Source of the DNA: Erodium maritimum
Lineage: Eukaryota > Streptophyta > Magnoliopsida > Geraniales > Geraniaceae
NCBI GenBank assembly: GCA_963921825.1
Contig: OY997589.1
Span: 86,706,216 to 86,770,215 of the forward strand
Length of the DNA stretch: 64,000 nucleotides
Direction of reading: 5' to 3'
The position numbers were made by a program, and so were the translations under genes. The notes beneath the pieces were generated by a model. That model did no database searches. It was not told where the DNA came from and was given only the letters and a program-made list of their open reading frames with translations. Positions 1 to 64,000 of the stretch are shown here, piece by piece; position 1 is the stretch's first letter, and every line of letters starts with the position of its first letter.

Positions 1-1377
1 AACCGGAGGCCGAAGTTGAGATTGATGAACTACAAGAGAACGTTAACAAGCAACTCGAGGAGATGTGTGCGAGCTTGGAGGAGAACCGGGTAAATTGGGA
101 TATCTGCCAACACGCTCTTGTAAGGGGAGCAACAGATGCCATAGTCCAAAAATTCCAGCAGGTGGACGCTCCAAAGCGAAGGAGTTACAATGGGTAGCGG
201 GAAGCCAAAGAGATCGAAAAATTTCTTTGGCATGTAGAGCAATATTTTGAGGCGCTCAACATGAAGGACGAGAGGTTGAAGCTAAGGACGACGACACTCT
301 ACCTCACAGATGTGGCAGCGGTATGGTGGAGGCGAAAGCACACTGAAATCCAACGAGGATTACAACTATGGGCAAGGACGGAGCTCGATCGACGTAATGT
401 GAGGGACATTTCCACGACACTTACAGTGGCCGAGTCATTGGAAGAGAAAGTTCCAACGGGAAATGGAAAAACGGGAATGTATCCTGAGTACGAGCCAAGC
501 GACGAGGAGGTCGTCGAGGACGAACCACGTGGAAGCAAAGAGGGCGACCGCAGACTGTGTGAGGGAGCCAAAAGTTCAAGGCCACCATACCAGCGAAGTA
601 AGAGATTGACGCCAACATGGAAGCGCGAAGGGCACGAGCACACTCAAACGATTAGTTGCTTCTTATGCAATGGGATACATGTGGCGAGGGAATGCCCAAA
701 GAGGTCAAAGCTGCAGCGGTGCTAGAGGAGGAAAAAGCCTAGGGAAAGGACTCCGACGAGCATGCCCCCATGGAAAGTCTTCGCCTAAGTGGAATGGTGA
801 AGACGAGGACGCTCCCCAAGAAAAAATATGATGCATGCTCGCGGTAGAGCAAGATGGGGATGTGCATGGGGCAACGGAGGTCGCTGCAAGGCAACCGAAT
901 TTGCCTAAGGAGAAGCCACCATAGAAGGATGGAAAGCACACGATGCGTGCAAGGTGTGCAAGCTAGCCAAGGGTACGGAGTCGCCAACACCTAAGGAACG
1001 TATGGAACAACGATGAGTGCCAAATAGGCCTTCGTGTAAAAAGGTCAAACGAGGCAAGTTGGGCATGGAAGAACCAACGAGGCGAGGTAGGGAACAAGCA
1101 GAGACAACGATGACAATCTCCTATAGATTAGCTACGACTAATCGACCAGGGTGTCGGTGGAATGGGTGGGGGAGAATGTCAGAACCCAGAAGGTTTTGAA
1201 ACCTTCTGCGAGATCCTAGATGGATCCCTGGACATGTGAAGCATTCTAAAACTTATCAGATGCGAAAGATCAAGAGGATAACTAAATGGAAGACTTGTTC
1301 ACTAGAGGACTACGTATTGGCAAATATGAAGGCTTTCTCAAAGAGCTTAACATGGTACGTCGAATGGCGGCTAGTGT

Positions 1378-1387
1378 AGAGGGGGGG
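1378..1387 (+). other. Polypurine tract of the LTR fossil
   Basis: The run AGAGGGGGGG directly precedes the LTR start TGTTAG at 1388, the position expected for the plus-strand primer of LTR elements. It fixes the left edge of the 3' LTR and the plus orientation of the fossil. Confidence 0.6.
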
Positions 1388-1698
1388 TGTTAGAATATCA
1401 TCACTAGCCCTAGCCCAATAAGTTTAATCTAAATTGGGCATAGCCCAATAATAATTAGTAAGAGCTAATTAGGGGGCCATTATTAGATGGATATGGAAGC
1501 TTGTAGAAGCATGGAGACAAGTCTTACATGTGTAGATATATAAGATATTTTTATAGAGAGTTCTAGAGTGTAAATCATAGCCATTAGTAGTGTTTAGGAA
1601 AGAACAAATCTTAACCGTCCATTTTAAGATGCTAGAGTATAAATAGGTGTAGGAACTAATTTGTAATGCATTCAAGAAACACAAAGTGTAGTATTCTT

Positions 1699-3537
1699 TT
1701 TTTGTTTTTGATAAATGATGAATTTATTAATCTTTTTACCCCCAAGGCGGGGAAAAGAGAGGTGACCGCTGAAAAGCTATCCCATAAAACCTTCAAAAGA
1801 AACTCTATCATAAAGTGATAAGAGAACATTTCTAAAACACGAACAACAAAATAAGAAAAGGGACATCGGCCTAATACAAAGAGATACTAATCGATAGAAG
1901 TAGGAGCGGCTTCTATCTGTAGCAAAGTTCCTGTAGCGACAAAATGTCTCCAAGCCTCATTTCTATGCTTAGCTTCAAGCAACTCCTTGTCACTCATACA
2001 AAGAGAACGAGTCGTCACTGTAACGGCCTGCTGAGGCTTCTTCCTTCTTTTCCCTTTGCCTTTCTTCAATGTGTCAGGTGACAACACAGGAAACTCCTGA
2101 TCGAAACGCGAATGAAAAGGAAGGGAGGATGTCAGTGGCACAGCCGATAGAGGTTGAGCATCCTTTAAACTGAAATAATCGCTCTCATTAATCGCAGGCC
2201 CGATGACTTCAGATCCTAAAACAGAAAAAAGAGGTGAAAATTGAGGTGGGCTTGTACTTGGTCGGCCCGTAACAGCCAGCCCAGTCCCCCATTTTCAACC
2301 ACTGGACCGGATTGACCAAGCCCAATCACAGGCCCAGGAAAATCCAATCTAGTGTCACCGGCCTCGCGCGAATCAGAATCCAACCCCTCGCGCGAATCAG
2401 ACGTAGCAACCATAACCAGATCAACTAAAACAACTGGCCCAGTTAGAGGCCCAATCCCCACGTCCAAACCAGGTGCGTCTTCTTCACGGGATCCACGATC
2501 GTCATCCGAAACAGAGTCAAACAAACGAATATCGCGCGGAGTTGAATTTTGCAAAGGTATCGGGATCAACTGAGATCCGTGATTCACGGGATCACGGATC
2601 CCTTCTGATTCCCTCAGATCTTCCACGCGTTGAGAATCAACAACGCGCCGAGAAACGATGGCCGGAGCGATGCTCTGTTTCTCTGCGTTTTCCTTCCGGC
2701 TCCGTGCAATGGCAACAAAGAGGGAGTGACCATTGAACTTAAAGTCGTTGAGGCTGGCTACGGCTTGTTGTGCATCGTCACTGCAGCTAAACCGTACAAA
2801 CCCAAAGAATTTTCCGGTACGATTTTGACGCGGCGAAACAGAGGAAGTGGTGATCCTACCGAACTCTCCAAAAACATTGCTTAACCAGTCAGAATTGGTG
2901 TGTGGAGGCAAATTGCAGATGAATACCTCGTCATCTTGCAGAAAGAGGCCATTGCCAGCGATGTGTTCCCGCTTTGAAGCCTCTCCACCACCAACCGACG
3001 TCGTCTGAATATGGGAGCTTGGACCTAGACCCTGCGAATCCTTCGCAGAAGGCTCAGTCGCAATTGGATCAGCTTTATCTGCCCCTGCAACAGACGGCTG
3101 GACAGCCCTCTCTCTCCTTCTCCTTGCTTTTGATTTGGCCGGAGCTCCACCATTGTTAACCGAAGCTTTGACGGGACCGACACCTGTTACCGGCTTCGAC
3201 CGTTTGGCATCCACCTTGACCGAGCGTTTGCTCGGAACCTTGGCCGAGCCTTGCATGTCCTTCACGACCTGGACGTACTGTTCGTAGAGGGAAATCAAGG
3301 TGGAGCAAAACAAGGGAAACGAGAGCATGGGAGCCATCAATCTTATGAACAATTAACGAGATTAGGGTTTCAACCCCTCTTAATACAGCGACTGCCCTCT
3401 TTCAAGTCTCCACCGACGACGTGTGTGGCCCCCGACCATGCCTGTTGTCGGTGGTGGATAACCCCACCCCACCCCACCTTTCACTCTCTCTTTTTTTCTC
3501 CTCCTCTCTTCTGTTACTCCCGGCCTCTTCGTTTACG
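1699..3537 (-). mobile_element. ORF1-only LINE (L1-like, RRM type) inserted in the LTR
   Basis: This segment is flanked by a perfect 15-bp target-site duplication (1684-1698 and 3538-3552). On the minus strand it ends in an A-rich tail (plus-strand T-rich run from 1699), as expected of target-primed reverse transcription. It carries an RRM-containing ORF1 and a short 3' UTR of about 190 bp, with no endonuclease, reverse transcriptase or RNase H. A 5' UTR of about 200 bp is present, so this is not ordinary 5' truncation. RRM-bearing ORF1 proteins are known from a plant L1 sub-clade (BNR-type LINEs). It is either internally deleted or a non-autonomous half-LINE that borrowed a partner's ORF2. 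Confidence 0.75.
1887..3337 (-). pseudogene. LINE ORF1 with RRM domain, frame-shifted near its C-terminus
   Basis: From the ATG at 3337 the frame runs to a stop near 2216. It has a basic linker (KSKARRRRER) and then an RNA recognition motif. The RRM shows RNP2 (VFICNLP) and RNP1 (KFFGFVRF), with the order expected for a beta-alpha-beta-beta-alpha-beta fold, and the tail is acidic and proline-rich. Just before the stop another frame opens (around 2290) and stays open to about 1887. It contains a strongly basic stretch (KKGKGKRRKKPQQ) that looks like a nuclear or nucleic-acid-binding tail. One frame slip therefore appears to separate the two halves of a protein of about 480 residues. An RNA-packaging role follows from the family, not from the sequence alone. 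Confidence 0.65.
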
Positions 3538-3736
3538 AAGTGTAGTATTCTTGTAGTGAGGGTGTCATAAAATAATCTTATAGTGTGAGTAATATTTAGT
3601 GTTGTAATCTCTTTTTAAGTGGTGTTAATAAAAAGTGTTGTGTTCTACCAAAGAATTGTGTTCAACATTCATTCATCGTATTAAGCAGATTGAACATTCC
3701 CTCTCCTTTTTGAAGTATTTATCATCAACTTCAACA

Positions 3737-4086
3737 AATATTGCACATACTTATTCGTCCTGATCCTCATATATACAGTTTATTATATAAAAGAAATAAA
3801 ATACCAAGCTATTAGTATATGCAGGATTTGAAAAGTTGGGTACGTGGAGGTCGAATCTCTGAAAGCTTTTATATATTACTGCAACTCCATTGCTGTCTTA
3901 CATTGCTTCCATACCCATCTAATCCTCATCATCAAGCTCCTGTTTAATGGAAATTGCAAAGTATGTCCATAAAAAGGCATAGCTACACACAATGCAGAAG
4001 GAATAAAGTGAACATGACAAAAGTGAAGCAAAGCATTTACCAGATATATCAACTTGAATATATTGCACAAACATGATGCAGCTTAT
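3737..4086. other. AT-rich spacer and 3' flank of the PDLP gene
   Basis: The stretch holds no convincing ORF. It lies directly downstream of the minus-strand PDLP stop codon (4087) and probably includes its 3' untranslated region. I see no clear repeat. Confidence 0.4.
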
Positions 4087-6649
4087 TCATTTACTGCCTG
4101 CAATTTTAAAATACGTATACGAGTAATTGTAAGCATCATTGAATTTGAAGGGATGATAATAGGTGGAATAATCTTGAAACCTAATCTTGCACTATATTGT
4201 ATTTTTGCGTTTTAATGTACTCGACTTTTCGTTTCAGTTTTGAATGGTGATTTTTCAAAAATTTATATAACCTAGCATAAAGGTGATGAAATCTATTTGA
4301 CTTCACGGAAACGTTTGTTTGAATACCTCAACCTCTAAAATACATTTGTGAATGCATAAGCTTTTTGGTAGTTTATGCAACAAAAAATATCAATCATTGT
4401 TAAGATTTAAGACGTGCAAATGAGATAAAGATGAGAATTAGAAAATGACATTAACTCTTAGTGTTATACAAATTTTTGAAAGATGTGGAACAAAAAGTCA
4501 AGCATAATTAGAACACAAAAATAAAACATAATACATAATTAAGTTTTAGGATTATCTCATAATAGTTTCGAAATCGAAATTAAAACGGAAAGGAGTATGT
4601 AGTATATAATATATAAAGAGTACCTTTTTCTGCTTTTTCACAAGCTTTTCTCAGAAAAGAAAGGAATATAATGATCAATGCAACCCCAGCAATAAGTCCA
4701 ACTAGAATTGCAAGTGTCTTCTCGATCTCATTATCGTTACTGTCATCACCAGAACCTATAACCTCAAAAGTACCGAATTAAAAAATAATTACAATTAATC
4801 ACAATAAATTAGTTTAATCATCATTCTTTTTGTTTCTTCGTCTCACTGCTGTATAATGAGTTGACAGCACAGCAATACTTTGATTCAACTAAAGTTGTGC
4901 AAACTTTTTCTATTTTATCATCATTTGTCCATTGGATTCCTTCCTCACGGCTAGTGAACACTTTTAGTTTGAGTTGAAGTGCCTTTATCAAAGCATGATT
5001 CAGTGCTTTAAATTTATGGCAAAAGCTTGCTGTTAATTAATTGAAGTACTTTTGTTATATTGTATATTTTATATTCGGTAAAGTCTAAGCATGTTTGTAG
5101 ATGCCCTATCATCAAACATGGCATATTCACACTTAAACAAGCCTCTATGATTTAAAAGGTTTACAATGTATTTGTGAAATATTTGACTTAAGATGAGTGT
5201 ACTATACTTCTTAACCAATCAAATCTTTGTTCTTTTTTCTCCTCTCAAATGGTCTCACATCTATATTGTTGTAGTGTTTGGTGCAACAGCATGAAACAAC
5301 ATATTAAGACAAGCTGTTATACCAAGAACTTAAAACGGTTGTATATTTTCAGGTGCTTGCTTTAGCCAAGTGCTACCCCGATAGATTATACATACTCTAG
5401 GGTTGATTGTCATTCGAATTATTTAAAATCATTCTACTATCAAACATGATATAATGCTCAAAACTTTGAATCTTATTTTAATGGATGATAAAACAGCAAA
5501 TCTAGCATAGCTAATTAGGTATAGTGGTATCAAACAAAACATTAATTCTCTCACAAACATTTAATATTATACACATCTTATGCATGAGAAAAATACACGT
5601 CAAACAAATGTATATTTTAATTGTACTTAACAAAGTAAGTACATCAGATTACAAAAAGAAACACATATTAAGCCAGAAATCAAACCACCCCATGCCCCCT
5701 CCTTACTTTCTAGTACAAAATAAACAAAACATAAGAAAAAACTAAGTGAAGATTCTTTGCTCTATCATATATAATTAATGTTACACGACCCTATATATAG
5801 TGCACATTTTGGCACAGTGTCATAGTGCAAATTGAAGTAACTAATTAGTTAATTAATGGTAGGTTAAAGCACTATATATAAAAAATAATCAGTTTAAGCC
5901 AATAATAATAAGAGAGTAAAGCCAGACACCAGAAACCACCCTACGGGTACGGGGTGGCAAAACCGCTTACCCTTTTCACCAGCGCGCGAGTGACTCCCAC
6001 CTTCCGAGTAGCGCGCGTAGCACTTGCCGAGGTACATGTCCCCCCAAGCGGCGGCCGGGCAGTCCGTTTTGAGGCGTCCGATGGCGGAAGACAAGCAATC
6101 CTGGCATTGGGCAGGACTCAAGTCCCCAACGCACTGCGCCACCGCCTGCAGGTTCCCGGAGCCACCCACCCTGAAGGGCTTGTAGGACCCATCGGTGGCT
6201 CCCAGGTAGTCCAGCACCGCGTCGGGAGCGTGCCCCGTGGACGGGCCACACTTGTTGGCCAGTTCCGTCTTGTCCTCGACGCCGAGGAACGTGGCGTTGT
6301 CGTACTTGACGAAGCAGCCGTCGAGCTGCAACGCGCCGCCGCAGGAGTCTAGGCAGAGGGTTCCGAGCTGGGTGACGGCGCGGGCGACGCAGCGGGAGCA
6401 GTCGCCGGGGGCGAGGTCGCCGCGGCACTGGAAGAGGGCGGAGACGGTGTCGGAGGTGAAGTTGTCGTAGGAGGTGTAGACGGCGGAGTTGACGAGGGAG
6501 GTGAGGATGGAGTTTACGTTGAGCTCGTAGGGTGAGTTAGGCAGGAACTTGGCCTGAGAGCAGCCGCCGAAGACGAAGGAATCGGTGGCGGAGGACGAAG
6601 ACGACATGGAGTTGAGTAACAAAACTGCTGCCAGATAATGAAGGAACAT
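4087..6649 (-). CDS. PDLP: Plasmodesmata-located protein (PDLP), two DUF26 domains plus TM
   Basis: Three exons join in frame: 6649-5971, 4755-4624 and 4097-4087, giving 273 residues. Donors and acceptors are GT-AG; the first donor is GTAAGC. A signal peptide (residues 1 to about 21, LAAVLLL core) precedes two DUF26/Gnk2-like domains. Both have the family C-x8-C-x2-C motif (CRGDLAPGDCSRC and CVGDLSPAQCQDC). Exon 2 encodes an acidic juxtamembrane stretch and the membrane helix (about 240-261, LVGLIAGVALIIIFLSFL). The tail is short and basic, ending KGSK. PDLPs are type I membrane proteins at plasmodesmata that regulate callose and cell-to-cell movement. The closest match by eye is the PDLP6-8 group. 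Reading through the first donor gives a 251-residue form without the true helix, which I treat as an unspliced artefact. The gene looks intact, and exon 1 is GC-rich. Confidence 0.9.
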
Positions 6650-6890
6650 GTTTGTAACTTCGACTTAGACTTGAACTACCACTCAGAATATAACCTTGGA
6701 CTTATTATGTATCATCAAGTTTATTTCGAGTTCTGATCCAAATACAAATTCTCCCAACTATTTTATTTTTATTTTTGAATACATTGTTTTACGTAGACAT
6801 TCAATTTTTATGTTTATAAAAATAACAAAATACAAGGCCTTTCGTTAAATAGTATTGTCATCCGTTAGCTTTTAACAAACATGTTAATAT
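6650..6890. other. 5' flank of the PDLP gene
   Basis: This short AT-rich stretch lies between the PDLP start codon and the hAT-like element and presumably holds the PDLP core promoter. I could not fix a TATA box with confidence. The hAT-like element inserted only about 240 bp upstream of the start codon. Confidence 0.35.
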
Positions 6891-7615
6891 TAGGGGCGTT
6901 CAAAATTGACCCATAACCCAGTCCACCCGATCAACCCGACCCTAGTGGATTTCCCCCCATGAGTTATAGGGACGGGCCCGGGTTCAAAAATACCAAACTC
7001 GGAGTGATCGGTCCGGGTAGCGGATTCGTGACATGGTTTCCTACATAACCCGGACCACCCGGATATGGTACAAATCCAAGGCCTAAGGCCACACTTTTAC
7101 AGTTTTAATTACTTTTGCATATGAAGATGAAGATTAATTGCTTGAGCTTTTGAAGATGATTACTAGTTTTGTAATACAACATGTCGTAGTTTTGTGTTGA
7201 ACTCATCTTTTGTAAATGTAATCTATTTTTGGTCAACTTGAACTCCCTATTTGACGTTGTAATCCTTGAACCTTTGATAAAGTTTAAACAGTGTATGAAG
7301 TTTTTCCATCATTAAGAAGTGATCAAATTGAGAGCTTCTAAGTACTCTTTAATGATTTTTTTAATGATTTTTTGAATAATGAAAAAAATATTTGAAAGTA
7401 TATGTAGTACTACTTACGGTTAATGTTATCAATTGTTATCAAATTCGGATGAGTTAGTCCAACCCAGTGAACCGGCCCATAATTCGGACAGGCGGGTTCA
7501 AATGTCCTTTTTTGGGCCCGGGGCCGGGAGTTGGTTAAATTTTTTAAACCCGATCACTCCGGATCGGTTCAAAAATTTGGCCACGGAACCGAGGCCCGGC
7601 CCATGGACACCCCTA
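6891..7615. mobile_element. Non-autonomous hAT-like element, 725 bp
   Basis: The left end reads TAGGGGCGTTCAAA and the right end, reverse-complemented, TAGGGGTGTCCATG. These imperfect terminal inverted repeats are of the plant hAT type. The flanking 8-mers GTTAATAT (6883-6890) and GTTAACAT (7616-7623) match at 7 of 8 positions, the duplication size expected for hAT. GC-rich subterminal stretches near both ends (ATCGGTCCGG on the left, ATCACTCCGGATCGGTT on the right) recur in inverted order, as hAT transposase-binding regions often do. No transposase is encoded, so the copy depends on an element elsewhere. Confidence 0.75.
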
Positions 7616-7623
7616 GTTAACAT

Positions 7624-8269
7624 TTCTTTTATTATCAATTGATAGTAACATTTTTCAAAAACACCACTTGAAAATAAATGCGACAACTATTTTTTGTTAA
7701 AACTTGAAGACAAAAATATTATTTAACGAAAATCATTGTTTCTAATACAAAAATAAAGATTATATAAGTATTTTAAAAAAGAAAAAATATTTTTAATTAT
7801 CCTTGTATATTGGTTACATACCATTAAGTATCTTAAAGTTTTGGTTACATATTGAGCCACTAAAGTCTCATGAGAGACATGTGCCCCACTCAACTTATTT
7901 TTCGATAATATCCCTTTAATTTGTTTTCAATTTCCAAGTTATACCTGCTTATATTTTGTTAACGTTACTACTGTGATAAAAAAAATTCGGTGATGCTCCT
8001 CCAAGGCTCCAACTGAAAAAGCTGACTCTGCTCTACACAAAATTGTGGTTGAGTTTTCGACAATTTCATATGAGCAATTCATATAGACTAGTACATGATA
8101 TCCGACAAAAATTAAGAGACCCTTAAAGAAACAATTTGAAATTTTAAGACAACTGAAAATGTCTAGGTAGCCCATATGATAAGAAAAGCTCGATATGGAT
8201 AATATTTAAGCAGGCCCAACCAAACTGAAAGTCTGTGGATACAAGCCCATAACCGTGAACACCCCTGAG
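7624..8269. other. AT-rich intergenic DNA
   Basis: No supported ORF, RNA gene or repeat is visible. The sequence is AT-rich with short homopolymers. It ends at the target-site duplication of the next LINE. Confidence 0.4.
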
Positions 8270-8285
8270 TCAGAGATAGCTACTT

Positions 8286-11077
8286 TTTTTTTTTTACGAA
8301 AGTTAGGGATTTATTAATAAGAATCAGATGCCAGTAACCCAGAAATGAGTTCTAGCAAAGATGAATAATCCCACACCATAGATGCCCATTCTCGGGCATT
8401 TCGAGCTAGCTCAAAATCCATAACAACAGCCCCAATGGGGTAATCAGAACCGAATTGCTGTTGATGGCCAAAACTAAGCCCAAGCAGTCCGATTCTACCA
8501 CCCCATTACCAAAACCTTTGACTACAAGCTCTTGCAACGCCGCCTTCATCGTCAATGCTTCCAATACTTCCGGGTCCTGAAGGCTTCCAAACACCTTGCA
8601 TTGCACAAAATAAAGGGACCCATCCTCCTTCCGACAAACCCAACCTCCACCACCCCCGATACCGTGGAAAACTGCTGCATCAATATTAACTTTCCACTTA
8701 CCGGGAGGCGGTTTCCTCCATCTCCCATGATCAACCACCAAACCTCCTGTCCCCCGAACGTCCATCACTTGCGCTTCCTTTCACCCTGTCAACAAATGTT
8801 CAGCACCCCGATAAATGGCCTCCACCGAGGGGCTTTTTCCTTCCCAAACTCGCTGGTTTCGAGCTCTCCAAAGACCCCAACACAATACCGAAACAAGGTC
8901 AGCTCTACCTCCCCCACCCGCCTTCCACCCGAACTCCAACCAGTCCCGGAAGCAAGTAACACCGCCCGGGAGGACCCCCCACACCCTACTCCACACCCCC
9001 TTCGCCACCGGACAGCCGACCATTACATGGTCCACTGTTTCTATCTCTCCACACACCACGCAGTCCAAGCTAACATTAATCCTTCTGGAAACCAAATTAT
9101 CATTTGTTGGTAGCAATCCCGACACCCCCCTCCATAAAAAGTGACAGATTTTAGGAGGTACCTTTAAACTCCACAACTGCTTCCAAAACTCATCCCGGTC
9201 TAGAGTGTTCCATCTACCCTCCTGGACCTGCAGTTCCCGGTACACCTCCCGTACATTATAAAGTCCACTCCTAGATCCCTTCCAATACCAATCATCAACC
9301 ATCATGCTCGAATTCAGCGGGATTCTCAGAATAGCTTCAGCGTCCCGAGTCTCAAATAGTTAACGAATCAACACCTCGTTCCAATCTCTCGAACCCAACC
9401 TGAACAAATTATCAACAGTCCAATGCTCAATCCTAGGGGGTTCGGCCTCCACTAAACCCGAGTCGGTCAGCAGCCAAGGTACCCCTAGGATTCTCGTCTC
9501 TCGCCCCGGTCCAATTCTCTTACGAATACCACCTCTCACGATCCCCTGAGCTTCCAAAACACTATTCTAAATTGGACTAGAATTTGGCCTCTTTACTACA
9601 CCAAGAAAATCTGACATAGGATAATACTTGGCCTTCATGATCCTCGCCACTAGACTTCCCGGGTTACACATTAATCTCCAACCTTGTTTCCCCAATAAGG
9701 CCAAATTGAAATCACGGAGAACCTTAAAACCCATACCTCCTTTAAGCTTGTGGTCGCACAACCCCTTCCAACTTCTCCAACGAATACATGTACTTTCCCT
9801 TGCATCATTCCTCCACCAGTATCTGTTCGTCTCCACTTCCAACTCATGAATCAAAGTATCAGGCAACAAATAGACACTCATGGTATAGGTAGGGAGTGCC
9901 TGAATAACAAACTTTAGGAGCACCTCCTTACCTGCCTTACTCAATAACAATTCGTCCCAACTCCCAATACGCTGTATAATTCTCTCCTTAATGAAGCATA
10001 AAGATCGGTATTTACTCCGGCCTAAAACCACCGGCAACCCAAGATAGGGCCCCACTGCCTCCGACACCTGCATCTCCAAAATCTCCCCAATCCGTCTCCT
10101 TAAGACCACATCTGTATTCGGGCTAAACACAACTGAGGACTTAGCTACATTCACCTTCTGACCGGATGCCTTTTCATACATTCCCAACAAATCCTTCCAA
10201 TTCCGAGCCTCTTCTTCCAACGCTCGACCAAAAAATAGGCTGTCATCTGCAAAAAAATAAATGAGAGACCGCCGGAGCATCCCGTACCACTCTGGTACCC
10301 TGAATCAGACCCCTCAATTCGTAATGTTGAATAAGCCTAGACAAACCTTCAGCACAAATAATAAACAGGAAAGGCGATAATGGGTCACCTTGGCGAATAC
10401 CTCTGCCCGGGAGAATCGGACCCAACCTCCGGCCCTCCGAAGAAACCCAAAGCTTTGCTGATCTGACACACACCATAATCAACCGAACCAAGTGAGCATC
10501 AAACCCCATCCTGAGCAAAACTTTCTCCAAATAATCCCATTCAACACAATCATAGGCTTTCTGCATATCTACCTTTATCGCCATACTACCAACTTTCCCC
10601 TGTCTCCTGTTTTTGTGAGCATGCAACACCTCTCCAGAAATCATCAAATTGTCAGTAATGAGTCTACCCTTTAGGAAAGCACTTTGAGACTCGGAAATAA
10701 CTTCCTGCAAGATCCCTGACATTCTCTTGCTCATCACTTTAGTTACTACTTTATAAAGCACGTTACACAGGGCTATGGGTCGAAAATCTCCCATTCTCCT
10801 CGGAGTTCTCAACTTAGGAATAAGAACTAAATTAGTATCATTCAAATTCCTAGGCAAAACTCCGGTAATAAAAAATTCCTTGACTAGTTTACAAACCTGA
10901 CCACCCACCACATGTCAAAATCTTTGATAAAACCCTGGGTTAAAGCCATCCGGCCCCGGGGCTTTCAATGGAAGCATGCTAAAGATCGTCTGCCGAACCT
11001 CCTCGTCCTCAACTGGATCCAACAAACTCTGATTATGGGCTGCCGAAACCAACTGAAGCACCAACTGGCTGACCTCA
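8286..11077 (-). mobile_element. 5'-truncated L1-type LINE with RT, zf-RVT and RNase H
   Basis: The 16-bp duplication TCAGAGATAGCTACTT flanks the element (8270-8285 and 11078-11093), and a poly(T) run after 8285 marks the 3' tail of a minus-strand LINE. Truncation falls just upstream of the reverse transcriptase (linker motif APGPDGFNPGFY). The insertion lies about 310 bp upstream of the dioxygenase start codon. The perfect duplication suggests a fairly recent insertion, although the coding frame is already damaged. Confidence 0.9.
8406..11076 (-). pseudogene. LINE ORF2 remnant: reverse transcriptase, zf-RVT, RNase H
   Basis: Reading minus from 11076, the order is: RT core motifs (DFRPIALCNVLYKVV; QSAFLKGRLITDN; KVDMQKAYDCVEWDYLE; GIRQGDPLSPFLF; FADDSLFF), a thumb region, a zf-RVT domain (8781-9305, CHFLWRGVSGLLPTNDNL and a Cys/His cluster), and an RNase H domain of plant L1 type (8406-8768, KVNIDAAV and ESDCLGLV). 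The frame is broken by a one-base slip in a T run just before the FADD box (about 10,255) and by several in-frame stops, for example after the first FYQRF (about 10,912). It is therefore a dead copy. The apurinic-type endonuclease is missing through 5' truncation. Confidence 0.9.
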
Positions 11078-11093
11078 TCAGAGATAGCTACTT

Positions 11094-11402
11094 GAAGGCG
11101 TTCGATTTTAAAATCTAAAGGAAAACGTAACAAAACACTCTAACGTGACGTCCTTTCTTTTTCTCGACCAACCGATTGTCTGACATGTTGGTATCAGACC
11201 GAAACATATGTGACATAGGTTGTGCCAGCAACAGCAAGGAAGACCGAAGAGGCGTGAGTAATGTGCAATTAAGAAAATCTCAATCTCAATCTCCACCGAA
11301 CATATATGACACATGGTGAAATCGTAGCCCATCATCCGAACCGAAAGCCTAATATAAAGTCAAGAGCGGCTTCGCGTTTGTGTATTGGAGTTACGGTCGA
11401 TA
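11094..11402 (+). promoter_or_regulatory. Proximal upstream region of the dioxygenase gene
   Basis: About 310 bp lie between the LINE duplication and the first candidate start codon. A TATA-like AATATAAAG at 11351-11359 would place transcription initiation near 11385, upstream of both candidate ATGs (11403 and 11517). Anything further upstream is LINE sequence, so the native distal promoter has been displaced by about 2.8 kb. Confidence 0.45.
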
Positions 11403-11516
11403 ATGTTCATTGCAAGCAGCTGCAGCTACAGTGTGTTGAGCTTCCCGTGCACTCAACAACAACGAAAACGAATAGGAGGCGGATCTCGGTTCGGTAGTTT
11501 CTGTGCTCAGGCGAAG
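11403..11516 (+). other. In-frame 38-residue N-terminal extension of the dioxygenase
   Basis: The frame stays open upstream to an ATG at 11403. The extra 38 residues are rich in Ser, Cys, Gln and Arg and lack acidic residues (SSCSYSVLSFP then QQQRKRIGGGSRFGS), which resembles an organelle transit peptide. With a TATA-like box near 11351, this ATG could be the first in the mRNA. The family is normally cytosolic. It may be a 5' UTR that happens to be open. Confidence 0.4.
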
Positions 11517-13786
11517 ATGGCGACCGGCGACGGAGGCGTATACGACCGGGCCGGCGACGTGAAGCAATTCGACGCATCGAAGATCGGTGTGAAAGGTCTG
11601 GTGGACTCCGGCCTGACATCCATCCCTCGCTTCTTCGTCCACCCGCCGGAAACAATTTCCGATCTGAAGCGTCGGCAGACCCCGCCGGAGCTGAGCGACA
11701 TCGTCCCCATCATCGACCTCTCCGGAGATCGGTCCTCCGTAGTGGAGCGGATAGCGCGAGCGTCGAGGGAGCTGGGCTTCTTCCAGATCGTGAACCACGG
11801 TATTCCTGTGGAAATCCTTGATCGCATGGTTGCGTGCATCAAGGCGTTTCACGAGCAGCCGACGGAGGTTAAGGCGCAGTTCTACCGGAGGGATGTGGGG
11901 CCCGGTGTCTCTTTCCTCTCCAACATTGACTTGCTCCATTCTAAGGCCGCGAGTTGGAGGTATTTATTTTGATTTAGTTCACACTACTGCTTTGTTTCAA
12001 CTTCATTTTATTCAAGTAAATGTAAATCACAGTGACAGTACAAGTTTCGGACCGGAAATTAATTTATTGAACAGAAAAACAGACTAAAGTTACAACAATA
12101 TTGATCAAAGCACCTGCAGTGGGGATATTTGCCAGCGAATTGCAGTGGCCAATCGACCAAAGGAGAGTTTTTTCTTTTTTATGAATCCTCTACCTTGGGG
12201 CAAAAGTTCATCACCCCGCTCAATTCATTGGCGAACTGAAATCATCGACCTTCTGATCACTTGTCACCGTCCATTTTCTAATCACTTGTCATGTTACTCG
12301 TGTGACACTTAGCTACTTATTAGGTCTTGTCGGGCTAATCCTCTCTAGCCTTACGGGAGACTAGGCGAATCTACAGGTAAATTGAGGGCTAGTCACGTCC
12401 TGTGAGCGGATCCCATTGAAGATATTTTTAAAGTAGAACTCAAAAGTTGAGAAGTTGAATTAAGTACAGTAGAACTCAAAAGTTGGGAAGAAATTGAATA
12501 AAACTAGAATTTAAAGAAAGCATGAATACATATGGCTTAACAGTGTTTGGTCTCACAAGGAAAATTGCTATCTAACCGGAATCTGACTGTTGTTCAATAG
12601 GATGATAGCATACTAGCTTTGGTGGGAAAATCCTTGTATTCCTTGTGAATTGAGGAACTGATGATTTTTTAATAGGATACTAGCTTTGCTGGGAAGATCC
12701 GCTTCCATTCCTTGTCTGAGCATTGGTGTTTTGTTTATTCTTGGTGCATAACAGTGCTCAAGTATATGATCCCCTAACATGGCTCAAAATCTATGGATCA
12801 TAAAATTAGGAGACTTTTCATCTTCCCACTTACGTAAGTGGATTTTGTTTTATCTGTTATGAACCAACATGTATTTCTGCTTGTAAAAAATGTCTGATCA
12901 AGTGATGGACCATCCATTTGGGAAATGTCTACGACAGGGACACATTGCAAGTGAGGCTGGCTCCGGTACTTCCAGAGCTAGAGGAGATTCCAGAGATTTG
13001 CAGGGAAGAGATTCTGGAGTGGAACCTACAGAGCAAGCGGCTGGGAGAGGATTTGATGAGTTTATTGTGTCAAGGGCTGGGATTAAAGTCAACTAGGCTC
13101 AAGGAGATGACCTGTTCAGAAGGAAGGATGATGGTGGGCCACTACTACCCCTCGTGTCCCCAGCCTGATCTGACGGTGGGGATTAATTCACACACGGATC
13201 CTGGATTGTTGACAATCCTTCTTCAGGATCATATCGGCGGATTGCAGATAAAGCACGGTGATAGTTGGTTGGATGTTAAACCTGTCCCTGGGGCTCTTGT
13301 CATTAACATAGGAGATGTTTTTCAAGTAAACACTCTTACCCTTCTCTTTTATTTTGTCTTTGCTACTTTGCAATCAATCAAATTAACTATTTTGGTGTCA
13401 TGTACAAGTCGGTAAATATTAGCTGTCATCCTCACTTGGGTTTGCAAGTATCGATTCAATTGCCATGATTAAAACCAAGTGGTTGCAGATATGCTTGTGT
13501 CTCTAAATTTGTTTTGTTTTCAATCATGTTATTCCAGATCATGTCTAATGACGAATACATAAGTGTAGAGCATCGGGTGTTGGCGAACCCATTCCCTGAG
13601 CCTCGGATCTCAGTTGCAGTTTTCTTCAACCCAACCGACAGAGAGTCCTTGTATGGGCCGTTTCCAGAGTTGATATCACCAGAAAAGCCAGCTCTTTTCC
13701 GGCAATTTGATTACAAGGACTACATGACAAGGTTCTTTACCAAGGAGTTGGATGGCAAGTCTTTGGTAAACTATTACAGGCTCTGA
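11517..13786 (+). CDS. 2-oxoglutarate/Fe(II)-dependent dioxygenase (ACC oxidase homolog group)
   Basis: Three exons (11517-11959, 12938-13325, 13538-13786) join in frame to 359 residues, the usual family length. Introns of 978 and 212 bp have GT-AG ends. The N-terminal DIOX_N domain contains IPIIDL-like VPIIDLSG and FFQIVNHGIP. The C-terminal jelly roll has the iron ligands H233 and D235 (SHTDPG) and H289 (VEHRVLANP), and the 2-oxoglutarate-binding R300/S302 (PRISV). Phrases such as MVGHYYPSCPQPDLTVG and the end ELDGKSLVNYYRL are typical of the plant '1-aminocyclopropane-1-carboxylate oxidase homolog' group. That group relates to BX6-like enzymes and is not true ACC oxidase. These soluble enzymes couple 2-oxoglutarate decarboxylation to substrate oxidation, usually hydroxylation; the substrate cannot be told from sequence. 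An in-frame ATG at 11403 would add 38 residues; I prefer 11517 because family homology begins there and its ATG context (AAGATGG) is stronger. Confidence 0.92.
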
Positions 13787-15590
13787 AACTGTGGACATGT
13801 GATGTTTATAAACTGTATTTGCTCAATGTGTACTTAGTTATATGGGTGCGTATGATATGTATAAGTAGCCACATAATTAACAATTTGTACTTAGTTATGT
13901 GTACTAAGGAGTTGGGTGGCAAGTCTTCTGGCTATGCTCTCTGTTAGTTATGGTCACAGCATCAAAAGTCAGGTCAAGTACTTGTCAAGGGTTGAGAGTG
14001 AAGTTATACAACATCAAATTACATATTTAAATAGTTGAGTATTGTGTATTTTCAAATTAAAGATCCAAAAAACTTGAATCAAAACCGAGCCGCGCTAACG
14101 AGCGAGGATAGCTGTAGTGAGACATGTGTCGGGAACCTTAAGATTTTGATTCGCCCGGAGAGGGAAAAAATTGATCGTTATTACGTTTTGTTTGGTACGA
14201 AACAACTAAAAACTTAGGAAAAAGAATTTATGATTCCATGACAACATCACAATTTGCATCTCTCATTCATTTCAATTGCGTGTCATTCTCCTTTCTATCT
14301 TTTGATCTTTCGCAGACGCCAAAACCATTTCCATAAGAGTACTTTTATGATATATTTTTTAAATATGTCAGTAATCTTATGAACATATTTCATTCATTGA
14401 ATTAACTACGATACAAAATGAAAGTTGGATGGGTAACATGATATACATGCTGGATGGGTAACATGATATAAATTCTGTCTACCTTATTGTGCAAATTAAT
14501 TTTTGGCAAATTGTTGGGAGGGAAGATATAAGTTACTATGATGTATGTGAGCATGTCGAGAAGATTTAATAATATCAAGAAGCATGTTGTGTCAAATCTC
14601 CGACACCTCAATCTGAAGAACATATACATTTGGGTTATTGGGTGCTTACTTCAAAAATAACCAAAGGGGGGAGATTGCTTCTACTTCGAGATTTGCTACT
14701 TTTGAGTCAAAATAAAGATATTAGCAAAGATGTCAGTTGACATCATGGTGGGACCGAAGCAGAGCAGAACAAAAGATGTCAACACAGAATGTCAGTGACG
14801 TCAAAGTGTTGACTGTATACGCGCGAGATTATCTGGATATATATCTAGAACGCGTCCACATTCATCCGGTGAAGATATGTTTTCTATTCGTATAGATACT
14901 CTTTAATTGAGAGATCTACTTGTGTTAGGAAACATAGAGATCTACTTTTCAAGACTTGAAGATACAGATTTACGTGGGTAAAGACTAGAAAGTCTTGCTA
15001 AACAAAGAAACAAGTTGCATATCAAAGGAACTAGAGATTTAGCTCATGCCTCATGTCTCTGCCACAAGGCCTAGATGAATTAATTAAATGGACATTAAAG
15101 CTTTACCTTAACAGAGTCTCATGCCTCTACCATAATTCTTTTGATAAATACATCGTCAGAACTGAAACCAAATTCCTACCTCATAATCCATAAAAAAAAA
15201 CATGGGAATATTTAGCAAACCTTACTCAATTGATATTCGAAAAGCTAGTTACTATGAGGTTTGTTAAAATCAAACCCGTAATTCAGGTTTTCTAAAAATA
15301 TATGAAACTTGCCACAACAAAATTTAGAAACAGCATATCAACTTTCTATATCACATGCCTTTTAGCTCTCAAGCGTTGTTTGGTCTTGACCTTTAGATCT
15401 TTTCTTCTTGAAAATGTTTCTTTAGAATAATAAATTTTTCGAGCTTATCACAAAAAAAACTTTCTATATCACATTTATACAATGTCAATCTTATCTCGAA
15501 CTAACAAAACATTTTATTATCCTATTCCTTTGTCAGTACAAATTATAATTTATCAAAGGTTCTTGCATAATGCTACACAAGTCTATCATG
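13787..15590. other. Downstream intergenic DNA with a tandem relic of the gene end
   Basis: At about 13903-13925 the phrase ctaaggagttgggtggcaag nearly repeats the last coding exon (13740-13762, ccaaggagttggatggcaag), followed by unrelated bases. It looks like a relic of a partial duplication of the gene's 3' end. The rest, to 15590, is AT-rich with no ORF I can support. A purine-rich run at about 14663-14675 followed by 300-odd bases could be an LTR relic, but no partner repeat is visible. Confidence 0.35.
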
Positions 15591-15594
15591 CACC

Positions 15595-15740
15595 TGAGTT
15601 CCTTTGAAGGTGGAGCCGAGCAAAACCCAGACGACGCATTTGTGAGTGTCCTTGCCTCCTTGACAACTTTGTTGTAGTTGCCGACCATGCTGAGGAGCAC
15701 TAGAGGATGCACTGTCACCTTTTCGATGCAATCCCATTGA
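15595..15740 (-). pseudogene. RPN8: Fragment of 26S proteasome subunit RPN8 (first-exon region)
   Basis: The minus strand encodes CIEKVTVHPLVLLSMVGNYN, matching the start of the RPN8/PSMD7 MPN domain (family IEKV-VHPLVLLSIVDHYN). It continues as KVVKEA, and after a frame slip as KCVVWVLLGSTFKGT (family KRVVGVLLGSSFRGT). The match stops there, and nothing downstream resembles the rest of the protein of about 310 residues. RPN8 is a lid subunit of the proteasome regulatory particle that pairs with the deubiquitinase RPN11. This copy is a frame-shifted fragment and cannot encode a working subunit. It lies on the same strand as the DSS1 fragment about 220 bp away. Confidence 0.75.
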
Positions 15741-15956
15741 ACAGAGGTGTGATTTCCATCATAAAAACCAATTCATCGTGGCGTATATAAAGCAACAACA
15801 AGCACCGATTACGAATCGGTGCAAAAGAGTGAACCGGTGGCATGCGATAAAGATTAATCGGTGTCAAGGAAACTTCGAGAGAGGATGGAAAAGGAGAAAG
15901 ACGAAGCAACGCATCAGTTCAATGACGAAATTAGTCCAGTAATGCGTAAAACATAC

Positions 15957-16047
15957 CTTGATTGATTTCAAATTCTTCGATTTCATCATCGTCTTAAAAC
16001 AGGTCGCTCATGGCCTACTCTGTTGCCGCTTTCGGTTCCATTGCCAT
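15957..16047 (-). pseudogene. DSS1: First-exon fragment of proteasome subunit DSS1/SEM1 with two stops
   Basis: The minus strand from 16047 reads MAMEPKAATE, a stop, AMSDLF, a stop, then DDDEIEEFEINQ. Plant DSS1 starts MAxEPKAATE..xMDLFEDDDEFEEFEIN, so the match covers the whole first exon. The match ends at a donor-like GGTATGT (15957/15956), where the plant gene would continue with the second exon; no second exon follows. DSS1/SEM1 is a small acidic lid subunit that also binds BRCA2-type proteins. Two nonsense codons (TAG after ATE, TAA after DLF) make this copy dead. The gypsy fossil inserted about 70 bp upstream of its ATG. Confidence 0.8.
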
Positions 16048-16123
16048 GTCTACGCTTCGCAACAATTACCTCGAACTAATAAAGTAAACGAATCGAAGAA
16101 AAAAACCAACGAATCGGATAGAT

Positions 16124-16523
16124 TGTTACACTAGTATTGTAACCGGAACTCAATAGAATGGAAATGAGACGGGGAATGGAAGGGATTTGGATTGATTTTA
16201 CTAAGAAAGATTACAAATACCAGAAGAAATGAAGAACAGAAATGAAACCTTAACTTAATAAAAACAAAAGATAATTCCAAATCATAGATAAAATCCAAAA
16301 GGACGATGCCAACCTATATATATCACAGCTGCTCCGTCTGATACGCTGAGAGAGTAGGACCACACAGGTTACGTGACTCCCACGCAACGCATAGACTCGG
16401 TTGGAGGAAGATGATGGCACGTGAGCCCACGCGTGACTTGCTGAACTGAAACGCATCGTTTAACTAAATAGAATAACGACTTAACAAAAATGTCTATTGC
16501 TTGGGACTGAAGCAATCGTGACA
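16124..16523 (-). repeat. 3' LTR of the gypsy fossil
   Basis: On the plus strand the LTR starts TGTTACACTAG and ends CAATCGTGACA, with TG/CA ends after allowing for orientation. It is about 91% identical by eye to the copy at 24468-24866. A purine-rich stretch (minus-strand AAGGGGTATT) adjoins it at 16524-16533. Confidence 0.88.
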
Positions 16524-18551
16524 AATACCCCTTGCTTCAATAAGGCTTGACCAAAAGCCAATTCCTTAGCTAGCCACTCGGGAAAATGTTGTTGGATCGT
16601 TGGAGCTTCTTCCCAAGTAGCATCCTCAAGACCTGATGTAAAACCCGTATCAAAAAAAAAGAAGTAATTATTGGGTCGGACCGGGTCGGACCGGACCCGA
16701 CCAGCAACCCGGCCAGACCAGTGACCCGGCCTGGGCAGGCCCTTCAGCGTCTGGGCCGCGCGGCCCATCACAGCTCGGCCCGTTTATCAGGCCCGTTTAG
16801 GGCTTCAGTATAAAATGACAGGTTTAGGGTTGAAACCCTAAACCTTGTCTTCGATCCTCTTCGTTTCTCCCGCAGCCGACCACGCCTCCTTCTCCTTCGA
16901 ACCCGATCCCCTCCCCATCCACCTCCGGCGACCTCCCACCAGCTCCGGCCGCTCTCCTCCCACGCCGTCTCCCTCGCCTCCCCTCTCTTCCCTCACTCCC
17001 TCTTCTCCATCCACCCACCACCAGCCGTCACTGTCCTCCTCCTCCACGCCACCCTCTTCTCCGCCCCTCACGCCGCCATCGTCCCTCAAAACCCGACCCC
17101 TCTCTCCACACACCAGCCGCCGCCCGAACCACCAGCGTCCCTCTCGATTCCGGCCGTCCCGAGCCCGAGCTCGGCCACCACCTCGATCCCGGCCGTCCCG
17201 AGCCCGAGCTCGGCCGTCTCCGACCACCGTCTCCCTCTCAGAACGGAGCCGAGCCCTTCGAACCCCATCTCGCCGCCGACCGTCCACCTTCCTCGCCTCC
17301 GTCCAGATCTGAGGGGAAACCCTCAGCCGCGTCCCGTCGCGCCCAAAACCACCACCACCGGCGCTCCCTCCGCCGTGCTCCACAACCTCATCTTCCACGG
17401 TGAGGTTCTCACCACGAGGTTTGGTCGCCGGCGGCGTCTCCGTCGGTGGCCGACCGGTTTCAAACCGAGCCCCTCATTTTCGGTTTCCCGTATTATTAAA
17501 TTCGAGCCAATTTTGGACCTGTTGAGAAAATCTGTATCTGTTAAACCTGTAATGAAATTGATAAATTTTTGGAACTGAATTTGAAATGAAAAGGGGAAGT
17601 AATTAAACAAAATCAGAGTTAATTAAAGAGGGTTGTTATTTGAAACGAAACTTAATTGTCGAAGGGAAAAAGGGGAGAATCAGTTTTGAATTCTTAAGAA
17701 AATTGATAAAACTAAATCTGATTAAATTAAACGGGTTTTAAAACAAATGTCGGTTTTTAAGTTTAAAACTTGAGTTAAGTTAAGTCGAAAAGGAAAACGA
17801 ACTCATATCAGATCGGATTTAGAAGGGCTTGGACCAAAATATCGAGTTTGGTAAAGAACAGGAAAGAATCGTTCTGTTTTAAAATCAAAATCGGAATTAG
17901 GTAAAACAAAGGAGTTTCAAAGACGGCTTGAGTTAAAATTGGTTTTAACTGGGTTTTGGATCAACCTGAGTTCGGTGCGCGGGTGCTCGAACTCGATCCG
18001 TTGTAATCCCGCTTTTATCGCGCTCGAGTGTGAAAGACAACTGTCGGATTTAAACTGGATCAATCGTAACCTTTAACTTAACGGCGGAACCGTTATTAAT
18101 TTATGGCTTTCGTGTTATCTTTAGAGTCCGGCTTCGATCGAAGTGAAGCTCGAAAGTAGCGAGCCAGAACGTCAGCAACTAGGAAGCGTAGCGGTTTCTC
18201 TTCAGTTGAGGTAAGGAAAAGTAGCCGGATCTCGACCCTGACTAGGGAAAGTTAACAGTAGAATTGCATGTGACACCGGGGTGTCGTGGGTTGAGTAGAT
18301 TTATTTAAATATTAGAAAAGCATGATACGGGATTGTAGCGTTTATTAGAAAAACATGCTACGGGAACTTGGTAATTATTGGAAAAGCATGTGACACTTAG
18401 TAGTGTCGTAGGATCAGCGAACTTAGCAATAATTGTTCTACTGGAGGCATATGACCATGCCCGGAGGTTGTTTGTGAAACTAGTGATCTTAGGACTGTTG
18501 GAGGCATCGATTATGCCGGAGGTTGTTGTGCGTTAATTGTTGTTGAGTTTG

Positions 18552-18800
18552 GGTGGCCTTGAGAGCCCGTATTTAATTGTTGGTGTCTTGGGTGGCCTTG
18601 AGAGCCCGTATTTAATTGTTGGTGTCTTGGATGGCCGTGAGTGCCCGTGCTTTACTGTTGGTGTTTTGGGGTGGCCGTGAGTGCCGTGGGGTTGTTGAAC
18701 CCGAGTCTTGATTGTTGAGGTGTCTTGAGTGGCAGTGAGTGCCCGTGGGGTTGTTGAACCCGAGTCTTGATTGTTGAGGTGTCTTGAGTGGCCTTGAGTG
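18552..18800 (+). repeat. Minisatellites in the solo LTR (39-bp and about 59-bp units)
   Basis: The phrase GGTGGCCTTGAGAGCCCGTA recurs at a 39-bp spacing (18552, 18591, and a variant at 18630). It is followed by about two copies of a unit of about 59 bp around GTGGGGTTGTTGAACCCGAG (18686 and 18745). Confidence 0.75.
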
Positions 18801-18861
18801 CCTGTGTTGTCGAACTTGCTCGTGAATGTGTGGTGATTGTGACTGTGATGGTGGTTGCCTG

Positions 18862-19060
18862 AGTGAGAGAGGTGAGTGAGACAGGTCGACCGCCTGGCCT
18901 GAGTGGTTCGGCAAAGTGCGTGAGTGAGAGAGGTGAGTGAGACAGGTCGACCGCCTGGCCTGAGTGGTTCGGCAAAGTGCGTGAGTAAGAGAGGTTATTG
19001 AGACAGGTCGACCGCCTGGCCTGAGTGGTTCGGCAAAGCGCATGAGCGAGGGAGGTTACT
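18862..19060 (+). repeat. 61-bp minisatellite in the solo LTR, about 3.2 copies
   Basis: The phrase ACAGGTCGACCGCCTGGCCT recurs at 18881, 18942 and 19003, an exact 61-bp period with few changes. Long reading frames on the minus strand here are by-products of the repeat. Confidence 0.85.
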
Positions 19061-19632
19061 GAGCAGCTGGTTTGCGATCCTTTGTGATCTTGTTTGGTGT
19101 GCGATCCCTTGTGATCTTGTTTGGTGTTGCGTAGTTCCTTTGAGTCCTTGGAAGAGGTCGTGATCGTTGTGTCGTGTCTACTTACGTGTTTGAGTGTCAA
19201 GTCGTTCGAGGAAGGTCACCGTGGGTGTTTGTCAGTCGGAGTACTTGGGTTGGGGACAGTGATCCCCGGGGTTGAGTTTGTTTTTGGTGTTACCGGCATT
19301 GTCTGCTAATTATGCCGTAGTCAGTCTGTTATCCGTGGTGGTGAGCGAACGCTCACCCCTAGCTGCTTTTCCTACAGGTACTGTTCGTGGGACGGACTAG
19401 GTGAGCTCTCGAAGCTTGTGGAGCTAGGAGCGGAGTCCGGGTTTTTACTTTTGGTCTAGCGACGGATACCTCGCCTTTTGTCCGCTTGTGGGACGTTTTA
19501 TTTGAATTGTAACTATCCTTTTGTTGAACTAAACTGTTATTGTAAAATGTTTTAATGGAAATGTTTTCAAGTGTTTTCTTATTTTAAATGTTCGCGTCCC
19601 TAGTTCGGTTTTACTGAAATTGGGGCGTGACA

Positions 19633-19985
19633 CCTGACATATCCCATTGGATGAGGTATTGCACTGCAGGTAGATTATTGTGTTTCACAATTGTCTTTTG
19701 GAGCAGGGCTATAGGTTGAAGCTTCAGATGCCCATCTGCAGTAGTGTCTGGTAGCTGTGGCAGAAGTTTGTTCTTGTTACCCAACTGGTTATTGAGCAGT
19801 GAAACATGAAACACATGATGTATCAGAGAAGTTGCAGGTAATTTGAGTTTATATGCAACCTTGCCAATTCTTTCTATCACTTGAAAAGGCCCATAAAACC
19901 TTGGAGACAACTTCAGATTGGTTCTCAGGTTTACTGAATTTTGTCTGCAGGGTTGGAGCCTCAAGTACACCCAATCCCCTACCAC
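19633..19985 (-). pseudogene. Integrase C-terminus and chromodomain-like part of the gypsy fossil
   Basis: The minus strand encodes the GPF-type integrase tail (LSPRFYGPFQVIERIGKVAY; HVFHVSLL) and the start of a chromodomain-like segment (VQYLIQWD). The solo LTR interrupts it here. The continuation (DATWEEAPTIQQHFPE) is found at 16524-16636, beyond the insertion. The chromodomain supports chromovirus membership. Confidence 0.75.
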
Positions 19986-20380
19986 AAATTACCTCTCAGT
20001 CCTATGCTTGTCAGCATATTGCTTCATTCTAGATTGAGCCTGTACTAAGTTCTCTTTAAGCATTCTGGTAAGCTCTTCCCTAGAATTTATGAAACCCTCA
20101 ACAGCAGCAACTGAGGATTGAACATGCCCAAAATTAACCACTGGAAATGGAAAACATACACTTCCTCAAAGGGGGACATTTTAATAGCAGATTGATAACA
20201 AGTATTGTACCAAAACTCAGCAAATGTTAACTAGGAGTTCCATTTCTTTGGCAAAAGATGTGACATTGCCCTCAGATAGTGTTCTAAACACTGATTAACC
20301 CTCTCAGTTTGTCCATCTATCTGTGGATGATAAGTCGTAGACATATGTAGCGTCACATCTAAATTTTTGAACAACTCTTT

Positions 20381-21966
20381 CTAAAAATTATTGAGGAAGA
20401 GGTGGTCCCTGTCAGAAACAATAGTGGATGGCAGGTCATGGAGCTTGAAAATGTTGTCAAAAAAAACCTGAGCCACTTGAGCTGCATAAAAAGGATGAGA
20501 AAGTGCCAAGAAATGTCCATATTTGCTGAATCTATCCACAACCACCAAGATAGCATTCTTAACTCCAGAGTTTGGTAACCCTTCTATAAAATCCATGGAA
20601 ATGTCTATCCAAGTCTTACATGGACTAGGGAGGGGATTTAAGAGTCCAGCATAAGGGGTATGTTCAGATTTGCACTTCTGACATACATCACATTCCCTTA
20701 CAAAGTCATAAATGTCTTTGTTCATGTGTGGCCAGAAAAAATGTTGCTTAATCCTCTTGGTTGTCACTGTAATGCCTGAGTGGCCACCTATAGAGGATTC
20801 ATGAAGGCAAGACATGATTTTCCCTCTAACACCAGAATCAGACCCCGAATAAACCTTCCCTTCATACAAATTGATACATTGGTGCAAAGCATAGGAAGAC
20901 ATAGACTCCTTAGACAAGGATAGTTTCAAAAGTAGCCTCTGAGCTTCTAAATCATTGTCATAACTAGAATGAACTTCAGACATCCAAGATAGGATCATAA
21001 TTGTTAGAGGAGAAAGGTCAGCTCCAAGCAGCCTTGACAATGCATCAGTAGCTACATTTTCCTTCCCTTTCTTGAATTCAATTGTGTAATTTAACCTCAT
21101 AAACTTAGATAGCCACTTGTGTTGGAAAGAGGTGGTCAATTTCTGCTCCAACAATAATTTCAAGCTTTGGTGATCAGTCCTCAACACTACACTGCCTGAA
21201 GAAAAGTAATGCCTCCACTTCTGGATGTAAGTAATCACTACCAGAAGTTCCTTCTCATATGTTGACATTGCTGAATTCTTTGTTCCAAGTGTCTTACTTA
21301 GGAATGCAACAGGCCTCCCTTCTTGCATTAGAACCCCATCAATACCCTTATCACAAGCATCAGCCTCAATGACAAAGGGTAATGAAAAATCAGGTCGCCT
21401 CAAAACAAGAGTTGTACTCAAAGCCTCCTTTAGGTTCTCAAAGCTTAATTGAGCCCCAGGGCTCCAAAGAAAGCTATTCTTCTTCAATAGATTAGTGAGG
21501 GGCTTTGCAATGGTTCCATAACTCCTCACAAACCTCCTATAGTAACCTGTCACACCCAAAAATTCTCTCAAGGATGTAATTGTCTTGGGAACAGGCCAAT
21601 CTCTCATTGCTTAGACCTTTGCATGATCAGTAGCTACCCCATTAACAGAAATAATGTGCCCCATGTATTCAATTTTTTTCTCCCAAACTCACATTTGGAT
21701 AACTTAGCAAATAGTTGATGGTCTTGTTGCCTCTGAAGGACTAGTTGCACATGACACAAGTGATCTTCCCAACTCTTACTATATATTAGAATATCATCAA
21801 AAAATACCAGGACAAATTTTCTAAGGAAATCATGGAGTACATGGTTTATCAATGATTGAAAGGTGGAGGGGGCATTAGTCAAGCCAAAAGGCATGACCTT
21901 AAATTCGTAATGTCCTTCATGAGTTCTGAAGGCTGTTTTAGCCTCTTCACCCTCAGCCAACCTCAC
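20381..21966 (-). pseudogene. RT, RNase H and integrase region of the gypsy fossil
   Basis: Reverse transcriptase motifs (FKVMPFGLTNAPSTFQ and VFFDDILIYS) lie at 21634-21966. RNase H (FVIEADACDKGIDGVL; LRTDHQSLK) and the integrase zinc domain and core (GGHSGITVTTKRI; CDVCQKCK; ISMDFIEGLP; VVVDRFSKYGHF) follow at 20381-21607. The order of domains is diagnostic of Ty3/gypsy. Family knowledge places the RT active site at the FFDD (YxDD-type) box. The region is fossil and not intact. Confidence 0.88.
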
Positions 21967-22327
21967 TTAGTGATAACCAGACCTTCAATCAATATTTGAA
22001 AAAAAATTGCAGCCAACCAATTCATCTAGGAGCTCCTCAATAGTGGGGATTAGGAATTTATCCTTAATAGTTTGGTCATTTAATTGCCTGAAATCCACAC
22101 ACATTCTATAGGAGCCATCTTTTTTTCTTTACCAACAGGACATGGAAGGAGTATGGGCTTGTGCTATGATGAATGACCCCAGCATTCAACATGTCCTAAA
22201 CCAAAGCCTCCAGGTTATTTTTTTGCTCATATGAGTGTTTGTAAGGCCTAATAGAAGGGGGTTTGCTACCAAGTAAGAGTGGTATCTGGTGGTCACTAAA
22301 CCTTCTAGGTGGCAAGGTAGTAGGAGC

Positions 22328-22936
22328 CTAAAAAACCTTAGGGAATTGATCTAGTAAGGACTGTAATTGGGGTTCTAACATGATCTCTTCAGCATGATTA
22401 GATGATACTAGAGTAAATTGAGCCAAGAACAAGGATTCGCCTGCTTGGAGGTCATGTCTTACTGATTGGAAGCTTGATAATGTGCAAGAATCAGAAGATG
22501 CAGCTTCCAACAAGGTAACTTTGTGATGCTCAATAGAAATAGTGATGGATCTAGCTGCATAGTCCAATTCAATGGGGCTTACAATTTGGAGCCAATCCAC
22601 TCCCAATACCATATGAAAACCCCCTAAGGGAATGACCAAGAACTCCCAAACCATTGTCAGATTATGGATGACCCAATAGATATTTGTTGTGGCAGTGCAA
22701 TTTTGTATCTGACCATTTCCCATCTTAACCAAAATAATGGGACCAACATATACAGTGAGGCTTAATTTAGAAGCAGTAGATTGATCCATAAATGACCTAG
22801 TAGCTCCAGTATCAACTAGGATTGAGATAGGGGTTGTATGGATGTTACCATTGATTCTGATGGAGTTTGCTTGATTTATGTGCACCATTTGGCCAAAAGC
22901 TTCATGTGACAAGATGTAGAGCTCAGGTTGAGGCAA
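22328..22936 (-). pseudogene. Aspartic protease region of the gypsy fossil
   Basis: The minus strand has the retropepsin active-site phrase ILVDTGATRSFMD and the downstream MVLGVDWLQ, which is characteristic of gypsy proteases. It lies between gag and reverse transcriptase as expected. The region is part of a broken element. Confidence 0.8.
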
Positions 22937-23330
22937 TTCTTCAATAGATGGCTACTCATGCAATAATTGTAATAATTTAGGCTCCAAATAATCAGTTGTG
23001 ATCTGATATAGCTTATGCTTGTTAGGATACACATGATCTTTGGTATACTTTGCTGGACATGTATAACAAAGACCTCTCCTCTTTTGCTCATCAAAAGTCA
23101 GAGGATGAACTTTTGTAAAAGGCACATTTGAAGAAGAAGGCCTAGTATACTGATGCTGCAATTGTTGGGGGCCTGTTGAGGTCTCGGTCTATATGTTGAA
23201 TGACCTTGACAGGAGGAGCTAGGAATTGATGCTTTGACCTTGATCATGTGCTTTTCTTTCTTTGCCATGTGCATAGCTTGAGACAAGGTCTAAGGATCAT
23301 ACATTAAAACTTCCACCTCCAACTTATGAT

Positions 23331-24466
23331 TTAAACCTGCCATATAGTTGGACAGAAATAAGTCTCAGAATAATGAGGATTTTTACTCAAAACTAAGAAT
23401 CTCAATTCCTTAAATATGTCATCATAGTCACTCAAGGATCCTTCCTGTCTCAACTTCTTAAATTCATTCTCCACATCAGAATGACACATATCCTCATACT
23501 TAAGAGACAAATCATGACAGAATCTCTCATAAGGAATTAATCCCCTACCAAAAGAGTATTCTGCATACCAATACTCAATTGATTCAGTCATGTGCAAAGA
23601 TGCTACCCTCACTTTGTGCTCCTCAGGAATGGAGCAGTACTAGAAATACACATTACATTTTCTGATCCAGTGTCTGACCCATTTTCCATCAAACATGAGA
23701 AATACTAGATTGGGGATTTTGAAAGTCAGCTCAGGAATATTGTTTTGTGGGTATCCTTGCACTATTGGAGGTTGTTGTGGCATAGGCATTTGGGGAAAAC
23801 CTTGTTGGTTATATGGAAATGGAAATGGGTTATTCTACATCTGAGGGAAAAACCCATATAAGGGTGAGGGAAAAAAATTTGGTGGAGTGGGTATGGTGTT
23901 TGTGGGAAGGGTAATTATTGGTGGTGAGGGTTGAAGGCTTGGCTAGTGTATATTGGTTGTGTGGGGCTGTGTGAAGCTTGAATGTTCTGAGGTAGGGATG
24001 GTGGGATTGTAGTTATAGGAATCGAAGAATTTTGAGAGCCACAGACAAATTCAGGAGATACATGTCTAGCAACAGGGTTTTGTGTTTGGGAGACCCAAGA
24101 GGAAACACCAGAAGCTTGATTCATCCTGGGTATTTGAGGGGAGTGTTGATCTGGTGGTTGTGCTTGATGAGGAGAGTAATTAAGGAACTGAGGGATGATT
24201 GGTGTAGGAGGGTTTTGGTTTGCTACCTTGGGACCCAGAGAGCTTATATGATCTATAATCTGTTGGGTATGGCCTTTCTCACACAGCAAAACTGCCAATT
24301 GCTGCTTCATCTCCTCCATTTCATCCAAGCATGTCCTCAAGGCATCATTGGAAGATCGTAGCTCAGAGTTCTCAGCTCGGAGCTCCGATGAGCTGATATC
24401 TGAATCTAGCTCTATCTCATGTGTAATGACCATCATAGGGTGCGGGATTGGAGGCTCTGATACCAC
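23331..24466 (-). pseudogene. gag remnant of the gypsy fossil
   Basis: The open stretch at 23915-24466 encodes a charged N-terminal region with a predicted coiled coil (SSELRAENSELRSSNDALRT), followed by a proline/glutamine-rich section. The stretch at 23331-23612 resembles the retrotransposon gag capsid domain (ESIEYWYAEYSFGR). The region is a broken fossil. Confidence 0.65.
24453..24465 (-). other. Primer-binding site of the gypsy fossil (initiator Met-tRNA type)
   Basis: The minus strand reads TGGTATCAGAGCC two bases inside the 5' LTR. This is the standard site complementary to the 3' end of initiator methionine tRNA in plant LTR elements. It fixes the orientation as minus. Confidence 0.85.
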
Positions 24467-24467
24467 T

Positions 24468-24866
24468 TGTTACACTAGTATTGCAACTGGAACTCAATAG
24501 AATGGAAATGAAACGGGGAATGGAATGGATTTGAATTGGTTTTACTAAGAAGGATTACAAATGCTCGAAGAAATGAAAACAGAAATGAAACCCTAACTTA
24601 ATAAAAAAAAAAGATAATTCCAAATCATAGATAAGATCCAAAAGCACGATGTCAACCTATATATATCACAGCTGCTCCGTCTGATACGCTGAGAGAGTAG
24701 GACCACACAGGTTGCGTGACTCCCACGCAACAGAGAGACTCGGCTGAACAAAGACGATGGCACGTGAGCCCACGTGTGACTCGCTGAACTGAAACACATT
24801 GTTTAACTAAAGAGAATAACGACTTAACAGAATTGTTTTTTGCTTGGGACTGAAGCAATCGTGACA
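24468..24866 (-). repeat. 5' LTR of the gypsy fossil
   Basis: It has the same ends as the 16124 LTR and is followed by the target duplication TAGAT (24867-24871). It lies inside the first of three 808-bp tandem copies, so further LTR copies occur at 25276-25674 and 26084-26482. Confidence 0.88.
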
Positions 24867-24911
24867 TAGATCGGAGACATGGTGGAAGAGCACAGATGCG
24901 AAGCGCATCAC

Positions 24912-25034
24912 CTGTACTCCAGCAACTCCGGCTTCATCGGTAGCTCGACCACAATTCTAACTTCAAGTGTTACAGGGACGTCTGCCTCAAGGAGCACATG
25001 CCTCCGACAAATCTTCAACTCGAGACCCTCCCGC
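24912..25034 (-). pseudogene. Exon-like fragment of an unidentified gene (three copies)
   Basis: Read on the minus strand, an AG acceptor-like site (TTGATTGATTAG, about 25035) is followed by an open 41-codon stretch. It begins REGLELKICRRHVLLEADVP, continues VTLEVRIVVELPMKPELLEY, and ends at an AG/GTGATG donor-like site (24912/24911). The codon pattern looks coding, but I do not recognise the protein. It lies on the same strand as the DSS1 and RPN8 fragments and would have been adjacent to DSS1 before the gypsy insertion. The triplication repeats it at 25720-25842 and 26528-26650. It may be a chance open frame. Confidence 0.4.
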
Positions 25035-26766
25035 TAATCAATCAAAGATAATACGACAATCACGCTCGTTCCCAACAAATGTAATAAATCTAATAAATAT
25101 TCGACACGTGGAAGCACAAGTTAAAAAAAATGACAGTTTAGTGTGTTAGGCATCATTGGAAGATCGTAGCTCAGAGTTCTCAGCTCGGAGCTCCGATGAG
25201 CTGATATCTGAATCTAGCTCTATCTCATGTGTAATGACCATCATAGGGTGCGGGATTGGAGGCTCTGATACCACTTGTTACACTAGTATTGCAACTGGAA
25301 CTCAATAGAATGGAAATGAAACGGGGAATGGAATGGATTTGAATTGGTTTTACTAAGAAGGATTACAAATGCTCGAAGAAATGAAAACAGAAATGAAACC
25401 CTAACTTAATAAAAAAAAAAGATAATTCCAAATCATAGATAAGATCCAAAAGCACGATGTCAACCTATATATATCACAGCTGCTCCGTCTGATACGCTGA
25501 GAGAGTAGGACCACACAGGTTGCGTGACTCCCACGCAACAGAGAGACTCGGCTGAACAAAGACGATGACACGTGAGCCCACGTGTGACTCGCTGAACTGA
25601 AACACATTGTTTAACTAAAGAGAATAACGACTTAACAGAATTGTTTTTTGCTTGGGACTGAAGCAATCGTGACATAGATCGGAGACATGGTGGAAGAGCA
25701 CAGATGCGAAGCGCATCACCTGTACTCCAGCAACTCCGGCTTCATCGGTAGCTCGACCACAATTCTAACTTCAAGTGTTACAGGGACGTCTGCCTCAAGG
25801 AGCACATGCCTCCGACAAATCTTCAACTCGAGACCCTCCCGCTAATCAATCAAAGATAATACGACAATCACGCTCGTTCCCAACAAATGTAATAAATCTA
25901 ATAAATATTCGACACGTGGAAGCACAAGTTAAAAAAAATGACAGTTTAGTGTGTTAGGCATCATTGGAAGATCGTAGCTCAGAGTTCTCAGCTCGGAGCT
26001 CCGATGAGCTGATATCTGAATCTAGCTCTATCTCATGTGTAATGACCATCATAGGGTGCGGGATTGGAGGCTCTGATACCACTTGTTACACTAGTATTGC
26101 AACTGGAACTCAATAGAATGGAAATGAAACGGGGAATGGAATGGATTTGAATTGGTTTTACTAAGAAGGATTACAAATGCTCGAAGAAATGAAAACAGAA
26201 ATGAAACCCTAACTTAATAAAAAAAAAAGATAATTCCAAATCATAGATAAGATCCAAAAGCACGATGTCAACCTATATATATCACAGCTGCTCCGTCTGA
26301 TACGCTGAGAGAGTAGGACCACACAGGTTGCGTGACTCCCACGCAACAGAGAGACTCGGCTGAACAAAGACGATGACACGTGAGCCCACGTGTGACTCGC
26401 TGAACTGAAACACATTGTTTAACTAAAGAGAATAACGACTTAACAGAATTGTTTTTTGCTTGGGACTGAAGCAATCGTGACATAGATCGGAGACATGGTG
26501 GAAGAGCACAGATGCGAAGCGCATCACCTGTACTCCAGCAACTCCGGCTTCATCGGTAGCTCGACCACAATTCTAACTTCAAGTGTTACAGGGACGTCTG
26601 CCTCAAGGAGCACATGCCTCCGACAAATCTTCAACTCGAGACCCTCCCGCTAATCAATCAAAGATAATACGACAATCACGCTCGTTCCCAACAAATGTAA
26701 TAAATCTAATAAATATTCGACACGTGGAAGCACAAGTTCAAAAAAATGACAGTTTAGTGTGTTATA

Positions 26767-26804
26767 TCCCCCCCCCCCCCCCCCAAACACACACACACAC
26801 ACAC
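26767..26804. repeat. Poly(C) and (CA)n microsatellite
   Basis: A C run of about 17 bases is followed by AAA and about nine CA repeats, directly at the right edge of the third 808-bp copy. Slippage-prone sequence at the edge may be related to the duplication. Confidence 0.85.
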
Positions 26805-27381
26805 GAAGACGCCACCGACTATGTTTGTTTTTGCCAAACTTTAGTTTTCATTTATGAAAATTGTCATTAATTATCAAGCATTAAAATTGCCATCATGGCA
26901 TCCCCGCATCGAGACGACAACATGACACCGGCGCCTCTCAAGACGTCGTCCTCCCGCAGTGGGATTGCCGACTTCGTCATCCTCATGCAGCGGCATCACC
27001 GCATAGAGACGCAGACTTCAACATCTCTCAATGCCATCCTCCTGCGACCGCATCCCCACATAGAGACGCCAACTTCGACATCTCTCTCAACAATCTTCCT
27101 CGTACGCTCGACATTGGCATCGCCTCATTCCATGCCAAGCATGTTTCTTGGCATTGGCCATAGTTTCAAAAGGTCATTCTCTTGTTCAGGTATGGTTTAG
27201 ATGGATCCAATTGGAAAATTATGCATTTGGCTTTGGTTGCTATTCTAACATTGGACTTGTAGTTCAATAAACAGTCACATTTCAAAAGATACACAACGAA
27301 GTGTGTCAAACAGTTGAAACCGAATGATCTTGTATATATACCATCTTTGTATATAAAATATAAAAACAAAAATAGATTTAT
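26805..27381. other. Spacer with imperfect repeats, 3' of the hydrolase gene
   Basis: A 101-codon open stretch on the plus strand (26895-27200) is built from imperfect repeats around CATAGAGACGC..ACTTC.ACATCTCTC. It resembles no protein I know, so I do not call a gene. The part next to 27382 probably includes the 3' untranslated region of the minus-strand hydrolase gene. Confidence 0.35.
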
Positions 27382-30300
27382 CTACGAGAATGCTTCCCGT
27401 ATTTCAGTAGGGAGTGCAAGATCGGGCTCAAATTCAGAAAGAGGAGAGAAATATTGTTCCACCATGTCTTCAGACACTTGCTGCAAGCACGGAGGATCCC
27501 ACTGCATGTTTTGAAACACAAAATGATGTAATCTCCATATTTACCAACAACTTTCCAATTTTTAGTTATAAAGTGTAGCTTCTCCTTGCTAATTACCTTT
27601 GGCGCCAAGTCCCTGTCCACTAGCCGTGCTCGGACACCCTAAATTTTGAAACCAAAATACAAGTTTGGGACCAAGTTATACAAGTCTGTTAAAATCTCAA
27701 GGGAATAAATAAGGTCTTTTGCCTCACCTCAGTGAAGTCATTTGAAATATTTCTGGACATGGCTTGCAGTGACATTCTGTACTCACGGATTAAGCACTGG
27801 TCAAGGGTCTGGAATCTACCTTCTCTTATCTGAGACAAGAAAGCTCAGCTTTGGTTAAAAATGCAGCACCCTTATGTTGTCTCCACCAAAATGAGAAAAA
27901 GGAAAGAAGCAGAAAATAAAGAGAAGGGATAATTGCAAAAAAGCAACCTGAGGTATTAATATTTTGCACCTAGTAACCCTCTTCTTTGATAGTTGCAAAA
28001 AGTACCTTGAAATTGTCTTTTTATTGTTCTTCGTACAAATCTATATAAAACGATTTTACCCTCGGAAATTTTAAAAATAATAATTAAAGAACAAAAAAAT
28101 CGAAATTTTCATCCCTTAAATTTCTCTCTTCGCAAGGTAGAAATTTAAGAGATCTGCAAATTTAGTTTTTTTGTCCTTTAAATATTATTTTTTAAATCTA
28201 ATCTGTAAGGGTAAAATCATCATTTTTATATAAACAGCAATAAAAAGACAAGTCCAGGGCACTTTTTTACAATTATCAAAGAAGTGGGCAACAAGTTGCA
28301 AAAATTGAATACCCAGGATACTTTTTTGTAATTATCCTCAAAAAGAACACAAGGATCAATTAAGAAAAGTAGACAGACATACAGATCTCAAGGTAACCTT
28401 CAAGCTTAATGGAGACACTTCTTTAAGCCTCTTTAAAGTTGAGATACACCATTTATCTTTAGTCGCAGCAGCTTCGTTCTCCTGAATGAATGAACCAGTT
28501 AATCAACTTCATTACTATAATGCTGGCAAAATAACAGCATATGTGAATTAAGATGTACACCAATTTTGTTATACCAACAAAATTAGTGGGACTAGAGATG
28601 ATGTCCTATATGTATGACACGAACAAAAAAACACAAAGCAAATGTCTACAACAACTTTGAGTTTCTTTTTTGTTAATAAAGTAATTTTTCTGTTTCAGAA
28701 TTTTTGTGAGAAATTAAAATATAGGGATAATTGTCCAAAACTACCCTAAAGTTTCGCCCACAAACGAGTTGATGCACAAAGTTTTGTCCACACTGTGTGG
28801 CTACCCTGAAGTTTTGTCCACGCTTTTGTGTGTGCATTGAAGTTTTGCCCACGCTTTTGTGGGTTCATTGAAGTTTTGTCCACGCTTCTATTCAATCCGG
28901 GAAGCACTGCCTAGAGGCCCCAGACCATCATTTTGAACACCCCTATTACGTCAAAACTAAAAAAGTCGTGGACAAAACTTCAGGGTAGCCATACAGCGTG
29001 GACAAAACTTTGTGCATCAACTCATTTGTGGACGAAACTTTAGGGTAGTTTTGGACAATTATCCCTTAAATATACTTGGACCCTTACCAATATCATATAT
29101 AGTTGACCCCAAAATGAAATACCAATTTAACTTTATTTTAAGTTTAAAAAGGGGCAACATTAAACAAGTTCATACTTACCAAAGCATCGATAATCTCTTC
29201 AACTGTGCCATGGCTGAAACAATTATCAACTACTTCAAGTCTATTCAAAAGAGACAGTAAATAACAGGTAAGTAAATCCAATGTAAATGTGAATTAAGCA
29301 TTTACCTTAAAAAACCAAAATTTCTATCATATAGCAGTTTCCCATGTGATAAAACAAACCTGTGAATTACACTAGAGTCATCTGGATATACAATGTCGCG
29401 ATATTTCTCTAAAGAAGATTCAATTACAGAAGGATTATCAGTGACCAATTTCCCTAGCTCTTCTTCAATTAAGGGAAGTCTCTGTGAGATGGAAACGAGA
29501 TAAGATCTATTAATGTTACATAATAGCCATGAAAATACAATTGTAAATAGTCTAGGGACGTAAGAAAATTAACTGCATGAAGTGAGTAGTGCGTAGCAAG
29601 CCCACAAGATATCATTTCTACTCCATTGAGTGTTTCTCCTGTTAGAGCCAAGTACTCCCCTGCACGCAAAGAGTCAATTACTTTTGAGAACTAAACTAAA
29701 ACCAAAGATGTGAGATGTAGGTTTATAAATAGCCCTACAAATGCTCCCTCATTTGCTGTCTTAGAATTATATTTGTCAAATCTGCTTTGATGTGCAGAAT
29801 TATCCAAATGTATAACTCCATAAACAATTTAAGGAAAGCAAGTTCAAAACCATCCAACTGTTCGGGATAGCCAATAACTGCAAGAGAATTGGAACTAATA
29901 ACCTCACACTTGCTAATTTTCAAAAATAAAATTCAAGCAAAATAAATACAAAAAACTATACCAAACTACTAGTCTACCTAAGTAACCGGGTAGACGTGAG
30001 AGGTAAAAGGATGCAGCAGCATCAGGGTGAAAACCAATTAGAGTTTCGGGTGTTGCAAAAACCTGCAAATCATGACGAAAAATAATTGAATTTTCGTAGC
30101 GGAACTAATTATAGTAGTGATGCTTAATATAACAAACAAACACTGCCACCAGGACAACACCACAAAAGGAGAAATGATTTTTTATGAAGTAGTTCCAATT
30201 ATTGGAGTAACAATAACTTGACCTTCTAGATTATAAACCCTGCATATGAGTGGAAACTGAAGCATGAAGTTTCCACTGCTACACTAATACTATAGCACAA

Positions 30301-32672
30301 GCATAATGATGCATTTAAAAGTAATTTGGTACCAAAGTAGTTGTATGTCTACGGAAGACTTAGAGAGAAACTACAGTTATAAAATACAAAAGAGACTTCA
30401 ATTTTTCCTAGTATCATATACAGGCCCCAAGATATGTAACTTTTTAAAAGAGGTTAGTGACAGCGATCAACCATTGAAATTTGGCAAGATGCACGGGAGG
30501 TTGATTAGAATACTCTATCTACCCAGTAATTAATGACGAAAAGGAAAATAGAAATGCATGATTCTGTTACTCACAGTTCTATCAGTTGCAATGCGAAATG
30601 TTCCAGGGATTGAAATACCAGCTCCACCACCCATTGTAATGCCATTTAAAAGAGCCACCTGTAATTGGAGATCATTGGTGCATGACCGTAATTAGAGGCT
30701 ACTGACTAGGTCAGTTTACGAAACAGAATATGCTTTTGCTTTAATTTTGAAAGGAAGAAAGGAAATAATCTCAAACAGGCCATTTCAATTGATTGTTACT
30801 CAGTCCATGCACAAAAAGTATAATGCTACTAGTACTATAATAACAACCTATGATTCATGGATTTCAACTGAAATCTCTATATAGTACACATCCCAAAGCA
30901 ACTATTTAGTAGGATCAAACACAAACAAAATCAGGAGCCTGCAGCATACACCAAAGTTCTACAAGTTCAACAAACAAGAACACTCACATGTGGCTTCAAA
31001 TATGTCCCTACATAGTATACAAAACTATATACTGTCCTACAGAATTCTTTGCATTCTTCGATCTTCCCTGCAATAAAAACACCAAAGGTTAGTGGATAAC
31101 ATTATCTAGAAACATTCAGCGCAAGTCATTAAAACCACTGGACATATATACACAATACAACAAGTTGGAGAGATCATCTAAGCAATAATCTTGATATAAA
31201 GCATAATATTATCCAGACAATCGGCTTTGTAAACAATATCTTTGATATAATGACCTCAGAAAGACCATACTGAAGAAAGGAGGAAACATTGATAAATGTA
31301 TTACAATGTAAGAAAGACAAACAACTGCACATGTTATGTAGAACAGCAGGCAATTAATTTCCAAAAGACTATACTTTATATTATGAGGCACACTCATCAC
31401 ATCCCTACATCTCACCCTCTTTTTTCAGCAATACCATCAACATCTAATACCATAGAGTGTAGACTTCCTCTCTCCCAATATTTGTCCAAGATAGAAGATA
31501 TTGTCCCCTTCCTTTCCCTAAGAGCATCCACAGTGGGCAGAAGGCTCTGCAGCGTCTTTTGACAAAAAAAAGGTTGATTCTCCAAATCTCCACAGTGAAG
31601 TCGATTATGCAGAGTAACATGCAGAGAGGAATCTGCAGGGAAGACATAAGAATCGCCAGGTGTCTCAAGAGGAGAGGTTGAAGGGAGCAACTTGATCCAT
31701 TTTCAAAGTCGACGGTTTCATCGACGCACGATCAAGGAGAGAGAAAAAAAAACACTTTTTCCTCCAAAATCCCTCTTTTTTCGCCGATTCGACATCCTAA
31801 TTTTACCCCATGTGGCTGCTCTTAAGGGGGATAAACCCCCCTTCTAAGGTGCACAGATTTTTGGGTTATAAATAAAACCTTAAAATATGTTAAGAGAATA
31901 TAGCAGTAGCAGGTGCAAACACATACAGATTGTGGGTAAGTAGTAGCACAGAAATATTAGATACAACATGTGCATTCACAACTTTGTTATGTGAAAGCAA
32001 ATTAGTTCATTACCATTGTTCATCAGATGGTAGAGACCAACAATATCTCCACCTGCACTAAATGCCTTGCCGATACCCTTCAAAATTTCAAAGCAATGTT
32101 TAAGTCGCCCCTGAGCATGTGAAATGTCAAGAAACTCCATGCCATGGAGAGAAAAGAAATAAGTATTACCTTGATAGACACAAACCCAATATTAGGATCA
32201 TCTTCCCAAGCTTTGTAAAACTTCTGTAGTCTAGCACCCTACACACAAAAAAAAAACCTCAAAATCAGATTAACAACCCAAAATTGGGACCATTACTGGG
32301 AATCAAAATACAGTTAAAAGGGTATGGAAAACAACATAACAAAAGAACATAGCCCAAATGACGAGATCTAAGTGATGAAATCGTGGAAGAACCGTTTCAG
32401 TATTGAGCGCATTTAGGACAGAAGGCCTGTTTAGGATCGCAGTTGTAGAACTAGCTTTGCTTTCCACCAATACCTGCTCCAGAGAAGCAACTATCAGCTC
32501 AGCCAACGGACATTGGCGAGGGAGAGAAAAGGGAATGTTCTGTAGAGCAGAGGAAACTCACTGGGCTATCCTTATCACCGAAACGGTCAGTGTTTGGAAG
32601 GGAAGATGAAAGAGTTCTGTAATTGGTGCAGATGAAACCTCGCCTTCTCAACAAAACCTTGATGCTCTGCAT
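27382..32672 (-). CDS. HIBCH: 3-hydroxyisobutyryl-CoA hydrolase-like protein, mitochondrial, 14 exons
   Basis: Fourteen exons join in frame to 396 residues: 32672-32562, 32473-32393, 32238-32170, 32077-32014, 31067-30988, 30658-30575, 30062-29978, 29659-29574, 29481-29360, 29240-29180, 28481-28398, 27829-27728, 27638-27597, 27501-27382. All introns start GT and end AG. The basic, acid-free N-terminus ([20 protein letters not shown]) looks like a mitochondrial presequence. The crotonase fold shows the family landmarks [13 protein letters not shown] (about 49-61), [13 protein letters not shown] (93-105) and [17 protein letters not shown] (141-157). The catalytic pair E169/D177 lies in [11 protein letters not shown]; the family's usual DAG is DAA here. 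The C-terminal half has [19 protein letters not shown] and WDPP. HIBCH releases free 3-hydroxyisobutyrate from its CoA ester in valine breakdown. Plants have several paralogues, so the exact substrate is inferred. The gene appears complete. Confidence 0.93.
27926..28338. mobile_element. Foldback MITE in intron 11 of the hydrolase gene
   Basis: The left end GGGATAATTGCAAAAAAGCA and the right end (reverse complement AGGATAATTACAAAAAAGTA) form an imperfect terminal inverted repeat. Further inverted similarity continues inward (CCTGAGGTATT against CCTGGGTATT). About 413 bp, with no ORF. The GGGATAATTGCAAAAA end type is common in plant MITEs thought to be Mutator-like; that link is family knowledge and I see no clean target duplication. 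Confidence 0.65.
28723..29066. mobile_element. Foldback element with arms of about 100 bp in intron 10 of the hydrolase gene
   Basis: The left arm begins AGGGATAATTGTCCAAAACT and runs about 100 bp. The right arm is its reverse complement with only a few changes (for example GCCCACAAACGAG against GTCCACAAATGAG). The loop holds two further GAAGTTTTG(C/T)CCACGC repeats. Transcripts through this intron would form a long hairpin. The termini resemble those of the MITE in intron 11. Confidence 0.8.
31522..31822. mobile_element. Tourist/PIF-Harbinger-type MITE in intron 4 of the hydrolase gene
   Basis: The left end GAGCATCCACAGTGGG and the right end (reverse complement AGAGCAGCCACATGGGG) form an imperfect inverted repeat of the plant Harbinger type. 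It is flanked by TAA (31519-31521 and 31823-31825), the 3-bp duplication typical of this superfamily. At about 301 bp it has no coding capacity. The larger element at 32919-35180 has related ends (GGCCATCCACAG) and may be from the same superfamily source. Confidence 0.7.
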
Positions 32673-32915
32673 TTTGTTTCTTTCTCCAGCGTTCCTTCCT
32701 GTGATCTCTGCGATCTAATCTGCTTTTTTGCCGAGCGCAAGTAGACGATGATAACCAACCCTATCGACCCAATCTAAAGGGCATGTGCAGCGCAGCGTGT
32801 GATTTTTGCTAAGACGGCGCCGAGTCTTGACGATTCGCGGCCGAGTCCGGTTTATTTTTTGTTCAATAAGTGCATGCCACGTGGCTCGTTATTCAAAAAT
32901 GTGACATTCCTTCCG
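32673..32915 (-). promoter_or_regulatory. Short promoter region of the hydrolase gene
   Basis: Only about 245 bp separate the hydrolase start codon from the Harbinger-type insertion. A CACGTG core (GCCACGTGGC at about 32876-32885) is a G-box, a common plant light/abscisic-acid element. I cannot place a TATA box with confidence. Any upstream control region now lies beyond 2.3 kb of transposon. Confidence 0.4.
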
Positions 32916-33200
32916 TTAGGCCATCCACAGCGTGGGCGAGGAGGCGCTGGCGGAGAGAAAACGCCGGCGAGGAGAAGGCGTTGAGCAAGCTGGGAGTTGG
33001 CCAGCACTCCTCATTGGCGAGTTGGATTAGTCTGCATTGGCCGTTGACGCGCTGGCGACACGTGTCCCTTCGCTGGCAGCCAACATTTATTTTTTTCCCT
33101 TTCCCCTATAGATACCAACCCCTCTATTTCAATTTTCACCCACACTTCTACCTCTCTTCTCTTTATTCTCACTACACTCTAATATTTTTTCCGTTTGACA

Positions 33201-34181
33201 ATGTCATTCGATCTCAATGAGTGGGGCCACATGTTTAGGTCGTTGCAGGACGACCCGATGACGGAAGAGTTTTTTCCACCAAACCTTCCATCCGAGCCGA
33301 CAAACGTTGCATCTCCAACGCTTACCGAGGCCACCGCCGTGGTCCCACCAAAACCTAGAGGGAAGCAAAATCTGTGGAGCGTCGAGGAGGACGAGCGTTT
33401 AGTTCGAGCTTGGATGCACCATTCGTACGACTCAATTCACGGGAATCAGAAACACAATCTGAAGTATTGGGCGGCCATCGCCGAAGAAGTTGCTGGTACG
33501 CGTGGACCGGATGATCCGGTAAGGTCACATAAGCAGTGCAAAGACCACTGAGGTCAAATCAATTCGAGAGTGACGAACTTTCAGGGGATGTTCATCCGGA
33601 ACATTAGGGACCACAAGAGCGGTTGTTCCAATGATGAAATCATGTCATTGACCAAGCAACAGTACGAGTAGAAGGAAGGACATTCATTCACTTGGAAACA
33701 TTGGTGGAAACTAGTCAAAGACCAACATAAATGGAATTCAAAATATTTTGATGTCGAGCAGCCCGAGGAAGGAAACGGAGGCACATCGCTTAGTCAGTTC
33801 GATGTCGACGAGTCTACCGACTCGGGCAAGCGCACTCGTGAAGACACGACGTATGAGGAGAGTCAGCAGACCACGAGTGCTACTACGGAGTGCCGAACGG
33901 CGTACAAGCGGCCTATGGGTCAGAAGGCTGCTAAAGCTGCGAAGCTCGGAGGTAAAAACCATGTAGCATCTAAGAAAGAGCTTGTCGATAGTGTTCAGCA
34001 GGCCCATTTAGCGGCGAAAGAAGCAAGTGACGTTAGGGAAAGAGAAACCGCCACACAGCTGAAGCTCAAGGCATTCGATCAATGGTTGCTAGAGGAAGCA
34101 AAGGACACGTCGGCCATAACTCCCCCTAAGCTTGAGGCACACTATGCGAAACTTGCGATTTTCCGCGATCTGATGAAGTAG
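33201..34181 (+). pseudogene. Harbinger ORF1: SANT/Myb-like DNA-binding protein with NAM-like C-terminus
   Basis: The frame from ATG 33201 spans 327 codons to a stop at 34181. An N-terminal variable region precedes a SANT-like domain (LWSVEEDERLVRAWMHHSYD; KYWAAIAEEV; RSHKQCKDH). The C-terminus (KAAKAAKLG; LKLKAFDQWLL; YAKLAIFRDLMK) resembles the NAM-associated domain of plant Harbinger ORF1 proteins. Two in-frame stops interrupt it: a TGA in place of the expected Trp after QCKDH (33549-33551), and a TAG after KQQYE. Harbinger ORF1 proteins normally bind DNA and help bring the transposase into the nucleus. This copy is degenerate. Confidence 0.75.
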
Positions 34182-34534
34182 TGTCTCCGCTCTTGCTTAT
34201 TTATTTTAATTAGTTTTTTTTATTTGTAGTTTGTTTTTCGGTAATAAAGTATCGTTATTTTATTTTTTAGTTTGTTTAATGTAATGAATTGTTGCTTTAA
34301 TTTAATTTATGCACTTGTAGTTTTTTTAAAAAAATTAATGCTTTTTACATTCTTGGGATGCGTGACATAATTTCCATGAGCATGCTAAAAGGACCAAAAT
34401 ACCCCTACATGGCTGGCGGTTTGGGCTATAAAAGGCACCTCATCCTTTCATTTTTTTTCACACCTCTTCACCCAACAAGCTCTCTTACTCTCGAGCTTCT
34501 TTCCTTCTAATTTCTTCTCTTGTTCGAAGGTTCA

Positions 34535-34910
34535 ATGGCCAGTATAGCAGCACACACCTAGAGCCACGAGGAAGAGATGTTGTTGGTTTTATGTTGGCTA
34601 CACGATGTCCGACCGGGGACAAATAATAGGTACTGGCCGAAAGTGTTCGCCAAATTTGTCCAAAATGCTCCGGCCGATGCCCTACTGCGCACCTAGAAGC
34701 AGTGCAGGGACCACTGGCAGCAACTAGCCCGGAAAATCCACCGTTTTGAACTTTGCTAACGTGCAAAAGTTCAGGCTGCCCCGCCGGGACAAACCGAAAA
34801 TTACTTTGCAGCGGCGGACCGGTATGTTAGACAACATGGCCACCAGTTCACGAAGTGTTCGCTTTGGGAGGTCGTTAAAGACCAACCCAAATTCCTCAGT
34901 ACGTTCACGA
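34535..34910 (+). pseudogene. Second, diverged SANT-like ORF in the Harbinger element
   Basis: From the ATG at 34535 the frame shows NRYWPKVFAKFVQ, then KQCRDHWQQLARKIHRFE and HGHQFTKCSLWEVVKDQPKF, the same domain plan as the first cassette. It has several in-frame stops, so it is dead. A TATA-like box (GCTATAAAAGGC, about 34425-34436) and a pyrimidine-rich leader lie upstream, as if it had its own promoter. It differs enough from the first copy that it is an old duplication or a separate acquisition. Confidence 0.6.
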
Positions 34911-35183
34911 GCTATAAATCGTGAACATGTAATCTCGTTTACGTTTTTCTCGATTTTGTGTGTGCTAATAAAAATTACCGTCTTATTTCCGTCAGAATTT
35001 ATACTAAATTTAATATATTAAAATATATTTTTTCTTACCGCCGGCGGCTCCCCGTCGCTAAAAAATTCGCCACTGCAGCTTGCGCTGGCGGTGAGCTGGC
35101 TGGGAAGGAAAAAACTAATTTTTTAATCATCCCCGCCGGCACCTCTCCGCCATCAGTCGACGAAATGGTTGTGGATGCCCTTA

Positions 35184-36370
35184 ACGATTGTATTATTTTT
35201 TTTCTACGTAACCACTGCACCTACCCGTCATCCACGATACCATATTTATTTTTTTCGGTAATTTTATCGGGAAGTTTTGAAATTTATGATTCATTTTTTT
35301 ATCATGAACGATAGGTATTATAAATGATAAAAAGTGTTCATAAAACAGGGAAGTAATAAAACACCATAAATTAAATAACAAAAATAAAGCGAGTTTCCGC
35401 AATGGAGGATACTCAGACAGAAAATTAAAACGTTCAAGTCATCGGTTACCTTCTGAAGGAGCTTGGAGGTGATACTGCGAACCTACGTTTTTTTTCTTTG
35501 AAATTTTACTTCTATTTATTTATTTTATTTTATTAAATACCCTTTATATTCTTATAATTTTGTAGTTATGCCCTCCTTAAATATTTTTGACGTTGTGTAT
35601 TACTATTAAAAAAATTTGGTGTCCCTACCCCCCTTCACTAAAAAAGCTAGCTCAGCCACTGACTGCGGTAGCATCTATTGACACTGATACAACGAATCCA
35701 GACTGGCGGAAGCTAGGACAGAGGAGGCCCATTACTGTTAACGTAAAGTGGTGGACAAGGAACTCCCCCAGGTTGTCAGCGTGTGTCGTCCTCCCTTGAG
35801 TGATAATGGTAGGGCTCCAAAACGCGGGATTGCTGACCTCCAAACTGGTAGGGAAGTATCGTGCCGGTTCTTGGTGGTACCGCTCCCACCTTACGTCTAG
35901 AGGGGCAGTGAAACCGGTTGACCCCCTCTGGACCACCTTGGACTCATTCCGCGAGGCGAGGGTGCTGAAGGCCCCCGCCGATGTATGTGATGCCCCGAAT
36001 TGGGTAGATCTGACCGAGGTGTGTACCCCATCCGGCCCACTCTCCTGGTCCGATCTGACCTAGAACCTCCTTGAGCCTACCTTGGGCCAACCCTCCTCTC
36101 CTCAGTCCCTTAGGCCCTCTCTAGTGGACCCCGACCAGCAGACCCATGCTGAGGGCCCATAGCAATAAGGCCCATGTCCGGAACCCTACCCGGTTCTTTC
36201 TCTGGTCGTCGTCTCCGCACCCTCTGGTCGTTCGGCACCAGCTCTTCGCGCCACCTCCTCGTCGGCAGTGCCCTCGCTGGCGGATCATCCTTCCCGGCCT
36301 GAATCAGTCCCCCCTTGGCCGAGAGGTTGGCCGTAACACCCCGCCTCGATTCACCTTTCGTCGGGACAGT
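35184..36370. other. Unclassified DNA, AT-rich then GC-rich and repeat-like
   Basis: 35184-35600 is AT-rich with nothing I can name. 35640-36370 is GC-rich with open stretches on both strands but no recognised domain. Its composition differs sharply from the flanks, suggesting a decayed element of unknown type. Confidence 0.35.
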
Positions 36371-36496
36371 CGAGGAAGAGGTCCTCACGCCGGATTCTAG
36401 CGATTGAAGCTTCGAGGACGAGGTCCCCACACCGGAATCTGACGATTAAAGCTTCGAGGACGAGGTCTCCACGCTGGATCCGTCGAGTGAAACTTT
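36371..36496. repeat. Three tandem 42-bp units encoding an acidic 14-codon motif
   Basis: Units start at 36371, 36413 and 36455 with CGAGGA(A/C)GAGGTC. 42 bp is a multiple of three, and the plus frame reads EEEVLTPDSSD, EDEVPTPESDD and EDEVSTLDPSSE, with a stop at the same position in the first two units. The minus frame is open throughout (GDLVLEALIVRFRC). The repeat was probably coding once. Confidence 0.7.
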
Positions 36497-36775
36497 GTGT
36501 ATGCCTCGTTGGACCCCAAAAATGGGTCCCTTGTCCATCCCCCAATGTCGACTAAAAGGGAGAGGACTTACGCATCAAGCTGGAGAAGCCCGCTTCGATC
36601 TCATGACTGTTGGAGAGAGGCCATGTCGCCGCCACCAGATTGGTGTGCAGATTCTTGCCGCCATCTCTCCCTTTCTCTCACTATGTTCTAGGGTTCGCGG
36701 AGAGAGCCGCCATCGCTATTGGCGTAGATATCGTTTGATGTTTTTAAAATTCATGATTCATAATATAACATAATT

Positions 36776-37120
36776 GTTTTTTTATAAGCTCGAAAATTTA
36801 TTAATAAGACCAATTCAAAAAAGAACCGGAATGCCCTGAATCACGATGAAACTGGGTGGAAACCAACGATTACAAAGGGACTCCAACATAAGGAGCCAAA
36901 AGGTCAAGCCTTTTCTAAAAAGAAAACAAGGAACAAAAAACCAAAATGAAACCCCGCCAATCCTCGCTTCCCGAAGTCAACGACGAGACGTCGCATCCTT
37001 CTTCTTGGCAACCAAATCATGAATTGTAGTCCATGCGTCGGTTCCTTGAGACGAAGTTGCGACTTGAGTTTTTCCATCTCGGGCTTGCTCTATTAGTCTT
37101 AGTGCCCGTAGTTCAATCCT
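36776..37120 (-). mobile_element. Possible LINE 3' end fragment
   Basis: The T run at 36776 followed by ATAAGCTCGAAAATTTATTAATAAG resembles the minus-strand 3' tails of the two LINEs at 1699 and 8286 (both have TTTATTAATA close to the poly(T)). About 300 bp of similar character follow. I found no target duplication and no coding match, so this is tentative. Confidence 0.4.
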
Positions 37121-37182
37121 AAATGTCCAAATGTATATATCATCGCTAGCAATAAAATTAAAGCGGCTTTATATTACTTATG

Positions 37183-38763
37183 TGTTGGAGTAATATATCG
37201 ATGTGTGCTCTGATCTATGCCCACCATGTGAATAGAACCATAGATCGAAATAGATCATACTCGATGGGTCCCTAGTCAACAAAGATTCATTGGAAGCGAC
37301 TAGTTAGAAAGATGGCTCTTTATGGCTTACGTTCTATTAGTCATTGGAATGGGATTCCGGAGTCTGATCATAGATATCATGTGGGACATGATATTGGACG
37401 ACCCGACATGAATATCTGCCATAGATCAAGTCATGAACATATTCATTGTCGTAGCTTGTCATGTATCCTTAGACCAAGGAGTCTTTGTGATCGCTATGCA
37501 GTAAACAACTGAGTTTGACCTGAGCCTAACGTTGTCCGTAACAGGGCTTCCATAACGGCCAGGATTGGCTTGGGAATGGACTGCATGAGCGACACAAAAG
37601 ACAGCTAAGGGATTTATCCCTTATACTACGGTATGAGAAAGATATCGGTTCTCGACCGCTTGATTGAGAGTGACTGAAAGAATAGCATGGCCATGCACAT
37701 GATACTGGGTATCATATATTCAGTCATCTCACATATCAAGGAACAGTGATTGAGAATAATAAGAATGACGGCTTTATGCCTTATCTCAATCAGGATATCG
37801 GAGATAAAAGGATAATGACAGGGACGACATAAAGGTTATAATCGACAGGGTCGATTCGTTATGCAGTGTCAGGTAATACTAAAGTCTCGTTAGTTTGTAC
37901 TTAAATAGGATCAAGTAAAATGGTATTTTACGTTGATCTATTGACATGCATAAACCTAAGGGTCACACCGGAGGATGAAACTCATTGACACATTTATGGA
38001 GAACGGCCAAACGGGAGTTGTCTCGGGACATGACCAAAACTGGGTTTTGGGTCATGTGCCCGTAAGTGAATAGGACATTACGGATCGAGACAAGGCTTGG
38101 AGTCTTGGGATTGATCACGCCGGATAATGTTGGACATTTCTGGTATGGAAGGCTTGGAGGCGATGAGCGCATCATGGAACCTCGTTGGGAATAGCCACGG
38201 GCCATGTTCCAAGAGGCCCATGCAACCAAGGCCCATGGAACTAATTAATCAAGTCTTGATTAATTAGTACTAAGTAAGCAAGACAAGGATTAAGGTGTTG
38301 GTGATTCACCACCTAACCCCATCTTGTCTAGCCATACTTTGTCCTATTTACACCTTACTTGATACCATACTTGTCCCATGCCTTTAGTTGGACAAGTATG
38401 AGGTTTGTTATGTTTAAGTCATCTTTTTTCAACATAACAAACACAAGAAAAGAATAGGAAACACAACTTCTCCCTCCTCTCCATGGCAATTTCGGGTTTG
38501 GCAAGCTCCCACCTCCATTTTTGTGTTCTTGAGTCCTCAAAGAGAAGAAGTACGTGACTTTGATTCCCATGTGGATACGTAGGCGTCTTGGAGACCAAGC
38601 CAATCATTCATTAACCGGTGTTCTTGTTTTGGTAAGAAATAGTGCTGAATTTTTCTCTTGTGAATCCATTCTTTGTTAGTTGTTTCATGGTTTTAATCGT
38701 CTCTTGGTTTTCATTGATTTTCCGCTGCGAGTTGGTTCATCTCCAACCCTACCTCGAGACCCA
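37183..38763 (+). repeat. 5' LTR of the copia fossil
   Basis: The LTR starts TGTTGGAGTAAT and ends near GAGACCCA, giving about 1.58 kb. The right edge is supported by the primer site five bases on; the left edge rests on the TG start only. The giant palindrome begins inside it, at 37987, so 37183-37986 occurs only once in the window. Confidence 0.55.
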
Positions 38764-38767
38764 ATAG

Positions 38768-38780
38768 TGGTACCAGAGCC
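38768..38780 (+). other. Primer-binding site of the copia fossil
   Basis: TGGTACCAGAGCC is one base from the usual TGGTATCAGAGCC complementary to initiator methionine tRNA. The mirror copy is at 63020-63032 on the minus strand. Confidence 0.75.
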
Positions 38781-40305
38781 GTGCTACCTTCGGGATTCAC
38801 AAGACGGTGTTGAAAGTTTAGGTTTTGACATGTTAATTTGCCAAATTGTTTGATAACATGTTTTAAATTCTTGTTTATGGGTTTGAAGCATGAAAAATGA
38901 ATTTTTGAAAAGTTTTTCAAATCTGGAAATTTTGAAAAAAAAAATTGATTTTTCGGGTCTCGGGAGCGGGACTCTCGGGGAGCCGAAATCGGGACCGAAC
39001 GGGGCTCCGTTGGACGGAGCTATGCCGAGCATGACCATTGGAGGGTTGATATTCCAAGACTAAACCGTTTTGTTAGTTATGACGAGTTTGAAACCGTCAT
39101 GACGAACTCGAAGATCAAATATTCAAAAGTTTCATTTTTGAACGGTTTCGATAAACCGAGTATCAAAAAATTTCGAAACTTGGAAATTAATCAAAACCGG
39201 AAAATCACATGATGTTTGATAACATGCTTATTTGATAACACGATGTGTGATGTGATGTTGGCATGGTGTACATAATAGCCCCGAGCTTGATTTAATTATT
39301 TATCGCTTTTCACGGCCTACGAGCCGTTAGAGTTGGCGTGTAATTATTCTTTCAAGGTGTGGTCGTCGAACCACTTGTTTGTAATATTTATTTATTCCCG
39401 ACCTGCGAGTCGTGTATTAACTTGTAATATTTTGCTCAAGACAAAGAAAGGGCGAAAAGGTCATTTGGTGGCTTTTCGGGTGTTGACATCGGCTTGGAGT
39501 CGATGGAGCTCAAGAAGCTAGTGGGAGTTAGTTTAGGGGGCTATTATGTGCACATTTATCGCTTTATGCTTGGTTTAGTTTATGCATGATTAATTCTATG
39601 TGTTTTAGAATGACATGCTTAACTTTATTTACCGAGCATATCACCTCACATGCAAAGATAAAATTGGAATTTTAATCCTTGTGTGTGAGCCCTTAGAATC
39701 GTCATTACATTGGATGTAGTTGACGGGTTCGAAGGAAGAATTACATTGGATGTAATTTGAGACATCATTGCTTTTGGAATGTAGTTGATGTGCTCATCGC
39801 ATCTAGGATGTGCCAAAGTTTTAAACACACCCGGACAAGTAAAAACGGGTCATGTCCGATACCTCCCAATTATCAACACCTTACTACCTCCCCGTCCTAT
39901 GGGTATCGTGCGCATTAGCGGAGCATCCATGGGAAAGCGGGGTAGTAGGTTTGGACGACATATGTGGGTGTCGTGCGCATTAGCGGAGCACCTACATAGT
40001 GAAGGACCATAGTTGAAAATTGGTGGACCCAACTACGATTATCAGCCTGAGGTTGAGATAGGGTAACAAATAGGGTAAGCCGTGTACATAAGTACATACC
40101 CTAGCCAAGAGTCACATTGGATGTGATTGGATGGAGTCCTACCTACATAGCTCGATTAAGTGGTGAGCATTAGTTCAGCTTAATCGAGTGAATCAAGGAT
40201 CTTGGTTTCAGATTCTAAAGGTTTAGAATCGATTGTTGGTGTTTAAGCTTGATCTTCATAAAATTTATTCAGTTTACTGATTGAATTTTATCTGTTGTAG
40301 ATCAA

Positions 40306-40700
40306 ATGGAAAATTCAGCGAACATTAATAGTTTGTCATTAAAAACCATTCTTGACAGGGTCAACCTAAATGGGACAAACTATTTGCACTAGTACAGAAT
40401 TTTGAGGATAGTCCTCAAATCTGAACGCAAAGAATATGTCCTTGACAAGGCTGTCTCTAAGACCATATCAGAGTTACATGAAGTGTCATTAACTGCTGAG
40501 AAGAATATATCAGGGATCTGGGATCCAATGATATTCTGATGGTCAACAAGGGAATTGGAAGTGCCAAGGGCGGGGCCCATGCGCACTTGGCGGGAAAGAT
40601 GAGACACTTGAGAATGTCTGCTTCTACTGCCAACAGCCTGGTCATTGGAACCGGGATTACAGGAAGTTCACGACTGATCTGAAGAAGGGCAGTGGGACTG
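40306..40700 (+). pseudogene. gag remnant of the copia fossil, left copy
   Basis: The region resembles copia gag: an NGTNY phrase near the start, then LRIVLKSERKEYVLDKAV, typical of the UBN2-like capsid domain, and a CCHC-like knuckle (CFYCQQPGHWNRDY). It is a broken fossil. The mirror copy is at 61100-61494 on the minus strand. Confidence 0.65.
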
Positions 40701-41126
40701 CGCCTTGATCAGATAGCCTGAATGATCTGCAGAAGGGCAGTAGGACTGCGCCTTCATCAGGAAACCTGGATGATCTAAGGAAGGACGGTGGGACCGTGCC
40801 TTCATCCGGTATTAACTCTATAGAGCTACATCTCTATACTTGCAAAGATTCATGGGTATTAGATACCAGGACTGAATCTCACACATGCACTACCGTATAG
40901 TGGCTGAAAGTAGGAGATGTTTGGAAAGCACGAAGTGGACCTCAGAGTTGTGGCAACTACTGTAGGATCCATGCGTCTTGCTTTGCCAAGTGGCCTTGTC
41001 TTAGTATTGTATAACGTATATTGCATACCTACTTTTAGTAGAAATATTATATCTGTATCCATGTTTGACAAGGAAGGATATAATGTTAATATTGGAAACT
41101 GAGTTTTCAATGTTCTATGCAATGAT

Positions 41127-41669
41127 ATGTTTTATACCAGTACTGACTTGGTTGGAGGATTGTACATATTAGATATGAGTAACAATACCTCAAGTTCTAT
41201 ATATTATGTTAATACCAAGAGGTCTAAATTCAACGATTTAAACCTAACTCTGTTATGGCACTTTCATTTGGGCCGGATAAACAAGAAGCGCCTATCAGTA
41301 CTTCAGAAGTGTGGGCTTTCAGGCCTATTCGAATTCCATTCGATCGATATGTGCAAGGCTTGTTTGATGGTCAAAATGACTAAAGCGCCCTTTATCGGAC
41401 GCGGTGAAAGGGCGGGTGAATTATTGGGGCTGATACACTCGAATGTGTGTAGACCAATAAGTTCACTTGCCAGGAGGAGTTTTAGCTACTTTATCACATT
41501 TACTGATGATTACAATATATATGATTATGTCTATTCGGTGAGACATAAGTCTGAAGCTTTTGATAAATTCAAAGAGTTTAAGACTAAAGTAGAAAACCAG
41601 CTCGACAAAGGTATTAAGGCACTTCGATTGGATCGAGGTGGAAAATACTTGCACACAGAGTTATTAGAT
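41127..41669 (+). pseudogene. Integrase region of the copia fossil, left copy
   Basis: The gag-pre-integrase motif (LTLLWHFHLGRINKKRL; CKACLMVKMTKAPF) is followed by the integrase core (ELLGLIHSNVCRPI; YFITFTDDYNIYDYVY). The order is typical of Ty1/copia. The later LTR at 41670 cuts it off. The inverted copy at 60131-60673 has the same predicted protein. Confidence 0.85.
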
Positions 41670-43895
41670 TGTCACGCCCCAAATCCGGTTTTGACCGGAC
41701 TCGAGACGTGAATTTAAAACAATAAATAAAATAGTAAATTACGATAGATAAATCTCAAAAAGTGATAATAATCAATTGAAAGAGTTAACAGATCATAAAA
41801 ACCATTATACCAAGTTTAGTTCGAAAACAACTGCACGTCTCTAGACCTACTAGACAAGACCCACGCCAGCTCCCAAGCTCAGTTGTGTCCTGCTAGCATA
41901 AATCCCGCTCAACACCTGAAACACCCCAAAGTAAGGGGTGAGCTTTCGCCCAGTAGAAAAAGTAGTTAAGGTAATGAACGTAGGCTCACCACCACGAGTA
42001 ACCGTCCAATTAGGGCATACTAGTACAGCACAACTAGCTACCAAACCGGGGTTCATAGCCAAACTTATAATACACTCAACGACAGCTTTCGCACATTAAA
42101 ACATTAACCAAACAGCAAACGTATCAAACATAGAAGCAAACATAACACACGCCCCGTACTATAGTCCCCGAACTCCGTCGGCTGTACACAACCCGATACC
42201 ATCATAACAAACCGGTAGGTCAAGTATCAATCGGACTACCTCTCGATCTAGAGGAGACGCATAACATCACGGAGACGTATAACGTCGAGAATGCCGAAAA
42301 CATCCCTATAGGGACACATATCGTCGGGACCCTCGGAAACGTCTCCAAAGGACCATAGATCATCGAGGCTGAAACACTGCACCTAATGCCCAACACGACC
42401 CGTAGGCCCAACACGACCCGTAGGCCCAACACGACCAGTAGGACCCAATCACAATATGGCTCGTCGGCCCAACCCGTCGGCCCCAAACACGACCCGTAGG
42501 CCCAATCACAACCGTCGGCCTAGATGCCCTACACCGGCATACCCCCTCGATGTATGCATCATACTGGAATACACTCCTCTTGGAACACACATCAAGAAAA
42601 TATCACGCATCGAAATGCCACAGATCAAACACGGCTCACCCAGCCCAACAATCTTACCACAAATACACAGTACGTCAGTCTATCACTCACCCGACCACAT
42701 CACAACCAAGGGTTAACAAGACAACAATCACGACACACTTGCCCACACATAGCAACAACATGTTCACCGGATATACTAACTCTTGACTCTTAAACTTATC
42801 GACAAAGGTCACACAACATACAACTCAATCAACAACAGGCAATTCAATCAACACAGAACCTACGGCTCGACATGGCCAATCTTCCAGCACGACAATTACC
42901 AAGACTGAAATCGTAAAAGATCACAGTTTATACGTCTACGCCAGTTAATCACATCCTACATGTTACTAAGACTTGTCCAGTTATTTAATTATTACCTAAC
43001 AGGCATACTAGTAACTTTCCGTAATTAAACCGGTATTCGCTACTTTCCCTACCTCAACCGAAGAACAACAGCTACGTCTCGTAGCTGCTGATGTCCTGGC
43101 TCGCTACCTCCGGTCTTCTCTTCGATCGAAGCCGGACTCTAAATTAACACAGAAAGCTAAGATTAATAACGGTTCCAAGTTTAATTTAAAAGTCACGACG
43201 ATCCAATTTAACCTCCACAGTTGCCATTTTAAACTCGAACGGGCTAAAAGCGGAATTAAACGACGAGTCGGGTTTGAGCACCCAAGCCCCGAGCACAGAA
43301 CCCGGTGCACATTTCCCGAGGCACAGTTCCCTATGCCTAAATCCCGAGGCGCGGATTCTGGTGCACAGATCCCGAGGTGTCCAATTCCCGCTTTTAACCT
43401 CGTCCTAAGTTCGTTTCAATAGTACGATTTAAACGTTCGGGTTTCCAAAACCGTTCATAAGTTCCAAGTCCTTTTTTTTAATTAACGATCTGGTAATCCG
43501 ATCCAAACGGTCCAACTTCGTTCCACAGTCCAAAAACCGATTTGAATTAAATCTGCTCTTAAATCCTTATTAATTCAGATTAACCTGTTTGAAACCCCTT
43601 TTAGTTTAAATCCGATTTTATTTTCCTTTTTCTTTTAATTTCTTTACTTTCAAACTCAAAACAGTCTAGATCCACAAAACAAAACTCGGGAAAGAAACAG
43701 AAAAGGGAAGAAGAACGGAGTTTTGGTTAGATTCCGACTGACAACGGCGAAGATGTTGCCGGCCGAGGTCTCACCGTAAAAGGGAAGGGACGATGCGGGG
43801 AAGTGGCTTCTCTGGTAGCCGTGGCGGTCGTAGAAGAGGGAGACGGTGGCGCGGCGAAGGCTGGACGGAGAAGAAGAGGGATAAGGTGGCTAGGG
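41670..43895 (-). mobile_element. Truncated LTR of the solo-LTR family, left arm
   Basis: It starts TGTCACGCCCCAAA on the plus strand, the reverse complement of the GGGGCGTGACA end of the solo LTR at 16637-19632. It shares that LTR's central segment (GTCCGGCTTCGATCGAAG, read minus, near 43110-43140). It lies inside the copia integrase. Its upstream portion is replaced by satellite from about 43896, so it is incomplete and cannot be dated. A short 18-bp tandem (CAACACGACCCGTAGGCC) lies at about 42390-42450. Confidence 0.75.
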
Positions 43896-46800
43896 CCTCC
43901 TGGCTACGGTCCTCGATACACGCGATAGAGCTCCCTTGCGGTCCGGGGCTAAAAATAACGCATTTAGCTTTTGGCCATTTTTTCACTTAAAGGATTGTCG
44001 GCAACTCGAAAGAGCAAGGTTTTTTTTATTGCAATTTGTGCCTCTAAACGAACTAAAATTGGCCCCTCCTCCTGGCTATGGTCCTAGATACACACGATGG
44101 AGCTCCTTTGCGGTCTGGGGATTAAAATAACGCATTGAGCTTTTGGCCATTTTTTCACTTAAAGGCTTATCGCCAACTCGAAAAAGCAAGATTTTTTTTC
44201 GCAATTTGTGCCTCTAAACGAACTCGAATTGGCCCTTCCTCCTGGCTACGGTCCTAGATACACACGATGGATCTCCCTTGGTGTCCGGGGCTAAAAATAA
44301 CGCATTTAGCTTTTGGCCATTTTTTCACTTAAAGGCTTGTCGCCAACTCGAAAAAGCAAGGTTTTTTTTCCGCAATTTGTGCCTCTAAACGAACTCGAAT
44401 TGGCTCCTCCTCCTGGCTACGGTCCTAGATACACACGATGGAGCTCCCTTGCGGTCCGGGGCTCAAAATAACGCATTTTTCTTTTGGCCATTTTTTCACT
44501 TAAAGGCTTGTCGCCAACTCGAAAAAGCAAGGGTTTTTTTCCCGCAATTTGTGCCTCTAAACGAACTCGAATTGGCCCCTCCTCCTGGCTACAGTCCTAG
44601 ATACACACGATGGAGCTCCCTTGTGGTTCGGGGCTCAAAATAACGCATTTATCTTTTGGCAATTTTTTCACATAAAGGCTTGTCGCCAACTCAAAAAAAG
44701 CAATGTTTTTTCTCAATTTGTGCCTCTAAACGAACTCGATTTGGCCCCTCCTCCTGGCTAAGGTCCTAGATACACACGATGGAAGACCCTTGGTGTCCAG
44801 GGCTCAAAATAACGCATTTATCTTTTGGCCATTTTTTCACATGCAGTCTTGTCGCCAACTCGAAAAAGCAAGGTTTTTTTCCCCGCAATTTGTGCCTCTA
44901 AATGAAGTCGAATGGGCCCCTCCTCCTGGATACGGTCCTAGATACACACGATGGAGCTCTCTTGCTGTCCGTCGCTCAAAATAACGCATTTAACTTTTGG
45001 ACATTTTTTCACTTAAAGGCTTGTCGCCAACTCGAAAAAGAATGGTTTTTTTCTCGCAATTTGTGCCTCTAAACGAACTCGAATTGATCCCTCCTCCTGG
45101 ATACGGTCCTAGATACACACGATGGAGCTCCCTTGCTGTCCGGGGCTCAAAGTAACGCATTTAACTTTTGTCCATTTGTTCACTTAAAGGCTTGTCGCCA
45201 ACTCGAAAAAGCAAGGTTTTTTTTTTTTGCAATTTGTGTCTCTAAACGAAGTCGAATTGGCCCCTCCTCCTTGCTACGGTCCTATATACACACGATGGAG
45301 CTCCCTTGGTGTCCGGGGCTCAAAATAACGCATTTAGCTTTTGGCCATTTTAAACTTTAAGGCTTGTCGCCAGCTCGAAAAAGCAAGGTTTTTTTTCTTC
45401 GCGATTTGTGCCTCCAAACGAACTTGAATTGGCCCCTCCTCCTGGCTAAGGTCATAGATACACACGATAGAGCTCCCTTGCGGTCCGGGGCTCAAAATAA
45501 TGCATTTAGCTTTTGGCCATTTTTTCACTTAAAGGCTTGTCGCCAACTCAAAAAAGCAAGGTTTTTTCTCAATTTGTGCCTCTAAACAAACTCGAATTGG
45601 CCCTTCCTCCTGGCTAATGTCCTAGATAGACACGATGGAGATCCTTTGCGGTCCGGGGCTCAAAATATCGCATTTAGGTTTTGGCCATTTTTTCAATTAA
45701 AGGCTTGTCGCCAACTCGAAAAAACAAGGTTTTTTTTCGCAATTTCTGCCTCTAAACGAACTCGAATTGGCCCCTCCTCCTTCCTACGGTCTTAGATACA
45801 CACGATGGATCTCCCTTGGTGTCCGGGGCTCAAAATAACGCATTTAGCTTTTAGCCATTTTTTCACATAAAAGCTTGTCGCCAACTCAAAAAAGCAATGT
45901 TTTTTCTCAATTTGTGCCTCTATACGAACTCGAATTGGCCCCTCCTACTGGTTACAGTCTTAGATACACACAATGGAGCTCCCTTGGTGTCCGGGGCTCA
46001 AAATAACGCATTTATATTTTGGCCATTTTTTCACATAAAGTCTTGTCGCCAACTCGAAAAAGAAAGTTTTTTTTCCGCAATTTGTGCCTCTAAACGAACT
46101 CGAATTGGACCCTCCTCCTGGAAACGGTCTTAGATACACACGATGGAGCTCCCTTGGGGTCCGAGGCTCAAAATCACCCATTTAACTTTTGGCCATTTTT
46201 TCACTTAAAGGCTTGTCGCCAACTCGAAAAAGCAAGGTTTTTTTAGCAATTTGTGCCTCTAAACGAACTCGAATTGGCCCCTCCTCATGCCGACGGTCTT
46301 AGATACACACGATGGATCTCCCTTGGTGTCCGGGGCTCAAAATAACGCATTTAGCTTTTAGCCATTTTTTCACATAAAAGCTTGTCGCCAACTCAAAAAA
46401 GCAATGTTTTTTTTTCTCAATTTGTGCCTCTATACGAACTCGAATTGGCCCCTCCTCCTGGTTACAGTCTTAGATACACACGATGGATCTCCCTCGGTGT
46501 CCGGGGCTCAAAATAACGCATTTATATTTTGGCCATTTTTTCACATAAAGTCTTGTCGCCAACTCGAAAAAGAAAGGTTTTTTTTCCCGCAATTTGTGCC
46601 TCTAAACGAACTCGAATTGGACCCTCCTCCTGGAAACGGTCTTAGATACACACGATGGAGCTCCCTTGGGGTCCGGGGCTCAAAATAACCCATTTAACTT
46701 TTGGCCATTTTTTCACTTAAAGGCTTGTCGCCAACTCGAAAAAGCAAGGTTTTTTTTCCAGCCATTTGTGCCTCTAAACGAACTCGAATTGGCCCCTCCT

Positions 46801-49800
46801 CCTGGATAAGGTCCTAGATACACACGATGTAGCTCCCTTGGTGTCCGGGGATCAAAACAACACATTTAGCTTTTGGCCATTTTTTCACTTAAAGGTTTGT
46901 CGCCAACTCGAAAAAGCAAGGTTTTGTTACAATATGCGCCTCTATTCGAACTCGAATTGGGCCGTCCTCCTGGCTAAAATCCTAGATACACACGATGGAG
47001 CTCCCTTGGTGTCCGGGGCTCAAAATAACGCATTTATATTTTGGCCATTTTTTTACATAAAGGCTTGTCGCCAACTCGAAAAAGCAAGGTTTTGTTTCGC
47101 AATTTGTGCCTCCAAACGAACTCGAATTGGCCACTCCTCCTGGCTACGGTCTTAGATACACACGATGGAGCTCCCTTTCGGTTCGGGCTCAAAATAACGC
47201 ATTTAGCTTTAGGCCATTTTTTCACTTAAAGGCTTGTCGCCAACTCGAAAAAGTAAGGTTTTTTTCTTCTCGCAATTTGTGCTTCTAAACGAACTCGAAT
47301 TGGCCCCTCCTCCTGGCTACGGTCCTAGATACACACGATGGAGCTCCCTTGCGGTCCGGGGCTAAAATTTACGCATTTAGCTTTTGGCCGTTTTTTCACT
47401 TCAAGGCTTGTCGCTATCTCGAAAAAGCAAGGTTCTTTTCGCAATTTGTGCCTCTAAACGAACTTGAATTGGCCCCTCCTCCTGGCTACGGTCCTAGATA
47501 CACACGAAGGAGCTCCTTTGCTGTCCGGGGCTCAAAATAACGCATTTAGCTTTTGGCCATTTTTTCACTTAAAGGCTTGTCGCCAACTCGAAAAAGCAAG
47601 GTTTTTTTCTCTCGCAATTTGTGCCTCTAAACAAACTCGAATTGGACCCTCCTCCTAGCTAAGGTCCAAGATACACACGATGGAGCTCCCTTGCGGACCT
47701 GGGCTCAAAATAACGCATTTAGCTTTTAACCATTTTTTCACATAAGGCTTGTCGCCAACTTAAAAAAGCAAGGTTTTTTCTGCATTTGTGCCTCTAAACG
47801 AACTCGAATTGGCCCCTCCTCCTGGTTACAGTCTTAGATACACACGATGCAGCTCCCTTGGTGTCTGGGGCTTAAAAGAACGCATTTAGCTTTAGGCCAT
47901 TTTTTCACTTAAAGCTTGTCGCCAACTCGAAAAAACAAGTTTTTTTTCGCAACTTGTGCCTCTAAACGAACTCGAATTCGCCCCTCCTCCTAGCTAAGGT
48001 CCTAGATACACACGATGGAGATTTCTTGCGGTCCGAGGGTCAAAATAATGCATTTAACTTTAGGCCATTTTTCCACTTAAAGGCTTGTCGCCAACTCGAA
48101 AAAGCAAGGTTTTTTCTCAATTTGTGCCTCTAAACGAACAAGAATTGGCCCCTCCTCCTGTATACGGTCCTAGATACACACGATGGAGGTCCCTTGAGGC
48201 CCGGGGCTCTAAATAATACATTTAGCTTTAGGCTATTTTTTCACATAAAGGCTTGTCGCCAACTCGAAAAAGCAAGGTTTTTTGCAATTTGTGCCTCTAA
48301 ACGAACTCGAATTGGCCTCTCCTCCTGGCTACGGTCTTAAATACACACGATGGATCTCCCTTGGTGTCCGGGGCTCAAAATAACGTATTTAGTTTATAGC
48401 CATTTTTTCACATAAAGGCTTGTCGCCAACTCGAAAAAGGAAGGTTTTTTTTTCCGCAATTTGTGCCTCTAAACGAACTCGAATTGGCCCCTCCTCCTGG
48501 CTACGGTCCTAGGTACACACGATGGAGCTCCCTTGTTGTCTGGGGCTCAAAATAACGCATTTTGCTTTGGCCATTTTTTCACTTAAATGCTTGTCGCCAA
48601 CTCGAAAAAGCAAGGTTTTTTCCCGCAATTTGTGCCTCTAAACGAACTCGAATTGGCCCCTCCTCCTGGCTACGGTCCTAGATACACGCGATGGAACTCC
48701 CTTGCGGTTCGGGGCACAAAATAACGCATTTAATTTTTGGTCATTTTTTCACATATAGGCTTGTCGCCAACACAAAAAAGCAATGTTTTTTTTTCTCAAT
48801 ATGTACCTCTAAACGAACTCGAATTGGCCCCTCCTCCTGGCTAAGGTCCTAGACACAGACGATGGATCTCCCTTGCGGTCCGGGGCTCAAAATAACGCAT
48901 TTAGCTGTTGGCCATTTTTTCACTTAAAGGCTTGTCGCCAAATCGAAAAGGCTAGGTTTTTTTTTCCGCATTTTGTGCCTGTAAACGAATTCGAATTGGG
49001 CCCTCCTCCTGGCTACAGTCCTAGATACACACGATGGAGCTCCCTTGCGGTCCGGGGCTCAAAATAACGCATTTAGGTTTTGGACATTTTTTCACTTAAA
49101 GGCTTGGCGCCAAATCGAAAAATCAAGTTTTTTTTCCCGCAATTTGTACCTCTAAACGAACTCGAATTGTCCTCTCCTCCTGTCTACGGGCCTAGATACA
49201 CACGATGGATCACCCTTGGTGTCCAGGGCACAAAATAAGGCATTTAGCTTTTGGCCATTTTTTCACATAAAGGCTTGTCGCCAACACAAAAAAGCAATGT
49301 TTTTTCGTAACTTGTGACTCTAAACGAACTCGAATTGGCCCCTCCTCCTGGATACGGTCCTAGATACACACGATGGAGCTCCCTTGCGGTACGGGGCTCA
49401 AAATAACGCATTTAGCTTTTGGCCTTTTTTTCACATAAAGGCTTGTCGCCAACTCGAAAAAGCAAGGTTTTTTATTCTCAAATTGTGCCTCTAAACGAAC
49501 TCGAATTGGCCCCTCCTCCTGGCTAAGGTCCTAGATAGACACGATGGAGCTCCTTTGCGGTCCGGGGCGCAAAATAACGCTTTTAGCTTTTGGCCATTTT
49601 TTCACTTAAAGGCTTGTTGCCAACTCAAAAAAGCAAGGTTTTTTCTCAATTTGTGCCTCTAAATTAACTCGAATTGCCCCTCCTCCAGGCTAAGGTCCTA
49701 GATACACACGATGGGTCTCCCTTGCGGTCCGGGGCTTAAAATAACGCATTTATCTTTTGGCCATTTTTTCGCTTAAAGGCTTGTCTCCAACTCCAAAAAG

Positions 49801-51224
49801 CAAGGTTTTTTTTTCTTCACAATTTGTACCTCTAAACGAACTCGAATTGTCCTCTCCTCCTGTCTACGGGCCTAGATACACACGATGGATCACCCTTGGT
49901 GTCCAGGGCACAAAATAAGGCATTTAGCTTTTGGCCATTTTTTCACATAAAGGCTTGTCGCCAACACAAAAAAGCAATGTTTTTTCGTAACTTGTGACTC
50001 TAAACGAACTCGAATTGGCCCCTCCTCCTGGATACGGTCCTAGATACACACGATGGAGCTCCCTTGCGGTCTGGGGCTCAAAATAACGCATTTAGGTTTT
50101 GGCCATTTTTTCACTTAAAGGCTGTCGCCAACTCGAAAAAGCAAGGTTTTTTTTCCCGCATTTTGTGCCTCTAAACGAATTCGAATTGGCCCCTCCTCCT
50201 GGCTAATGTCCTAGAGAGACACGATGTAGCTCCTTTGCGGTCCGGGGCTCAATATAACGCATTTAGCTTTGGGCCATTTTTTCACTTAAAGACTTGTTGC
50301 CAACTCGAAAAAGCAAGGTTTTTTTTCTCAATTTGTGCCTCTAAATTAACTCGAATTGCCCCTCCTCCAGGCTAAGGTCCTAGATACACACGTTGGATCT
50401 CCCTTGCGGTCCGGGGTTTAAAATAACGCATTTATCTTTTGGCCATTTTTTCACTTAAAGGTTTGTCGCCAAATCGAAAAAGCAAGGATTGTTTTCGCAT
50501 TTTGTGCCTCTAAACGAACTCGAATTGGACCCTCCTCCTGGCTACGGTCCTAGATACACACGATGGAGCTCCCTTGCGGTACGGGGCACAAAATAACGCA
50601 TTTAGCTTTTGGCCTTTTTTTTCACATAAAGGCTTGTCGCCAACTCGAAAAAGCAAGGTTTTTTATTCTCAAATTGTGCCTCTAAACGAACTCGAATTGG
50701 CCCCTCCTCCTGGCTAAGGTCCTAGATAGACACGATGGAGCTCCTTTGCGGTCCGGGGCGCAAAATAACGCTTTTAGCTTTTGGCCATTTTTTCACTTAA
50801 AGGCTTGTTGCCAACTCAAAAAAGCAAGGTTTTTTCTCAATTTGTGCCTCTAAATTAACTCGAATTGCCCCTCCTCCAGGCTAAGGTCCTAGATACACAC
50901 GATGGGTCTCCCTTGCGGTCCGGGGCTTAAAATAACGCATTTATCTTTTGGCCATTTTTTCGCTTAAAGGCTTGTCCCCAACTCCAAAAAGCAAGGTTTT
51001 TTTTTCTTCACAATTTGTACCTCTAAACGAACTCGAATTGGCCACTCCTCCTGGCTACAGTCCTGGATACACACGATGGAGCACCCTTGGTGTCCGTGGC
51101 TCAAAACAACGCATTTAGCTTTTGGCCATTTTTTCACATAAAGGCTTGTCACCAACTCGAAAAAGCAAGGTTTTTTCGCAACTTGTGCCTCTGAACGAAC
51201 TCGAATTGGCCCCTCCTCCTGGCT
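43896..51224 (+). repeat. Satellite array, left arm, about 43 monomers of about 171 bp
   Basis: Landmarks recur every 170-172 bp: GGTCCTAGATACACACGATG, CTCAAAATAACGCATTTAGC, and CTTGTCGCCAACTCGAAAAA followed by a T run of variable length. Monomers differ from one another at many sites, and the first at the LTR edge is the most altered. All are in the same orientation. No ORF is conserved; the short repeated frames (FWPFFHLKACRQLEK) are by-products. The monomer length is in the range common for plant satellites. I do not recognise the family. Confidence 0.95.
49141..50065 (+). repeat. Local satellite duplication of about 681 bp found only in the left arm
   Basis: The stretch from AATTTGTACCTCTAAACGAA at 49141 recurs at 49821 with almost no change for about 240 bp. 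The right arm has this segment once (52660 downwards). The stretch between the two copies (49440-49820) closely matches 50630-51020. This accounts for the shift in mirror coordinates from a sum of about 101,800 outside to 102,481 near the loop. Four monomers were gained on the left or lost on the right. Confidence 0.8.
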
Positions 51225-51256
51225 CAAAACCTTTCTTTATGTGAAAAAATGGCCTT
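51225..51256. other. 32-bp loop at the centre of the giant palindrome
   Basis: Left-arm sequence ends TCCTCCTGGCT at 51224 and its reverse complement AGCCAGGAGGA resumes at 51257. The loop contains CTTTATGTGAAAAAATGGCC, satellite sequence in right-arm orientation, joined to a shortened AAAACCTT piece. The centre is therefore itself made of rearranged satellite. Confidence 0.92.
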
Positions 51257-54200
51257 AGCCAGGAGGAGGGGCCAATTCGAGTTCGTTCAGAGGCACAAGT
51301 TGCGAAAAAACCTTGCTTTTTCGAGTTGGTGACAAGCCTTTATGTGAAAAAATGGCCAAAAGCTAAATGCGTTGTTTTGAGCCACGGACACCAAGGGTGC
51401 TCCATCGTGTGTATCCAGGACTGTAGCCAGGAGGAGTGGCCAATTCGAGTTCGTTTAGAGGTACAAATTGTGAAGAAAAAAAAACCTTGCTTTTTGGAGT
51501 TGGGGACAAGCCTTTAAGCGAAAAAATGGCCAAAAGATAAATGCGTTATTTTAAGCCCCGGACCGCAAGGGAGACCCATCGTGTGTATCTAGGACCTTAG
51601 CCTGGAGGAGGGGCAATTCGAGTTAATTTAGAGGCACAAATTGAGAAAAAACCTTGCTTTTTTGAGTTGGCAACAAGCCTTTAAGTGAAAAAATGGCCAA
51701 AAGCTAAAAGCGTTATTTTGCGCCCCGGACCGCAAAGGAGCTCCATCGTGTCTATCTAGGACCTTAGCCAGGAGGAGGGGCCAATTCGAGTTCGTTTAGA
51801 GGCACAATTTGAGAATAAAAAACCTTGCTTTTTCGAGTTGGCGACAAGCCTTTATGTGAAAAAAAGGCCAAAAGCTAAATGCGTTATTTTGTGCCCCGTA
51901 CCGCAAGGGAGCTCCATCTTGTGTATCTAGGACCGTAGCCAGGAGGAGGGTCCAATTTGAGTTCGTTTAGAGGCACAAAATGCGAAAACAATCCTTGCTT
52001 TTTCGATTTGGCGACAAACCTTTAAGTAAAAAAATGGCCAAAAGATAAATGCGTTATTTTAAACCCCGGACCGCAAGGGAGATCCAACGTGTGTATCTAG
52101 GACCTTAGCCTGGAGGAGGGGCAATTCGAGTTAATTTAGAGGCACAAATTGAGAAAAAAAAACCTTGCTTTTTCGAGTTGGCAACAAGTCTTTAAGTGAA
52201 AAAATGGCCCAAAGCTAAATGCGTTATATTGAGCCCCGGACCGCAAAGGAGCTACATCGTGTCTCTCTAGGACATTAGCCAGGAGGAGGGGCCAATTCGA
52301 ATTCGTTTAGAGGCACAAAATGCGGGGGGAAAAACCTTGCTTTTTCGAGTTGGCGACAGCCTTTAAGTGAAAAAATGGCCAAAACCTAAATGCGTTATTT
52401 TGAGCCCCAGACCGCAAGGGAGCTCCATCGTGTGTATCTAGGACCGTATCCAGGAGGAGGGGCCAATTCGAGTTCGTTTAGAGTCACAAGTTACGAAAAA
52501 ACATTGCTTTTTTGTGTTGGCGACAAGCCTTTATGTGAAAAAATGGCCAAAAGCTAAATGCCTTATTTTGTGCCCTGGACACCAAGGGTGATCCATCGTG
52601 TGTATCTAGGCCCGTAGACAGGAGGAGAGGACAATTCGAGTTCGTTTAGAGGTACAAATTGCGGGAAAAAAAACTTGATTTTTCGATTTGGCGCCAAGCC
52701 TTTAAGTGAAAAAATGTCCAAAACCTAAATGCGTTATTTTGAGCCCCGGACCGCAAGGGAGCTCCATCGTGTGTATCTAGGACTGTAGCCAGGAGGAGGG
52801 CCCAATTCGAATTCGTTTACAGGCACAAAATGCGGAAAAAAAACCTAGCCTTTTCGATTTGGCGACAAGCCTTTAAGTGAAAAAATGGCCAACAGCTAAA
52901 TGCGTTATTTTGAGCCCCGGACCGCAAGGGAGATCCATCGTCTGTGTCTAGGACCTTAGCCAGGAGGAGGGCCAATTCGAGTTCGGATAGAGGTACATAT
53001 TGAGAAAAAAAAACATTGCTTTTTTGTGTTGGCGACAAGCCTATATGTGAAAAAATGACCAAAAATTAAATGCGTTATTTTGTGCCCCGAACCGCAAGGG
53101 AGTTCCATCGCGTGTATCTAGGACCGTAGCCAGGAGGAGGGGCCAATTCGAGTTCGTTTAGAGGCACAAATTGCGGGAAAAAACCTTGCTTTTTCGAGTT
53201 GGCGACAAGCATTTAAGTGAAAAAATGGCCAAAGCAAAATGCGTTATTTTGAGCCCCAGACAACAAGGGAGCTCCATCGTGTGTACCTAGGACCGTAGCC
53301 AGGAGGAGGGGCCAATTCGAGTTCGTTTAGAGGCACAAATTGCGGAAAAAAAAACCTTCCTTTTTCGAGTTGGCGACAAGCCTTTATGTGAAAAAATGGC
53401 TATAAACTAAATACGTTATTTTGAGCCCCGGACACCAAGGGAGATCCATCGTGTGTATTTAAGACCGTAGCCAGGAGGAGAGGCCAATTCGAGTTCGTTT
53501 AGAGGCACAAATTGCAAAAAACCTTGCTTTTTCGAGTTGGCGACAAGCCTTTATGTGAAAAAATAGCCTAAAGCTAAATGTATTATTTAGAGCCCCGGGC
53601 CTCAAGGGACCTCCATCGTGTGTATCTAGGACCGTATACAGGAGGAGGGGCCAATTCTTGTTCGTTTAGAGGCACAAATTGAGAAAAAACCTTGCTTTTT
53701 CGAGTTGGCGACAAGCCTTTAAGTGGAAAAATGGCCTAAAGTTAAATGCATTATTTTGACCCTCGGACCGCAAGAAATCTCCATCGTGTGTATCTAGGAC
53801 CTTAGCTAGGAGGAGGGGCGAATTCGAGTTCGTTTAGAGGCACAAGTTGCGAAAAAAAACTTGTTTTTTCGAGTTGGCGACAAGCTTTAAGTGAAAAAAT
53901 GGCCTAAAGCTAAATGCGTTCTTTTAAGCCCCAGACACCAAGGGAGCTGCATCGTGTGTATCTAAGACTGTAACCAGGAGGAGGGGCCAATTCGAGTTCG
54001 TTTAGAGGCACAAATGCAGAAAAAACCTTGCTTTTTTAAGTTGGCGACAAGCCTTATGTGAAAAAATGGTTAAAAGCTAAATGCGTTATTTTGAGCCCAG
54101 GTCCGCAAGGGAGCTCCATCGTGTGTATCTTGGACCTTAGCTAGGAGGAGGGTCCAATTCGAGTTTGTTTAGAGGCACAAATTGCGAGAGAAAAAAACCT

Positions 54201-57200
54201 TGCTTTTTCGAGTTGGCGACAAGCCTTTAAGTGAAAAAATGGCCAAAAGCTAAATGCGTTATTTTGAGCCCCGGACAGCAAAGGAGCTCCTTCGTGTGTA
54301 TCTAGGACCGTAGCCAGGAGGAGGGGCCAATTCAAGTTCGTTTAGAGGCACAAATTGCGAAAAGAACCTTGCTTTTTCGAGATAGCGACAAGCCTTGAAG
54401 TGAAAAAACGGCCAAAAGCTAAATGCGTAAATTTTAGCCCCGGACCGCAAGGGAGCTCCATCGTGTGTATCTAGGACCGTAGCCAGGAGGAGGGGCCAAT
54501 TCGAGTTCGTTTAGAAGCACAAATTGCGAGAAGAAAAAAACCTTACTTTTTCGAGTTGGCGACAAGCCTTTAAGTGAAAAAATGGCCTAAAGCTAAATGC
54601 GTTATTTTGAGCCCGAACCGAAAGGGAGCTCCATCGTGTGTATCTAAGACCGTAGCCAGGAGGAGTGGCCAATTCGAGTTCGTTTGGAGGCACAAATTGC
54701 GAAACAAAACCTTGCTTTTTCGAGTTGGCGACAAGCCTTTATGTAAAAAAATGGCCAAAATATAAATGCGTTATTTTGAGCCCCGGACACCAAGGGAGCT
54801 CCATCGTGTGTATCTAGGATTTTAGCCAGGAGGACGGCCCAATTCGAGTTCGAATAGAGGCGCATATTGTAACAAAACCTTGCTTTTTCGAGTTGGCGAC
54901 AAACCTTTAAGTGAAAAAATGGCCAAAAGCTAAATGTGTTGTTTTGATCCCCGGACACCAAGGGAGCTACATCGTGTGTATCTAGGACCTTATCCAGGAG
55001 GAGGGGCCAATTCGAGTTCGTTTAGAGGCACAAATGGCTGGAAAAAAAACCTTGCTTTTTCGAGTTGGCGACAAGCCTTTAAGTGAAAAAATGGCCAAAA
55101 GTTAAATGGGTTATTTTGAGACCCGGACCCCAAGGGAGCTCCATCGTGTGTATCTAAGACCGTTTCCAGGAGGAGGGTCCAATTCGAGTTCGTTTAGAGG
55201 CACAAATTGCGGAAAAAAAAACCTTTCTTTTTCGAGTTGGCGACAAGACTTTATGTGAAAAAATGGCCAAAATATAAATGCGTTATTTTGAGCCCCGGAC
55301 ACCGAGGGAGATCCATCGTGTGTATCTAAGACTGTAACCAGGAGGAGGGGCCAATTCGAGTTCGTATAGAGGCACAAATTGAGAAAAAAAAACATTGCTT
55401 TTTTGAGTTGGCGACAAGCTTTTATGTGAAAAAATGGCTAAAAGCTAAATGCGTTATTTTGAGCCCCGGACACCAAGGGAGATCCATCGTGTGTATCTAA
55501 GACCGTCGGCATGAGGAGGGGCCAATTCGAGTTCGTTTAGAGGCACAAATTGCTAAAAAAACCTTGCTTTTTCAAGTTGGCGACAAGCCTTTAAGTGAAA
55601 AAATGGCCAAAAGTTAAATGGGTGATTTTGAGCCTCGGACCCCAAGGGAGCTCCATCGTGTGTATCTAAGACCGTTTCCAGGAGGAGGGTCCAATTCGAG
55701 TTCGTTTAGAGGCACAAATTGCGGAAAAAAAAACTTTCTTTTTCGAGTTGGCGACAAGACTTTATGTGAAAAAATGGCCAAAATATAAATGCGTTATTTT
55801 GAGCCCCGGACACCAAGGGAGCTCCATTGTGTGTATCTAAGACTGTAACCAGTAGGAGGGGCCAATTCGAGTTCGTATAGAGGCACAAATTGAGAAAAAA
55901 CATTGCTTTTTTGAGTTGGCGACAAGCTTTTATGTGAAAAAATGGCTAAAAGCTAAATGCGTTATTTTGAGCCCCGGACACCAAGGGAGATCCATCGTGT
56001 GTATCTAAGACCGTAGGAAGGAGGAGGGGCCAATTCGAGTTCGTTTAGAGGCAGAAATTGCGAAAAAAAACCTTGTTTTTTCGAGTTGGCGACAAGCCTT
56101 TAATTGAAAAAATGGCCAAAACCTAAATGCGATATTTTGAGCCCCGGACCGCAAAGGATCTCCATCGTGTCTATCTAGGACATTAGCCAGGAGGAAGGGC
56201 CAATTCGAGTTTGTTTAGAGGCACAAATTGAGAAAAAACCTTGCTTTTTTGAGTTGGCGACAAGCCTTTAAGTGAAAAAATGGCCAAAAGCTAAATGCAT
56301 TATTTTGAGCCCCGGACCGCAAGGGAGCTCTATCGTGTGTATCTATGACCTTAGCCAGGAGGAGGGGCCAATTCAAGTTCGTTTGGAGGCACAAATCGCG
56401 AAGAAAAAAAACCTTGCTTTTTCGAGCTGGCGACAAGCCTTAAAGTTTAAAATGGCCAAAAGCTAAATGCGTTATTTTGAGCCCCGGACACCAAGGGAGC
56501 TCCATCGTGTGTATATAGGACCGTAGCAAGGAGGAGGGGCCAATTCGACTTCGTTTAGAGACACAAATTGCAAAAAAAAAAAACCTTGCTTTTTCGAGTT
56601 GGCGACAAGCCTTTAAGTGAACAAATGGACAAAAGTTAAATGCGTTACTTTGAGCCCCGGACAGCAAGGGAGCTCCATCGTGTGTATCTAGGACCGTATC
56701 CAGGAGGAGGGATCAATTCGAGTTCGTTTAGAGGCACAAATTGCGAGAAAAAAACCATTCTTTTTCGAGTTGGCGACAAGCCTTTAAGTGAAAAAATGTC
56801 CAAAAGTTAAATGCGTTATTTTGAGCGACGGACAGCAAGAGAGCTCCATCGTGTGTATCTAGGACCGTATCCAGGAGGAGGGGCCCATTCGACTTCATTT
56901 AGAGGCACAAATTGCGGGGAAAAAAACCTTGCTTTTTCGAGTTGGCGACAAGACTGCATGTGAAAAAATGGCCAAAAGATAAATGCGTTATTTTGAGCCC
57001 TGGACACCAAGGGTCTTCCATCGTGTGTATCTAGGACCTTAGCCAGGAGGAGGGGCCAAATCGAGTTCGTTTAGAGGCACAAATTGAGAAAAAACATTGC
57101 TTTTTTTGAGTTGGCGACAAGCCTTTATGTGAAAAAATTGCCAAAAGATAAATGCGTTATTTTGAGCCCCGAACCACAAGGGAGCTCCATCGTGTGTATC

Positions 57201-57905
57201 TAGGACTGTAGCCAGGAGGAGGGGCCAATTCGAGTTCGTTTAGAGGCACAAATTGCGGGAAAAAAACCCTTGCTTTTTCGAGTTGGCGACAAGCCTTTAA
57301 GTGAAAAAATGGCCAAAAGAAAAATGCGTTATTTTGAGCCCCGGACCGCAAGGGAGCTCCATCGTGTGTATCTAGGACCGTAGCCAGGAGGAGGAGCCAA
57401 TTCGAGTTCGTTTAGAGGCACAAATTGCGGAAAAAAAACCTTGCTTTTTCGAGTTGGCGACAAGCCTTTAAGTGAAAAAATGGCCAAAAGCTAAATGCGT
57501 TATTTTTAGCCCCGGACACCAAGGGAGATCCATCGTGTGTATCTAGGACCGTAGCCAGGAGGAGGGGCCAATTCGAGTTCGTTTAGAGGCACAAATTGCG
57601 AAAAAAAATCTTGCTTTTTCGAGTTGGCGATAAGCCTTTAAGTGAAAAAATGGCCAAAAGCTCAATGCGTTATTTTAATCCCCAGACCGCAAAGGAGCTC
57701 CATCGTGTGTATCTAGGACCATAGCCAGGAGGAGGGGCCAATTTTAGTTCGTTTAGAGGCACAAATTGCAATAAAAAAAACCTTGCTCTTTCGAGTTGCC
57801 GACAATCCTTTAAGTGAAAAAATGGCCAAAAGCTAAATGCGTTATTTTTAGCCCCGGACCGCAAGGGAGCTCTATCGCGTGTATCGAGGACCGTAGCCAG
57901 GAGGC
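51257..57905 (-). repeat. Satellite array, right arm, about 39 monomers
   Basis: It is the reverse complement of the left array, monomer for monomer, except for the missing 681 bp and scattered differences. Examples: CATCTTGTG for CATCGTGTG near 51918, TGCGGGGGGA near 52321, and GAGACCCGG near 55118. In each difference I compared, the right arm was the one departing from the monomer consensus. Confidence 0.95.
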
Positions 57906-60130
57906 CCTAGCCACCTTATCCCTCTTCTTCTCCGTCCAGCCTTCGCCGCGCCACCGTCTCCCTCTTCTACGACCGCCACGGCTACCAGAGAAGCCACTTC
58001 CCCGCATCGTCCCTTCCCTTTTACGGTGAGACCTCGGCCGGCAACATCTTCGCCGTTGTCAGTCGGAATCTAACCAAAACTCCGTTCTTCTTCCCTTTTC
58101 TGTTTCTTTCCCGAGTTTTGTTTTGTGGATCTAGACTGTTTTGAGTTTGAAAGTAAAGAAATTAAAAGAAAAAGGAAAATAAAATCGGATTTAAACTAAA
58201 AGGGGTTTCAAACAGGTTAATCTGAATTAATAAGGATTTAAGAGCAGATTTAATTCAAATCGGTTTTTGGACTGTGGAACGAAGTTGGACCGTTTGGATC
58301 GGATTACCAGATCGTTAATTAAAAAAAAGGACTTGGAACTTATGAACGGTTTTGGAAACCCGAACGTTTAAATCGTACTATTGAAACGAACTTAGGACGA
58401 GGTTAAAAGCGGGAATTGGACACCTCGGGATCTGTGCACCAGAATCCGCGCCTCGGGATTTAGGCATAGGGAACTGTGCCTCGGGAAATGTGCACCGGGT
58501 TCTGTGCTCGGGGCTTGGGTGCTCAAACCCGACTCGTCGTTTAATTCCGCTTTTAGCCCGTTCGAGTTTAAAATGGCAACTGTGGAGGTTAAATTGGATC
58601 GTCGTGACTTTTAAATTAAACTTGGAACCGTTATTAATCTTAGCTTTCTGTGTTAATTTAGAGTCCGGCTTCGATCGAAGAGAAGACCGGAGGTAGCGAG
58701 CCAGGACATCAGCAGCTACGAGACGTAGCTGTTGTTCTTCGGTTGAGGTAGGGAAAGTAGCGAATACCGGTTTAATTACGGAAAGTTACTAGTATGCCTG
58801 TTAGGTAATAATTAAATAACCGGACAAGTCTTAGTAACATGTAGGATGTGATTAACTGGCGTAGACGTATAAACTGTGATCTTTTACGATTTCAGTCTTG
58901 GTAATTGTCGTGCTGGAAGATTGGCCATGTCGAGCCGTAGGTTCTGTGTTGATTGAATTGCCTGTTGTTGATTGAGTTGTATGTTGTGTGACCTTTGTCG
59001 ATAAGTTTAAGAGTCAAGAGTTAGTATATCCGGTGAACATGTTGTTGCTATGTGTGGGCAAGTGTGTCGTGATTGTTGTCTTGTTAACCCTTGGTTGTGA
59101 TGTGGTCGGGTGAGTGATAGACTGACGTACTGTGTATTTGTGGTAAGATTGTTGGGCTGGGTGAGCCGTGTTTGATCTGTGGCATTTCGATGCGTGATAT
59201 TTTCTTGATGTGTGTTCCAAGAGGAGTGTATTCCAGTATGATGCATACATCGAGGGGGTATGCCGGTGTAGGGCATCTAGGCCGACGGTTGTGATTGGGC
59301 CTACGGGTCGTGTTTGGGGCCGACGGGTTGGGCCGACGAGCCATATTGTGATTGGGTCCTACTGGTCGTGTTGGGCCTACGGGTCGTGTTGGGCCTACGG
59401 GTCGTGTTGGGCATTAGGTGCAGTGTTTCAGCCTCGATGATCTATGGTCCTTTGGAGACGTTTCCGAGGGTCCCGACGATATGTGTCCCTATAGGGATGT
59501 TTTCGGCATTCTCGACGTTATACGTCTCCGTGATGTTATGCGTCTCCTCTAGATCGAGAGGTAGTCCGATTGATACTTGACCTACCGGTTTGTTATGATG
59601 GTATCGGGTTGTGTACAGCCGACGGAGTTCGGGGACTATAGTACGGGGCGTGTGTTATGTTTGCTTCTATGTTTGATACGTTTGCTGTTTGGTTAATGTT
59701 TTAATGTGCGAAAGCTGTCGTTGAGTGTATTATAAGTTTGGCTATGAACCCCGGTTTGGTAGCTAGTTGTGCTGTACTAGTATGCCCTAATTGGACGGTT
59801 ACTCGTGGTGGTGAGCCTACGTTCATTACCTTAACTACTTTTTCTACTGGGCGAAAGCTCACCCCTTACTTTGGGGTGTTTCAGGTGTTGAGCGGGATTT
59901 ATGCTAGCAGGACACAACTGAGCTTGGGAGCTGGCGTGGGTCTTGTCTAGTAGGTCTAGAGACGTGCAGTTGTTTTCGAACTAAACTTGGTATAATGGTT
60001 TTTATGATCTGTTAACTCTTTCAATTGATTATTATCACTTTTTGAGATTTATCTATCGTAATTTACTATTTTATTTATTGTTTTAAATTCACGTCTCGAG
60101 TCCGGTCAAAACCGGATTTGGGGCGTGACA
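57905..60130 (+). mobile_element. Truncated LTR of the solo-LTR family, right arm
   Basis: This is the mirror copy of 41670-43895, in plus orientation and ending GGGGCGTGACA at 60130. I saw no difference from the left copy. Its upstream side runs into satellite in the same way. Confidence 0.75.
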
Positions 60131-63100
60131 ATCTAATAACTCTGTGTGCAAGTATTTTCCACCTCGATCCAATCGAAGTGCCTTAATACCTTTGTCGAGC
60201 TGGTTTTCTACTTTAGTCTTAAACTCTTTGAATTTATCAAAAGCTTCAGACTTATGTCTCACCGAATAGACATAATCATATATATTGTAATCATCAGTAA
60301 ATGTGATAAAGTAGCTAAAACTCCTCCTGGCAAGTGAACTTATTGGTCTACACACATTCGAGTGTATCAGCCCCAATAATTCACCCGCCCTTTCACCGCG
60401 TCCGATAAAGGGCGCTTTAGTCATTTTGACCATCAAACAAGCCTTGCACATATCGATCGAATGGAATTCGAATAGGCCTGAAAGCCCACACTTCTGAAGT
60501 ACTGATAGGCGCTTCTTGTTTATCCGGCCCAAATGAAAGTGCCATAACAGAGTTAGGTTTAAATCGTTGAATTTAGACCTCTTGGTATTAACATAATATA
60601 TAGAACTTGAGGTATTGTTACTCATATCTAATATGTACAATCCTCCAACCAAGTCAGTACTGGTATAAAACATATCATTGCATAGAACATTGAAAACTCA
60701 GTTTCCAATATTAACATTATATCCTTCCTTGTCAAACATGGATACAGATATAATATTTCTACTAAAAGTAGGTATGCAATATACGTTATACAATACTAAG
60801 ACAAGGCCACTTGGCAAAGCAAGACGCATGGATCCTACAGTAGTTGCCACAACTCTGAGGTCCACTTCGTGCTTTCCAAACATCTCCTACTTTCAGCCAC
60901 TATACGGTAGTGCATGTGTGAGATTCAGTCCTGGTATCTAATACCCATGAATCTTTGCAAGTATAGAGATGTAGCTCTATAGAGTTAATACCGGATGAAG
61001 GCACGGTCCCACCGTCCTTCCTTAGATCATCCAGGTTTCCTGATGAAGGCGCAGTCCTACTGCCCTTCTGCAGATCATTCAGGCTATCTGATCAAGGCGC
61101 AGTCCCACTGCCCTTCTTCAGATCAGTCGTGAACTTCCTGTAATCCCGGTTCCAATGACCAGGCTGTTGGCAGTAGAAGCAGACATTCTCAAGTGTCTCA
61201 TCTTTCCCGCCAAGTGCGCATGGGCCCCGCCCTTGGCACTTCCAATTCCCTTGTTGACCATCAGAATATCATTGGATCCCAGATCCCTGATATATTCTTC
61301 TCAGCAGTTAATGACACTTCATGTAACTCTGATATGGTCTTAGAGACAGCCTTGTCAAGGACATATTCTTTGCGTTCAGATTTGAGGACTATCCTCAAAA
61401 TTCTGTACTAGTGCAAATAGTTTGTCCCATTTAGGTTGACCCTGTCAAGAATGGTTTTTAATGACAAACTATTAATGTTCGCTGAATTTTCCATTTGATC
61501 TACAACAGATAAAATTCAATCAGTAAACTGAATAAATTTTATGAAGATCAAGCTTAAACACCAACAATCGATTCTAAACCTTTAGAATCTGAAACCAAGA
61601 TCCTTGATTCACTCGATTAAGCTGAACTAATGCTCACCACTTAATCGAGCTATGTAGGTAGGACTCCATCCAATCACATCCAATGTGACTCTTGGCTAGG
61701 GTATGTACTTATGTACACGGCTTACCCTATTTGTTACCCTATCTCAACCTCAGGCTGATAATCGTAGTTGGGTCCACCAATTTTCAACTATGGTCCTTCA
61801 CTATGTAGGTGCTCCGCTAATGCGCACGACACCCACATATGTCGTCCAAACCTACTACCCCGCTTTCCCATGGATGCTCCGCTAATGCGCACGATACCCA
61901 TAGGACGGGGAGGTAGTAAGGTGTTGATAATTGGGAGGTATCGGACATGACCCGTTTTTACTTGTCCGGGTGTGTTTAAAACTTTGGCACATCCTAGATG
62001 CGATGAGCACATCAACTACATTCCAAAAGCAATGATGTCTCAAATTACATCCAATGTAATTCTTCCTTCGAACCCGTCAACTACATCCAATGTAATGACG
62101 ATTCTAAGGGCTCACACACAAGGATTAAAATTCCAATTTTATCTTTGCATGTGAGGTGATATGCTCGGTAAATAAAGTTAAGCATGTCATTCTAAAACAC
62201 ATAGAATTAATCATGCATAAACTAAACCAAGCATAAAGCGATAAATGTGCACATAATAGCCCCCTAAACTAACTCCCACTAGCTTCTTGAGCTCCATCGA
62301 CTCCAAGCCGATGTCAACACCCGAAAAGCCACCAAATGACCTTTTCGCCCTTTCTTTGTCTTGAGCAAAATATTACAAGTTAATACACGACTCGCAGGTC
62401 GGGAATAAATAAATATTACAAACAAGTGGTTCGACGACCACACCTTGAAAGAATAATTACACGCCAACTCTAACGGCTCGTAGGCCGTGAAAAGCGATAA
62501 ATAATTAAATCAAGCTCGGGGCTATTATGTACACCATGCCAACATCACATCACACATCGTGTTATCAAATAAGCATGTTATCAAACATCATGTGATTTTC
62601 CGGTTTTGATTAATTTCCAAGTTTCGAAATTTTTTGATACTCGGTTTATCGAAACCGTTCAAAAATGAAACTTTTGAATATTTGATCTTCGAGTTCGTCA
62701 TGACGGTTTCAAACTCGTCATAACTAACAAAACGGTTTAGTCTTGGAATATCAACCCTCCAATGGTCATGCTCGGCATAGCTCCGTCCAACGGAGCCCCG
62801 TTCGGTCCCGATTTCGGCTCCCCGAGAGTCCCGCTCCCGAGACCCGAAAAATCAATTTTTTTTTTCAAAATTTCCAGATTTGAAAAACTTTTCAAAAATT
62901 CATTTTTCATGCTTCAAACCCATAAACAAGAATTTAAAACATGTTATCAAACAATTTGGCAAATTAACATGTCAAAACCTAAACTTTCAACACCGTCTTG
63001 TGAATCCCGAAGGTAGCACGGCTCTGGTACCACTATTGGGTCTCGAGGTAGGGTTGGAGATGAACCAACTCGCAGCGGAAAATCAATGAAAACCAAGAGA

Positions 63101-63813
63101 CGATTAAAACCATGAAACAACTAACAAAGAATGGATTCACAAGAGAAAAATTCAGCACTATTTCTTACCAAAACAAGAACACCGGTTAATGAATGATTGG
63201 CTTGGTCTCCAAGACGCCTACGTATCCACATGGGAATCAAAGTCACGTACTTCTTCTCTTTGAGGACTCAAGAACACAAAAATGGAGGTGGGAGCTTGCC
63301 AAACCCGAAATTGCCATGGAGAGGAGGGAGAAGTTGTGTTTCCTATTCTTTTCTTGTGTTTGTTATGTTGAAAAAAGATGACTTAAACATAACAAACCTC
63401 ATACTTGTCCAACTAAAGGCATGGGACAAGTATGGTATCAAGTAAGGTGTAAATAGGACAAAGTATGGCTAGACAAGATGGGGTTAGGTGGTGAATCACC
63501 AACACCTTAATCCTTGTCTTGCTTACTTAGTACTAATTAATCAAGACTTGATTAATTAGTTCCATGGGCCTTGGTTGCATGGGCCTCTTGGAACATGGCC
63601 CGTGGCTATTCCCAACGAGGTTCCATGATGCGCTCATCGCCTCCAAGCCTTCCATACCAGAAATGTCCAACATTATCCGGCGTGATCAATCCCAAGACTC
63701 CAAGCCTTGTCTCGATCCGTAATGTCCTATTCACTTACGGGCACATGACCCAAAACCCAGTTTTGGTCATGTCCCGAGACAACTCCCGTTTGGCCGTTCT
63801 CCATAAATGTGTC
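60131..63813 (-). mobile_element. Broken Ty1/copia fossil, right copy
   Basis: This is the mirror copy of 37987-41669: integrase region (60131-60673), gag remnant (about 61100-61494), leader, primer site (63020-63032) and part of the LTR (about 63037-63813). The LTR stops abruptly at 63813, where satellite begins; the missing 804 bp are those present at 37183-37986. The element is broken as in the left copy. Confidence 0.8.
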
Positions 63814-64000
63814 CGTGGCTCAAAATAATGCATTTAGCTTTAGGCCATTTTTTTCCCATATAGGCTTGTCGGCCCCTAAAAAACGCAAACTTTTCTTGCA
63901 ATTTAGGCATGTAAACAAACCTCAATTGGCCCGTCCTCCTGGATACGGTCTTAAATACACACGATAGAGATCCTGTGAGGTCCGGGGCTCAAAATAATGC
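63814..64000 (+). repeat. Diverged satellite monomer beyond the palindrome
   Basis: One monomer and the start of another are recognisable (GGCTCAAAATAATGCATTTA; CTCCTGGATACGGTCTTAAA; GGCTCAAAATAATGC at the window end). They carry changes not seen in the arrays, such as GGCCCCTAAAAAACGC and TTTAGGCATGTAAACAAACC. The orientation is that of the left array. The satellite therefore continues past the window as a more diverged subfamily. Confidence 0.88.

What the first reader, a model, noticed from the sequence alone, without database searches (positions are those of the whole stretch)
37987..63813. Near-perfect 26-kb palindrome with a 32-bp loop inside a satellite array
The two arms of 12.6-13.2 kb are reverse complements, with no difference seen over the outer 5.9 kb. 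The loop is only 32 bp. DNA with such a short spacer is expected to be unstable, so this is either a very young inverted duplication or a fold-back artefact of sequencing or assembly. Satellite monomers within an arm differ widely while mirror partners are almost the same, so the event came after the array had diversified.
Basis: partly seen in the sequence, partly recalled or inferred. Interest (0 to 1): 0.85.

Follow-up and report, generated by a model that had tools for sequence, protein, structure and literature searches.

The report
Young fold-back duplication at chromosome end
At the very end of one assembled plant chromosome, a 13-kb stretch of chromosome-end repeat DNA is followed by its own mirror image, most likely the scar of a broken chromosome end that folded back, copied itself and was then joined to another chromosome-end repeat, although a mistake in the genome assembly cannot be fully ruled out.

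Summary
The palindrome is in the sequence: arms 37987-51224 (13,238 bp) and 51257-63813 (12,557 bp), loop 51225-51256. The arms differ by 13 substitutions, five 1-bp indels and one 680-bp (four-monomer) deletion; the outer 5,909 bp carry one difference. The window is the last 64 kb of an 86.8-Mb scaffold, so only 187 bp follow the palindrome. The ~171-bp repeat is a subtelomeric satellite, found at 8 of 18 ends of the nine large scaffolds of a plant-type genome. The left flank is ancestral: 37987 lies inside a retroelement, and every other listed copy that reaches this point runs through it. The new breakpoint is 63813, where the mirrored retroelement is cut and joined to another satellite subfamily in normal polarity. 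Differences between the arms, a patchwork loop and unlike outer flanks argue against a single fold-back read. Best reading: a recent fold-back inverted duplication healed by joining to another subtelomeric array, as known from yeast and human inv-dup chromosomes. Main rival: a misjoin of two haplotypes at a scaffold end. Reads are needed to decide. New member of a known kind.

The parts
37987..43895 (+). Left outer arm (A): part of a high-copy retroelement (37987 to 41669; gag_pre-integrase domain in the reading frame 41103-41711) followed by other repeated DNA up to 43895
43896..51224 (+). Left satellite arm: 43 monomers of about 171 bp (subfamily I), normal polarity (F toward the right chromosome end)
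49140..49819 (+). 680 bp (four monomers, L31-L34) present in the left arm only; the monomers at 49176 and 49856, 680 bp apart, are identical, which suits a slip deletion in the right arm
51225..51256 (.). 32-nt loop, a patchwork of short satellite bits in both orientations; the 32-base pattern 51223-51254 has no other match in the genome with up to 3 mismatches
51257..57904 (-). Right satellite arm: 39 monomers, mirror of the left arm, inverted polarity
57905..63813 (-). Right outer arm (A'): mirror of 37987-43895 with one difference
63814..64000 (+). Last 187 bp of scaffold C2: subtelomeric satellite subfamily II in normal polarity; 63813/63814 is the derived breakpoint, with 3 bp (GAC, as in subfamily II) to 5 bp (GACAC, as in subfamily I) of possible microhomology at 63809-63813, compared by eye

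Best explanation
A real, recent fold-back inverted duplication at the right end of scaffold C2, healed by joining to another subtelomeric satellite array. Proposed steps: (1) a break or collapsed replication fork inside the subtelomeric array left a 3' strand; (2) that strand folded back, or its polymerase switched template, with the loop left as a 32-nt spacer; (3) synthesis copied the array and the adjoining retroelement backwards for about 12.6-13.2 kb; (4) the end was joined, perhaps through 3-5 bp of microhomology, to a subfamily II satellite array in normal polarity, presumably leading to a telomere. The right arm then lost four monomers by slippage between two identical monomers (or lost them during copying), and both arms picked up a few mutations. 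Shown: the arms, the order of monomers, the ancestral left flank, the derived right junction, the polarity, the patchwork loop. Inferred: the break, the fold-back, the capture of a telomere, the order of events.
For: Left flank ancestral: (query 37500-38500, best 40 candidates scored) all 39 matches other than the window's own left arm cross 37987 without a break at 94-95%; this list favours full-length matches. In one search (query 37900-43895) the three other copies that reach this point also cross it, and so does L028. Right junction derived: retroelement cut at 63813 and joined to satellite II. Polarity: the left arm and the last 187 bp have the normal polarity and only the mirrored arm is reversed. 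The arms are two separate DNA copies: 13 substitutions, five 1-bp indels, a 680-bp deletion, with likely derived substitution events on both arms (7 right, 2 left, 1 unclear). The loop chains short satellite pieces in F and R and its sequence occurs once in the genome. No third near-identical copy of the outer arm was listed. Fold-back repair in yeast uses similar spacers: median 35.5 nt in strains proficient for MRE11 and SAE2 (PMC7467729, passages) and 35 bp in two of three wild-type events (PMC10622511, passages).
Against: No reads or second assembly could be examined. The derived junction lies 187 bp from a scaffold end without telomere repeats, where support may be thin. About 0.1% divergence plus a repeat-length difference is also what two alleles would show. 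Four of five 1-bp indels lie in T runs, a usual place for sequencing error. The junction microhomology is short enough for chance. The mirrored piece is very short for a dicentric that broke at random. 42979 is not cleanly polarised: 4 of 5 paralogous stretches have the right-arm base G, 1 has A. The excess of derived events on the right arm is not significant.
Confidence: 0.6

Rival explanations
1. Assembly misjoin at a scaffold end: the two arms are the two haplotypes of one subtelomere, joined head to head through a fold-back or chimeric read, and the last 187 bp come from a chimeric or low-coverage read.
For: Scaffold end without telomere repeats; divergence of about 0.1% plus a four-monomer length difference resembles allelic variation; four other scaffolds begin with N blocks of 2,500 or 5,000 bases, three of them followed by this satellite or by telomere repeats, so chromosome ends may be assembled imperfectly here; ONT genomic DNA contains about 0.55-0.6% fold-back reads (PMC12870357, passages).
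Against: A second haplotype should continue past the mirror of 37987 into the same retroelement; instead the mirror stops there and subfamily II satellite begins. The 32-nt loop is a patchwork of satellite bits. No leftover second allele was listed (DNA searches score only the best 40 candidates).
Confidence: 0.25
2. Single-molecule fold-back read (library artefact) taken into the assembly.
For: Near-perfect mirror with a very short spacer.
Against: A fold-back read copies one molecule, so it would not yield a four-monomer deletion plus clustered substitutions with likely derived states on both arms, nor different outer flanks. Fold-back reads were virtually absent from the PacBio HiFi data in PMC12870357, which looked at only three PacBio samples (passages); the read type used here is unknown.
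Confidence: 0.07
3. Real inverted duplication, but by sister-chromatid fusion or breakage-fusion-bridge cycles, with a full dicentric that broke 12.6 kb from the fold.
For: Known route to terminal inverted duplications, stabilised by telomere capture (PMC10622511, abstract and passages; PMC3907307, abstract and passages).
Against: A break only 12.6 kb from the fold on an 86.8-Mb scaffold is unlikely for a randomly broken dicentric (inference). Sister-chromatid fusion is said to leave no spacer (PMC3907307, passages), and here a loop of satellite patchwork is present.
Confidence: 0.08

Closest known systems
Yeast fold-back inversions with secondary rearrangement (PMC7467729: abstract, passages and section 13; PMC10622511: passages)
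   Same: Inverted duplication centred on a short spacer (median 35.5 nt in MRE11/SAE2-proficient strains; 35 bp in two of three wild-type events; 32 nt here); the mirrored segment ends at a second junction to another, usually repeated, sequence.
   Different: Here inferred from one assembly of a plant; both junctions involve subtelomeric satellite; the second junction has at most 3-5 bp of microhomology, while the yeast secondary events were mostly homology-mediated; the mirrored piece is only 12.6 kb. The two yeast papers disagree on a role for Pol32, so the copying step is open.
Human inv-dup-del and inv-dup-translocation chromosomes formed by fold-back (PMC3907307: abstract and passages)
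   Same: Non-inverted copy, short spacer, inverted copy, then a telomere or translocated sequence; one listed case (M396) has a duplication of 10,434 bp with a translocation.
   Different: Spacers of 766-70,466 bp in 21 sequenced junctions against 32 nt here; the other listed duplications that I saw are far larger; terminal deletion not testable here.
Fold-back artefact reads (PMC12870357: passages)
   Same: Symmetric mirror around a very short centre.
   Different: Such reads copy one molecule; here the arms differ by a 680-bp deletion and 18 small changes and end in different flanks.
Plant subtelomeric satellites such as khipu of bean or the potato repeats (PMC3797529, PMC3276127: search listing only)
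   Same: Tandem satellite near telomeres at several chromosome ends.
   Different: Repeat unit of about 171 bp (khipu 528 bp according to its abstract); no sequence comparison with those families was made.

Membership tests
Fold-back inverted duplication with secondary capture | Near-identical inverted copies around a short single-copy spacer | tested here: met
   loop pattern found once in the genome
Fold-back inverted duplication with secondary capture | Inverted microhomology at the edge of the spacer | tested here: inconclusive
   GGCT at 51221-51224 and AGCC at 51257-51260 flank the loop, but they belong to the palindrome itself; the sequence before the event is not known
Fold-back inverted duplication with secondary capture | Mirrored copy ends at a second junction to other sequence, with the non-inverted copy in its original context | tested here: met
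   All 39 other listed copies continue across 37987 (a list that favours full-length matches), and the three other copies reaching it; 63813 joins satellite II
Fold-back inverted duplication with secondary capture | Loss of the original distal end and gain of a telomere | not testable with these tools
   The scaffold ends 187 bp after the junction, without telomere repeats
Subtelomeric satellite | Tandem arrays next to telomeres at several chromosome ends | tested here: met
   Satellite at 8 of 18 ends of the nine large scaffolds (10 kb read at starts, some of it N; 2 kb at right ends, 10 kb at C3 end, the window at C2 end); telomere repeats on the same stretch at C4 start, C5 start and C9 end; at none of 11 starts of small contigs C10-C20. 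C21-C40 and chromosome interiors were not read
Single-molecule fold-back read artefact | Arms are copies of one molecule and therefore agree but for read errors | tested here: not met
   680-bp deletion, clustered substitutions, likely derived states on both arms
Haplotype misjoin | The mirror continues into the allele of the left flank | tested here: not met
   The mirror stops at 63813 and subfamily II satellite begins; a chimeric end read could still mask this
Transposon with long terminal inverted repeats (fold-back element) | Element edges at 37987 and 63813, with target-site duplication | tested here: not met
   37987 is inside a longer retroelement; the sequences flanking 37987 and 63813 differ and show no target-site duplication by eye

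The most novel reading that the evidence does not exclude
Fold-back copying followed by joining to another subtelomeric satellite is a recurrent way in which this plant repairs and extends broken chromosome ends, and it explains why satellite polarity flips near chromosome ends: 3 of the 8 satellite-bearing ends read here (C2 end, C3 end, C5 start) hold a flip. The C2 palindrome would be a young case caught before its mirror decayed, and the C5 flip (43-nt spacer, both sides broken at the same satellite phase, next to telomere repeats) an old one.
Probability: 0.18. Interest if true: 0.7.

Novelty: new member of a known kind. Interest (0 to 1): 0.4.

Why it matters
The fold-back inverted duplications in the papers I saw come from yeast, tumours and human patients. 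If real, this is a sequence-resolved case in a plant subtelomere, with the ancestral and the new junction told apart, and it suggests how satellite arrays at chromosome ends flip polarity and grow. If it proves to be a misjoin, it shows how a scaffold end can be padded with about 12.8 kb of false mirrored sequence whose arms differ in a lifelike way.

Tried and rejected
Transposon with giant terminal inverted repeats: rejected, because 37987 is interior to a longer retroelement and the flanks show no target-site duplication by eye.

Recent tandem duplication in the left arm as the source of the 680-bp difference: rejected, because the best other block is only 95% identical, while monomers 31 and 35 are identical and 680 bp apart, which suits a deletion in the right arm. 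Against a simple story: monomers 33 and 40 are also identical, and 32/39 and 34/41 are 98% alike, so the array has an older 7-monomer repeat pattern as well.

All changes on the copied arm (mutagenic copying): considered and not supported; 7 right against 2 or 3 left gives p = 0.18 or 0.34.

Dating: the outer arms give 12 thousand years (0.3-67) and nine satellite substitution events about 97 (44-184), at a recalled rate of 7e-9 per site per year. I do not rely on these, since gene conversion, copying errors and sequencing errors are not separated. Satellite and outer arm differ in rate (Fisher p = 0.024), which a single clock does not explain.

Other polarity flips as recent palindromes: rejected. 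At C5 start the mirror identity of 90.5% over 262 bp is no better than other pairs in that array; at C3 end the pieces centred on the flip are 83-85% alike.

Not achieved: placing the satellite and the last 187 bp across the genome by search (these searches did not complete); species identification (not pursued); a read check (no reads available).
Full report
Observation. The inverted repeat is in the sequence. BLAST pairs 37987-50547 with 63813-51253 inverted. A global alignment gives arms of 13,238 bp (37987-51224) and 12,557 bp (51257-63813) around a 32-nt loop (51225-51256), with 13 substitutions, five 1-bp indels and one 680-bp indel outside the loop; 16 further mismatches listed there are the loop aligned with itself. 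The outer 5,909 bp have one difference (42979/58821); the outermost 4,992 bp are identical. The satellite part holds 43 monomers on the left and 39 on the right. Right monomers match left monomers 0-30 and then 35-42 in order at 98.2-100%, while the 903 pairs within the left array average 87.4%. The mirror is therefore younger than the diversity of the array.

Where it lies. The window is G000:C2:86706216-86770215 of a 763-Mb genome in 40 contigs, and C2 ends at 86,770,215. The palindrome thus stops 187 bp before the end of the scaffold. I read 10 kb at the starts of C1-C20, 2 kb at the right ends of C1 and C3-C9 and 8 kb more at the C3 end. The satellite of the arms occurs at 8 of the 18 ends of the nine large scaffolds: C2 end, C3 start and end, C4 start and end, C5 start, C7 start, C9 end. 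It lies on the same stretch as plant-type telomere repeats at C4 start, C5 start and C9 end. None of the 11 small-contig starts (C10-C20) has it. I call it a subtelomeric satellite on this basis; chromosome interiors were not searched for it, because those searches did not complete.

Polarity and subfamilies. Read from centromere to telomere the satellite has one polarity at 7 of these 8 ends (F on right ends, R on left ends), leaving aside the mirrored arm in C2 and a fragment of about 260 bp at C5 start. The exception is the C3 end, R for about 9 kb and then F for the last kb. In the window the left arm and the last 187 bp have the normal polarity and only the mirrored arm is reversed. The last 187 bp belong to another subfamily: they match C3 start, C5 start and C4 end at about 88%, and full-length monomers of the arms at 82% at best.

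Which junction is new. In a search with 37500-38500 that scored the best 40 candidates, all 39 matches other than the window's own left arm cross 37987 without a break at 94-95% (38 over the full 1,001 bases, one from base 5). Such a list favours full-length matches, so it shows that the uninterrupted form is common, not that other forms are absent. In the search with 37900-43895 (41 matches listed, two of them the arms), three other copies run from 37900 or 37901 to 41669, 35 start further in (query 481-628, that is 38380-38527) and say nothing about 37987, and one is a short 71% match elsewhere. L028 also crosses 37987. None of the listed copies starts at 37987 except the right arm. So 37987 lies inside a high-copy retroelement and the left context is ancestral. 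The frame 41103-41711 matches the gag_pre-integrase domain, and the 38 other retroelement copies end at 41669. At 63813 the mirrored retroelement is cut and satellite begins. The bases GAC are shared there with subfamily II, and GACAC with subfamily I (compared by eye): 3-5 bp of possible microhomology, short enough for chance.

The loop. The loop and its edges chain GGCTCAAAAC (F, once in the left array), AAAACCTTTCTTT (R, once), CTTTATGTGAAAAAATGGCC (R, five times) and CCTTAGCCAGG... (R, four times), each overlapping the next by 2-5 bases. The 32-base pattern 51223-51254 occurs once in the genome with up to 3 mismatches. Such patchworks suit template switching or end joining with templated inserts; this is inference.

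Differences between the arms. Judged against the other monomers, seven substitution events look derived on the right arm (46225; 46678; 48812-48813; 50152-50154; 50452; 50522; 50561), one on the left (44236) and one is unclear (46586). In the outer arm 42979 looks left-derived, but only 4 of 5 paralogous stretches carry the right-arm base. Seven against two or three is not significant (p = 0.18 or 0.34). Four of the five 1-bp indels lie in T runs and may be errors. The 680-bp difference fits a right-arm deletion between identical monomers at 49176 and 49856. The arms are thus two DNA copies and not one molecule read twice. Two alleles would also fit these numbers.

Mechanism. I favour a break or fork collapse in the array, fold-back or template switch leaving the 32-nt loop, copying backwards through the array and part of the retroelement, and joining to a subfamily II array in normal polarity. 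PMC7467729 (abstract, passages, section 13) reports single-strand hairpins as the source of fold-back inversions, a median loop of 35.5 nt in MRE11/SAE2-proficient strains, and secondary rearrangements, mostly by homology, that stabilise the product. PMC10622511 (passages) reports a 5-bp inverted repeat with a 35-bp spacer in two of three wild-type events, telomere capture, and mentions a model without a dicentric in which fill-in synthesis switches template at a repeat, while itself giving strong support to the dicentric model. The two papers differ on Pol32. PMC3907307 (abstract and passages) describes the human counterparts, with longer spacers. I prefer the model without a dicentric because only about 12.6 kb are mirrored; this is inference.

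Artefact. PMC12870357 (passages) reports fold-back reads at about 0.55-0.6% of ONT genomic reads and virtually none in HiFi, from three PacBio samples; the read type behind this assembly is unknown. A simple fold-back read is disfavoured by the differences between the arms and by the different flanks. The serious rival is a head-to-head join of two haplotypes with a chimeric tail, since the new junction is 187 bp from a scaffold end without telomere repeats. No near-identical third copy of the outer arm was listed, though only the best 40 candidates are scored.

Other flips. C5 start has an F/R flip with a 43-nt spacer next to telomere repeats, both sides broken at the same satellite phase, but its mirror identity (237 of 262 positions, 90.5%) equals the array background. 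C3 end flips from R to F, with 83-85% identity for the pieces centred on the flip. If these were fold-backs they are old.

Literature. Eight searches were run; most listings showed only the top 8-15 of more papers. In what was listed I saw no title or abstract on a sequence-resolved fold-back duplication in a plant subtelomere; the search aimed most closely at fold-back inversions in plants returned none (at least four of five terms). The library holds open-licence papers only, so this is weak evidence that none is in print. McClintock's breakage-fusion-bridge work in maize is recalled.

Verdict. Observation confirmed with corrections; most likely a real young fold-back duplication healed with another subtelomeric satellite (0.6), with a haplotype misjoin as the main rival (0.25). 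New member of a known kind.

Noticed in passing
L015:3190-3520 (C5 start): Just inside the telomere repeats a satellite fragment of about 260 bp in reversed polarity is followed by a 43-nt spacer that by eye looks hairpin-like, and then by the normal-polarity array; both sides break at the same satellite phase (AAATGGCC).
   Followed up: partly
L032:990 (C3 end, about 1 kb from the scaffold end): Satellite polarity flips from R to F without a spacer and without a recent mirror.
   Followed up: partly
L013, L015, L017, L019 (starts of C3, C5, C7, C9): Scaffold starts begin with N blocks of exactly 5,000 or 2,500 bases; it is not clear whether these are gaps of the assembly or withheld stretches.
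   Followed up: no
C9:38255576-38272350, C1:50932364-50941496 and C4:43519316-43527072; coordinates only, not fetched: Copies of the retroelement that overlaps the palindrome repeat at constant spacing (6,747 bp between three copies on C9; 4,066 bp between three on C1; 6,756 bp between two on C4), which looks like tandem retroelement arrays.
   Followed up: no
window:37500-41669: High-copy retroelement: 38 other copies listed and 39 (overlap between the lists not checked), at 92-95%; the 38 all end at the same base, 41669.
   Followed up: partly
window:49176-51224: Left array monomers 31 and 35, and 33 and 40, are identical although pairs in the array average 87%, a sign of recent exchange inside the array.
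   Followed up: partly
window:11358-13415 and window:5894-6664: Ordinary plant gene pieces near the chromosome end: DIOX_N and 2OG-FeII_Oxy domains in neighbouring frames, as of one dioxygenase gene with introns, and a Stress-antifung domain protein.
   Followed up: no
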